From: Lolium rigidum
Taxonomy: Eukaryota; Streptophyta; Magnoliopsida; Poales; Poaceae
NCBI RefSeq assembly: GCF_022539505.1
Contig: NC_061509.1
Span: 208,034,254 to 208,098,253 of the forward strand
Length of the DNA: 64,000 nt
Direction of reading: 5' to 3'
Shown here one piece after another: positions 1 to 64,000 of this stretch. Each line of letters begins with the position of its first letter. Position 1 is the first letter of the stretch. The notes beneath the pieces were generated by a model. That model was not told the origin of the DNA. It did not search any database and saw only the letters and a program-made list of their open reading frames with translations. Position numbers and translations under genes: made by a program.

Positions 1-2324
1 TTAGACTCATTTAGTCCATCCAATCATGGTTTATAGTTGGTAACTCTAACTATTTTGGGTTATTTAGGTTCCATGAAAGGAATCATTCAAATAGACTTTA
101 GTTTTGGTATGGTCAATCTACTTCAGTCTTTAGCCTTCTTGAGCTGTATTTGGTCTATGGTATTATCTTCGTCCAACTTCTTTATGATTAACTTATTTGA
201 GCTTAAGTACTTCTGAGTAGATATTACTTACTTGCTCCAGTTATATTCCACTTCTTACGCCCTAGAGGTATGAACCTCGGCTTCTGGTCTGACCTCCTTC
301 TGAAAGTATTGTTCAACAGTCTTATGAAAATAAGATCAAACTTCCTCTCAGTTCAGACCTTCTTCTTCTACCTTACTCAAAATATTGAGTTATTGTACAC
401 CCAACTAAATCTTTACTCTACCCCTTAGAGTTTTCTTATGGTCTTCAACTCCTTTTATTCCAACTATTGGACTTATGATTGAAATATTGGTATAGGTCTT
501 GTTTATGATCTATATTTCTCTAAGGTTTTGCGAAGAATCTTTGTGGTGTATCCACTCAATTGTGGACATCCAATGTGAATCCTTCAACTAAATGATTATA
601 TATCTAGCTATTTGGCTGATAAGATTTTTATTTGTTCACAAACTTTTGTTACAACTAATTAATTCGTGGACTATTTGTAATACCAACTAATACCAACTAT
701 GGTTATTGTACCAACTGTGGCTATTTGATATCTAAAAAATGGATTCTATTATAGGTTCTGATTAATTGGACGAGACATCTTCTACTTTATCTCGCAGTAT
801 TGATATTATACCAATTGTGGTCTTTTGATATCAACTATGGTCTTCTTATATTTGCTATGTTTTGATGGGTTATCTTCCTTCCTTCAGGGTTTATTTTGCA
901 AGAAAACCACTAGTTGACACTATGATTATAGTATCCTAAGTGATTTCCCATGCATTCCCTCTTCCATGATGACTAGGGATCTGCTTGAGCTTCACCATAA
1001 TCATCATATTCTCACCCTCATGCTTCTTCTGTACTAAAGTACTCCTCGGTTGAGGTAAAGCATGAGTTTTGATTGGTACTTCCTTCTGAATATTGTGGTT
1101 GCTTCCCACAACTTTGTTTCCTTTATCTGATGAACCTTCATCTTGTCTTCAGAATCTTCAGAATTCGTCACTTCCTCACACGAATACCATTACCCTCTAG
1201 ATCTATAGCATCAAGTAAGGACTTGATATTGCAACATGCATTTGCATATCAAATTCAAACTTCATGTATGGATCTAGTCAAACAATGAAAATCCAATAAA
1301 ATCCAAGAAGATTCAGCTTTGTGTTTATAATACACACCATCATAAGCCTGAATATAATAGTTGAGTAAGACATCTCTAAACATCGAGGCTCGATGTGTAG
1401 TATACAACACCACATAATATAGGTTTATATCGTGATACTTAGCATGAATAAGTGGATTTCTACTATTTGTCTCAACATTTATCTTAATTGCACAATTGCA
1501 ATGAGATAAACTTGAAACAAAGTAGTCTAGGATAGTTAAAGTTAACCTAGTTTTGTTTGGAAGTACTAATTTAGCTTCCTTTTTGTTGAGGAATACCTCT
1601 CATGATATCTTTAGGTTCCAACATCGTCACTCTAAACACATAACTATGGAGATATAACTCTTTATACTTCCATGTGTTCTTACCCTGTAACTAGGGTTCT
1701 GATGTACTTGACACAGTTCCCATGGTTTTGGAACACAAATCTTGCTCTATTGTTTAACATCTGGCTTCTTATTGTACTCCTCCTGTATACTTAAGATGTT
1801 CTAGTCCATCACATAATAATGCTCAGGTGAATCATATATGATTTCTATGTCTACCATGTAAGTAGTCATGTATTATTCCTATCCCTCTTCCTTTCCTCCC
1901 ATGATTGACTCATCATGGTTTATACTACCACATATAACTTATATTCATTCCTTACTATCAGTTGTTTTTACACGTTTGGATAATTTACTTACCAATTACA
2001 TGTGTTGGTACACATTCTTCCAATAGGATATCTTCCTTATGGTTGTATCCTCTCTTTGGACTACCATGTATTGTATACCAACTGTGATCTACTCATCTAT
2101 TGTTTTAAGACTTCAATGGTGTACTACATAATTGGGATTAGCTTACTAACTTTACTTTGGAAGGATAGGTAAGAAATGTTGACTCAAGTGTGTCAGGATT
2201 ATTCTCAAGTGAATATCCATCTCAAGTCATAAAAAGTATTTGGTTTACCTAGGACACTTCCTATAGACACTACCAATCCTATAGGTCTCCATTAAAGGGT
2301 TTTAATCCTAGGGTCAAAGCATTT
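1..2324 (-). mobile_element. Gypsy-type element, internal region fragment
   Basis: This AT-rich stretch lies on the internal side of a primer-binding site and LTR that read on the minus strand, so it should be the 5' internal region of that element, running off the left edge. No gag-like reading frame is visible; the open frames are short and show no motif. Either the coding part lies further left or this copy is decayed or non-autonomous. The superfamily is inferred from the long LTR style, not from protein sequence. Confidence 0.5.
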
Positions 2325-2336
2325 GCTCTGATACCA
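2325..2336 (-). promoter_or_regulatory. Primer-binding site, initiator tRNA-Met
   Basis: Reads TGGTATCAGAGC on the minus strand, the usual complement of the plant initiator tRNA-Met 3' end. It sits about 5 bp from the LTR edge and fixes the element's orientation as minus. Confidence 0.8.
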
Positions 2337-3356
2337 ACTCGTGGTGACCCGGCATACCACCTGCATGGTGTAGTATGCAAGTCCGATATAACACCAATGA
2401 AACACCGTTCCACTAGTATTATATCGCTCGAGTGGTACAACGAAACATATGCGGGTCCAAGGTATGTCTATAGAATTACAACATTGACTCTATTACATAA
2501 GATCAGCACATGCCTCCTACTTTACAATGAGGTAAAACTGCAGATAACTCCGGAAGAACGACTCGTAGTCTAGTCTTATCACGAACTCTCTTTGTAGAGT
2601 ATTTCACTAACTACGGAGGCTAAGAATAGACTCTAGCTAAATAGGAGCTAGGTTTAGGAAGCTAGTTCCCTTCTATGGCTAAACTAGGTTTTCTCCTTGT
2701 TGGATGTGGTATTCGGCTCCTCCGACGAGGTCCTGTCTCGTGAAGTAGTTGTTGACTCCTCGGCCTTCGAGTTGCACTCGTAGATCCTCCTTCGATGCCT
2801 CCATATCTAAGCGGGGATTTAAGAGTGGGATGAGTACGAGCGTACTCAACAAGTTCATTATAGGAAAGAGGTGTTTAATGCACTAGCTACGGCATTAGAC
2901 CGAAAGTCTAATACCAATGCAGGTTTTCATAATCATTTCTTCAAGAGGTTGCTTTTATTCGGAAGAACTATGTCCGTCAGCCTTCACCGGTTTACTAGAA
3001 CTTCATGGAGCTCCTTTCCGGCCGCGTTCGCAGCTTCCATATCCCGGAACAGGGAGTGACAGGTCACGGTTCTTTACACTCTGCGAGGTGTGTTGCTTTA
3101 CCCATAAGAGATCTTAACCTTGGTGCCAACCGAGCCGCGGGCTCGTCCACACTTCCTATGGTGTGAGGCCCGGTATAAGGTCTAGCCAATCATGTTCCTC
3201 CGCTACCTCGAACACCCACCCTTTGTTGCATGCCCCGACCCTGGGTCCTCGCCGGTCCCATTATTCCCACTCACGGGTGGACCCCGACCACGACGACAGT
3301 TTGGGATCGAACCAAACTCCTTCGCCGGTAGCCGCAACCCATCATAGACCGCAATA

Positions 3357-3487
3357 CCGTGGGGACTTAAGGCTTCCCCAGCCAACCGCTTGCACTTCGA
3401 GCGACAAGTGTCTACGGACTATGCCGTGGGGACTTAAGGCTTCCCCGACCAACCGCTTGCCCCGACGGATACAAGTGTCTACGGTAA
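3357..3487. repeat. 67-bp tandem duplication in the Gypsy LTR
   Basis: The sequence starting CCGTGGGGACTTAAGG occurs at 3357 and again at 3424, each followed by a similar CCAACCGCTTGC and AAGTGTCTACGG. Two imperfect copies are visible. Confidence 0.75.
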
Positions 3488-5803
3488 AGCGCATCCGTTG
3501 ATGAACGAGAGGTGGAAACACTTTTGACTACTCCGTCCCACTCCGGATCTTATGGTTAACACGGATATTACGGCACAAGAATCACTGGCGACATTTGTTG
3601 TTTAATCCTAGATGGATATAAACCCGTGCAATGGAACCTCCACCATATCAACACAATCCATGGTTCCATTGCCCACCACATAGTCATATTCATAGTTATG
3701 AAAATAGTGGTTTTGCCTTTTTTATGCAATAGTGGTAAACATAGTACTTTGCAAGTAATTTGGTAAAAATACTCAAATGACATGAGCAAGCGATGAACTT
3801 GCCTTTCTTGACTGCAAGATTATGCAGGCAAGGTCTTCGATACGTAGAAACTCCAAATTCTGAAATAGCATCATCGTCCGGTAAGGACGATGTTTAAAAG
3901 ATTGGCAAGGATGCAATAATGCATAAGTATGAGATGCAATCGCTCTAAGCGTGATCTAACCCCGATGTTTTAGGATTAGTTGGTGGTAATGATTAGTTCG
4001 GGATGTGTTGCACTTTTAGAGTGATTCACAAACAAGGTTCTTATTCAGGGTTGTGTAGTTTTAGAATCATAAGCAAATGGTAAAATTCATAGTAACAATC
4101 ATACACACTCAGGAATAGTAATTGTATAATAAGTAAAGAACAGTTGTCACTTTTAAGCCCTATAATGCATGGTTGATGATTACTTACTATATTCTTTAAA
4201 GAATAACTTTTGAAGAACATGTTATTTAATAAAGAACAAGTATGATTATTAGATTTGTGGGGTTCTATGGTTTTCTATGGTTCTAATTGTTTCCTGGAGT
4301 AAGTGGTAATTGGATCACAACCTAGTTGGATTCATTATCTATTAGGCTTGTAAGGTTTTAGTGAAGCATAAGCATCTTAAGCAATTATTGGTTGCTATCA
4401 TGAGGATATATCTTAGTGGTAATAGATAGCTAGGATTTATATGTCCTGTTAGGCGGGGTTGATGATGACTCTCTGTTTACTTCAAAAGAATAACTTTTGA
4501 AGAACACACTTCTTAAATAATAAGAAGTATTGCAATTAGGGTTGAGGTTGTCTAGGGTTTGCTATTGGATTCACTAAGTAAGGAATGGTGGTTTCCTAAG
4601 TAGTATGTTCAATAATTATCTCACACTAATAGGGTTTAGTGTGTATGGAATAGGATGCACAAAGTGGCCATGTTTGCATTTAGGGTTCATCACAATGGTG
4701 TGATGCTAATTAGGAATGAATAAGGATGATAGCTTTGGCAATAGGATTTAGGGTTTACACTTGGTCGACCCTACTTAATTATTTAGGTCCGATGAAGATG
4801 AATATATGGAATACCCATATATTGGTGATAGGTCTCCTACATTTTATGTGACCAGGACAAGTATTTAGTTGCTACTATGGTCCTATGATTTGGGAAATAA
4901 TGTACCATGATCACATGCTCTAACCTAGGGTTTAGGTTAGAAGCAATTTAGGGTTTTAGGATCCCACATGAAATTATGGGGGTTATCACTTTGTTTTATA
5001 ATGGAACTAGGGTTTCCTAATTACTCTATAATTCTTGTATTAATAACTTCATTAATAAAGTTGAAGTTAGTAATAACTTTGAAATTAAAATAATATTGGA
5101 TTTGTCCTTTTATTATTTTTAAAGAATTAATAATTAAAGTAATTATTAATTAGGATTTAAATCCTCCTATTAAGGATTTAATAAATTATAAGCAAAGGAA
5201 AATTAGTTTTATTATTTTCCTGATTTGCTTATTGGTTTTTATTAATTTTAGAAGTTTTTGTTAATTATTGAATTTTAATTAAATTTGGAATTAAAGGTAA
5301 AGGTTTAAATAACAAGTGTTAAATAATTAAATTTTTATTGAAAAATAAAAATTTCATATTATATTTTTATTGGATAGAGTTTTCTTTTCTAAGAATTTTA
5401 ATATCTTATTTACATTTTTCTGACTTAAATTGAATTTTCTAAATTTATTTGAAGTTGCAGCAATAATTGGATTTGAATTACAATTAATAACCAGGGTTAC
5501 CCGGACAGATCACCCACACAGTCAATGACTGGTGGGGCCGTGTCCACCTCACCTGCCACGGGGCGCTTGACCAAGTCAAAATCGCCACCGTGGCGAGGAG
5601 GTTACTGGCCGGCGGGAATTGGCGATGGTCGCCGGCGCTAGGGCGTTCCTGAAAGAACATCTCTCACATTATGTTTTGTGTGTTTGATGTCAATACATGT
5701 GATACACTAATGTTTGATTAAGTGGTACAGGGATTACATAGATATTTATCCATGTGTGTTGGATTTGATCGTGTGTCAAAAGGATTCAGAAAAAGGTTGG
5801 TCA

Positions 5804-6255
5804 GGCCGGATAATCCGGGCCGGATATTCTTGAAATATCCGGCCCCCTGTTTTTGGCTAAGTCTTCGAGGAAATGTGGCTCAGTATGGGGGCCGGACATT
5901 TGCCCGGATAATGTCCCGGTATTGTACCAGGGCCGGATTATCCGGGCCGGATATTTTGGAAATATCCGGCCCCCCCGTTTTTGGCTAAGTCTTCGAGGAA
6001 ATGTGGCTCGGTATGGGGGCCGGACATTTGCCCGGATAATGTCCCGTATTGTACCAGGGCCGGATTATCCGGGCCGGATATTTTGGAAATATCCGGCCCC
6101 CCCCGTTTTTGGCTAAGGACTGGAAGAAAAGCTTCTCTGGCATGGGGCCGGACTTTTGGCCGGATAATGTCACGGTTTTGCCCCGAAGGCCGGATTATCC
6201 GGGGGGGGGGCGGATTATCCGGCCCTTACTTAGGGCGGATTATCCGGCCCCCCGG
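5804..6255 (+). repeat. Palindrome cluster and 127-bp tandem units in 5' LTR
   Basis: Three units of about 127-128 bp start near 5804, 5932 and 6059. Each carries GGCCGGATTATCCGGGCC followed by a long hairpin, GGCCGGATATTT...AAATATCCGGCC. More CGGATTATCCGG copies follow up to 6255. The cluster ends about 30 bp before the TATA box, the usual place of an LTR enhancer. The same cluster is in the 3' LTR at about 16687-17139. Confidence 0.9.
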
Positions 6256-6285
6256 AAGCAGCAACGGCTCAATTTTGGGAGGGGG

Positions 6286-6293
6286 TATAAATA
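6286..6293 (+). promoter_or_regulatory. TATA box of Copia A 5' LTR
   Basis: TATAAATA lies at the centre of the palindrome GGGGGTATAAATACCCCC. The 3' LTR copy is at 17171-17178. Transcription start is expected about 30 bp downstream. Confidence 0.75.
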
Positions 6294-7031
6294 CCCCCTT
6301 CTTCTACCTTGGTTGCTTGCTCAATCATTACACAAGAAATCTGTCAAGCCACCTCCATTAGAGCCACCTCAAGAAAGTCAAGATTTGCAAGATCTCCTTC
6401 CTCCCCAACCAAAGCTCTTGATCTTTGGGGATTCGAAGGAGAAGACACCGATCTACATCCTCACCGAAGCGTTCTTCATTTCCCCCTCTCTTGTTTGAGG
6501 GATCTCATGCTAGTGTTCCTATTTGGTTCCCTAGTTGATTTGTTGTTGATGTGTTGTTGTTGATTATTGTATTGTTACAGATTTGGGAGCCTCCAATTTG
6601 GTTGTGGATGTGTGCCCCAAGAACTTTGTAAAGGCCCGGTTTCCGCCTCGAGGAAATCCCTTAGTGGAAGTGGGCTAGGCCTTCGTGGCGTTGCTCACAG
6701 GAGATCCGAGTGAAGCCTTCGTGGCTGTTGGTTTGGCTTGCGTAGCAACCACACTCCTCCAAACGTAGACGTACCTTCTTGCAAAGGAAGGGAACTACGG
6801 GAATCATCTCCGTGTCATCGCGTGCTACACTCTCGGTTACCTCTATCCCACTCTATCTACTATTGCGTAGCTATACCTTGCTTAGTTGATATCCTTGTCA
6901 TATAGGTAAATTAACTTAGTTGCATATCTAGAGAATTTACCTTTCGTGTCAAGCCTAAATTGAAAAAGAACTAAAAATTGGTTAGCACCTATTCACCCCC
7001 CCCTCTAGGTGCGGCATACGATCCTTTCAAT

Positions 7032-7043
7032 TGGTATCAGAGC
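7032..7043 (+). promoter_or_regulatory. Primer-binding site, initiator tRNA-Met (Copia A)
   Basis: TGGTATCAGAGC begins two bases after the 5' LTR end, the standard Copia spacing. Confidence 0.92.
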
Positions 7044-7078
7044 CTCGGCTCTTATTTCGGGCTTAACCGCCTAAGAGT

Positions 7079-9820
7079 ATGCCGGACGAGGTGCCCTCGG
7101 TAGGGGCCGCCCAGACGGTCTCCGTGGAAGACTTCAATTCATTGAAGTCCTCCATGGAAGCCCAAATGGAAAGCATGAAAAAGATGATTGCCGAGCTATT
7201 GGCTCCGGCCCTACCCAAGGCACCTAGTGTAGAGGTAAAAGAAACGGGTGCGTTAGATGATGGAGAGGCTTCGGACTTACCATCATCTACCAAACCCGTG
7301 GAAGGTGACAACTTAAACACTATCAAAGCTACAAGTGCATCTCCCAAGGGAACTAGTGAAAGTGCGAGCTACAATCGAGTACCTCCACCTTTCCAATCAC
7401 CCAATATACCGGTTTCCATGCCTCATTTGAACATTAGGGGCGACCCACCTAAGTTTTCCGTTGATAATTTCGATACTTGGCAATTTGAGTTCCGCTCTCA
7501 TGTTTGTAGTGCCTCCAATGAACTATGGAGAATCATCTTGGAGGGCTTCAAGCCATACAACCCCGACAAGTTGACTAGAAGAGAAGTCGTTGATAGTCAA
7601 CTCAACAACACCGCCCTTCACATGATTCAAACTAGTGTGGGGACTCCGGAATTGCATCGTGTCCGGAACTACACCACCGCCAAGGAAGCTTGGGACGGCT
7701 TGGCCGCTAGTTGCATTGGAAGTGAGAGCACAAGGAGGAACAAGTATAATGCTCTTAAGAATAAAGCCGAAGGATTCTTGAGGCTACCGGATGAAGATCA
7801 TGAACTCATGTATGGAAGACTTCTCACCGTTGCCAATGCCTTCCGGCTTATTGGTGCCACCCACATAAATGACTCTTGGATCAAGGAGAAGTACATTGAA
7901 TGCATGATGCCATTTGTACCCATCGATGTCAAGACTCTTGTGGGGAGGGAATGCTATTCCTCTCTCACCTCTCAACAAGTCGTGCACGAGATGCAAGCTC
8001 TCAAGGTGCTTGAGGAAGCCTCTCATGATTCTCGCAATCGTGCTCTTGGTATGGCAAAAGGTTCCAATCTTGCCTTGGTGGTCAACTCCGTCGATGAAGT
8101 GACTCCTCAAGAATCTTATAGGGCATCTTGGAGCATGTCCTATCCGGAAGATTTGCAATGCCACTACCATGATCACATGGCCTTCCATGCAAAATCCTTT
8201 TGGGTTGATCCCTCCAAGGCCAAGGAAGACAACATCAAGAGGAACAACAAAAGTGGTTTCACTAGCTTTGGTCCAAAGACAAGATCTTGCTACAATTGTG
8301 ATGACAAGCGCCACTTCATTGCCGAATGCCCCTATGAAAATAGAGAGCTTCATAATGGAAGGCTCATTCCCAAGGACAAGAGCAAGGATACCAAGGGCAA
8401 GTATTCAAAAGCCCCCAACAAGAAGTTCTACAACAACAAGACCAAGAAGGGCAAGAGGCCCTCAAGAGTTGTGCTAGTAACAAGGGAAGAATATTCTTCC
8501 GATGAAGTTGAAAGTTCTAGTGGTGATGAAGATGAAGAAAGCTCAAAGGAATTGGCCGCCATTGTCACCACCAACATACCCTCTTCATCTCTCTTTGAAT
8601 CTCCCAATGAGAACCCTCCTATCAAGAATGCACATTGCTTCATGGCAAGGTCCTCCTTGGACACATCTATCGTGCTATCAACTCAAGAAGAGTATACCTC
8701 CGGAGATGATGATGTTGATGATGAAGAAGATGCATCCTCCAATGGATTGATTGCTCTTGCCTCCCTCTCCACTAACTATTCATCACCAAGTGAATCCCCC
8801 AATGAGGTCATCCTTGTGGAGGAAGAAAGTTGCCTCATGGCTAAATCCTCCGAGGTATCATCTCCTAACCCCTCTATCCCTAACATATCTAGTGAACTAG
8901 GGGTTGATGATGCTAGTCTAAAAGTGAAACAAGAAATGCTAGATTTTGATGATTTCATTCTCAACCTACAAGGTAACACTAAAAAGCATGTTTCAAACCT
9001 CATGATTCGTTTAGCTCAACAAAGTGCTATGCTTGAGAAAAAGGGTCAAATAGAGAGAGAAGACTCTCTCGAAATCCATGCTCTTAAAAATGCTCTTGAG
9101 GAATGTCAAGAAACCATATCTTCTCTTGAAGAGAGGTTAGAAAATATTGAAGAGCCTCAAGATAAAATTAACAAGCTCACTAAAGCTAGAGATCTTGCTA
9201 GGGCTAAGAATAAAGTGTTTACAAAGGAAAAGGCCCAATTTGGGGTTGATCATGAGAAACTTGTGAAGGATCTAGATGAACTAGACAAAGCTCACAAAGC
9301 TTTGAAGAGTGAATACACTCTCCTATCCAAGTCGTTTGAGCAACTTCAAATTAGGCTTGCTTCATATGATGTGCCTAGTTCCTCTACTCCTCTATGTGAT
9401 CATGCAAACATTGTTGAGGAAAATGCTAGGTTGAAGGATGAACTTGCTAAGGCCTCCTCTCCCCAAAGTAAACTTTCTTTGGATGATCTTTTGAGTAAGC
9501 AAAGATCAAACAATGGGAAGGAGGGCCTTGGTTTTAATGCCAAGGCAAAGAAGGCAAACAAGCAAAAGGCCAAGCCCGCACAAGAAAAGAAGAAAGTCGT
9601 CACTAATGGTGAAGCCTCCAAGGGCAAAACCATGAATGATGATGATGCGGGAATTGCTAACCCTCACTATGTTTTATTTAAAGATTATTATGGTGATGTT
9701 TATGCTAAATATGTTGGCCCATATGATGGTTATGTTGCTTGGTCTATTTGGGTCCCAAAGACCCTTGTTGCTAACAAAAGAGGACCCATTGCAAAATGGG
9801 TACCTAAATCCAAGAATTGA
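7079..9820 (+). CDS. gag: Copia A Gag polyprotein
   Basis: A 913-residue Gag starting 35 bp after the primer site. Residues about 125-300 match the UBN2-type gag domain of plant Copia elements (the W-x-F-x-F-R-S-H region, then T-x-K-E-A-W-D-G-L). A CX2CX4HX4C zinc knuckle lies at about 404-417 for RNA binding. After it come a Lys-rich stretch, an acidic Ser-rich stretch and a long predicted coiled coil (about 640-770). The C-terminus has the W-V-P-K-T motif repeated, common just before protease in this lineage. It forms the virus-like particle in the cytoplasm. The TGA stop is at 9818-9820; the protease frame is +1 relative to gag and opens only after a TAG at 9828-9830. Function is by family knowledge; the frame is intact. 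Confidence 0.93.
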   Translation: MPDEVPSVGAAQTVSVEDFNSLKSSMEAQMESMKKMIAELLAPALPKAPSVEVKETGALDDGEASDLPSSTKPVEGDNLNTIKATSASPKGTSESASYNRVPPPFQSPNIPVSMPHLNIRGDPPKFSVDNFDTWQFEFRSHVCSASNELWRIILEGFKPYNPDKLTRREVVDSQLNNTALHMIQTSVGTPELHRVRNYTTAKEAWDGLAASCIGSESTRRNKYNALKNKAEGFLRLPDEDHELMYGRLLTVANAFRLIGATHINDSWIKEKYIECMMPFVPIDVKTLVGRECYSSLTSQQVVHEMQALKVLEEASHDSRNRALGMAKGSNLALVVNSVDEVTPQESYRASWSMSYPEDLQCHYHDHMAFHAKSFWVDPSKAKEDNIKRNNKSGFTSFGPKTRSCYNCDDKRHFIAECPYENRELHNGRLIPKDKSKDTKGKYSKAPNKKFYNNKTKKGKRPSRVVLVTREEYSSDEVESSSGDEDEESSKELAAIVTTNIPSSSLFESPNENPPIKNAHCFMARSSLDTSIVLSTQEEYTSGDDDVDDEEDASSNGLIALASLSTNYSSPSESPNEVILVEEESCLMAKSSEVSSPNPSIPNISSELGVDDASLKVKQEMLDFDDFILNLQGNTKKHVSNLMIRLAQQSAMLEKKGQIEREDSLEIHALKNALEECQETISSLEERLENIEEPQDKINKLTKARDLARAKNKVFTKEKAQFGVDHEKLVKDLDELDKAHKALKSEYTLLSKSFEQLQIRLASYDVPSSSTPLCDHANIVEENARLKDELAKASSPQSKLSLDDLLSKQRSNNGKEGLGFNAKAKKANKQKAKPAQEKKKVVTNGEASKGKTMNDDDAGIANPHYVLFKDYYGDVYAKYVGPYDGYVAWSIWVPKTLVANKRGPIAKWVPKSKN

Positions 9821-9830
9821 TCTCATGTAG

Positions 9831-12800
9831 GACTATGCCGCCGGAGGTTCAAAATGGGTACTTGATAGTGGATGTACAAGTCATATGACCGGCGGCAAGA
9901 ACCTCGTCAAGGAGTTGAGGCCTAACATTAATGATATCACCGTCTCCTTTGGCGATAATTCTACATCCGAGGTATTGGGTTTTGGCAAGGTTGTGGTTGC
10001 ACACAACATTACTCTTGTGGATGTCATGCTTGTCAAAACCCTTGGTTACAATTTGCTTTCCGTTTCCGCCCTTGGCAAGATGGGTTTCGCCGTCTTTATT
10101 GATAATGATATTGTGGTCCTCTTGTGGAGCAAGACTCTAAAAGTCGCATTCGTTGGGTATCGCGAACACAACTTGTATGTGGTGGACTTTTCGGGGACCA
10201 CCACGTCAAGTGAGATGTGCCTATTCGGAAAGGCGGACGTGGGTTGGTTGTGGCATCGCCGCCTAGCCCATGTCAACATGAGAACTTTGCAAAGTCTTCA
10301 CAAGGGGAACCATATTGTGGGACTAATGGAAAATGTGTCTTTTGCCAAAGATCGTGTTTGTAGGGCTTGTGTTGAAGGCAAAATGCATGACTCTCCGCAT
10401 CCAAGCAAGACCATTATCTCTTCCAAGAGGATCTTGGAGCTCCTTCATGTGGATCTCTTTGGTCCCGTTACTCATGCAAGTCTTGGTGCGAAGAAACATT
10501 GCTTGGTGATTGTCGATGACTACTCAAGATACACTTGGGTCTACTTTCTCAAGACGAAAGATGAGACTCAACAAATATTCATTGACTTTGCTACCGAGGT
10601 GCAACGCCAACACAACCTCCTCATTATGGCAATAAGAAGTGACAACGGCTCCGAGTTCAAGAACTACACACTCAATGATTTTCTTAGTGATGAGGGGATT
10701 CGTCATCAATATTCCGTTGCTTACACCCCTCAACAAAATGGTGTTGCGGAGAGGAAGAACCGGACTCTTATGGATATGGCAAGGTCTATGATGGCGGAGT
10801 ATAAATCCCGCTATAACTTTTGGGCCGAAGCCATCTCCACCGCTTGTCACTCCTCCAACCGGCTCTATCTCCGCAAGGGCTTGAACAAGACTCCATATGA
10901 AATACTCACCGGGAACAAGCCTAATATCTCATACTTCAAGGTGTTCGGGTGTAAGTGTTTCTACAAAATCAAAGGAGTTCGTTTATCTAAATTCGCTCCT
11001 AAAGCTTTGGAGGGTATATTTGTTGGTTACGGTGCCGAATCTCACACTTATAGAATCTTTGATGTATCCTCCGGGATTATCATTGAATCTTGTAGTGTGA
11101 AGTTCGAAGAAAATGATGGCTCCCAAGTGGGGCAAGTTGATGTTTGTGCAGGTGATGAAATACCTCAAGATGCCATAGTAAGAATGGGTGTGGGATTTTT
11201 CCGCCCCATTGAGGGACACGGTGTGGCGTCTCGGGAAGAACTATGCTCTACCACGGTGGAGCCCTCATCTTCTCAACATCAACAAACCTTACCTAGTGAA
11301 GCAAATGATGCACCAACCCAAGAACAAGAACAAGACTCTCCCTCTTATGTGCAAGATCAAGGACAAGATCAAGGTCAAGATCAACCTATCACTCACAATG
11401 CCTCCAATGAGGAACCAATCAACTCTTGCCCTTCTCCGAACATTGTTCAAGATCAAGCACATGAGATTGAGCAACCCCAAGCAATTGAGGAAGCTCAAGT
11501 TCAAGGTCAAGACGGGGACCCAAATGATCAAGTTGATCAAGTGACACCTCCAAGGCCTAGAAATACCAAGGAGGAGATCGAGGCCCGTCGTCTAGCAAGA
11601 AGAGATAGGAACCTCGAGCTACGTGGACACACTCATGACAAGGTTCTTGGTGATGTTAGGGCAAAGGTTTCCACAAGAAGGCAATTGGCGAACTTTAGCC
11701 ATCATCATGCTTATATCTCCTTAGTGGAACCCAAGAAAGTATTTGAAGCCCTTGAAGATTCGGATTGGTTGGAAGCTATGCATGAAGAACTCAACAACTT
11801 CAAGCGCAACAAAGTGTGGACTCTAGTGAAGAAGCCTAAGGAGTGCCGCAATGTTATAGGCACTAAATGGATTTTCAAGAACAAGCAAGACGAGTTTGGA
11901 AATGTTGTGAGGAACAAGGCAAGATTGGTGGCTCAAGGGTTCTCTCAAGTGGAGGGTATTGACTTTGGAGAAACCTATGCTCCCGTGGCTCGCCTTGAGT
12001 CCATCCGTATCCTTCTTGCTTATGCTTCGCATCATAACTTTAAGTTACAACAAATGGATGTGAAAAGTGCTTTTCTTAATGGTCCTTTGCATGAAGAGGT
12101 TTATGTTAAGCAACCCCCGGGTTCGAGGATCTCAACTTTCCTAACCATGTCTACAAGCTTGATAAAGCACTTTATGGTCTCAAACAAGCTCCTAGAGCTT
12201 GGTACGAGCACCTTAAGGAATTGTTGGTAGATCGTGGGTTTGATGTTGGGCTAATCGACCCCACTCTTTTTACTAAGAGGGTCAATGGGGAGCTTTTCGT
12301 TTGCCAATTATATGTTGATGATATTATATTTGGATCTACTAACAAAGCTTTCAATGATGAATTTTCAAAGCTTATGACCGATAGGTTTGAGATGTCTATG
12401 ATGGGAGAGATGAAGTTCTTCCTTGGTTTTGAGATCAAGCAATTGAGGGAAGGAACCTTCATCAACCAAGCAAAATATCTCCAAGACATGCTCAAGAGGT
12501 TCAAGATGACCGAGATGAAGGGTGTGGCCACTCCTATGGTTACCAAATGTCATCTTGCACTAGATCCCAATGGTAAAGAGGTGGATCAAAAGGTATATCG
12601 CTCCATGATTGGATCCTTGCTTTACCTTTGTGCATCTAGACCGGACATAGTGTTGAGTGTTGGTGTGTGTGCAAGGTATCAAGCTTCTCCTAAAGAGAGC
12701 CACATGATGGCTCTCAAAAGAATCTTTCGATATTTGGTTGATACCCCAAGATATGGTATTTGGTACCCCAAAGGCTCAAGTTTTATTCTCAATGGTTATA

Positions 12801-13264
12801 CCGATGCGGATTGGGCGGGTGACAAGGATGATAGGAAATCAACTTCCGGGGCTTGCCAATTCCTTGGTAGGTCCTTGGTGTGTTGGTCTTCTAAGAAGCA
12901 AAATTGTATATCTCTCTCCACCGCCGAAGCCGAATATGTTGCCGCCGCAAGTGGATGCACTCAATTGTTATGGATGAGGCAAACTTTAAAGGAATACGGT
13001 GTCATTTGTGACAAAGTGCCTCTATTATGTGACAATGAAAGTGCCATCAAGATTGCCTATAATCCGGTGCAACATTCAAGAACGAAGCATATTGAGATCC
13101 GGAATCATTTTATTAGGGATCATGTTGCTCGGGGTGATATTGAGCTTATCTATGTTCCTACCAAAGATCAACTTGCCGATATATTCACGAAGCCTCTTGA
13201 TGAAGCAAGGTTCTCTTATTTGAGGAATGAGCTAAATATCATTGATTCAAGGAGTATAGCTTGA
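9831..13264 (+). pseudogene. pol: Copia A Pol polyprotein, frameshifted in RT
   Basis: Domains in order: protease with D-S-G-C-T-S-H (Asp codon at 9864); pre-integrase zinc finger (H..H, C-R-A-C); integrase core with Asp codons at 10452 and 10641 and Glu at 10749 (G-V-A-E-R-K-N); reverse transcriptase with intact Y-V-D-D at 12311-12322; RNase H with D-A-D-W-A-G-D and D-N-E-S-A. Order IN before RT-RNH defines Copia. A single-base loss in the run near 12111-12127 moves the frame between RT blocks; the rest of RT and RNase H resumes in an overlapping frame (12221-13264). No in-frame start joins it to gag, so expression needs stop readthrough plus a shift, or the junction has also mutated. The region between integrase and RT is Gln/Asp-rich and low complexity (about 11290-11540). 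Confidence 0.93.
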
Positions 13265-13850
13265 CCATCTTGCAAACACACTTTCGTCTCAAAACTTTAT
13301 TTGGTTTAGATGTGGGCATGGAAATAGGGGAGTGCGGTTTAAATTATTGAGCTATCCCTCCCCCCATAATGCCAACATTAAGAAATCATTCTCTTTATAT
13401 CATATGTTGATATGTGAGCTTCAATGATGAGTAGTGGCTTGGACCCAAGATATATCTTCGCGGTGCCATGCCACAACACTCATATATGGTGGTCTAGGCC
13501 ACCACACTCTTCTATGTGAAGAATTGGAGTTATTTGGATCTTATTGCATCTTATTTGACAACTCCATGTTCTTATGGGAAATCACTCAAGTTTGGCCTTA
13601 TTTGCTCATATCTTGCAAACTTGAGTGATCATGTACCATTAACAGTTTGAACCCTCTAAACCTAAGCCTAATCTCTCCAATAAGCCACTTCCATCTTGCT
13701 CATTTGTCATGTTTGGTAAAAACTTGGAGTTTGAGGTTTTTCGGTCGGATGATCTAGGGTGCTCCATCTTATTGGTAAATTTGCACCTTATATGTGACAT
13801 GATGCTTTATTAAGTCATATATGGGTCTTGCAAATAACCAACGAAAGATG
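13265..13850 (+). other. Pol-accessory ORF spacer of Copia A
   Basis: No credible coding sequence. It follows the RNase H stop and leads into the first internal palindrome cluster. Confidence 0.6.
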
Positions 13851-13970
13851 GGCCGGATTCCCAGTGATTCCGGAATTTTCCAGAACCCCGGATAATCCGG
13901 CCCCAGGCCACCCGGAATATCCGGCCCGGCCGGATTATCCGCCCTAAGATAGGGCCGGATTATCCGGCCT
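13851..13970 (+). repeat. Palindrome cluster upstream of accessory ORF (A)
   Basis: At least four copies or variants of GGCCGGATTATCCGGCC, the same motif that fills the LTR upstream of TATA, placed about 210 bp before the accessory ORF micro-exon. No TATA box is visible between it and the ATG; the leader is C/T-rich. Confidence 0.85.
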
Positions 13971-14180
13971 GGGCAGACCTTGAAAGGGTTGAGGTCGAGG
14001 GCGCAAGGGGCAAAACGGTTCAGAACTTGCCCCCCACGCGCCTCTCTCCTCTTTCTCCTCTCAAGGCCGCCGGATCTCCTCCTCCTCGCCGGAGACGCTC
14101 CATCCGCCCCCTCTCGAAGTTCTTGGGTGGATCGGGTGGATCTCCTCCCTAGCTACCTTCTCCTCCAAGCGGTTTCCACA

Positions 14181-15988
14181 ATGGATGTGGGTATGATTCA
14201 CAATCTCTATCCCTAGATGTTGTGTTTTATATGTGCTATTTTCTTGGTGGAATTGGTGTCTAGTTGTTCCAAATCGTGTGTAGTGTACTCCTCTTGCATG
14301 CTATGAGGCCGATCTAGTCTTAGACATGTTTTTGATTGGAAATCTGCACATCTCGAAGGGCCGGATTATCCGCCCCCCGAGCCGGCCGGATTATCCGGCC
14401 CGGCCGGATTATCCGCCCCCAGGGGACCCCGGATTATCCGGCCTGGAGCTTCATCGCCGCTGCAGTTTGCTTCAATCTATCATGTCTAGATTTGTACCGA
14501 CTTATTTGCATGCTTCTCGAGTATATTACCATATCTTTCATGACTCATGAGCATTACCTTTCCTTTGCTACCCGCCTTTGCTTCTCACAGGTGGTGCTTC
14601 TCGGGGTGGTCGGAGACGCTCAAGGCATGATCGTTCAAGTGACGAGTTTGCAACCAATGCACCTCGCAAGTCCGTCTCCTCAAGGCGGAAGAACAAGGAA
14701 GTGAGGGAGAACTACAAGACCATGGACCCAGTCTCCTATTCCGCTATTCGCATGAACAACTGGTATGAAGATGTTCCAAGGGATGAAGAGATTGAGGGCA
14801 GGAGATTCTGGTGTATTGAGCAGGAATTCATCTACAAGGACATATATGAGCCCATGAAGAAGCTGAGACCCATGCAAGCCATTGATGTGGACATTCTGAC
14901 TGAAAACAATCACTTTGAAGATGCCATCTGGGTAGCTGGAAGGTTGGGTTTGCATGATATCATGAAGATTCAATGTGACTATAGCCCAGATTTGGTGGAG
15001 CAATTCTTTGCCACTTTGGCGATCAAGAAAGATGAGGAACACACTATGGAATGGATGACTGGCTCCTCACACTGCAGTGCCACTCTTCGCCAGTTTGCTG
15101 GTTTTCTTGGAGTTCCTGTTGAAGGGGGTCGTCGTCTTCATGGACCACAACCAATAGATAAGAATGCTCTTGCGCAGCTCTATACCTCAGCTGGGAAAAT
15201 TGGTTATACTAAGGGGCTGCTTACTATATACAATCAGCTGCTTCGCTTCTTTCGGGCAACCATTTGCCCAAGTGGTGGTAACAATGATGCTATCCGAGGA
15301 GTCCTTGTGAACCTTATGCACCTCAGCTATAAGTGTGCCCGTGATGGAAATGAGGATCGGAGCTTCACTATTGATATCATGGATTTTATCTTCCATGAGA
15401 TCCATGATGCCATGGTCTCCCGGACCTCCATACCCTATGCTCCCTACATCCAGCTTCTCATCAACAACACTGTGGCTGTGGTTGGTGAAGATTTGAGTGG
15501 GTACCCTTTGGTGAAGCACCATGTCAAGAAGGCCTACAAGGTTAAGCCAGTTTCTTCAGTCGTTCCTGCTCCGGACTCCTTCATGGGAGATGCTCGTTCT
15601 AGTGGTTTTGCTCCTGCTCGTCATCAAGATGTCCCAGCCTATGAGGAAGCAAGTGACCCGGCTTAGTTGGTTCCGGCGCTATGTCCTTTGCATGAATGTT
15701 GAGATCCATAAGGAGAACTATGCTGCTAGCCGAGAGCGTGCTGAGATTAAGCATACTCAGGCGGTTATTCTTCACAAGCTTAGTGGTGAACAAGGACCCC
15801 CGCCTCAGCCTCCAGCTCACCAGGGTTACAGTGGTTGGCACTCAGCACAGGTTCCATGGAGTGATATTGATGATTGCCTTCAAAGGTCCAACACCTCTCG
15901 CCGCTCTCCGGATGCACCTGACACTGATGAGGAAGAAGAAGAAGAGGAAGTGCCATACGAGTCCGATGATGATGATGCCTCCGAGTGA
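14181..15988 (+). pseudogene. Copia A accessory (env-position) ORF, spliced, frameshifted
   Basis: Proposed exon 1 is 14181-14190 (ATG, two codons, one G), followed by a donor GTATGA at 14191 and acceptor CTTCTCACAG at 14590. Exon 2 continues in frame from 14591 to a TAG at 15664-15666. The C-terminal part (about 107 residues) continues in the next frame to 15988, so one frameshift near 15640-15666 splits the gene. Product would be about 465 residues: a basic Arg/Ser-rich N-terminus, a globular middle (F-F-A-T-L...W-M-T-G, then I-M-D-F-I-F-H-E-I-H-D), and an acidic Asp/Glu tail. The middle is clearly related to the minus-strand copy at 44572-46469. It resembles the plant 'putative transposon protein' (Transposase_32-like) family; that is a judgement by eye. 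No signal peptide or membrane segment, so it does not look like an envelope protein. Confidence 0.7.
14358..14443 (+). repeat. Palindrome cluster inside accessory ORF intron (A)
   Basis: Four copies or variants of the GGCCGGATTATCCGGCC motif lie inside the proposed 400-bp intron (14191-14590). Confidence 0.85.
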
Positions 15989-16037
15989 TTCTCATGGGAC
16001 GTGTAGCATCGCGCTTGTCCCCTTTTGGCGTCTCGAT

Positions 16038-16053
16038 GCCAAAGGGGGAGAAG
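16038..16053 (+). promoter_or_regulatory. Internal purine tract (Copia A)
   Basis: GCCAAAGGGGGAGAAG, 50 bp after the accessory ORF stop and about 490 bp before the 3' LTR. The same tract is found at the same distance from the stop in Copia B (44508-44523, minus). It could be a second plus-strand priming site; the role is inferred. Confidence 0.6.
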
Positions 16054-16517
16054 TGTTCTATTAGGATTCTCCGGGATTTGCATGGTTTGGGCACAAGCAT
16101 ATGCGTTTATCATTCTTATGTTGCTTGTGTTTCCCTTTAGTTGAACTATTTGGTTTGTTTGTGTGCCGTTCAAAACTATGTGCTATGTGGTGTGAGACAT
16201 TGTTATGGTTTTCGGATTTCTATTTGTTGAGATCAAGGATATTACATTGTGTGTGATGCTATATCTCCGCATTATATATCTACACATGGGTATGATTTCT
16301 TGCTTCCTATCTCAACTTCATATGTGTCAATGTCTTTTGTTAGAGCTCATGTTGGATATCTCTTGTGTTGAGGCACCATACCCCTATGTGTTGTGTATTT
16401 GTATTCAAATGCAAATTACTTATATGCACACATGTAGGGGGAGTGCCTCTATGTTTTGCCATCATGCTTGTCTCTATAGTGATTCCTTTGCAAATCCGTA
16501 TATTGTCATCAAACACC

Positions 16518-16531
16518 AAAAAGGGGGAGAT
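16518..16531 (+). promoter_or_regulatory. 3' polypurine tract of Copia A
   Basis: AAAAAGGGGGAGAT directly before the 3' LTR. This is the expected plus-strand primer for reverse transcription. Confidence 0.88.
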
Positions 16532-17916
16532 TGAAAGAACATCTCTCACATTATGTTTTGTGTGTTTGATGTCAATACATGTGATACACTAATGTTTGAT
16601 TAAGTGGTACAGGGATTACATAGATATTTATCCATGTGTGTTGGATTTGATCGTGTGTCAAAAGGATTCAGAAAAAGGTTGGTCAGGCCGGATAATCCGG
16701 GCCGGATATTCTTGAAATATCCGGCCCCCTGTTTTTTTTTGGCTAAGTCTTCGAGGAAATGTGGCTCAGTATGGGGGCCGGACATTTGCCCGGATAATGT
16801 CCCGGTATTGTACCAGGGCCGGATTATCCGGGCCGGATATTTTGGAAATATCCGGCCCCCCTGTTTTTGGCTAAGTCTTCGAGGAAATGTGGCTCAGTAT
16901 GGGGGCCGGACATTTGCCCGGATAATGTCCCGGTATTGTACCAGGGCCGGATTATCCGGGCCGGATATTTTGGAAATATCCGGCCCCCCCCCGTTTTTGG
17001 CTAAGGACTGGAAGAAAAGCTTCTCTGGCATGGGGCCGGACTTTTGGCCGGATAATGTCACGGTTTTGCCCCGAAGGCCGGATTATCCGGGGGGACGGAT
17101 TATCCGGCCCTTACTTAGGGCGGATTATCCGGCCCCCCGGAAGCAGCAACGGCTCAATTTTGGGAGGGGGTATAAATACCCCCCTTCTTCTACCTTGGTT
17201 GCTTGCTCAATCATTACACAAGAAATCTGTCAAGCCACCTCCATTAGAGCCACCTCAAGAAAGTCAAGATTTGCAAGATCTCCTTCCTCCCCCAACCAAA
17301 GCTCTTGATCTTTGGGGATTCGAAGGAGAAGACACCGATCTACATCCTCACCGAAGCGTTCTTCATTTCCCCCTCTCTTGTTTGAGGGATCTCATGCTAG
17401 TGTTCCTATTTGGTTCCCTAGTTGATTTGTTGTTGATGTGTTGTTGTTGATTGTTGTATTGTTACAGATTTGGGAGCCTCCAATTTGGTTGTGGATGTGT
17501 GCCCCAAGAACTTTGTAAAGGCCCGGTTTCCGCCTCGAGGAAATCCCTTAGTGGAAGTGGGCTAGGCCTTCGTGGCGTTGCTCACCGGAGATCTGAGTGA
17601 AGCCTTCGTGGCTGTTGGTTTGGCTTGCGTAGCAACCACACTCCTCCAAACGTAGACGTACCTTCTTGCAAAGGAAGGGAACTACGGGAATCATCTCCGT
17701 GTCATCGCGTGCTACACTCTCGGTTACCTCTATCCCACTCTATCTACTATTGCGTAGCTATACCTTGCTTAGTTGATATCCTTGTCATATAGGTAAATTA
17801 ACTTAGTTGCATATCTAGAGAATTTACCTTTCGTGTCAAGCCTAAATTGAAAAAGAACTAAAAATTGGTTAGCACCTATTCACCCCCCCCTCTAGGTGCG
17901 GCATACGATCCTTTCA
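16532..17916 (+). repeat. 3' LTR of Copia A
   Basis: 1385 bp, TGAAAGAACA to CTTTCA, followed by TSD GTTCC (17917-17921). It carries the palindrome units at about 16687-17139 and TATAAATA at 17171-17178. Differences from the 5' LTR include a longer T run near 16730 and shorter G and C runs. Confidence 0.95.
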
Positions 17917-18402
17917 GTTCCCGCGGGCGTGAGCAGGGGCGCGTTGGTCAGTACTCGCCGAGGCGAGTCTAGTGGTGGCAGCGCCACCCCCTAATGGTCG
18001 CCGGAGCGGCGGTGGCGGTGATGCCCGACGGCGACGCTCACAGGCAAACTATGCGGCGAGGCTACGATGGCCTAGGGAGCAAGGCGAGCATGCCAGGGAG
18101 TTCAGCGGCTCACCATGAGGACGTAAAGCTTGACGGCGAGAGCAATGGCGGTCGGCATCGCCGGATTTCACCGTGTCGGTGTCGGAGAAGATGGGGTCGA
18201 CGGCGAGGCTACGGCTCGCCCCAGCTCGATTCCGCTTGCAGGTAGAGCAAGTCGAGGACGGCGATGCTGCTGGTGTCCACGGCGAAGCTCGGGGAGGTCC
18301 CTACCGGCGGCGATAGCCGGGGACTGTACGGGCTAGGGTTTCGGTTTGGGCGGAAATTGAGCAGAGAGAGAGAAGAACTCGGGCCAGTGCTTGTCACAAA
18401 GC

Positions 18403-18410
18403 TTTTATAG
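18403..18410 (-). promoter_or_regulatory. TATA box of the Gypsy LTR
   Basis: CTATAAAAGC on the minus strand, followed about 30 bp downstream by a GC-rich leader with a CT/GA stretch. The position, about 2.46 kb inside the LTR start, fits a U3/R border. Predicted from sequence only. Confidence 0.5.
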
Positions 18411-20868
18411 GGCGCAGGAGCAAGCCTCGTCACAACGCCGGTGAAGGAGAGGGCGCCAGCGGCCAGGAGAATCGAAGCACGGCTTCGTGCTGGCCTCCAG
18501 TACACGGAGAGGATGAGGACGAGCTCGTCCTCGATATTTTTAGACGAAGGGGTATTGGGCTGGCTTTGGGCTGCGGTTTGGGCCGAGTTGGTGGACTCCT
18601 GCTGGGCCAGTTGTTGGGCTGCTACGGTCCAGTAAGGTCCAGGTAAGCCTCCTTTTCTATTTTCTCTTTTCTCGTTTTTTATTTCATTTAATTCTGTTTT
18701 ATAATTCTGTTCTAATTCAAATTTAACTCATATAATACCATGCAGGTATTTAGAGTATTTGGATTTCATTAGGACTATTAAAAGGATAAGTGTATTACTC
18801 CATTGTTGTTGAACAAACATATATGAGAACCTTATTGCAATTTTGATTTAGACAAGAATTTAAGTATTCATTTTAATTTCCTTTTTATTTTGGAATACCA
18901 CTCCCTTTTGGAATGGTTAGAGTTAATAATTATACAACAAGTGTTTTAGAAGATTTTATTAGGACTTGATCTCTTTATTGAGAATTTAATTCATTTGCAT
19001 ATGATTTTATGTGAACACTCCTTTATTAAGGTCTTGTATGGTTTATTAAAATCCTATTTCAAGGTTAGCACTATTATCATATTTTAATAGTACCTTGAAA
19101 TATAGATTCTACTCTCCCCATGGTTTGGTTTAGTAAAAAGGATAATTGGTTGATCACCTCACATGGTTTTAATTATAGGATTTAGCTAGTGAGAAATTCT
19201 AAGGTTCTAATTATATTCATCTACTAGCAAATGGTTTAACTCTTAATTATGGCCTAGGTTTTAATTGTGATCACCCAAGTGATACACACCAATAATTGAG
19301 ATATGGTTTTAGGGTTTTACTTGGGATCATCAAATAATTCACAAGTTAGTTTGAGATATGGCAAAGGTTCTATATGTTATTTATCACCACATTAGTTTAG
19401 CTAGGGTTGCTCTTCCTCACCACTCATAGGATGGTTCAATCAATATCATTGAGATTGATATAAAGGTTGAACTATACAAAGGTTTGTTATTAGTCATTTG
19501 TTTCTCCAAATAATATATTAGAAATGGGTTTAGGTTTACTAATAGTTCCCCTATGATTTTATGTGCTGGTTTATATCTTCTTAACCTAATAGGATTTAAT
19601 TTATGGCTTACTCTTCTATTTCTCCAAAGCATAATCATGGCATTATCATGAACAACTTGTTTATAATATATCTACCTCAAGTTCTTAGGTTTTATGATCA
19701 TCACTCAATTTATAATGATCAAGGTTTGAATTCCTAGGGATCTCTCATTAAATGGGTTCTCACTTCCATGATCAAGCATTGTCTAGATTAATCAAGGTAT
19801 AGCACTTCTATTTGACTTTCTAGGACATGCATATTATGGTTGTCTCAATAATTTGTACCCCAGAAGAATTGTTTGAGATATACACTTAGAGTTATTCTTA
19901 ATCAATGATGATATGATCATCTGGTTATATGGATAGTTCTCTTCCTTACTTTATCAATTCATGGATATGGTATTATTTCATGTAATATTAGGTTATCTCA
20001 CCCCTCCAAGGGAAATGGTTTACAACCTAATACTTTAGTTCAATTGTTGTCCTTTATTCTTTAATAGTTAAAGCTTGGGTTAGTAGAAATGGTCTCTCTT
20101 ATTTTTGGGAATGTCTTCAATGCTAACTTAAGTTTATTCTCCAAAGATAATGATGTGGTCACCAATACTTATAGTTAACAGAAATGGGTTCTCTCTCTAA
20201 GGATTGTCTAGATTAACATCCTAGGTTTTCTCTGAAAGATGATGATTTGATTACATGTATGTATATCCAAAGTTTAACTCAAGGTTTGTTAATGCTTCTC
20301 TAATAATTATAATAGAACTCTCACCTCTCTAGGTTTGGTGCTTAACTATTTGGAATAGAGAAGAATATTTATTCCTGGGGTGGATCTTCTTGTTATAATT
20401 CCAATGTTGAAGTGGAATGAATACCATGAGGTTTCATGGTAGGATCATAGATAGTTTAAGACATGGAGAAGATAAGTGAAGAATGGTTTCTCCATTTTAC
20501 TGTTACTTGATTTGCAATTGAAGTGATGTTCATATGCTATGACAGGGATTACCATATTATAATCTTTTATAAGATGAAGCAATTGATCATTGAGTAAGGT
20601 GTTGTTGTGTTGATTATTAGTTCCATTTGATCTAACCCCTTAGATCAAATCATCTCTTCCCAAAACAAGGTTTTATCAAAGGTCACATTGAGGTTTATAG
20701 CACTTGACTTGATGAGCTACTTCAATTCCACCAAGGTCAAGTGAAACTTCGATTCATCGTGATCTGTTTTACTTTAAAGCGCGAAAATTACCCAGATTTT
20801 CTATGCATGAATGCAATGCACACATCTGTTTCCTCTATTTTTGTAACCCCATTACCTGGGATATTACA

Positions 20869-23800
20869 GTTTATCGCACAAAGAGGCTAACATATTGTAC
20901 CCAGTATGCAGCAGCGTCATCAACGTTTCAAAGGCGGTGGAGTTCTAAAGAAAAAGGCAAATAGCCAGAAATTAGGGGTCAAAAATAAATCCAGCAAAGG
21001 AAACTTTTATCGTACAAAGAGGCTGACATGTGGGACCCAGCCAGCAGCGTCCTCAACGTTTCTAAGGTGGCAGGCAATGGAAAAAAGGCAAATAGCCGGA
21101 AATTAGGGGTCAAAAATAAATGCAACAATAGAAACTCTTATTGTTCATAGAGGCCGACATGTTGGACCCATGAGCCAGCAGGGCCCTCAACGTTTCAAAG
21201 GCGTCACGGGATCAAAAGAAAAGAACCAAGTAGTCATTAATTAGGTGTCAAAAATAAATCCAAGAAAGTAAATGTTTTACTTTTCATAGAGGCTATCATA
21301 TGGGACCCATGAGCCAGCAGCGTCCTCAACGTTTCTAAGGCGGCTGGGGATCGAAAAAAAAAGCGAAGTAGCCATTAATTAGAGGTCAACAATAAATCCA
21401 AGAAAAGAAATGTTTATTGTTCTTAGAGGCTGACATGTGGGAGCTATGCGCCAGTAGCGTCCTCATCGTTTCAAAGGCGGTCGGGGATCCAAAGAAAAAG
21501 GAAAATAGCCAGAAATCAGGGGTAAAAAAAAAATCCAAGAAAAGAAATATTATTGTTCATAGAGGCTGGCATGTGGGACCCATGAGCCAGCAGCGTCCAC
21601 AATTTCAAAGGCGGCACATGATCGAAAGAAAAAGGCAAGTGACCAAAAATCTGGGGGTAAAAAATCCAAGAAAAAAACTTTATTGTACATAGAGGATGAC
21701 ATGCGGGTCCCATGAGCCAACAACTTACTCGTCGTTTCAGAGGGCCGAGGCGGCATGAGATCGAAAGAAAAAGGAAAGTGACCAAATATCAGGAGCAAAA
21801 AATAATCCATGAAAAGAAACTTCATTGTACATAGAGGATGACATAGGGTCCCATGTTGTAGCAGCGGTCTGAACGTTTCAAAGACGACATGAGATCGAAA
21901 GAAAAAGGCAAGTGACCAAATATCAGGAGCCAAAAATAATCCAAGAAAAGAAACTTTATTGTACGTAGAGGATGACATGCGGGTCCCATTTTGCAGCAGC
22001 GGTCTCAACGTTTCCAAGGCGGCAGAGAACAAAAAGAAAAATGAAGTAGCCGGAAATCGGGGGTGAAAAAAATCCAAGAAGAAAGATTTCAATTGGGCTG
22101 CATCCGGACATCCGGGCTTTCGAACTATCCCGCTTGGCCTTTTGACTCGTACAATTTCAGCCCACTCCAAAACAGGAAAGTTCCGAATTTTCTAAAAAAC
22201 AGGAAAGTCCTATGCTTCGCAAAGACAAAAAAACAAGGAGATTCAACATATAAGTTTGTTTATGTAAAAATAAAGATTTAATTATCCGTTTGAAATAGCT
22301 CAGAGCGCAATACATTGTTTATTGTCTGCAAAATAATCAAGGTATCATATGTTTCTTGTACGGGTAGGCTGACATCGGGGACCCATGAGCCAACAAGCGT
22401 CGTCAATGTTTTAAAGGCAGCAGGGGATGGAAAGAAAAAATAAACCAAAAATCTGTTGGTAAAAAATCCAAGAAAAGAAACATTTTCGTTCTGAGAGGAT
22501 GACATGCGGGACCCATGAGGCAGCAGCATCCTCAGCATTTATTGTTCATAGAGGTTGACATGTGGGACCCGTGAGCCAGCGGCGTCCTCAACGTTTTAAA
22601 GGCTGCAGGTGATCGAAAGAAAAAATAAGCCAAAAATCGTTTGGTCAACAAAATCCAAGAAAATAAACATTTACCGTTCCGAGAGGATGACATGCGGGAC
22701 CCATGAGGAAGCAGCATCCTCAACGATTCCAAGGCGGCAGGGGAAATATCCAGAAATTAATTAGGGGTTCAAAATAAATCCATCAAAGGAAACTTTTATT
22801 GTTCATAGAGGATGACATGTGGGACCGACCTGCCAACAGCGTCCTCATCGTTTCAGAGGGGGCAGGAGATCAAAAGAAAAAGGCAAATAGCCAGAAATTA
22901 GGGGTAAAAAATAACTCCAAGAAAGGAAACTTTTATTGTTCGTAGAGGATGACATGCGGGACCCATGAGCCAGCAGCTTACTCAACGTTTCAAAGGCGGC
23001 ATGAGATCGAAAGAAAAAGGCAAGTGACAAAATATCGGGAGCCAAAGATAATCCAAGAAAAGAAACTTTATTGTACGTAGAGGATGACATGCGGGTCCCA
23101 TTTAGCAACGAGCGGTCTCAACGTCTCAAATGCGGCTTGAGATCAAAAGAAAAAGAAAGTTGATTGTACATAGAGGATGACATGCGGGTCCCATGAGTCA
23201 GCAGCTTACCCAACGTTTCCAAGGCGGCAGGGGATCAAAAGAAAAAGGAAATAGCCAAAAATCGGAGGGTGAAAAAAATTTAAAGAAAATAAACTTTTAT
23301 AGCACATAGAGGATGACATGCGGGTCCCATGAGCGAGCAGGTTCCTCAACGTTTCAAACGTGGCATGAGATCGAAAGAAAAAGGCAAGTGACCAAATATG
23401 AGGAGCCAAAAATAATTCAAGAAAAGAAAGTTTTATAGTACATAGAGGATGACATGCGGGTCCCTTGAGCCAGCAGCTTACTCGACGTTTCAAAGTGGGC
23501 AGGGGATCAAAAGAAAAAGGTAAGCCAAAAATCAGCGGGTGAAAAAAAATCCAACAAAGGAAACTTTTATAGCACATAGAGGATGACATGCGGGTCCCAT
23601 GAGCCAAGCAGGTTCCTCAACGTTTCAAACGTGGCATGAGATCGAAAGAAAAAGGCAAGTGACCAAATATGAGGAGCCAAAAATAATTCAAGAAAAGAAA
23701 GTTTTATAGTACATAGAGGATGACATGCGGGTCCCATTTAGCAAGCAGCGGTATCACCGTTTGAGAGGCGGCAGGGGATCGAAAGAAAAAGGTAAGTGAC

Positions 23801-25294
23801 CAAATATGAGGTGCCAAAAATAATTCAAGAAAAGAAAGTTTTATAGTGCATAGAGGATGACATGCGGGTCCCAGGTAGCAGCAGCGGTATCACCGTTTGA
23901 GAGGCGGCAGGGGATCGAAAGAAAAAGGCAAGTGACCAAATTTGAGGTGCCAAAAAAACTCCAAGAAAAGAAAGTTTTATAGTACATAGAGGATGACATG
24001 TGGGTCCCATTTAGCAACAGCGGTATCACCGTTTGAGAGGCGGCAGGGATCGAAAGAAAAAGGTAAGTGACCAAATATGAGGTGCCAAAAATAATTCAAG
24101 AAAAGAAAGTTTTATAGTGCATAGAGGATGACATGCGGGTCCCGATTAGCAGCAAGCGGTATCACCGTTTGAGAGGCGGCAGGGGATCGAAAGAAAAAGG
24201 CAAGTGACCAAATTTGAGGTGCCAAAAAAACTCCAAGAAAAGAAAGTTTTATAGTACATAGAGGATGACATGCGGGTCCCATTTAGCAGCAGCGGTATCA
24301 CCGTTTGAGAGGCGGCAGGGGATCGAAAGAAAAAGGCAAGTGACCAAATATGAGGTGCCAAAAATAATTCAAGAAAAGAAAGTTTTATAGTGCATAGAGG
24401 ATGACATGCGGGTCCCGGTTAGCAGCAGCGGTATCACCGTTTGAGAGGCGGCAGGGGATCGAAAGAAAAAGGCAAGTGACCAAATTTGAGGTGCCAAAAA
24501 AACTCCAAGAAAAGAAAGTTTTATAGTACATAGAGGATGACATGCGAGTCCCATTTAGCAGCAGCGGTATCACCGTTTGAGAGGCGGCAGGGATCGAAAG
24601 AAAAAGGCAAGTGACCAAATATGAGGTGCCAAAAATAATTCAAGAAAAGAAAGTTTTATAGTGCATAGAGGATGACATGCGGGTCCCAGTTAGCAGCAGC
24701 GGTATCACCGTTTGAGAGGCGGCAGGGGATCGAAAGAAAAAGGCAAGTGACCAAATTTGAGGTGCCAAAAAAACTCCAAGAAAAGAAAGTTGATTGCACA
24801 TAGAGGATGACATGCGGGTCCCATTTAGCAAGACAGCGGTCTCAACGTTTCCAAGGCGGCAAGGGATCAAAAGAAAAAGGAAGTAGCCGAAATCGGGGGT
24901 CAAAAAAATCCAAGAATAGAAAGAATTTTGGTTCATAGAGGATGACATGCGGGACCCATGATCCCGCATCGTAAACGGCTCGATCGGAGAACGTTGAACG
25001 AGATGGCGCGATCGAGAAAAAAACAATGCCGGAGAGGCTGCCATCCGGGCCCTACATCCCTCGGCGGTGCGGATTTGCGTTGACTCGGCCGGCGAACCCG
25101 AGAATTCGCGATGCACCACGTCCCGGGCCACCATACGCGACGTTTTGGCCGCTTTCGTCGGGCTAGGTGGCCTCAAAAACGAGAAAAAAAAGTTTTGACA
25201 TGCACCACGGAGGGACCAAAATCGTCGGCCATGGTACACCAGCAACCACGGCGCGACTTCAACTTCGTCGGCCATGGCAACTTTTCTTGTAGTG
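20869..25294. mobile_element. CACTA transposon end 1, truncated by Gypsy
   Basis: The right terminus reads CTTTTCTTGTAGTG (reverse complement CACTACAAGAAAAG), a standard CACTA inverted repeat, at 25281-25294. The next three bases AAG fit a 3-bp target duplication in the Copia C LTR. Inside it, 24960-25280 is GC-rich with GTCGGCCATGG-type subterminal motifs, and 20872-24960 is a repeat array. The left part is lost to the Gypsy insertion at 20868. No transposase is present. Both TIRs cannot be checked here. Confidence 0.75.
20872..24960. repeat. About 136-bp tandem array, about 30 units
   Basis: Units carry GAGGATGACATGCGGGTCCC, an AACGTTT or CACCGTTT core and GATCGAAAGAAAAAGG. Starts measured at 23853, 23989, 24124, 24261, 24397, 24533, 24668, 24803 and 24938 give spacings of 135-137 bp. 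Units before about 23700 are more divergent and vary in length. From about 23850 two alternating variants form a dimer of about 272 bp. Minus-strand open frames here are repeat artefacts with recurring motifs, not genes. Confidence 0.92.
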
Positions 25295-25297
25295 AAG

Positions 25298-26021
25298 CTC
25301 AAGAACCTTACACATAGAAACACTAAGAAGCAATAAGGATATGCAAAGTATGCAAAGGATTGAGCTCCCTAAGACGATGTGATCAAGTTACCCAACCGAA
25401 AGCCCCTCTTGATAGTGCGGCTATCTATCCTATATCCGGTCTCCCATCAACCACCATGAGACCGGTAAAAGGAAAACCTATCAAGGTCATACCTTTGCCT
25501 TGCGCATCCCGCTTGATCTTGATGATAACTCTTCAAGCTCTACACAAGCCGGAATGCCTCACTTGATCATTGTTGCTTTGTGAAGACTCACAAATGCTCC
25601 CCCATACATTATGATGGGAAAGCTCCATTGATGCACGTCTTCACATGTCCATTATCACCAAATGGACGGCAAGCTTCAAGCATGTGATTCACTCAAGATG
25701 CTCATCTTGAACTTGCCCAACTCAACCTTGTATCTTCTCATACTCACATAATATAGAGCATGGCTAATATTGAGTTCCACATAAGAACTCCATCTTCATT
25801 TCTTCTTCTTGATCATATCACATATATATCTTCATACCGATGATCTTGATGCCAATACACAAGATATACCTTTATCTTCATGGCATCCATACTTGAATCC
25901 AACATATAGAGTACAAGTAGTACCTATGGAGTATTCCTTCATATAAACTCAATGAAAACATTAGTCCATAGGGGTTGTCATTAATTATCAAAACCACACA
26001 TAGGGGCAATGTACCCTTACA
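25298..26021 (-). mobile_element. Copia C LTR fragment
   Basis: Homologous to 50946-51420 plus 58021-58367, the solo LTR of family C. On the minus strand it starts TGTAAGGGTAC at 26021. The other end is cut by CACTA 1 at 25294. The bases CTGAT (26022-26026) next to its start are a possible target duplication and belong to the 340-bp repeat unit. It carries only the outer U3 part and no coding sequence. Confidence 0.8.
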
Positions 26022-29000
26022 CTGATCCTTGTTAAAACATGTACCTATGACCTAACCAAGCTCAAATGGAGGCATGTGCTCATCGGGGGACCCCCGCTTG
26101 GATGTAGTTAAAGGGGTAGACCGCGCGGTCAACAGAAGTAGGGTTTCGTCAGAAATCGAGCCTCGGAGGGTGTGAATGGCCCCAAAACTTGTGTGTGTCC
26201 ACATGGCATGCACAAAATATATTTGAGATGGTTTTATATTTAAGGCTACCCCCAGGTGTGTCTGGCTTCTTGAACATGGGGTTCCGACACTTAGGCAGAT
26301 TCTGGAGGTATAGGGGGCAACTCCTTGGGCGGTAAACCGAAGGGGACCTTGAGATCATATGGGCCGATCCTTGTTAAAACATGTACCTATGACCTAACCA
26401 AGCTCAAATGGAGGCATGTGCCCACCGGGGGACACCCGCTGGGATGTAGTCAAAGGGGTAGACCGCGCGGTCAACAAAAGTAGGGCTCGTCGGAAATCGA
26501 GCCTCGGTGGATGTGAACGGCCCCAAAACTTGTGTGTGTCCACATGGCATGCACAAAATTGATTTGAGATGGTTTTATATCCAAGGCTACCCCCAGGTGT
26601 GTCTGGCTTCTCGGACATGGGGTTCCGACACTTAGGCAGATTCTGGATGTATAGGGGGATCTCCCTGGACGGTGAACCGGAGGGGACCTTGAGATCATAT
26701 GGGCTGATCCTTGTTAAAACATATACCTATGACCTAACCAAGCTCAAATGGAGGCATGTGCCCACCGGGGACCCCGCTGGGATGTAGTCAAAGGGGTAGA
26801 CTGTGCGGTCAACAGAAGTAGGGTTTCGTCAGAAATCGAGCCTCCGAGGGTGTGAATGGCCTCAAAACTTGTGTGTGTCCTTATGACATGCACAAAATTG
26901 ATTTGAGATGGTTTTATATCCAAGGCTACCCCCCCCCCCCCAGGTGTGTCCGGCTTCTCGGACATGGGGTTCCGACACTTAGGCAGATTCTGGATGTATA
27001 GGGGGAACTCCCTGGGCGGTGAACCGGAGGGGACCTTCAGATCATATGGGCTGATCCTTGTTAAAACATGTACCTATGACCTAACCAAGCTCAAATGGAG
27101 GCATGTGCTCATCGGGGGACCCCCGCTGGGATGTAGTCAAAGGGGTAGACCGCGGGGTCAATAGAAGTAGGGTTTCGTCAGAAATCGAGCCTCGGAGGGT
27201 GTGAATGGCCCCAAAACTTGTGTGTGTCCACATGGCATGCAAAAAATTGATTTGATATGGTTTTATATCCAAGGCTACCCCCAGGTGTGTCTGGCTTCTT
27301 GGACATGGGGTTCTGACACTTAGGCAGATTCTGGAGGTATAGGTGGCAACTCGCTGGGCGGTGAACCGGAGCGGACCTTTAGATCATATGGGCCGATCCT
27401 TGTTAAAACATGTACCTATGACCTAACCAAGCTCAAATGGAGGCATGTGCCCACCGGGGGACACCCGCTGGGATGTAGTCAAAGGGGTAGACCGCGCGGT
27501 CAACAGAAGTAGGGTTTCGTCGGAAATCGAGCCTCAGTGGGTGTGAATGGCCCAAAACTTGTGTGTGTCCACATGGCATGCAAAAAATTTATTTGAGATG
27601 GTTTTATATCCAAGTCTACCCCCTAGGTGTGTCTGGCTTCTCGGATATGGGGTTCCGACACTTAGGCAAATTCTGGAGGTAAAGGGGGGAACTCCCTGGG
27701 CGGTGAACCGGAGGGGACCTTTAGATCATATGGGCCGATCCTTGTTAAAACATGTACCTATGACCTAACCAAGCTCAAATGGAGGCCTGTGCCCACCGGT
27801 GGACCCCCGCTGGGATGTCGTCAAAGGGGTAGACCGCGCGGTCAACAGAAGTAGGGTTTCGTCAGAAATCGAGCCTCGGAGGGTGTGAATGCCCCCAAAA
27901 CTTGTGTGTGTCCACATGGCATGCACAAAATTGATTTGAGATGGTTTTATATCCAAGGCTACCCCCAGGTGTGTCTGGCTTCTTGGACATGTGGTTCCGA
28001 CACTTAGGCAGATTCTGGATGTATAGGGGGACTCCCTGGGCGGTGAACCGGAGGGGACCTTGAGATCATATGGGCTGATCCTTGTTAAAACATGTACCTA
28101 TGACCTAACCAAGCTCAAATGGAGGCATGTGCCCACCGAGGGACCCCCGCTGGGATGTAGTCAAAGGGGTAGACCATGCGGTCAACAGAAGTAGGGTTTC
28201 GTCACAAATCGAGCCTCGGAGGGTGTGAATGACCCCAAAACTTGTGTGTGTCCACGTGGCATGCACAAAATTGATTTGAGATGGTTTTATATCCAAGGCT
28301 ACCCCCAGGTGTGTATGGCTTCTCGAACATGGGGTTCCGACACTTAGGCAGATTCTGGATGTATAGGGGAACTCCCTGGGCGGTGAACCGGAGGGGACCT
28401 TGAGATCATATGGGCTGATCCTTGTTAAAACATGTACCTATGACCTAACCAAGCTCAAATGGAGGCATGTGCCCACCAGGGACCCCCGCTTGGATGTAGT
28501 CAAAGGGGTAGACCGCGCGGTCAACAGAAGTAGGGTTTCGTCAGAATCGAGCCTCGGAGGGTGTGAATGGCCCCAAAACTAATGTGTTGTCCACATGACA
28601 TGCAAAAAATTGATTTGAGATGGTTTTATATCCAAGGCTAACCCCCCAGGTGTGTCTGGCTTCTCGGACATGGGGTTCCGAACTTGGACAGATTCTGGAT
28701 GTATAGGGGAACTCCCTGGGCGGTGAACCGGAGGGGACCTTGAGATCATATGGGCAGATCCTTGTTAAAACATGTACCTATGACCTAACCAAGCTGAAAT
28801 GGAGACATGTGCCCACCGGGGAACCCCGCTGGGATGTAGTCAAAGGGGTAGACCACGCGGTCAACAGAAGTAGGGTTTCGTCAGCAATCGAGCCTCGAAG
28901 GGTGTGAATGGCCCAAAACTTGTGTGTATCCACATAGCATGCACAAAAAAAGTTTGAACAGGGACAGTTTGGCGCCGGAACTGGAAAGAAAAAGTAAAAC

Positions 29001-29286
29001 TGTGCCGACGGTGTCACCATCGGCATAGCTTGACAGTTCACGACCGTGACGTTACAGTGGAGTTGGCTGCGCCGATGGTGCGGCGGCCGATGGCCATCGT
29101 ACAGTCGTCGGTGTAGACGTGTGCCGACAGTGCTCTGATGTGCCGACGGTGCCTGCGCAGTCCCCGACGCGAAGTGTGCCGACGAAGCTACACCGATGGT
29201 CACCGTCGGCACAGCCTGTGCCGACGGTTATTCACGCTGTGCCGACGGTGCGGGGCGTCTCGGCGTAGTGCGTGTCTCCCGTAGTG
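26022..29286. mobile_element. CACTA transposon end 2 with 340-bp array
   Basis: The right end is CCCGTAGTG at 29278-29286 (reverse complement CACTACGGG), followed by GCT as possible TSD. Region 28975-29260 holds many copies and inversions of GTGCCGACGGT / ACCGTCGGCAC, the subterminal repeats typical of grass CACTA (Caspar-like) elements. The left side is the tandem array, which is interrupted by the Copia C LTR. No transposase is seen. The end lies only 365 bp from the protease stop codon. Confidence 0.75.
26024..28943. repeat. About 340-bp tandem array, about 8.6 units
   Basis: GATCCTTGTTAAAACAT recurs at 26024, 26366, 26706, 27053, 27395, 27737, 28077, 28417 and 28757; spacings are 340-347 bp. 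The 347-bp unit has an expanded C run near 26930. Units are very similar, indicating recent amplification or gene conversion. The 60-75-residue open frames on both strands repeat with the unit and are not genes. Confidence 0.95.
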
Positions 29287-29289
29287 GCT

Positions 29290-29650
29290 GGTGCCGGTGC
29301 GATGCTGCCGCCGGCGCCTGCATCCGGCGAGTATTTTTTTTCTCAAACCTAACGTTAAATTCTCAGTATACACGAACTCTTTTCCAATGTATCATGGCAC
29401 AACTCAAAATATGAAATTGTGCAAAAGGAGACTGTCCACAATATTTCCCTTGTTTTTCTCTTTTCATTCATGTCTTTCGTTCCTACCCAACAAGGCTTTC
29501 ATTTCATGGACATTAATTGTAGCAATACGGAGCATCTACTTAATTTCAGAAATTCGTGTTCCAGATCATCCACCGGCCTCAAGATGGAAGCTAAAATGCT
29601 AACGAAGTAATCCCTCCTACGTACGTGCATGCCGGCTAGTTACGGATCGA
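29290..29650. other. Spacer between CACTA end and protease gene
   Basis: Unique-looking sequence holding the 3' flank of the minus-strand protease gene. I see no further gene in it. Confidence 0.5.
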
Positions 29651-32005
29651 TCAGCCCGCCGTGTGCTGATCCGTACTCGTCGTGTTCTTCTGGTTCTGGA
29701 AGAACTTCTTGGAGGACACGACGATAGGGCTACGCACGACGTGCTTCCCCGAGACCCACTTGAGCTGCCCTTCCGTGATGCGTTTCTTCAGCCGCACGTT
29801 CTTGCTGCTGATGGTCACCGTGAAGGTCTGCACCTCGTTCACCGCGCTGAACCTGAGCCTGCTCGGCGTCACCGTCACCGAGAGCGTCGGCGGAACCTCG
29901 TCGGTCGACGCCGTGTACACCGCCTTGCCGTTCCCGACGTTCGTCACCGCGCGGCTGACGTTCACGGCGTAGGGCTCCTCGTCGAGGACGACGGTGATGG
30001 ACGGGTAGTTGAGGTCCTTCTGTTCGACCACCGGTTGCTGCGCGCACAACATTGGTGGCGCCGGGTGGATGATGGAGTTCATCTCGTGGTCGCTGTACCC
30101 GAGCCTGCACAGGTAGGGGATGTAGTCATGGGCGCTGAGGTTGTACACCAGTCCCGGGTTCATGGCCCTCGTGGGGTTGATGAAACCGGCGCCCAGCGCA
30201 AACATGTTGGCATGATGACCGTCATAGTCCAGTATCGGCATCCGGCGCCGATCCCTTATGTCGGTCGTCGTCATCATGGCCGACTTGATCGCTGCCGGCG
30301 ACCACGTCGGGTGCGCTTTCTTGATCAGCGCGGCGATACCGCTGATGTGCGGCGCGGCCATGGACGTGCCGGACATGATGTCGAACTTGTACGCCAGTTC
30401 GTTGGGTGGCTGGGCGAGTCCCTCGGGCTTGGGGACGGCGGCGATTATGTTCACTCCAGGGCCGGTGATGTCAGGCTTGAGAATCCCCGGGTTCTGCTTG
30501 CTCGGTCCCCGCGACGAGAATGGCGCCGCGATCGGCGACACGCGGTTGCCTAACACCGTCCCCCTGAAGACCAGTCGAGCCGTCGGGTTCTTGGAGGAAT
30601 TCATGTACGCCTGGATCTTCTCCGCTGAATTGTATTCGATTTGCGCTGCTGGGAGGGCATGCGCCTTGGGTGAGATCACGGACCCAGCCCAGTCCTGTGA
30701 AACGATGATCACGGCGGCAGCGCCGGCGTCGTGCAGGATGCTCCCCTTCTGGAGGTTGGTCAGGTTGCCGCCGGTGTAGCAAAGCACAATCTTTCCGCTG
30801 ACTTGCTCGGACGTTAGGACGCTCTTGTCCGAACACGTGCCGTCGGCGGCGGTGTCCCTCACCAACGGCCGCAGTTTGCTCACGTAGGTGCTCGGCTGGT
30901 AGTATGATTCACCTCTGATCTCGATTCCATTGCCAAGCTTAACATCGGCAACGGCCCTCCGGTCGGTTGTGGCCGCGCCCACGGTGAGCAGCCACGGCGC
31001 CTCGTTGGCAACCGTCGCTACGTCCGGGCCGTTGTTCCCAGCAGCCGTGCACACAAAGATGCCTCTCATGATGGCGCTGTATCCCCCGAGCGCAATGGGG
31101 TCGGCGGCGAAGTCTCCGGCATTGTCGTCGCCGATGGATATCGAGAGCATGTCGACGCCGTCCTCCATGGCGTCGTCGATCGCCGCGAGTATGTCGTCGC
31201 GGTCGCAGCCCTTGCCCACGAAGCACACCTGGTAAAACGCCAGGTGCGCGCGGGGCGCCATGCCGGCCGCCGTGCCCATGCCACTGCCCATTGCGTTAGC
31301 TCCCGGCACGAACGCGCCGGCCGCAGTGCTCGACGTGTGCGTCCCGTGTTCGCTCTCGTCGATGGGAAGCACCGGATCGTCGCCCCCTTTCCAGTTCCAC
31401 CTCGCCGACTCGAAGAAGGACCGCGCGCCGATGAGCTTGTTGTTGCACGCCGAGCTGTTGAAGTCGCACCGGCCCTTCCACTTGGCCGGCGGCGGCGGCA
31501 TGCCCGTGCCGTCGAACGACGGGTGCCCGGGGGTGATGCCGCCGTCCAGGACGCCGATGATGATCCCCTCGCCCATGTTGCTCCTGTTCCACACGCCGCT
31601 GTGGAAGATGGGGCCGGTGAGCCCGAGCATCCGTGGCGTGTGCGTGGTCATGAGCTGGTAGGTCTTCTCGGGCACCGCCTTGACGAACCAGTCCGCCTGC
31701 GCCATCTTGCCGAGCTCGTCCGTGGTCAAGCGCGCGGAGAAGCCATTGACGACGTTGCGGTACGAGTAGATGAGCCGCGGCGCGTTGGCCGGGTCCGCTT
31801 CCAGCTCCTCCTTGGCCTGATCGCACACCGACGCCAGCAGCGACGCGTGCCAGCTCGACACGTCCTTGTACACACGCCGGTCGTACTCGTACGGCTGCCG
31901 CACGATGATGAGGTAGTTCTTGTGCACGCCGTGGTCGTGGTGGCCAACGACGGCGGCCAGCAGCCAGGACGCGTGGAAGAAGAAGACGACGGCTAACCGC
32001 TCCAT
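29651..32005 (-). CDS. Subtilisin-like serine protease (plant SBT, S8A)
   Basis: Intact, intronless, 784 residues, the usual length for plant subtilases. Residues 1-20 form a hydrophobic signal peptide, so the product is secreted. About 30-122 is the I9 propeptide, removed on maturation. The peptidase domain (about 146-587) has the full catalytic set: Asp154 (V-L-D-G-G-I), His220 (E-H-G-T-H-T), Asn324 (A-A-G-N-N-G-P) and Ser548 (G-T-S-M-A-A-P-H). A PA-like insert lies at about 365-475 and a fibronectin-III-like C-terminal domain at about 665-765, with D-L-N-Y-P-S-I and V-T-N-V-G. The Asp motif is D-G-G rather than the common D-T-G/D-S-G. Family roles are cleavage of cell-wall or peptide-hormone precursors; the substrate is unknown. 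High GC fits a grass single-exon gene. A CACTA end sits 365 bp past the stop. No clear TATA box was found close upstream. Confidence 0.95.
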   Translation of the reverse strand: MERLAVVFFFHASWLLAAVVGHHDHGVHKNYLIIVRQPYEYDRRVYKDVSSWHASLLASVCDQAKEELEADPANAPRLIYSYRNVVNGFSARLTTDELGKMAQADWFVKAVPEKTYQLMTTHTPRMLGLTGPIFHSGVWNRSNMGEGIIIGVLDGGITPGHPSFDGTGMPPPPAKWKGRCDFNSSACNNKLIGARSFFESARWNWKGGDDPVLPIDESEHGTHTSSTAAGAFVPGANAMGSGMGTAAGMAPRAHLAFYQVCFVGKGCDRDDILAAIDDAMEDGVDMLSISIGDDNAGDFAADPIALGGYSAIMRGIFVCTAAGNNGPDVATVANEAPWLLTVGAATTDRRAVADVKLGNGIEIRGESYYQPSTYVSKLRPLVRDTAADGTCSDKSVLTSEQVSGKIVLCYTGGNLTNLQKGSILHDAGAAAVIIVSQDWAGSVISPKAHALPAAQIEYNSAEKIQAYMNSSKNPTARLVFRGTVLGNRVSPIAAPFSSRGPSKQNPGILKPDITGPGVNIIAAVPKPEGLAQPPNELAYKFDIMSGTSMAAPHISGIAALIKKAHPTWSPAAIKSAMMTTTDIRDRRRMPILDYDGHHANMFALGAGFINPTRAMNPGLVYNLSAHDYIPYLCRLGYSDHEMNSIIHPAPPMLCAQQPVVEQKDLNYPSITVVLDEEPYAVNVSRAVTNVGNGKAVYTASTDEVPPTLSVTVTPSRLRFSAVNEVQTFTVTISSKNVRLKKRITEGQLKWVSGKHVVRSPIVVSSKKFFQNQKNTTSTDQHTAG

Positions 32006-32273
32006 TGGAGACGAACTACGTACAGAGGTAGGCCAAGGAGTCCAAGAGAGAAACTTTCAATCGAGGGATTGCTTCGTGTCCTAAACTTGTGCGTGAACGG
32101 CGCGCGCGGGGTACGCCTAATATTAGCAACGGTAAGCGAGGTTTGTTGGGGCGGCTTGTTTTGCGCCACGAGTTCCATTGGCATATGCTTCATTTGAGCT
32201 TCGCATGTGGAGGAAACGGAAGAGAGGACTCCGCACCAGGCCCCACCTAGTCAAACATGGAAATGGAAGTGCT

Positions 32274-32957
32274 GGCATAAATTCACTTCCTGCGAGCCAA
32301 ATTATGATTCCTACTAGCTACGGAGATTTTAGTGGATCACGCGGCCGCCAGCAAGCTATATATTCCAGTGTTAGCATTCATATGGTGTGGTCACGTACTT
32401 TACCTTTTGTGTGTATGAACATTTATGATCGATCCATGGTGCTCAATTTCATTATATCTCCAACTGCCACATGGCGGAGAACCGATGGGGTTTGGCGTAA
32501 TATATTGAATGTTGTATTATTGAGCCTCTCGGACGAGTATGTATATAGGTAAAAGACAAGAAACGAATCATATCTCTACCCATTTCTTACTAACCGTAGT
32601 ATACTCTAACATCCCCGGAGTTGTATGTAGCAGTAGCATCGTTAACAACAACAACGTTGCAGATGGTCTAATGGGAGTAAAAGAACCTAAAGTAAACTAC
32701 TGAGCTGAGATCCCCGAATAGTAAGGTGATAGCATTTTGTGCCGATATTGAGATAGCCCGGAGGGTTAGGCACATCATAAATTCACTTCCCACAAAGAAA
32801 ATTAATTATGATTCCTATTAACTACGGAGGTTCTAGTGGCTGACCCACCAGCAAGCCATTCATGTGTTCTGCCATTCATTTTACCTGTTGTGTGTATGAA
32901 AATTTTATGATCTATCCATAACGCTCAAGCATTCTCCAATTGTGACATGGCATTCCT
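32274..32957. repeat. Diverged direct duplication upstream of the protease
   Basis: Segment 32274-32476 is repeated in diverged form at 32769-32957. Shared blocks include CATAAATTCACTTCC, ATTATGATTCCTA, CTACGGAG, CCAGCAAGC and TTGTGTGTATGAA in the same order. The offset is about 495 bp. Between the copies no gene is seen. Confidence 0.75.
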
Positions 32958-32994
32958 TCCAGAAGGTTTATAATTTTTAGGGTTTCTCTATGTT

Positions 32995-33190
32995 TCGGTC
33001 GATTAAGATTTTCTTAAGTCTTAGTCATCTGTGAAATGTGTAATCAGATTTTTTACAAATCCAACTCATTCCAGCTGCATTAAGTGCAAAGAGAAGTACA
33101 CCTATTTCTAGTTGCACCTTTTTAAATTGTGTTGCTTTTCTTATGTGACTGAGATTTAAAAATAAGTCTCACTCGAGTAAGACCCAACAA
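32995..33190. repeat. Possible MITE
   Basis: A short AT-rich segment bounded by GTCGATTAAGA on the left and CTCGAGTAAGACC on the right, with inner stretches related to CTTAAGTCTTAGTC and ACTGAGATTT. It looks like a degenerate miniature element. Terminal repeats are imperfect and no clean TSD was found. Confidence 0.25.
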
Positions 33191-34639
33191 TGACAAATCC
33201 TTTATTTTCGATTTGGTGGTGTTACTGCCTTGCCTCTAGGCATCTTCTTGACGTCTTTCTCATCTATGTATTTTATCTATTTGTGACACCGATGCGATAT
33301 GCGCTAGAGTGTTTCCATCATTGAATTAGGACGAAAACTATTGATTAGTAGAGATGACTCTACGATCCAACTAAAATGTGCGACAACATTCCATCTAGCT
33401 ATTACCAAACGAGCACTGAGGAGTTATTGACAGTATCACCGCATGGTTATGTTTGTTTGATTTAGCTTCACATTGGTTGCGGAGGGGGGCATAGCACACT
33501 TTGCATTTGCAAGGGCGATGGTGTCCTGCCTTACCACTTACCATAATACTTTTTTTCAGGAGAGGGCTCACAGCTTCTTATGTTGATATCTATATTTACA
33601 TAAAAGAGACGCTAACTTTTGTGAGTGGAGAAAGGTCCGCCGCTAGGAGGCTTGGGGTGAGAGGTATGAATCGTTATCCCCGTCTATAAATACATCTTGA
33701 AAGCCCATGGCTAGGGTTTATTGCTTCTTTGGAAAACCCATGGTGTTCTATAAACACTCCCCATAGCCTGGCACCCATGGTTTTTTCCTCTCTTTATTGG
33801 ATAGCTTTTCTCACGTTAAAATCTTGTGTTTTTTGCATGTGATTTGTTTGTTCTTCGTTGTTTTTATCGTCGTGTTTATAACACAACCTCTGATGAGATT
33901 GCGTTGTCCTGTTCTTGGTTCAATATGGTATCAAATGGTAGGTAGATAACCGGTGAAAAAACTACCGAAAAGCCACAAAATCGGTGGAAATTCGGTACAA
34001 ATTTGGATAAATCTTCAAAAAATGCAAATTAGATGTGGGGGGTTGAGAGAAGATATGAGAGGTCTAGAAAAACATAAAGAAATTATCTGGAGGCTGATAG
34101 TGGCATTTTTGCATGCTTCTCTCCCGCTAACAATTTTTTTAGTTATTGTGGTTCAAAAGAACACTGGAAGACTAGGAAATATAGAAGAATATGGAAACCA
34201 GCAAGAAAAAATTCTAGAAGGTAGACGTAGCCCATGGTATACTTCTCATTTCTAGCTCTTTTTGCCCTAGCCCTTTCCTCCCATAGGAATCTATCTCTCC
34301 ACTCTACAGCGGCGCAACCTGGTTCCTCCGATGTCCAAGAATATCCTACCTTAGAAGCAAATCAAGTCAAACGTGAAGAAGTCCAAGATTAAAAAAGATA
34401 CTTAGGGCATACATGAACAATTCCAAAATAAAGGAAGATCATGAAGACTCCAAAAATAAGACATGTAAGAAGTGACCCTTTCTCACTTGGCTAGGGGAGT
34501 GGATGTACATCTGATGGCAACGAAACTATGTGTGTATATCAAGTGTTGGTACTCTAAGTGTAGAGTTATGTAGCAAGGGGTGATTTTCCCCAAAGGCCAT
34601 GATTTATATCTAACTCCGGGGGGGGGGCTATATTTTGTT
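33191..34639. other. Gene-free stretch, possible relic of LTR element
   Basis: No convincing gene. A TATA-like CTATAAATAC at 33684-33693 is followed by a leader and, at 33929, TGGTATCAAATGG, which resembles a decayed tRNA-Met primer site. This could be a relic LTR, but no LTR edges can be defined. Confidence 0.3.
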
Positions 34640-37179
34640 AGAAGTATAATACATAGGGTTGGTATTATAAAAAATTATTTGGAGCATCGGAACCAAAAAA
34701 ATTAGCATGAATGAAGATCAAATTAATGATATTCCTCGGAAGAAAAAGACATTTTGATTACTGAATTCTCAGAGAAGGAAGTATTAGAAGCGATCATGCA
34801 CATGGAACGGAATAAAGCACCCATGCATGATAGCTTGCCCGCGGAGTTTTACAAGACGTTTTGGGATGTCATAAAAGGGGATCTCATGGCGATGTTTGCT
34901 CAATTGTAGCATGGGGACTTACCTCTTTATAAATTGAACTTTGGGGTGATCACGTTATTACCAAAAAAAGAGGATGCTAGTAGAATTGAGCAATTGCGCC
35001 AATTTGTCTTTTAAATGTGAGTTTTAATTTTTTTTACTAAGGTTGGAACTAATATAGCTACAAAGATTGCACAAAAGGTTGTGTGACCTACTCAGTCGGC
35101 TTTCATTCTAGGTAGGAATATTTTAAAAGGTGTGGTGTTTCTTCATGAGACTATCCATGAACTTCATAGGAAGAAAATGGATGGAGTTCTTTTTAAAATC
35201 GACTTTGAAAAGGCTTACGAAAAAGTTAAATGGTCCCTTTAACACAAGCCTTGCAGATGAAAGGCTTCCAACCTTTGTGGTGTGACTGGGTTGCAAGGTT
35301 TGTACATGGTGGTAGTGTCGGTATCCGTGTGAATGATGATATAGGTCATTATGTTCAGACTTTAATAGGTCTTAGACATGGTGATCCGCTAACTCCCCTT
35401 CTTTTCAATATTGTAGAGGATATGTTGGCAATCCTTATTGCAAGGGCAAAAGAGGATGGTCAAGTTGGTGGATTGATACCCCATCTAGTAGACGGAGGGG
35501 TATCAATTCTTCAATATGCCAATGATACTATCTTGTTCTTGGAAAATGATATTGCAAAAACAGTGAATATGAAACTTATTATTTGTTTGTTTGAACAACT
35601 CTAGGGACTTAAAATCAATTTTCACAAGAGTGAGATATATTGTTTTGGGAAAGCAAAAGAGAAACATAATGATTACATACATATTTTCGGTTGTGAAATT
35701 GGGGCTATGCCGTTTAAATATTTAGGTATTCCTATTCACTATAGGAGGTTGTTGAACAAGGAATGGAAACCAGTAGAAGACCGATTTGAACGCAAGTTAA
35801 GCTGCTGGGCAGGAAAGTTGCTCTCATATGGGGATCGACTAGTACTTATTAATCCCATTCTTAGTATTTTGCCAATGTTCCTTTTATCCTTTTTTTGATA
35901 CCCAATGGGGTAAGGAAAATGTTAGACTTTTATAGATCTTGTTTTTTTAGCAAAGTGATCAAACAAAAAGGAAATATCGGCTAACTAAATGGAACACTAT
36001 TTGTCGGCCAAAAGACCAAGGGACTTTGGAAATTGAAGTTTTAGATATTAAGAATAAGTGTTTGATTAGCAAGTGGCTATATAAAATGCTTAATGAGGAT
36101 GGAGTGTGGAAAGACTTGCTACATAACAAGTACCTCAATAATAAGACAATTTCTCAAGTCAAGGTTAATTCTAATGATTCACCCTTTTGGAAGGGTTTAA
36201 TGAGTGTCAAAAATGATTTTTTTCCAACGAGGTTCGTTCGTCATTGGTGATGGACTGAAGACTCGGTTTTGGGAAGACCCTTGGCTCGGTATACAATCTT
36301 TAGCAGATCAATATCCTTCTTTGTTCAACATTGCAAGAAATAAAAATGCAATTGTAGCTGATGTTATGAGTTTGATGCCACTGAACATTAGCTTCAGGCG
36401 GACATTATCTGATGACAAATGGAGGGCGTGGGTTCACCTCTTGCAACGCCTAATGTAGGTGCAATTATCGGAGGAGCCGGATAGATTTGTATGGCATCTC
36501 ACAACAAATGAAATTTTTTCGGTCAAATCATTATATGTTGATCTGATGAATGACCATACTATTTTTTTAAAGAAATATATATGGCGTTTCAAGGTTCTGC
36601 TAAAGATTCGGATATTTATGTGCTTCCTAAATAAAAAAATTACTCACAAAGGATAATTTAGCCAAAAGGAATTGGACATGACCGAAGAAATGTGTTTTCT
36701 ATAGTGCTGATGAATCCATTGAGCATCTTTTTATTAAGTGTCCCTTTGCAAAGTTAATATGGAGAATTGTTCATTTTACATTTAGTATTTCTCTGTCATC
36801 TAATATCAAGAACATGTTTGGGAGTTGGCTTAATGGAATTGATAAAAGAACGAAAGCTCGAATCTGCGTAGGAGTTTGTGCTTTGTTATGGACAATTTGG
36901 AATTGCCGTAATGATATTGTTTTTAACAGAGCGGAAGGTGTGTTCTGTTTTTGCAGGTTATACACAAGCCTACTTACTGGATCCACATGTGGTCATACCT
37001 CCAGTTGGAGGAGCAGCGTACACATATGGAGTCTGGATGCACTCGATTGATGGCGGTCGTTCGGGCTATCTTCAGCCAGAGTAGTTGGTAGCGTGCTGAT
37101 CGGACGCAATATGCATAGGCGTATTATGTATTCCCCTTCTATTACTATTTTCCGGTGGCTTATCTTTGTGAATACCTTG
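34640..37179 (+). pseudogene. L1-type LINE, RT and C-terminal remnant
   Basis: Broken frames carry a plant L1-like RT: K-A-P-M...P-A-E-F-Y-K, then F-K-I-D-F-E-K-A-Y, then G-L-R-H-G-D-P-L-T-P-L-L-F, then Q-Y-A-N-D-T where the catalytic Y-A-D-D should be (second Asp block mutated to Asn). Next come F-K-Y-L-G-I-P and, after about 36020, the zinc-finger-like zf-RVT region (I-E-H-L-F-I-K-C-P-F). At 36800-37130 is the usual C-terminal W-N-C-R-N-D region. Several stops and frameshifts are present and the endonuclease part is not recognisable, so it is 5' truncated or decayed. The 3' end is cut by the Copia B LTR at 37180; no poly-A tail remains. Confidence 0.85.
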
Positions 37180-38767
37180 TGAAAGAGCAAGGTATATACC
37201 CCGTGTTTTGTGTGTTTGATATAAACACTTGAATGAATTTTACCGTGTGCATAGATTGTCTTCGATAGATTTGCAGGTGCACGGTGTCCTCGTTGAACAC
37301 GTCATGATCGAAAGACCTAAGCGTAGCTTATAGGTTTTCCGGTTTTGTGTGTGTGTCGCGAGGTGACGTGGTTGGAGAGATAAAGAGAAAAACTGCAGAC
37401 TATGCCTAACCGGTACTACCGGTACCAGTAGCGGTAGTACCGCTACCCTACTGGTACCGCCCTGTGGTACCACTCTGGGTTTACACTGAATCGCCCCACA
37501 GAGCGACTTGGGGTACCTCTACAGTACCATGAGCGGAAGTACCACTCGCAAGCGGTAGTTCCGCCGTGGTTGTAACATCCCAAATTTTCAAACAAAGAAG
37601 AAAATGAATTTCCTTTTTCCAAAAATTGGAGCCAACAAAAACTTTAATTCAATTGAGTTTGGTGCATAGTGCTCCTACACAATTGTTGTGGATTTTGCTA
37701 AGATGCTTGGGTGAAGTATTTTGAAATGTTTTCTAAACCCTAAGCCTCTCAAAACCAAAGAGGAACTTTTAGAAAGAAAACAAAATAAAGGGTGAGGGAT
37801 ATGTGGGCTTATGGCCATTTCTCTAATAATGGCCTATGCCCTATTTACTTTACCCAAATGGTGAAACCCTCCATCCACCCAACCAACCTCTTTTGAACCC
37901 AAAACAATGATCCTTTGGATCAAAGAGAAAGCAAGAAAAAAATTTGAGAAATCACAAAAACCCTCACATATGGTTTTGGCCATTTTTGAAAATCTTTAAC
38001 CTAGGCCATTTTGGCTTGTGCCATTGGTTGGAGAATGTTACTAAACACTTAAGAACACCTTTGGAATCAAAGAAACTCAAATCAAATCAAATTTGAAATC
38101 AATTTGAGCTCACATGAGATAATGGTCAAATCTGCCATTTATATCATGATGCCTACTTTGAGCCTCTGTATTAAGAGATTTTCAAACCAAACAATTCCAA
38201 CTCTTTGCACCTCATCCAAGACCACATCAAGGTGAACAACTTTGATAAAGACCACCCCTGCAAATTTATGCTGAATCCAAAGTTATGCTCAAACAAAGTT
38301 GGAACTTTTTAACAGATTCAAGATGGTGCACTTTTTGAAATTTCTCAAACCAGCTTCATTTTGCACACCACCACCAACATATGCCCAATATTATTTGAAT
38401 CACCTCCACCAAATTTTTTGGCAAAATTCAAAAGTGAAGCTCTTGCGGCCATTTCATCAAATACCTGGTGGGCAGCAGACAACAAAACACAAACCACTAT
38501 TTAAAATAGTGTTTGGCCTAACTTGGTTCCCCCATTGGTCACACATAGTGCCCTAGCATATCCTCTAGCCATGCCATGCCTTGCCATGCTCACCATGGCA
38601 AAAGTGTCTCCCTATGTCATTGCATATGTCACACACTTTGGCCATGATCTTTTGTGCATGATCTACCCCTCCCTAGCCTTGCCAACCATGTCACACACAC
38701 TAGCCTCACCTCACTTGAGATAGCATTGCCCTCCTAGACCAAGAAGAATGCATAGAGGATCCATGCC

Positions 38768-38945
38768 TTGGACATGCCATTCCCTTGGTCCCCTCCAACA
38801 TCTTGCCCCCACTTTGACACCTTGGACATGCCATTCCCTTGGTCCCCTCCAACATCTTGCCCCCACTTTGACACCTTGGACATGCCATTCCCTTGGTCCC
38901 CTCCAACATCTTTCCCCCACTTTGACACATTGGACATGCCATTCC
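38768..38945. repeat. 54-bp tandem repeat in the solo LTR
   Basis: GACATGCCATTCCC recurs at 38771, 38825, 38879 and 38933, giving exact 54-bp spacing, just upstream of the LTR TATA box. The period is a multiple of 3, so all frames stay open and produce false repeated ORFs on both strands. Confidence 0.92.
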
Positions 38946-38973
38946 CATGGCCCTCTCCTCTCCCTCCTTGAAC

Positions 38974-38983
38974 CTATAAATAG
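38974..38983 (+). promoter_or_regulatory. TATA box of the Gypsy solo LTR
   Basis: CTATAAATAG about 30 bp after the 54-bp repeats. Confidence 0.65.
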
Positions 38984-41900
38984 AGCACTTCCCCCACTCC
39001 AACTCTTCACACTACTTCACCCCTCTCCTCTCCCTGATCCTCCTCAAGCAATCCCTCGTCCCAATTTCATCCACCGAGCCCCAATCGATCGCCGGAGCGC
39101 CGCCAGTACTGCTGCAAGATCGCCGGAGCTAGGAGCCGCCCCAGGAGATGCCATCTGTACCTGGAGCCTCGCCACCCTCGACAACGCCGCTGCGCACCCT
39201 CACCGACGACCTCCGACTGCCGGTGAGCTCGCCGGACCCCAACCCTCGCCGCCAGTAACCCTGGTTCTCGTCGGAGACGACGACGAACCTGAGCCGCTCG
39301 ATCCCCTTCTAATCGTGCGGCCACCGTTTCGTGTACCGATTCGGTTCATTAAGTGTCGCTGACACGTAGGTCCCATTGTCAGGCGGCCCGCTGCGTGCGA
39401 GACGCGCTAGCTGGGCCGGCCCAACTCGTTTCCCCTCGCCTAGCCAAACTTCGTTTCCCGCTAAGCCCAATGCATTTGAATTCGGATTATTTCATTTCAA
39501 TCAAATTACATACTGGTACTTTACTAAATTTTGAATAAAACAAAATCTACAAATCCATTTGGAGTGAAACCAATTTTGGGTGAAAGCTAATGAATAGATC
39601 TACCCAACCCCACGGGTCTCAAACCCTAATTCATCTTAGATCATCTGCAACAAAAATGGCAAGGCAGTAACTTTTCAAATTTCAAATAATTATTAAAAAT
39701 CAACCATAAATGATTTGAGTTGATTCCAACTCTCATAAATCACTTTTCATATTGTCTAATTGATTATGTAAAATTATGCCATGGTTTCTTCATAAGATCA
39801 TGAGCTAGATTCAAATAATGGCTATGTAGTCATTTCTAGCTCAATTAAACCATTTCCAATTTTTGAATTTCAAACCTATGAGGTGTAGCACCTCATTTAA
39901 ATCACCTTCCCAAGTAAAGTAAAATAATGTGATGACCTTAGTTGCATGGTCTCATACTTGCTTACTTGAGGATCTTAAATCAATGAAGTATTTAAATTGC
40001 ATGAGATGATGAATCTCATTTAAATCTTTTTCCCAAATGATAAATATGAAGTGTTGACTTTGTTTAACATGATTTCATAATTCTTATTTGAGGAAATTAA
40101 ATCTTAGCAATGTTCAAATGAGATAGGATTACTTTCAAATAAAATAAATAGAAAACCCTAGTTAGTATTAACTCATGTAAATCTCAACTAAGGAAATCTA
40201 CTTCTCCAAACCAAACAAAGAAAACCCTAGCATAATGTTGAGTAATATAGAGGATGACGCTAGATCATCTTGAGTGAGCCATTAAGGCTAAACTAGTCCA
40301 CTTAAGTATTGTTTGGTGATCGTATCCTCGTATTCGTTTATAGACGCTAGTACCGGAGACTATAAGGAGGAGGAGGTCTTCTACCAAGAGGAAGAAGAAG
40401 AAGAACACTTTGATCAATACACCACTCAAGGCAAGCTAATATTCTTGCAAGTTACCCTAGTGCAAAGCTCTACAAGAGCAAGGCACCATTACATATTACT
40501 TTATGCTTAATGACCCCATCCCAAGTTTTTAACTTACAAGTTTTTGACTTTGGTTTATCAAAGTTTATTCTTGATTCATGATTTACTTGATCTAGATATA
40601 GATTAGTACAAGAGCATCACACTTAGCCTAGAGAGCTACAAGTTAAATAGCACCCCTCATGACTAGTTGCTAGTGCTAAACTAAATTTTGGCTACTCTAG
40701 AAGGGAAACATATGAATCAATGACTTTGAAAACCTTGGAATGAGGAGTCATTCTATTGAGAGATTTTGAAGGGGAATATGACTTGTGAATCAAATGGTGA
40801 ATTTTACCAAAAAATGATGGTTGGGTTCGGATGCGATACCATTCCAATTCTTAAGTACCCCCACAATACCTGAATCTGGGTAAGGCTTAACTGGAAACTT
40901 ATGTATTTTAGTATGGGTTCCCTCTGAACAAGCGTCATAGGGGTTATGCCGAGGCTGCCTCCGTTGAGAGTGAAATGACATGAAATAAGGTGAATGTCCT
41001 ACCCAAGCCCTGTGCAGTTCCCAGGCTGACGGTTTGTCTTCACTGGGAGGCCAAGCTCATGGGGAGAGGTGCCTATACTAGGGTATGTAAATGAAAGGTT
41101 ATGATTGGTAGTTCGCGCACTGAGTGCGATAAATCAGGGCCAGTTACCCCTGACGGACTATTGCAATTATTGTGGCACAAGTGTACGACCTCTGCAGAGT
41201 GTAAACCTATTCGGATAGCCGCGTCCGCGATCATGGACAGTTGGAAAGGCCATACTATTCCGTCATCAAAACTTTTCAAAATATGATATGTGACTTGTGA
41301 CTTGAAAGAGAAATGTGACTTTGACTTTGAATCACAACTGAGTTGTGGGAATGACACTAATGTTCCCACTTGAGTTAGTTAGACAACTAAAGAGTCTTTT
41401 ATTACCAAAATGCTTACGAAATAAAACTGGCTTTATGCAAATGAACCTAGAGCTTAGAACCCCCTTATTATAGTGGATAGTGCTTACACTAGTATTAGTT
41501 TGCGAGTACTTTGAAGTACTCATGGCTGTGTCCCTGGCTATTCAAATGGCCAGACAATGAAGATGAGCCCCAGTACCAGGATGAAGGACAGCAGGGCGTC
41601 TACGACAACTAGGACCACTCCTGACGTCAACAGTTGCCTGTGGAGCAGATGGATCGCAACCGCTACTTCGCTTCCGCTATGTGTTTTGTAATTGGATCTC
41701 TAGATCCACTATGTTGTAATACTGGATCATGTGATCCCTTGATGTAAGACAATTATGGTTTGTAATGAATGATGTTCTGTGATATCAACCTATTATGTCT
41801 CGCAAAAACAATATTCCTGGGATTGCGATGTATGGCATAATAGCATCTAGACTTAAAAATCCGGGTGTTGACAGTGGTACCGCTTAGGTACCATAAGACG

Positions 41901-42103
41901 AGTTACGGCACTACCGCTCTGGTACAGCTGAGGTATCGGATGGAGTCCGGGGCTCATGGAGTCCCTAGCGGTACCACCAGCGGTACCGCCAGCGGTACTA
42001 CCGCTGTGAGCCCACGTGGTGAATCTGTGGAGTGCATTCGAACCCAGAGCGGTACTACCGCTTGCCCAAGCGGTGGCACATAACGGTTGGATTTGGAGGG
42101 ACC

Positions 42104-42111
42104 TATAAAAA
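42104..42111 (+). promoter_or_regulatory. TATA box of Copia B LTR
   Basis: TATAAAAA in the context GGGACCTATAAAAAGGCCC, which can fold into a short hairpin around the TATA. Confidence 0.7.
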
Positions 42112-42816
42112 GGCCCTTTCTTCCCCAACTCGATTTTATCTCTTTTCTCTCTCTCTCCTCCATTGTTGCTGAGCTCAAACCTTGAGGATCTCCCCACCTA
42201 CCCAACCAATCTTGCTTAAACTTTGTGGAGTGGTGGAGGAGGCCCCGATCTATAGTTCTACCAAGAGAGAAGTCACCAATGCGTGCTAGTCCTTAGTGTA
42301 TCTTGGAGTTAGGGTTCCTATGGTGGGATCTTGGAGGATGTGCTCCTATGGAGGCTAGTTTGGAGTTGTGCTAGCCCCATAGGGTGTTGGGAGCCTCCGG
42401 TGTTGTGGAGCTCGCCCCAACCTTGTGAAGGAACCGCCGCCTCAATCGGCTACTTAGTGGAGAAGGGGAAGATCCTTTGTGGAGCTTTCTCGAGGAAGAA
42501 GGTGAGGCCTTCCTTCGTGGTGTGGCCATCTAGCCTTCGTGGCTAGCACCTCCTCAACGCAGACGTACTCCCTCTTGTGGGAGGAACTGCGGGAAACAAA
42601 CCTCACCTCATCTCCGCCCCCCCCCGGTTGTCCCGCTCCCTAACTTTACTATCTTGTTTGGTTCCTTTACTTGTTGCACTAGCCTAGGATCATAATAGGA
42701 ACACCTCTACCACTAAAGCTATCACCTTTACTTCCACATCGCATAAAAACTGACAAAGGCATAAAAAATGTGTAGCGCCCATTCACCCCCCTCTTGTTCG
42801 CTACGATCCATTCAAT

Positions 42817-42828
42817 TGGTATCAGAGC
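42817..42828 (+). promoter_or_regulatory. Primer-binding site, initiator tRNA-Met (Copia B)
   Basis: TGGTATCAGAGC two bases after the LTR end. Confidence 0.92.
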
Positions 42829-42862
42829 AAGGTTTTCTTGCTCGGGCTTTACCTCCTAAGAA

Positions 42863-44007
42863 ATGGCCGAACAAGAGACGGTTGAGAATGGGTCCCTTCC
42901 CGGTGAGCAACAACCTCTAGCATCTACCATCAATAGCACAACGGCTACGTTCGATGACCTCAAGAAATTGGAGTCATCCATCGTTAGCCAAATGAAGTCT
43001 ATGATGATGGAGTTTGTTGCTCCAAAATCAACCCCCACCGTAGATCCTAAGGCAAGTGCCGAGGATCCCCCACCAAAAGCTAATCCATTTCCTCTTGTTG
43101 GTTTTGTCGCTCAATCAACAAAAGACCCGCAAAAGGAAGGGCTTGGGGAGACCGGAACTTCATCAAAAGGGAAGGATGAGCCACCGGTTGCAGAACGTTT
43201 AGGGGGTAATCATGCGGTGCCACCACCAAGTGATTACACCATAAATGTTCCTATTCCTATGCCACATATCTTGTCTCATGGTTCACCACCGCTACTTGAA
43301 TCCAGTAGTTTTGAAAATTGGCAATTCTTAATGCGTTCTCATGTGCGCAGTGCTTCTACCGAGCTTTGGCGCATCATCGAGGAGGGTTATTCACCACGAG
43401 ACCCGAAGCACTTGACAAGAAGAGAAGTGGTGGATGACCAACTCAACGCCACCTCCATCAACATGATTCACATGGCCGTCACGCCCAAGGACCGCACTCA
43501 TATTCGCTCGCTCAAGACCACCAAAGAAGCATGGGATAAACTCGATAAGCTCTTCCTCGGAAATGAGAGCATTCAAAACTCTCGTTTCGATGAAGTGAAC
43601 AACATGGCCGAAAACTTCGTCATGAATGAGGGAGAATCGCCCGAAGAGATGTACCGACGCCTCATCGCTATTGCCGTACAAATGCAAGATCTTGGGGCAA
43701 CGTTTGTGGATGGCCATTGGATCAAGAGAAAGTTCTACAACGCTTTCCTCCCTTATAAGGAAGTGAATTTGACGGCCATCCGCCAAAACGCCTCCTTCCG
43801 TGCTATGACATCCGATGAAGTTCTTAGCGAAGTCATCGCTTTGGACATCTCCAAGAAGAATAAGGAAGATCCTGTTGCTCGCGCTCACAACACCCGCAAG
43901 CCCAACCTCGCGTTGAAGATGAAGGAGCATGAAGCTAGTGAAAGTGATGAGGATCCCATTGAGTGGGGTCCGGATGATCTCAAGACCAACTATCATGAAC
44001 ACATGGC
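42863..44007 (+). pseudogene. gag: Copia B Gag, truncated by insertion
   Basis: Starts 35 bp after the primer site, as in Copia A. The first about 381 residues align with Copia A Gag: F-x-N-W-Q-F, then S-H-V-R-S-A-S-T-E-L-W-R-I-I, then T-T-K-E-A-W-D-K-L and N-Y-H-E-H-M-A. The UBN2-type domain is complete. The frame is cut at 44008 by a new LTR (TSD candidate ATGGC at 44003-44007) before the zinc knuckle; the frame runs 19 bp into the LTR before a stop. The remainder is not found on this strand. Confidence 0.88.
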
Positions 44008-44159
44008 TGATGACCCACAAGTATAGGGGGTGTATCGTAGTACTTTCGATAAATAAGAGTGTCGAACCCAACGAGGAGCAGAAGGTGTTGACAAGCAGTT
44101 TCGATGAAGGATTCACTGTAAATGCTCACGAGACAAGTATTCGGGGGTTTTGATATAGC
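44008..44159 (+). mobile_element. Start of an LTR inserted in Copia B gag
   Basis: Begins TGATGACCCACAAGTATAGG inside the gag frame. This LTR start is one I recognise as frequent in large pooid genomes. It runs into the gap, so the rest and the second TSD are unknown. Confidence 0.65.
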
Positions 44160-44259
44160 NNNNNNNNNNNNNNNNNNNNNNNNNNNNNNNNNNNNNNNNN
44201 NNNNNNNNNNNNNNNNNNNNNNNNNNNNNNNNNNNNNNNNNNNNNNNNNNNNNNNNNNN
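44160..44259. other. Assembly gap, 100 N
   Basis: Exactly 100 N, a conventional placeholder of unknown true size between scaffolded contigs. Confidence 0.99.
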
Positions 44260-44507
44260 AAAACCCAAACTCCCAATAAATGCCTCCATAGAATTGGTGT
44301 AGCCAACAATAAGATAATCAACGAAAACCAATATAGGCTACCACAAATAGGTCTTATTACAAACCGGGGAGATCCACGAATAGAGTAGCAAGCATACAAA
44401 TAAGTTCTCGAATAACTAGGGGTAAAACATTGTGCCAAGGCCAAAGAACCAAAAAGAAACGCCGAGCCCTTGGCATCCCCATGCAAATACCCGTCCTAAT
44501 AGATCAA

Positions 44508-44523
44508 CTTCTCCCCCTTTGGC
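44508..44523 (-). promoter_or_regulatory. Internal purine tract (Copia B)
   Basis: GCCAAAGGGGGAGAAG on the minus strand, 49 bp after the accessory ORF stop; identical to Copia A 16038-16053. Confidence 0.6.
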
Positions 44524-44571
44524 ATCGGAACACCAAAAAGGGAGAAGAAGAATGCTAACGCCCCAAGGAGA

Positions 44572-46469
44572 TCACTCATCATCATCCTCATCCTCGTCTT
44601 CATCCTCCTCTTCCTCCTCGTCTTCCTCCTCGTCATCACCTTGCATCTCCTCATCCTCCTCGTCCTCCTCCTCGTCCTCCTCATCGTCGTCTTCTTCTTC
44701 AACTTGGCCCTTGCCATGAGGTGGTGGAGAGGGACGAATGATGCGCTCGGGGTTGGATTCTTCGGAGCTCGTCCAAGTGTGCTTGGATTTCCACTCACCG
44801 GGAGGGGTGATGTTGTCCTCGGAGCCCTCGGAGACGGGGAGACCCATGTGTCTCATCATCGCCTTTTGGCGTTGACGAATCTTCTTGTTGTCGTGGTGGG
44901 CTTGGTACATCTTGTCTTGGAGGTCCTCCTTGAAGCAAAAGGACTTCTTGAGGCGAGCGGTGAGCTTGGCGAAGAGGCCTTTGGTCTTGACGAAGGTGGG
45001 CACAAAGTAAGATTCATCACTATCGGACTCCTCCTCTTCCTTGTCCTTGGGGGCATTCTTGCTATACCTTCGGAGAGAGTGCTTCTTGACAGCGGGGCTG
45101 CGCTCCTTGTGAATGGTGATGGGGTAGCATTGGGCTAGGAGGTCTCCACGGCCGGCCTCATCCCACTTGAGGCAAATGAGCCTCATGATGTACGGTGCAT
45201 ATTGGGGGAGCTTGCGGAGGAAAGCACAATCTTGCATCTCATGCAAAATGTAGTCCATGATATCCAATTGCTTGCCGCTGCCCTTCAACTCGTGAGTGCG
45301 CACAAGGAGGTTCACAAGAAAGCCATGCACTTCATCGTGGTTGGTGTGCTTGGGGTTGATGGTGTTGCGGTAGATGCGATTCATGATGTCGTAAGCGGGG
45401 AGGAGGTCATAAGCACTTCCGCACATCATTCTCTCGGGGATATAGAGGTTGGCCATCTTGTCCTTGCTCATGGGCTTGTGTTGAAGATGGATTCGGAAGT
45501 AGTTGTTGTCGTTGTTGGGGAGTTCATAGCCTAGGCCTCTTGCAAACTCATCCCAAGTGGCCTCCATCACGTGCTCCCTTGTCATCCACTTGATAGAACG
45601 GGCACCGGACTCTTCTTGGACAAACACCGCAGTGGCATAGAATTGGCATATCACCTCCTTGGAGAAGTTATGGGTGAAGGTAATCAAAGGGATAAGTCCT
45701 TGTTCTTCACAAATATCAAGAGCCTCAACAAAGTATTCGGGCTTGGAGTTGAGCTTGGCCATGTTGATAGAGAATTGGGGGCAACAATTGAACCCATTGG
45801 CCCCATATATGTCATTGTAGATCCTCTCTTGGTTTGAGTGGTAAAAGAAGTTGTTGGGGCATAACCGCGGGTTCCTTGGCACCAAATAGTGGTTGACCCT
45901 CCTTATCTCCAAGAACTTGGACTTGTTGAGAGCACTCATAAGCTTTTGGGGACGCGAGGTGGTCCTCTTGCTAGCTGCCGCTGCTGCTGCCCTTTGACGC
46001 TTGGTGGTCCTTGGCGAGACAATCTCCTCTTGCTCTTCTTGCTCTTGGGAACGAGGACGACGAGATGAGGGTTTCTTGACCCTTCTTGCGCCGTTATTGG
46101 ATGGACCTGTGAAACAACATAGGTTGGGGAGGGAATAGGGGTTAAGTGCACAAGCCTTGGAGTTAAAGATCAAAAAGGACACTAACAAGCAACAAGAGTG
46201 AAACAACTTAGAGCGGTAGTACCGCTCGAACCGGTAGTACCGCTCATGACGAGCGATACTACCGCTCGAGCTCAGCACAACTAGATCTATGTCAAGATAC
46301 ATGGCATTGAAGTTCATAGTCTCACACAATGTTGCTAGCTAGTATCCCTTTACATGGAGAGGCTTCCTAGGAGGGTTCTCCACCACAAACTCCAACAAAC
46401 CCTAACCTATGCATCTAGGGAATCCAAAAAACCCTAGAGAGAGAGGTTCGAGCTCATACCGGAGGACAT
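44572..46469 (-). CDS. Copia B accessory (env-position) ORF, spliced, intact
   Basis: Proposed join of exon 1 (46469-46460: ATG, two codons, one G) and exon 2 (46106-44572), with donor GTATGA at 46459 and acceptor TTTCACAG ending at 46107; the intron is 353 bp. The spliced product is about 514 residues with no frameshift. N-terminus: basic, R-R-x-R and an Ala run. Middle: homologous to Copia A (F-Y-A-T...W-M-T-R; I-M-D-Y-I-L-H-E-M-Q-D; Y-A-P-Y-I). Then a Lys-rich helical part and a C-terminal run of about 50 Asp/Glu residues. No signal peptide or membrane helix. Function unknown; an acidic, nuclear-type DNA- or chromatin-binding protein is my inference. Without splicing, the open frame extends upstream from exon 2 to 46329, but that part is not conserved with Copia A. 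Confidence 0.72.
46211..46269 (-). repeat. Palindrome cluster in accessory ORF intron (B)
   Basis: GAGCGGTAGTACCGCTC and two variants within the proposed intron, matching the position of the Copia A intron cluster. Confidence 0.85.
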
Positions 46470-46654
46470 GGTGGAGGAGAAGGTAGGGAAGCTTCTCCAC
46501 TGAGGAGATTTGGCCGGGGATGGCCGGAGGAGGAGATCGGGGACGGTCTCCTCGAGGTCTTCGAGCTTGGAGGCGCCTTTGACTTGTGGTGGGTGGGGAA
46601 AAGTGGGGGATTTGGAAGAATCCGTCCCACCCGGTACCTTAAGTCAAGGGTGCA

Positions 46655-46770
46655 AGCGGTAGTACCGCTCGTATGAGCGGTAGTGTCGCTTACCGGTACT
46701 TGCCCGGTACCTCGGGCGGTAGTACCGCTCCAGGGCGGTAGTACCGGCCTGAGGACCGGTAGTACCGGTC
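46655..46770 (-). repeat. Palindrome cluster upstream of accessory ORF (B)
   Basis: Four or more copies of GCGGTAGTACCGC or CCGGTAGTACCGG, about 190 bp upstream of the micro-exon ATG in the minus direction. Region 46770-47290 between this and pol has no gene. Confidence 0.85.
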
Positions 46771-47292
46771 TCCAAAGCTCAGAAAATCTCAGATTATGGT
46801 GTAGACTTGTGCTTTTAGACAGAAATGACTCAAGAGGTGGGTATTGGCTTAGGATTAGATGGCGAAACTGTTAAGGTACTACTCAACCAAGCTTGCAAGA
46901 ATCAACATGAAAAGCCAAGCTTGGGTGAATCTCCCACAAAAAACATGAAAAAAGAAGAACAAAACCAACTCGGAAAGAGAATAATAGAAAAAAACAAAAA
47001 GAAACAAGAAGAACCAAAGAGAACCAAAAAACTCCTCAAGGAGGAGGTTGGTGGCCGAAGCCACCGTGTCAGAGTATAGTAGTGTGAGATCGCGTAGATG
47101 TATCTAGGAATCACGGCTACAACTCAACATGAAGCTCATTAGTCACTTAGTTGACAAATAGCATATGTTTTGGGTTTCTTTATGCATTATGGGGGGAGGG
47201 ATAGCTCAATAAGTTTAAACCGCACTCCCCCTATGTTCATGCGTGTTTTTCATCTAGACATATAGCTAAAGAGTGTTATGTGCGCACGACGG

Positions 47293-49345
47293 TCAAGCGA
47301 AGTTCGATGGATCAATGATATTTAGCTCATGCCTCAACTCAATGAAACGCTTCTCATCCAAGGGCTTCGTGAAGATGTCCACCAATTGCTCCTTCGTGCC
47401 AATGAAGGATAGAACAATATCTCCGCGAGCAACGTGATCCCGAATGAAGTGGTTCCTTATCTCAATGTGCTTCGTCTTGCCATGGAGAACCGGATTGTAT
47501 GCGATCTTGATGGCGCTCTCATTGTCACACAAAAGAGGGACCTTGCTATACTCAAGTCCATAATCCCGCAAGGTTTGCCTCATCCATAAGATTTGAGCAC
47601 AACTACTCGCCGCGGCAACATACTCGGCTTCCGCGGTAGAGACGGAGACACAATTTTGCTTCTTCGAGGACCAACACACCAAAGATCTTCCAAGAAAGTG
47701 ACAAGATCCGGATGTAGACTTCCTATCAACCTTGTCTCCGGCCCAATCGGAGTCGGTGAAGCCAACCAATGAGAAGTCCGTGTCCCTTGGGTACCATAGT
47801 CTGAAATTTGGGGTATCAACTAAATATCGAAAGATCCTCATCACCGCCATGATATGGCTTTCCTTCGGATTCGCTTGAAACCGTGCGCACATACCAACGC
47901 TCAACATAATGTCCGGACGAGAAGCACAAAGGTAAAGAAGCGAACCTATCATCGAACGGTAGAGCTTGGGGTCACCGCCTTGCCGGTCTCATCAAGGGAG
48001 AGTTGACACTTTAAGTGCATTGGGGTTCCTATACCGTCGGCCCCCTTCATATCGAAGCACTTGAGCATGTCTTTGAGATACTTTGCTTGATTGATGAAGG
48101 TGCCTTGTCGCATTTGCTTGATCTCGAACCCAAGGAAGTACTTGAGTTCCCCCATCATTGACATCTCAAACCTATTAGTCATCAACTTAGCAAACTCATC
48201 GTTAAACTTTGTGTTAGTAGAGCCAAATATGATGTCATCTACATGAATTTGGCATGTGAAGAGCTCCCCATTGACTTTCTTAGTAAAAAGAGTGGGATCG
48301 ATTTTCCCCACTTCGAAACCACGGTCTTCAAGCAATTCCCTTAGGTGCTCATACCAAGTTCTAGGAGCTTGTTTGAGACCATATAGGGCCTTTTTGAGCT
48401 TGAAGACATGGTCCGGGAAATGGGGGTCCTCGAACCCTAGGGGTTGCTTCACATACACCTCCTCATGCAAAGGACCATTAAGAAAAGCACTCTTTACGTC
48501 CATTTGTTGGAGCTTGAAACCATGGTGAGCGGCAAAGGCCAAAAGGATACGGATGGACTCAAGCCTTGCAACGGGTGCAAAGGTTTTGCCGAAGTCCACG
48601 CCTTCTACTTGAGAATAGCCTTGTACCACCAATCTTGCTTTGTTGCGGATGACGACCGTGTTCATCTTGATTTTTCTTGAAGACCCATTTGGTGCCGATA
48701 ACATTGCGGGAATGATCGCGTCGCTTCATGAGAGTCCACACATCATTCCTCTTGAAGTTGTTGAGTTCCTCTTTCATTGCTATCAACCAATCGGGATCTT
48801 CAAGTGCAGCGTTGACCTTGAGCGGTTCCACCATAGAGACAAAGGCATGGTGCTCACAAAAGTTTGCTAGTTGCCTCCGGGTAGTGACCTTGCTCTTTAG
48901 ATCTCCAATGACATTGCGCAAAGAATGAGACTTGAGGCGCAAATGTCTTGTAGTAGTGTCTTCACGGCGAGTATCGGTCATTGGAATAGATTCTTGTGGG
49001 GCCCCTTGATCTTCATCATGGTTTGGGTCCTCGCCTTGACCATCATTGTTGTTGTAGGGAGCATCATCATCGTCATGAGAGCCGGATGACTCGGAGGAAT
49101 TGGGAAAATTATTATCCAGAACATTTGTCCCCGAGACATCCGGTGTAGAACTTGAAGTTTGGCCTTGATCACTTTGTGGAGGTTGTTGTTGTAGAAGAGC
49201 TTGCGGTTGTTGTAGATGAGCTTGCGGTTGTTGTTGTTGTTGTTGTTGATGTCGAACTTGAGGTTGTTGTAGTGGTTGGCTTGCACTTGTTTGATCAATG
49301 GAAGAAGCTTGGCCTTGTGGTGTTGATGGCTCCACTTAGGTGGAA
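47293..49345 (-). pseudogene. pol: Copia B Pol, RT-RNase H part, broken
   Basis: Three overlapping frames on the minus strand together hold the Gln-rich linker, RT and RNase H, about 60-80% like Copia A by eye. Damage: an in-frame TAA at 49338-49336, frameshifts near 48670 and near 47960. The RT catalytic motif reads H-V-D-D (Tyr to His). RNase H blocks D-S-D-W-A-G-D and D-N-E-S-A are present and the C-terminus is complete. At 49346-49350 the gene is cut by the family C solo LTR; the next piece upstream is at 58373-58443. Confidence 0.9.
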
Positions 49346-50302
49346 CTTGGTGAAAGGACGAGATGTCGCCTAGAGGGGGGTGAATATGCGTTTAAAAAAC
49401 TCTTACGGATTTGTCTTGTAAGAATGCGGAATTAAACTAATGTTTATTCTACAAGCACAAACCCTAAATATGCTAGGCTCACCTAAGTGTAACAATAACA
49501 ACTGGAGCTAAGCAAGATAGGCACAAGATATATGTAGCACAACTGATAGCAAGATATATGTACTTCAAGCACGATGGCTATCACAAGGAAAGAAAGCTCG
49601 GGTATAGAAATAACCGAGGCACGCGGAGACGAGGATGTATTCTCGTGTTCCCTTCCTTTGCAAGAAGGTACGTCACGTTTGGAGGAGTGGAGGTCCCACG
49701 AAGGATTCCCCAACGCCACGAAGGCTCGCCCTATTCTCTGAACCAAACCCATGAAGGATAATGGCCCTTTCCTCATGGTTAGCTTTTCCTCCACTCCGGA
49801 GATGGCAAGCTCCACAACCACTTCACAAGCTCCACGAAGGAGAAGCCCGGGCCTCTTCACAATCTTCCTTGAAGAGATCACCGGAGCACCAACCGCCAAG
49901 CCAACTAGGAGGTCTCCCTCCAAGAGTAACAAGCTCACGGTCTCTCACTCGAACTAATCATGGTGGAGAGCTCAACACTATGCAATGATGCAAAGCAAGA
50001 ACACTAGAGGTGTTCAAATCCCTCACACTCAAATCCCACCAAAGAAACAAATGCTAGGATGAGATTAGAGAGGAAGAACAAAGAGGAAATCAACAAATGA
50101 CTCCAAGATCTAGATCCAAAGGGTTCCCCTCACTTAGAGGAGAGATGGATTGGTGGGGATTGTAGATCTAGATCTCCTCTCTTAGATCCCTCAAGAAGGA
50201 GCAAGAATCATGGGGGAATCAAGAGAGAGGGCAAGTTCTTCAAAGTCAACAATGGAGGAGAGAGAGTGGAAGAACTTATTCAGCCCAAGGTGGAAGAAGG
50301 GC

Positions 50303-50310
50303 TATTTATA
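50303..50310 (-). promoter_or_regulatory. TATA box of Copia C LTR
   Basis: TATAAATA-type box in the palindrome GGGCTATTTATAGCCC. Confidence 0.7.
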
Positions 50311-50382
50311 GCCCAAGAGCAAATAAAACCGTTGGGGAAAAGTTGGGCTGAGTCAGCCGTCGAAGAGGCCGATCTACCGGGC

Positions 50383-50705
50383 CTAGGGCCGGGCCGTCCG
50401 ATGCAGGACCCGGTCAGACCGGGCCACAGACTGGACCAGCCGGTCCAAACTAGACCAGGCGCCGGGTCGTGACCGGTGCGGGTCTTTGCGCGCAGAACCT
50501 ACGGCAGGGAGGCCGGTCCACCGCCCGGTCAGACCGGACGAGGGGCCGGACCTGGCCAATCCAAACCGGGCATGTGACCGAGTCATGACCGGGACACTTA
50601 TGTGTCTTACAGTACATGGCCCGGTTGGCACCAGTCCACGGGCCGGTTTGAACTGGGCCAGCCGGTGGGACGGCCGGTCACGCTGGGTGAGAAACCGGGC
50701 CAGCA
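50383..50705 (-). repeat. GC-rich near-palindrome cluster in Copia C LTR
   Basis: CCGGTCAGACCGG at 50410-50422 and 50525-50537, with many CCGGTC / GACCGG / GGGCCGG variants between. It lies directly upstream (minus direction) of the TATA box, the same layout as Copia A and B with a third motif. Confidence 0.75.
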
Positions 50706-52916
50706 GGAAAAACATGTTATACAAAAACTGTGATAACTTTTGTGTCCGGACCCCGATTGTCATGAAACCAATTTTGTTGGAAAGATAACGACGAATATGG
50801 AGACTCCTCACAGGATATTTTTTAGATGTTTTTAGAGAGGAAGTCTCCCACCGTCAAGAAACGGTGAAGACGTCCAAACTCGAAAACGCAATAGAAGATG
50901 CATGCGGATTCCGTTTTCAATGAACTTGGGCTTGTTGTAAAGCTAGCAACAAGCTCAAGAACCTCTCACAGAGAAGCACCAAGAAGCAATAGTGATATGC
51001 AAAGTATGCAAAGGATTGAGCTCCCTAAGACGATGTGATCAAGTTACCCAACCGAAAGCCCCTCTTGATAGTGCGGGTATCTATCCTATAACCCGGTCTC
51101 CCAACAACTACCTTGAGACCGGTAAAAGGAAAACCTAGCAAGACCATACCTTTGCCTTGCGCATCCCGCTTCATATTGATGATAACTCTTCAAGATCCAC
51201 TCAAGCCGGAATGCCTCACTTGATCATTGTTGCTTCGTGAAGACTCACAAATCCTCCCCCATACACTATGAGTGGAAAGCTCCATTGATGCACATCTTCA
51301 CATGTCCATTATCACCAAATGGACGGCAAGCTTCAAGCATATGATCCTCTCGAGATGCTCAACTTGAACTTGCCTAACTCAACCTTGATGACGATCACAA
51401 CTTGATGTCATCCTCTCATGGGCTATGATACGTCTCCAACGTATCTATAATTTCTGATGTTCCATGCTAGTTTTATGACAATACCTACATGTTTTGCTCA
51501 CACTTTATAATGTTTTTATGCATTTTCCGGAACTAACCTATTAACAAGATGCCGAAGTGCCGCTTCTGTTTTCTGCTGTTTTGGTTCCGGAAAGGCTGTT
51601 CGGGCAATATTCTCGGAATTTGACGAAACGAAAGCCAAATATCTTAATTCACCGAGACGGACCAGAACACCGAAGGGGAGCCGGAGAGGAGGCCCAGGGG
51701 CCCCAGACCATAGGGCTGCGCGGCCTCCACCCTGGCCGCGCCGGCCTATGGGGAGGGAGCCCTGGCGCCCTTCCGACTCCGCCTCTTCGCCTATTTAAGC
51801 CTTCGTGACCTAAAACTTCGACACCGATTGACAAAACTCCAGAAAGACTCCAGGGACGCCGCCGCCATCGTGAAGCCAAGATTCGGGGGACAGAAGTCTC
51901 TGTTCCGGCACGCCGCCGGGACGGGGAATTGCCCCCGGAAGGCATCTCCATCGACACCACCGCCATCTTCATCAACGCTGCTGTCTCCTATGATGAGGAG
52001 GGAGTAGTTCTCCCCCGAGGCTAAGGGCTGTACCGTAGCTATGTGGTTCATCTCTCTCTCTCTCTCTCATGTGATCTTTATGTGATCATGAGCTTTGTGA
52101 TCTAGTTGAATATCATCTATGTGCTACTCTAGTGATGTTATTAAAGTAGTCTATTCCTCCTCCATGATGTAATGTTGACAGTGTGTGCATCATGTAGTAC
52201 TTGGTATAAGATATGATTGTGATCTCTTGTAGATTATGAAGTTAACTATTACTATGATAGTATTGATGCAATCTATTCCCCCTGTCCTAGCCTGACGGTG
52301 ACAGTGTGCATGCTATGTTAGTACTCGGTATAATTGCAACGGTCTATTATGCACTCTAAGGTTACTTAAATATGAACACCGAATGTTGTGGAGCTTGTTA
52401 ACTCCGGCTTGAGGGAGCTCTTGTAGCCCTACACAATGAATGGTGTTTGTCATCCAACAAGAGAGTGTAGAGAAAGTAGTATTTGTTTATTCAGTTATGT
52501 GATCAATGTTGAGAGTGTCCACTAATGAAAGTATGATCCCTAGGCCTTATTTCCGAATATCGAAACTCCGTTTACTTACTGTTCTGTTACATGTTTACTT
52601 GCTGCCATATTTTATTCAGATTGTTATTATCACTCATATTCATCCATATCACTTGCATCTCACTATCTCTTCGTCGAACTAGTGCACCTATACATCTGAC
52701 AAGTGTATTAGGTGTGTTGGGGACACAAGAGACTTCTTGTATCGTAATTGCAGGGTTGCTTGAGAGGGATATCTTTGACCTCTACCTCCCTGAGTTCGAT
52801 AAACCTTGGGTGATTCACTTAAGGGAAACTTGTCGTCGTTCTACAAACCTCTGCTCTTGGAGGCCCAACACTGTCTACAGTGAATAGAAGCGTGTGTAGA
52901 CATCAAGCTATTTTCT

Positions 52917-53029
52917 CGGCGCCGTTGTCTGGGAACGAAGAAAAGCTACACCACAGAGATTTCTACCTCCCACGTCAACCACGCGCCGCCTGTGGACAGC
53001 AAGCTATTTTCCGGCGCCGTTGCCGGGAG
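52917..53029 (+). promoter_or_regulatory. Duplicated tRNA-Asp-type primer site
   Basis: CGGCGCCGTTGTCTGGGA begins at 52917, 11 bases after the LTR. A second, better copy, CCGGCGCCGTTGCCGGGAG, is near 53011-53029 in the repeated context AAGCTATTTTC. GGCGCCGTTGCCGG is complementary to a plant tRNA-Asp 3' end. Confidence 0.75.
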
Positions 53030-53167
53030 GTAAGGTAAAAGGTATTCACATCCTCCGACTACTAAGCTATTTCCTAGCACTCGTTGCCGTGTGTGAGTGC
53101 TCGAAGCTATTTCCTTTAGATCCTGCAATTGCATCTTTTTGTTTCTTGTTTACACTAGTTAGGCTTA

Positions 53168-53983
53168 ATGGAAAACAACAAAAATATAAGAGATCTTTAT
53201 AGTATTTATCTTGAGTTAGGACATGAGGTGTTTGAAGAGAAAATTAAAAAACCTATGGAACTTTATATGCATGATAATGCCAATGTTATTAGTATGAATG
53301 CTTTGAACACCATTGTTGCTAATGCTATGGAAAATTCTAAGCTTGGGGAAGCTGGTTTTGATGAGCATGACATTTTTAGTCCCCCAAGTTTTGTGGAGAA
53401 AATTTTCTTTGATGATACTTTGCCTCCCATTTATGATGATTATAATGATAGTGGAATTTTGGTGCCACCTACTATGGAGGATAAAGCTTATTATGATTAT
53501 ACTATGCCTCCTATATTTGATGATGAGAATAATAATGATAGCTACTTTGTTGAATTTGCTCCCACTACAATTAATAAGAATGACTATGCTTATGTTGGGA
53601 GTAGTAATTATTTTATGCATGAGACTCATGATAAGAATGCTTTATGTGATAGTTATATTGTTGAGTTTGTTCATGATGCCACTGAAAGTTATTATGAGAG
53701 AGGGAAACATGGTTATATACATCTTAATAATATTAAGTTTCCCCTCTTTATGTTGAGAATCTTGAAGTTGCGCTTGTGTTGCCTTCCCATGCTTATTGCA
53801 TTATGCTTACATGACTTGTTTATTTACAAGATTCCTATGCATAGGAAGTGGGTTAGGCTTAAATTTGTTTCATACTTGCTTTTTGATGCTCTCTTTGCTT
53901 CAACTCTTATTTCTTGCGAGTGCATCATTAAAATTGCTGAGCCCATCTTAATGGCTATAAAGAAAGCACTTCTTGGGAGATAA
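53168..53983 (+). CDS. Uncharacterised ORF of non-autonomous LTR element
   Basis: 271 residues, intact, beginning about 140 bp after the second primer site. I recognise no catalytic motif. Residues 1-60 are charged and helical. Residues about 65-175 are acidic and Tyr-rich with repeated blocks (P-P-I-Y-D-D, M-P-P-I-F-D-D, Y-x-V-E-F). About 191-220 and 233-258 are hydrophobic and could be two membrane helices separated by a basic loop (H-R-K-W-V-R). It is not Gag-like: there is no zinc knuckle. An intact frame in an element without other genes suggests it is kept by selection or that the insertion is young. Confidence 0.6.
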   Translation: MENNKNIRDLYSIYLELGHEVFEEKIKKPMELYMHDNANVISMNALNTIVANAMENSKLGEAGFDEHDIFSPPSFVEKIFFDDTLPPIYDDYNDSGILVPPTMEDKAYYDYTMPPIFDDENNNDSYFVEFAPTTINKNDYAYVGSSNYFMHETHDKNALCDSYIVEFVHDATESYYERGKHGYIHLNNIKFPLFMLRILKLRLCCLPMLIALCLHDLFIYKIPMHRKWVRLKFVSYLLFDALFASTLISCECIIKIAEPILMAIKKALLGR

Positions 53984-56900
53984 CCCATGCTTTTATTTTG
54001 CTACTGTTTTGTTGTGTCTTGGAAGTTGTTACTACTGTAGCAACCTCTCCTTATATTTATTTTATTGCATTGTTGTGCCAAGTAAAGTCTTTGATAGTAA
54101 GGTTGATACTAGAATTGGATTACTGCGCAGAAACAGATTTCTTACTGTCACGAAATTGAGCAGCCCCTTCTGTAGGAAATTTAGAAAAATCTGCCAATTT
54201 ACGTGCGTGATCCTCAGATATGTACGCAACTTTCATTCAATTTGAGCATTTTCATCTGAGCAAGTTAAGTGCCCCTGAAAAATTCGTCTTTACGGACTGT
54301 TCTGTTTTGACAGATTCTACCTTTTATTTCGCATTGCCTGTTTTGCTATGTTTGATGGATTTTTTTGTTCCATTAACTTTCAGTAGCTTTGTGCATTGTC
54401 CAGAAGTGTTAAGAATGATTATGTCACCTCTGAATATATGAATTTTCAATTATGCACTAACCCTCTAATGAGTTTGTTTTGAGTTTGGTGTGGAGGAAGT
54501 TTTCAAGGGTCAAGAGAGGAGGATGATACAATATGATCAAGAAGAGTGAAAAGTCTAAGCTTGGGGATGCCCCCGTGGTTCATCCCTGCATATTTCAAGA
54601 AGACTCAAGCATCTAAGCTTGGGGATGCCCAAGGCATCCCCTTCTTCATCGACAACTTATCAGGTCACCTCTAGTGAAACTATATTTTTATTCCGTCACA
54701 TCTTATGTACTTTACTTGGAGCGTTTGTGTGCTTTTATTTTCGTTTTGTTATTTTCATTCTCTGAATAAATTCATGCTTGTGTGGGAGAGAGACACGCTC
54801 CGCTCGTTCATATGAACACTGGTGTTCTTAGTTTTAATTTTAATGTTCATGGCGAAAGTTAAAAGCTACTGCATTTATTGCTATTTGGTTGGAAACAGGA
54901 AATGCTTCATGTGGTAACGGGTATATTGTCTTGAATAATTTGATACTTGGCAATTGTTTTGCTCAATAGATCATGTTTAAGCTCTTGTATCATGTACTTT
55001 GCACCTATTAATGAAGAACTACCATAGAGCTTGTTGAAATTTGGTTTGCATGATTGGTCTCTCTAAAGTTTAGATATTTTCTGGTGAAGTGTTTGAACAA
55101 CAAGGAAGACAGTGTAGAGTCTTATAATGCTTGCAATATGTTCTTATGTAAGTTTTGCTGTACCGGTTCATACTTGTGTTTGCTTCAAACAACCTTGCTA
55201 GCCAAAGCCTTGTACTGAGAGGGAATACTTCTCGTGCATCCAAATCCTTGAGCCAAAAAAAAACTATGCCATTTGTGTCCACCATACCTACCTACTACAT
55301 GGTATTTCTCTGTCATTCCAAAGTAAATTACTTGAGTGCTACCTTTAAAACTTCATTCCTTGTATTTGCAATACATAGCTCATGGGAAAACAGCCTTAAA
55401 AACTATTGTGGTATTGAATATGTTACTTATGTATCTTATTTCTTATAAGTTGCTTGTTGAGCGGTAACCATGTTTCTGGGGACGCCACCAACTATTACAC
55501 CTTTGTTGAATATCATGTGAGTTGCTATGCATGTTCGTCTTATCTGAAGTAAGGGTGATTTATCATGATCAAATGGTTTGAGTATGCATATTGTTAGAGA
55601 AAAACATTGGGCCGCTAACTAAAGCCATGAATCATGGTGGAAGTTTCAGTTTGGACATCAATCCTCAATTTCTTATGAGAATGTTATCTGTTGTTGAATG
55701 CTTATGCATTAAAGAGGAGTCCATTATCTGTTGTCTATGTTGTCCCGGTATGGATGTCTAAGTTGAGAATAATCAAAAACGAGAAATCAAATGCGATCTT
55801 TCTCCTTAGACCTTTGTACAAGGCGGCATAGAGGTACCCCTTTGTGACACTTGGTTGAAACATATGTTATGCAATGATAATCCATGTAAATCCAAGCTAA
55901 TTAGGACAAGGTGCGAGCACTATTGGTAATCTATGCATGAGGCTTGCAACTTATAGGATATCTTATACATAACACATATGCTTTATTACTACCGTTGACA
56001 AAATTGTTTCTATTTTTTCAGAATGAAAAGCTCTAGCACAAAAATAGTAACCCATGCTTCCCTCTTCGAAGGGCCATTCTTCTACTTTTATGTTGAGTCA
56101 GTTTACCTATTTCTTTCTATCTTAGAAGCAAGCACTTGTGTCAACTGTGTGCATTGATTCCTACATATTTGCTTATTTGCATCCATCATATTACTTTGTG
56201 TTGACAATTATCCATGAGATATACATGTTGAAGTTGAAAGCAACCGCTGAAACTTATATCTTCCTTTGTGTTGCTTCAAAACCTTCTACTAAGAATTTAT
56301 TGCTTTATGAGTTAACTCTTATGCAAGACTTATTGATGCTTGTCTTGAAAGTACTATTCATAAAAAGTCTTTGCTATATGATTCAGTTGTTTAGTCATTA
56401 TCTTTACCATTGCTTTGAATCACTTCATTCATCTCATATGCTTTACAATAGTACTGATCAAGATTATGATAGTAGCATGTCACTTCAGAAATTATCCTTG
56501 TTATCGTTTACCTACTCGAGGGCGAGTAGGAACTAAGCTTGGGGATGCTTGATACGTCTCCAACGTATCTATAATTTCTGATGTTTCATGCTAGTTTTAT
56601 GACAATACCTACATGTTTTGCTCACACTTTATAATGTTTTATGCATTTTCCGGAACAACAAGATGCCGAAGTGCCAGTTCCTGTTTTCTGCTGTTTTTGG
56701 TTCCAGAAAGGCTGTTCGGGCAATATTCTCGGAATTCGACGAAACGAAAGCCAAATATCTTAATTCACCGAGACGGACCAGAACACCGAAGGGGAGCCGG
56801 AGAGGAGGCCCAGGGGCCCCAGAACATAGGGCCGCGCGGGCTCCACCCTGGCCACGCCGGCCTATGGGGAGGGAGCCCTGGCGCCCTTCCGACTCCGCCT

Positions 56901-58372
56901 CTTCGCCTATTTAAGCCTTCGTGACCTAAAACTTCGACACCGATTGACGAAACTCCAGAAAGACTCCAGGGCCGCCGCCGCCATCGCGAAGCCAAGATTC
57001 GGGGGACAGAAGTCTCTGTTCCGGCACGCCGCCGGGACGGGGAAATGCCCCCGGAAGGCATCTCCATCGACACCACCGCCATCTTCATCAATGCTGCTGT
57101 CTCCTATGATGAGGAGGGAGTAGTTCTCCCCCGAGGCTAAGGGCTGTACCGTAGCTATGTGGTTCATCTCTCTCTCTCATGTGATCTTTATATGATCATG
57201 AGCTTTGTGATATAGTTGAATATCATCTATGTGCTACTCTAGTGATGTTATTAAAGTAGTCTATTCCTCCTCCATGATGTAATGTTGACAGTGTGTGCAT
57301 CATGTAGTACTTGGTATAAGCTATGATTGTGATCTCTTGTAGATTATGAAGTTAACTATTACTATGATAGTATTGATGCGATCTATTCCCCCTTTCATAG
57401 CCTGACGGTGACGAGTGTGCATGCTATGTTAGTACTCGGTATAATTGCAACGGTCTATTATGCACTCTAAGGTTACTTAAATATGAACACCGAATGTTGT
57501 GGAGCTTGTTAACTCCGGCTTGAGGGAGCTCTTGTAGCCCTACACAATGAATGGTGTTTGTCATCCAACAAGAGAGTGTAGAGAAAGTAGTATTTGTTTA
57601 TTCAGTTATGTGATCAATGTTGAGAGTGTCCACTAGTGAAAGTATGATCCCTATGCCTTGTTTCCGAATATCGAAACTCCGTTTACTTACTGTTCTGTTA
57701 CATGTTTACTTGCTGCCATATTTTATTCAGATTTTTATTACCACTCATATTCATCCATATCACTTGCATCTCACTATCTCTTCGCCGAACTAGTGCACCT
57801 ATACATCTGACAAGTGTATTAGGTGTGTTGGGGACACAAGAGACTTCTTGTATCGTAATTGCAGAGTTGCTTGAGAGGGATATCTTTGACCTCTACCTCC
57901 CTGAGTTCGATAAACCTTGGGTGATTCACTTAAGGGAAACTTGCTGCTGTTCTACAAACCTCTGCTCTTGGAGGCCCAACACTGTCTACAGGAATAGAAG
58001 CGTGCGTAGACATCAGGCTATATGAGATCTCACTTTTGATGCATGCCCATGGAAAGATACCATGTGACTTCACGTGGCACATTCTTCATGCTTCATGTGT
58101 TGACCAAACTTGAATCTATTCTTCACTCTTTGTATTGGTCAACCTTGTATCTTCTCATGCTCTATCATACTATCTTGATCGATAATCTTGATGCCAATAC
58201 ACAAGGTGTATCTTTATCTTCATGCATGGCATCCATACTTGAATCCAACACATGGAATACAAGTAGTACCTATGGAATATTCCTTCATATAAACTCAATG
58301 AAAACATTAGTCCATAGGGGTTGTCATTAATTACCAAAACCACACATAGGGGAAATGTACCCTTACACTTGG

Positions 58373-58443
58373 TCCTTCCCCGGTACTCATAGAAGGTAGC
58401 TCTTGAGGCCGGCGAATGCCAACACCCATTCTTCCTACGGCAT
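58373..58443 (-). pseudogene. pol: Copia B Pol fragment between two insertions
   Basis: On the minus strand this translates to a piece matching Copia A's integrase-RT linker (R-M-G-V-G-x-x-R-P). It connects across the solo LTR to 49345. Upstream it is cut by the LTR of the next element at 58444. Confidence 0.8.
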
Positions 58444-61400
58444 TGATGCGTGCAGTTGACACACGTCCGTTGGGAACCCCAAGAGGAAGGTGTGATGCAG
58501 ACAGTAGCAAGTTTTCCCTCAGAAAGAAACCAAGGTTTATCGAACCAGGAGGAGCCAAGAAGCACGTTGAAGGTTGATGGTGGCGGAATGTAATGCGGCG
58601 CAACACCAGGGATTCCGGCGCCAACGTGGAACTCGCACAACACAACCAAAGTACTTTGCCCCAACGAAACAGGTGAGGTTGTCAATCTCACCGGCTTGCT
58701 GTAACAAAGGATTAACCGTATTGTGTGGAAGATGATTGTTTGCGGAAAACAAGTAAACAAGTATTGCAGTAGATTGTATGCGATGTAAAGAATAGGACCG
58801 GGGTCCACAGTTCACTAGAGGTGTCTCTCCCATAAGATAAAAGCATGTTGGGTGAACAAATTACGATCGGGCAATTGACAAATAGAGAGGGCATAACAAT
58901 GCACATACATGATATGATAAATATAGTGAGATTTAATTGGGCATTACGACAAAGTACATAGACCGCTATCCAACATGCATCTATGCCTAAAAAGTCCACC
59001 TTGAGGTTATCATCCGAACCCCTTCCAGTATTAAGTTGCAAAACAACGATACAATTGCATTAAGTATGGTGCGTAATGTAATCAATAACTACATCCTTAG
59101 ACATAGCATCAATGTTTTATCCCTAGTGGCAACATCACATCCACAACCTTAGAACTTTCCGTCAGTGTCCCGCATTTAATGGAGGCATGAACCCACTATC
59201 GAGCATAAATACTCCCTCTTGGAGTTAAGAGCAAAAACTTGGCCGAGCCTCTACTAATAACGGAGAGCATGCAAGATCATAAACAACACATAGGTAATAA
59301 CTTGATAATTAACATAACATAGTATTCTCTATCCATCGGATCCCGACAAACACAACATATAGTATTACGGATAGATGATCTTGATCATGTTAGGCAGCTC
59401 ACAAGATCCGACAATGAAGCACAATGAGGAGAAGACAACCATCTAGCTACTGCTATGGACCCATAGTCCAGGGGTGAACTACTCACTCATCACTCCGGAG
59501 GCGACCATGGCGGTGAAGAGTCCTCCGGGAGATGAATCCCCTCTCCGGCAGGTGCCGGAGGAGATCTCCGGAATCCCCGAGATGGGATTGGCGGCGGCGG
59601 CGGCGTCTCAGTAAGGTTTTCCGTATCGTGGCTCTCGGTACTGGGGGTTTCGCGACGAAGGCTTTAAGTAGGCGGAAGGGCAACGCGGGGGGCCACTTGA
59701 GGGCCCCACACGCTAGGGCCGCGCGGCCAAGACCTGGGCCGCGCCGCCCTAGTGTGGCGGCGCCTCATGGCCCCACTTCCTTTCCCCCTCGGTCTTCTGG
59801 AAGCTTCGTGGCAAAATAGGACCCTGGGCGTTGATTTCGTCCAATTCCGAGAATATTTCTTTACTAGGATTTCGAAACCAAAAACAGCAGAAAACAAGAA
59901 TCGGCTCTTCGGCATCTCGTTAATAGGTTAGTGCCGGAAAATGCATAAATACGACATATAATATGTATAAAACATGTAGATATCATCAATAATGTAGCAT
60001 GGAACATAAGAAATTATCAATACGTCGGAGACGTATCAGCATCCCCAAGCTTAGTTCTGCTCGTCCCGAGCAGGTAAACGATAACAAAGATAATTTCTGG
60101 AGTGACATGCCATCATAATCTTGATCATACTATTGTAAACATATGTAATGAATGCATCGATCAAAACAATGGTAATGACATGAGTAAACAAACCGAATCA
60201 TAAAGCAAAGACTTTTCATGAATAGTACTTAAAGACAAGCATCAATAAGTCTTGCATAAGAGTTAACTCATAAAGCAATAAATCAAAGTAAAGGTATTGA
60301 AGCAACACAAAGGAAGATTAAGTTTCAGCGGTTGCTTTCAACTTGTAACATGTATATCTCATGGATAATTGTCAACATAGAGTAATATAATAAGTGCAAT
60401 ATGCAAGTATGTAGGAATCAATGCACAGTTCACACAAGTGTTTGCTTCTTGAGGTGGAGAGAAATAGGTGAACTGACTCAACATAAAAGTAAAAAAATGG
60501 TCCTTCAAAGAGGAAAGCATCGATTGCTATATTTGTGCTGGAGCTTTTATTTTGAAAACATGAAACAATTTTGTCAACGGTAGTAATAAAGCATATGAGT
60601 TATGTAAATTATATCTTACAAGTTGCAAGCCTCATGCATAGTATACTAATAGTGCCCGCACCTTGTCCTAATTAGCTTGGACTACCGGATCATCGCAATA
60701 CACATGTTTTAACCAAGTGTCACAATGGGGTACCTCCATGCCGCCTGTACAAAGGTCTAAGGAGAAAGCTCGCATTTTGGATTTCTCGCTTTTGATTATT
60801 CTCAACTTAGACATCCATACCGGGACAACAAAGCATGTAGCAACAATTAGTATTCTCATATGAGATTGAGGATATATGTCCAAAACTGAAACTTCCACCA
60901 TGATTCATGGCTTCAGTTAGCGGCCCAATGTTCTTCTCTAACAATATGCATGCTCCAACCATTAAGGTGGTAGATCTCTCTTACTTCAGACAAGACGGAC
61001 ATGCATAGCAACTCACATGATATTCAACCAAGAGTTGATGGCGTCCCCAGGAACATGGTTATCGCACAACAAGCAACTTAATAAGAGATAAAGTGCATAA
61101 GTACATATTCAATACCACAATAGTTTTTAAGCTATTTGTCCCATGAGCTATATATTGTAAAGGCGAATGATGGCATTTTAAAGGTAGCACTCAAGCAATT
61201 TACTTTGGAATGGCGGAGAAATACCATGTAGTAGGTAGGTATAGTGGACACAAATGGCATAGTGGTTGGCTCAAGGATTTTGGATGCATGAGAAGTATTC
61301 CCTCTCGATACAAAGTTTAGGCTAGCAAGGTTATTTTGAAACAAACACAAGGATGAACGGTGCAGCAAAACTCACATAAAAGACATATTGTAAACATTAT

Positions 61401-62228
61401 AAGACTCTACACCTTCTTCCTTGTTGTTCAAAACTCAATACTAGGCATTATCTATACTTTAGAGAGACCAAATATGCAAACCAAATTAGCAAGCTCTAGG
61501 TGTTTCTTCATTAATGGGTGCAAAGTATATGATGCAAGAGCTTAAACATGAGCACAACAATTGCCAAGTATCAAATTATTCAAGACATTTTAGAATTACT
61601 ACATGTAGCATTTCCCGATTCCAACCATATAACAATTTAACGAAGAAAATTCAACCTTCGCCATGAATACTATGAGTAAAGCCTAAGGACATATTTGTCC
61701 ATATGCAACAGACGGAGCGTGTCTCTCTCCCACACAATGAATGCTAGGATCCATTTTATTCAAACAAAAACAAAAACAAACCGACGCTCCAAGTAAAGTA
61801 CATAAGATGTGATGGAATAAAAATATAGTTTCGGGGGAGGAACTCCGATAATGTTGTCGATGAAGAAGGGGATGCCTTGGGCATCCCCAAGCTTAGACGC
61901 TTGAGTCTTCTTAAAATATGCAGGGGTGAACCATGGGGGCATCCCCAAGCTTAGAGCTTTCACTCTCCTTGATCATATTGTATCATACTCCTCTCCTGAT
62001 CCTTGAAAACTTCCTCCACACCAAACTCGAAACAACTCATTAGAGGGTTAGTGGACAATAAAAATTAACATGTTCAGAGGTGACACAATCATTCTTAATA
62101 CTTCTGGACATTGCATAAAGCTACTGGACATTAATGGATCTAAGAAATTCATCCAACATAGCAAAAGAGGCAATGCGAAATAAAAGGCAGAATCCGTCAA
62201 AACAGAACAGTCCGTAAAGATGGATTTT
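58444..62228 (-). mobile_element. Second 'TGATACGTC' LTR element, partial
   Basis: The 3' LTR is 58444-60038 on the minus strand (starts TGATACGTCTCC, ends ACGCATCA; 1595 bp); TSD candidate GGCAT at 58439-58443. 60039-62228 is internal sequence, an inverted homologue of 54290-56549 (shared AAGCTTGGGGATGCC motifs and flanks). The LTR is related to but distinct from that of 51426-58015. The 5' part is lost in the gap. No coding sequence here. Confidence 0.85.
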
Positions 62229-62328
62229 NNNNNNNNNNNNNNNNNNNNNNNNNNNNNNNNNNNNNNNNNNNNNNNNNNNNNNNNNNNNNNNNNNNNNNNN
62301 NNNNNNNNNNNNNNNNNNNNNNNNNNNN
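62229..62328. other. Assembly gap, 100 N
   Basis: Exactly 100 N, placeholder of unknown size. Confidence 0.99.
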
Positions 62329-64000
62329 ATTTTTCATATCTAAAATCAACATTAGATAGGCAAAGTTGCTGTGCTTCCGTCCTTTGTATTAATATAAAAA
62401 TTGATATGTAACAATGTATAGAATTAAAAATAATAATTCATGTCAATATCCACAATTCCATAAGAATGGAAAATATTTATTGCCCATTCTGATTCAACTC
62501 ATGATATAGAATAAATATAACTTTATGGATGCAACGCTACAAATGCCTGTTTTTTATGTTTCTAAGAGCTTTTCAGTATTACAATAGTGTTATTTATTTC
62601 ATTATTATTACATTCGAAACTGATAGCCGCGAATGACAAATGAATAAGGTGAATCTGTAATATAAAGCAGAAATACGAAGTCTCTTCATTTACAGGCTAG
62701 GGTGCTTTTGATCGAATTCATGAGACAAATATGGCGCATCATGTAGAGGTAGTCCGATCTCAATTTCTAAGTACTCAAATGTTTCTGCTTCAAATGTCTC
62801 AACCTTTTTTGTAAGAAGTACTGATGCGTCCATGTTTTGCAACATCCACATGTGAGTAGCATTTGGGATATGCCTTTTCTTTGCATTTGGATAGTTGTGC
62901 CATATTCTGTATAAATATTTATTACACAATATGTCATAAATCATTTTTAGGTTGTGCCATACTTCTCCAAGGTAGTTATATTACTATATTAATTGCTTTT
63001 TATTGCACTATACTTATTATTAGATTACAAACAATTTGGTCAAAGTATAGACTGGATGAGAGAGTTTCAAGTCCAGAAAAATAGCAACAGTTGCTAACTT
63101 GAGGTACTCGTTTTATGTTGCAGGACTAGTTGTCAATTAAGATCCCAGCGTACCACATTGTCGTTCGTCGCTGTGGCACAGGTGCTTCTAATCACACACA
63201 TAATAAGAGATTGGAGTGGTTGGCATCTTAAAATCCCTATTAGCCACTGTGACCAGGCCTAGCATGTTTGTTGTTTAATCAGTTGTTAGTAGAGTAGTAG
63301 TAGCAAGTTTGCCAAGCCACAAGGCATACCTGTACGTGCATCTATCATTAGTAGTAAGTTTGTTGTTAGTGAAACTGTAAAGAGCAGATCGATCAGCACC
63401 TGCAAGGCCGCAGAAGATAGACTGCCGTGTACATGTACGAGCTGCAGCTGAAGAATGTCAGATAACACGGCTGAAATTCTCAGCCTCCACCTGCCAAGTG
63501 TTCACACCTAGATATTGCACGTGAGAAACTCACTACTAAATAAGCTCCCATTATGCACACTAGCAAACCTTGAGCTGCCCACTACTTTTGAGTTCAGTGT
63601 GTGCTAGACGTGTAAAGCAGCTCTGGGTAGTAGAGCTGTCAGTTTTTAGCCACTAAATGTTCTTTCATAGCTGAAAATTATAAAAACCTTATTTCATAAT
63701 AAGTGATTAGGTGTGCCCATCTTGAACAATTTCATCAAGGTAAGATCAGACTCTGTTGATTTTTCGCAATTTTCAGGCCCAATGACTGTCACTAAGTTGT
63801 TCTAGTGAGAACAAAGATTTGCACTTCACAAGTATCCATAGTAATTCTGATGCTAAGATTTAGCTAGAAATAGTCAATGCAGTCAGCTTCTAGAAGGAAC
63901 TATCACTTGCCGTTTAAACATGCAGTTTAATTTGAATACCAGATGCTGACTCAGATGCCCCAAATGGCAATCTATGCAATTATGAGTTGGAAAGTTGTAA
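62329..64000. other. AT-rich unassigned region
   Basis: It does not continue the LTR element on the other side of the gap, nor does it match any repeat in the window. A minus-strand frame at 62944-62690 (84 codons, Glu/Leu/His-rich end) could be a last exon but has no motif I know. Treated as unresolved. Confidence 0.3.

What the first reader, a model, noticed from the sequence alone, without database searches (positions are those of the whole stretch)
13851..46770. Family-specific palindromes shared by LTR enhancer, accessory-ORF upstream region and intron
Copia A uses GGCCGGATTATCCGGCC and Copia B uses GAGCGGTAGTACCGCTC. In both, the motif is clustered in the same three places: directly upstream of the LTR TATA box (A 5804-6255; B 37409-37570 and 41874-42075), about 200 bp upstream of the accessory ORF start (A 13851-13970; B 46655-46770), and within its intron (A 14358-14443; B 46211-46269). 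The layout is kept while the motif changes. That is the pattern expected if the accessory protein, or a fast-evolving host factor, binds the motif. A parallel is the VANC proteins of Arabidopsis VANDAL transposons, which bind short motifs amplified in their own family and reverse silencing. Function here is inference; the pattern is seen.
Basis: partly seen in the sequence, partly recalled or inferred. Interest (0 to 1): 0.9.

Follow-up and report, generated by a model that had tools for sequence, protein, structure and literature searches.

The report
Retrotransposon protein with matching palindromic sites
Copia retrotransposons in this ryegrass-like genome place family-specific palindromes at their LTR promoter and around their extra gene, and the extra protein is predicted to fold like VANC21, an Arabidopsis transposon protein known to bind short DNA motifs and undo silencing, so a gene long called 'envelope-like' may be a DNA-binding partner of those palindromes.

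Summary
The palindromes are real, far above chance and family-specific. Family A uses CGG-AT-W-AT-CCG, family B CGG-TA-S-TA-CCG, and a third LTR, C, CGG-TC-N-GA-CCG. A and B carry them at the LTR TATA box, upstream of the accessory gene and in its inferred intron.
Most of this is in print. Bousios et al. 2010 (PMC2829016) described this 'repeated motif' in Sirevirus LTRs and upstream of the envelope-like gene. Their Inga motif is family B's.
Best reading: the accessory gene encodes a VANC-fold protein that binds these palindromes at the LTR and at its own gene. Binding, anti-silencing and motif-protein co-variation across families are untested; the genome protein search did not complete.

The parts
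5650..17916 (+). Element A: Sirevirus-type Copia retrotransposon, 5' LTR 5650-7029, 3' LTR 16532-17916, 5-bp target duplication GTTCC on both sides; LTRs 98.7% identical; pol and accessory frames interrupted
5804..6249 (+). A 5' LTR palindrome cluster: 6 perfect cores CGGATWATCCG, partly amplified as a 128-bp tandem repeat (3.1 copies, 5804-6203); TATA box at 6286
13886..13969 (+). A cluster upstream of the accessory gene (3 perfect cores, 1 with one mismatch); 211 bases between it and the inferred ATG
14181..14190 (+). A accessory gene, inferred exon 1 (10 nt, ATG GAT GTG G); Lolium perenne gene model P0025 begins MDVGGASRGG, which supports the splice
14191..14590 (+). A accessory gene, inferred intron (GT...AG, 400 nt)
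14359..14443 (+). A intron palindrome cluster: 4 perfect cores in a 43-bp tandem pair
14591..15988 (+). A accessory gene exon 2, in two overlapping frames (14578-15666 and 15521-15988), so this copy is broken; weak Pfam PF20167 Transposase_32
16686..17134 (+). A 3' LTR palindrome cluster: 6 perfect cores
37180..42814 (+). B LTR (start approximate), interrupted by a nested insertion 37571-41873; then PBS (TTGGTATCAGAGC at 42816) and gag (42863-44026)
37409..37570 (+). B LTR cluster, left part (2 perfect cores, 1 with one mismatch)
41874..42063 (+). B LTR cluster, right part (2 perfect cores, 1 with one mismatch); TATA (CTATAAAAAGG, about 42104) about 40 bp further on
46654..46770 (-). B cluster upstream of the accessory gene (4 perfect cores); 184 bases between it and the inferred ATG
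46460..46469 (-). B accessory gene, inferred exon 1 (10 nt); splice by analogy with A, no gene model seen
46107..46459 (-). B accessory gene, inferred intron (GT...AG, 353 nt)
46211..46267 (-). B intron palindrome cluster (2 perfect cores, 1 with one mismatch)
44572..46106 (-). B accessory gene exon 2, open to an acidic C-terminal tail; weak PF20167
45064..45942 (-). [not shown]
49350..50950 (-). LTR-like stretch of a third family C (limits approximate, no partner LTR found): two perfect cores CGGTCNGACCG at 50411 and 50526, TATAAATAG at 50310; 49601-49726 is 77% identical to part of A's LTR

Best explanation
These are Sirevirus-type (SIRE/Maximus-lineage) Copia retrotransposons; I assign them by structure and motif, not by a reverse-transcriptase tree. 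Each family has its own dyad motif, CGG-XY-N-Y'X'-CCG, with two family-specific bases per half (AT in A, TA in B, TC in C). In A and B, clusters of the motif sit just upstream of the LTR TATA box, upstream of the accessory gene and inside that gene's first intron. I propose that the accessory ('envelope-like') gene is not an envelope. Its core is a VANC-type DNA-binding domain, usually with a basic N-terminus and an acidic C-terminus. The protein, perhaps as a dimer, binds its own family's dyads in all three places. In doing so it activates or de-silences the LTR promoter and, through the upstream and intron clusters, its own gene. Shown: the motifs, their layout and family specificity, their conservation in 15 further copies of A, and the fold match of the models. 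Inferred: DNA binding, its specificity, dimer binding, autoregulation and anti-silencing.
Confidence: 0.52

Rival explanations
1. Host transcription factors bind the dyads. The clusters are enhancers for the LTR promoter and for an internal promoter of the accessory gene, and the accessory protein does something else. Families differ because they use different host factors.
For: Bousios et al. proposed regulatory sites and an internal promoter for the gene, and matched the motifs mainly to stress-related sites in PLACE (PMC2829016). Elements lacking the gene keep LTR motifs but no linker copies, as expected if each cluster serves a promoter. TATA boxes follow the clusters in LTRs A, B and C.
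Against: Does not predict that the accessory protein has the VANC21 fold. Bousios et al. could not identify one common binding factor. No TATA box was seen between the upstream clusters and the inferred ATGs (by eye).
Confidence: 0.31
2. The clusters matter mainly as RNA or DNA hairpins: sources of small RNAs and targets of host silencing, or aids to recombination, with family identity kept by tandem duplication and gene conversion.
For: 5 of 5 clusters folded as RNA are far more stable than shuffles (z -3.6 to -7.7). Maize Sirevirus LTR palindromes are small-RNA hot spots (PMC5311732 and PMC10760457, passages). The A motif is amplified in tandem.
Against: A cluster of palindromes is expected to fold well. 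The exact core sequence is kept while the spacers of the same clusters have changed. Hairpins alone do not predict the placement at promoters or the fold match.
Confidence: 0.12
3. The accessory gene is a true envelope-like gene for cell-to-cell spread, and the palindromes merely drive it.
For: Historical naming (PMC2829016).
Against: No membrane-spanning stretch in 23 of 23 proteins (several are incomplete) and a VANC21-like core.
Confidence: 0.05

Closest known systems
Sirevirus repeated motif (RM), Bousios et al. 2010, PMC2829016
   Same: Palindromic, CGG-CCG core (12 of their 13 elements), one type per family, upstream of the LTR TATA box and upstream of the envelope-like gene; family B's motif equals the published Inga motif AGCGGTASTACCGCT
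   Different: Family A's AT type is not in their table of 13. I place the third cluster in an intron; [quoted passage not shown] They named no protein partner
VANC proteins of VANDAL (Mu-like) DNA transposons, Hosaka et al. 2017, PMC5735166; PDB 9lnj
   Same: Predicted fold of the core; family-specific short motifs amplified in noncoding parts, including the protein's own intron
   Different: Copia retrotransposon instead of Mu-like DNA transposon; palindromic instead of one-way motifs; no detected sequence similarity; function untested
PF20167 Transposase_32 / Athila accessory ORFs
   Same: 39 of 50 aligned accessory proteins match PF20167 at E up to 1; PMC11728184 reports partial PF20167 similarity and a nuclear signal in a sunflower Athila ORF (passages)
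   Different: Matches to the two window proteins are below Pfam's gathering score

Membership tests
Sirevirus RM-bearing elements | Palindromic motif with CGG-CCG core, repeated | tested here: met
Sirevirus RM-bearing elements | Cluster upstream of the LTR TATA box | tested here: met
Sirevirus RM-bearing elements | Further copies upstream of the envelope-like gene | tested here: met
   A and B; not examined for C, whose internal part is not in the window
Sirevirus genus | Place in the Sirevirus branch of the reverse-transcriptase tree | not tested
   No tree was built
VANC family | Fold of the VANC21 DNA-complex structure | tested here: met
   [not shown]
VANC family | Sequence domains DUF1985 / DUF287 | tested here: not met
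   50 proteins against Pfam at E up to 1, neither listed; no VANC chain by PDB sequence search at E up to 10. So it is not filed as a VANC family member
VANC family | Carried by a Mu-like DNA transposon | tested here: not met
   Carried by a Copia LTR retrotransposon
VANC family | Specific binding to the family's own motif | not testable with these tools
   -
VANC family | Loss of DNA methylation at the family's copies | not testable with these tools
   -
Retroviral-type envelope protein | Membrane-spanning segment | tested here: not met
   Highest 19-residue Kyte-Doolittle mean 1.56 in 23 proteins, some incomplete; threshold 1.6 recalled; signal peptide not tested

The most novel reading that the evidence does not exclude
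Sirevirus 'envelope-like' genes encode VANC-fold, sequence-specific anti-silencing proteins. Each family's two-base code inside CGG-XY-N-YX-CCG is its private address, read by its own protein at the LTR, at the gene's own promoter and in its intron. One protein-motif counter-silencing system would then serve both Mu-like DNA transposons and one of the largest retrotransposon lineages of grasses.
Probability: 0.4. Interest if true: 0.93.

Novelty: new variant of a known kind. Interest (0 to 1): 0.8.

Why it matters
Sireviruses make up about 21% of the maize genome (start of the abstract of PMC3599292, listing), yet the role of their extra gene and the factor behind their palindromes were open in the passages I read (PMC2829016). 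A VANC-like protein-motif pair would answer both questions at once, suggest how families multiply without de-silencing each other, and give a two-base recognition code that a simple binding assay can test.

Tried and rejected
Foldseek gave no significant match in PDB for either model or in the viral library for the A-type model. PDB sequence searches gave no credible relative. Scans of viral and prokaryote contigs for relatives: 31 and 153 pattern hits, none confirmed. A third homologue search with a mixed profile listed 37 proteins, none with a DUF1985 or DUF287 label, so no profile-profile test against VANC was possible. A host LBD factor was considered from memory as a CGG-CCG binder; a paper search gave nothing useful, so it stays a recalled idea. 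A 60-kb block chosen by coordinate alone (C3) had no hit to A's gag or pol or to 14 accessory proteins and no symmetric core; it works only as a negative control. Two 30-kb flanks of the window had no gag, pol or accessory hit; the left held one symmetric core and the right six, three of them TC type (21170, 21287 with N4, 21370). Comparing core and flank between the three tandem units of A's LTR (10, 11 and 10 of 11 against 108 of 117, 96 of 119, 90 of 119) is too small to decide anything.

Not done: the unbiased cross-family test of motif against protein tree; L001-L008 were fetched but not examined.

The resemblance of VANC21's YAGTATTAY (GTA-T-TAC when the last base is C) to family B's GTA-S-TAC is a lead only; family A does not share it.
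Full report
WHAT IS THERE. The window lies in a 2.44-Gb genome (G000:C2:208034254-208098253). The relatives of its accessory proteins that carry an organism name are from Lolium. Element A (5650-17916) is a Copia retrotransposon with LTRs 98.7% identical and a GTTCC target duplication. It carries gag, pol in two frames and a 3' accessory gene; the pol and accessory frames of this copy are interrupted. 'Element B' is two pieces on opposite strands of an assembly gap at 44160-44259: LTR-PBS-gag on the left, pol and accessory gene on the right. A third LTR-like stretch, C, lies on the minus strand at about 49.35-50.9 kb. I call A, B and C Sirevirus-type from structure and motif; no reverse-transcriptase tree was built.

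THE MOTIF. The three families differ only in the two bases next to CGG (and the centre base): 19 of 19 AT cores lie in A, 10 of 10 TA cores in B, 2 of 2 TC cores in C. The remaining three of the 34 symmetric cores are two CGGCCCGGCCG strings that overlap A units and one unrelated site. Perfect dyads are confined to the clusters; half-sites are not, and one B core with one mismatch lies elsewhere. In each LTR a TATA box follows the cluster (A 6286; B about 42104; C 50310). No TATA box is seen between the upstream cluster and the inferred ATG of either accessory gene (read by eye).

THE ACCESSORY GENE. A 10-nt first exon, an intron of 400 nt (A) or 353 nt (B) holding a palindrome cluster, and a long second exon are inferred. 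For A, the Lolium perenne protein P0025 begins MDVGGASRGG, exactly as the inferred splice predicts. For B the splice is by analogy. The proteins are 28% identical and match PF20167 weakly; of 50 aligned proteins 39 match it at E up to 1. In 23 of 23 proteins no membrane-spanning stretch was found; 20 of 23 have a net basic start and 21 of 23 a net acidic end (some are incomplete).

COPIES OF FAMILY A. The exact 17-mer occurs 1113 + 1071 times in the genome, the reversed control 0 + 0. In 16 loci picked through clustered hits, 16 of 16 have two groups of cores spaced as the upstream and intron clusters (in L013 the second is a single core), 15 of 16 also have cores further on, where the 3' LTR is expected, and every symmetric N5 core is AT or the overlapping CC string. 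In L010 only residues 303-468 of the accessory protein matched and in L009 only residues 3-53. Because the loci were chosen by motif, only the downstream cores and the absence of other types are independent outcomes. Across 16 copies (15 loci plus the window; L010 left out), column identity is 0.914 in cores, 0.828 in all other columns, 0.728 and 0.775 in the spacers of the two clusters, 0.823 in the leader, 0.874 in the rest of the intron and 0.918 in exon 1; 9 of 759 circular shifts of the core mask reached the observed core mean. CpGs are kept in 95% of other copies in cores (16 sites) and 71% outside (29 sites).

WHAT IS ALREADY KNOWN. Bousios et al. 2010 (section 9 and part 1 of section 15 read; passages) described this motif in 13 Sireviruses (12 with the CGG-CCG core), its place at the TATA box and upstream of the envelope-like gene, its family-specific form, and support for an internal promoter. 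Their Inga motif is family B's. They found no common binding factor. The VANC system is described in PMC5735166 (passages) and PMC10398659 (passages). Two sunflower papers discuss accessory or retrotransposon proteins and mention VANDAL or VANC by analogy, one of them reporting partial PF20167 similarity and a nuclear signal in an Athila ORF (passages). Searches combining VANC terms with Sirevirus, envelope-like, Transposase_32 or accessory ORFs (none found, 2 of 2 listed, 10 of 59 listed, 5 of 5 listed) showed no title or abstract start proposing that Sirevirus accessory proteins are VANC-like. The library lacks most subscription papers; I did not read the 2016 Genome Research paper on maize palindromes, and the 2022 EMBO Journal VANC paper is not held.

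READING. The layout is known. On checking I lowered this from 0.55, because the published link between the gene and the linker copies fits a host-factor promoter just as well; that rival rises to 0.31. Host-factor and hairpin explanations remain open; 5 of 5 clusters tested fold strongly as RNA. Elements without the gene but with LTR motifs, and elements with the gene but without motifs, are facts against a strict pairing.

Noticed in passing
window 49350-50950 (-) and L036 about 1170-1370: LTR-like stretch of a third family with CGGTCNGACCG dyads, the type published for Osr8 and Osr10. Three more TC-type cores lie about 21 kb right of the window; whether they sit in an LTR was not checked.
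   Followed up: partly
window 37571-41873: Nested insertion TGTAACATCCC...GTTGACA with direct repeat GTGGT splits the B LTR; it could be a solo LTR or a short element.
   Followed up: partly
window 44160-44259: 100-N assembly gap joins two Copia pieces of opposite orientation; possible scaffold orientation error.
   Followed up: no
window 20868-24968 and 26022-28884: Two large tandem arrays with periods of about 136 and about 340 bp.
   Followed up: no
window 29202-29228: Perfect palindrome with 13-bp arms, ACCGTCGGCACAGCCTGTGCCGACGGT, near a subtilase gene (29651-32005, -).
   Followed up: no
window 51426-52911 and 56550-58021: Direct repeat pair, 96% identical, perhaps LTRs of another element; part is related to an inverted copy at 59655-60038.
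   Followed up: no
window 46654-46770, 41993-42063 against VANC21 motif: Family B's core GTA-S-TAC resembles the VANC21 motif YAGTATTAY (GTA-T-TAC when the last base is C; motif); family A's does not.
   Followed up: no
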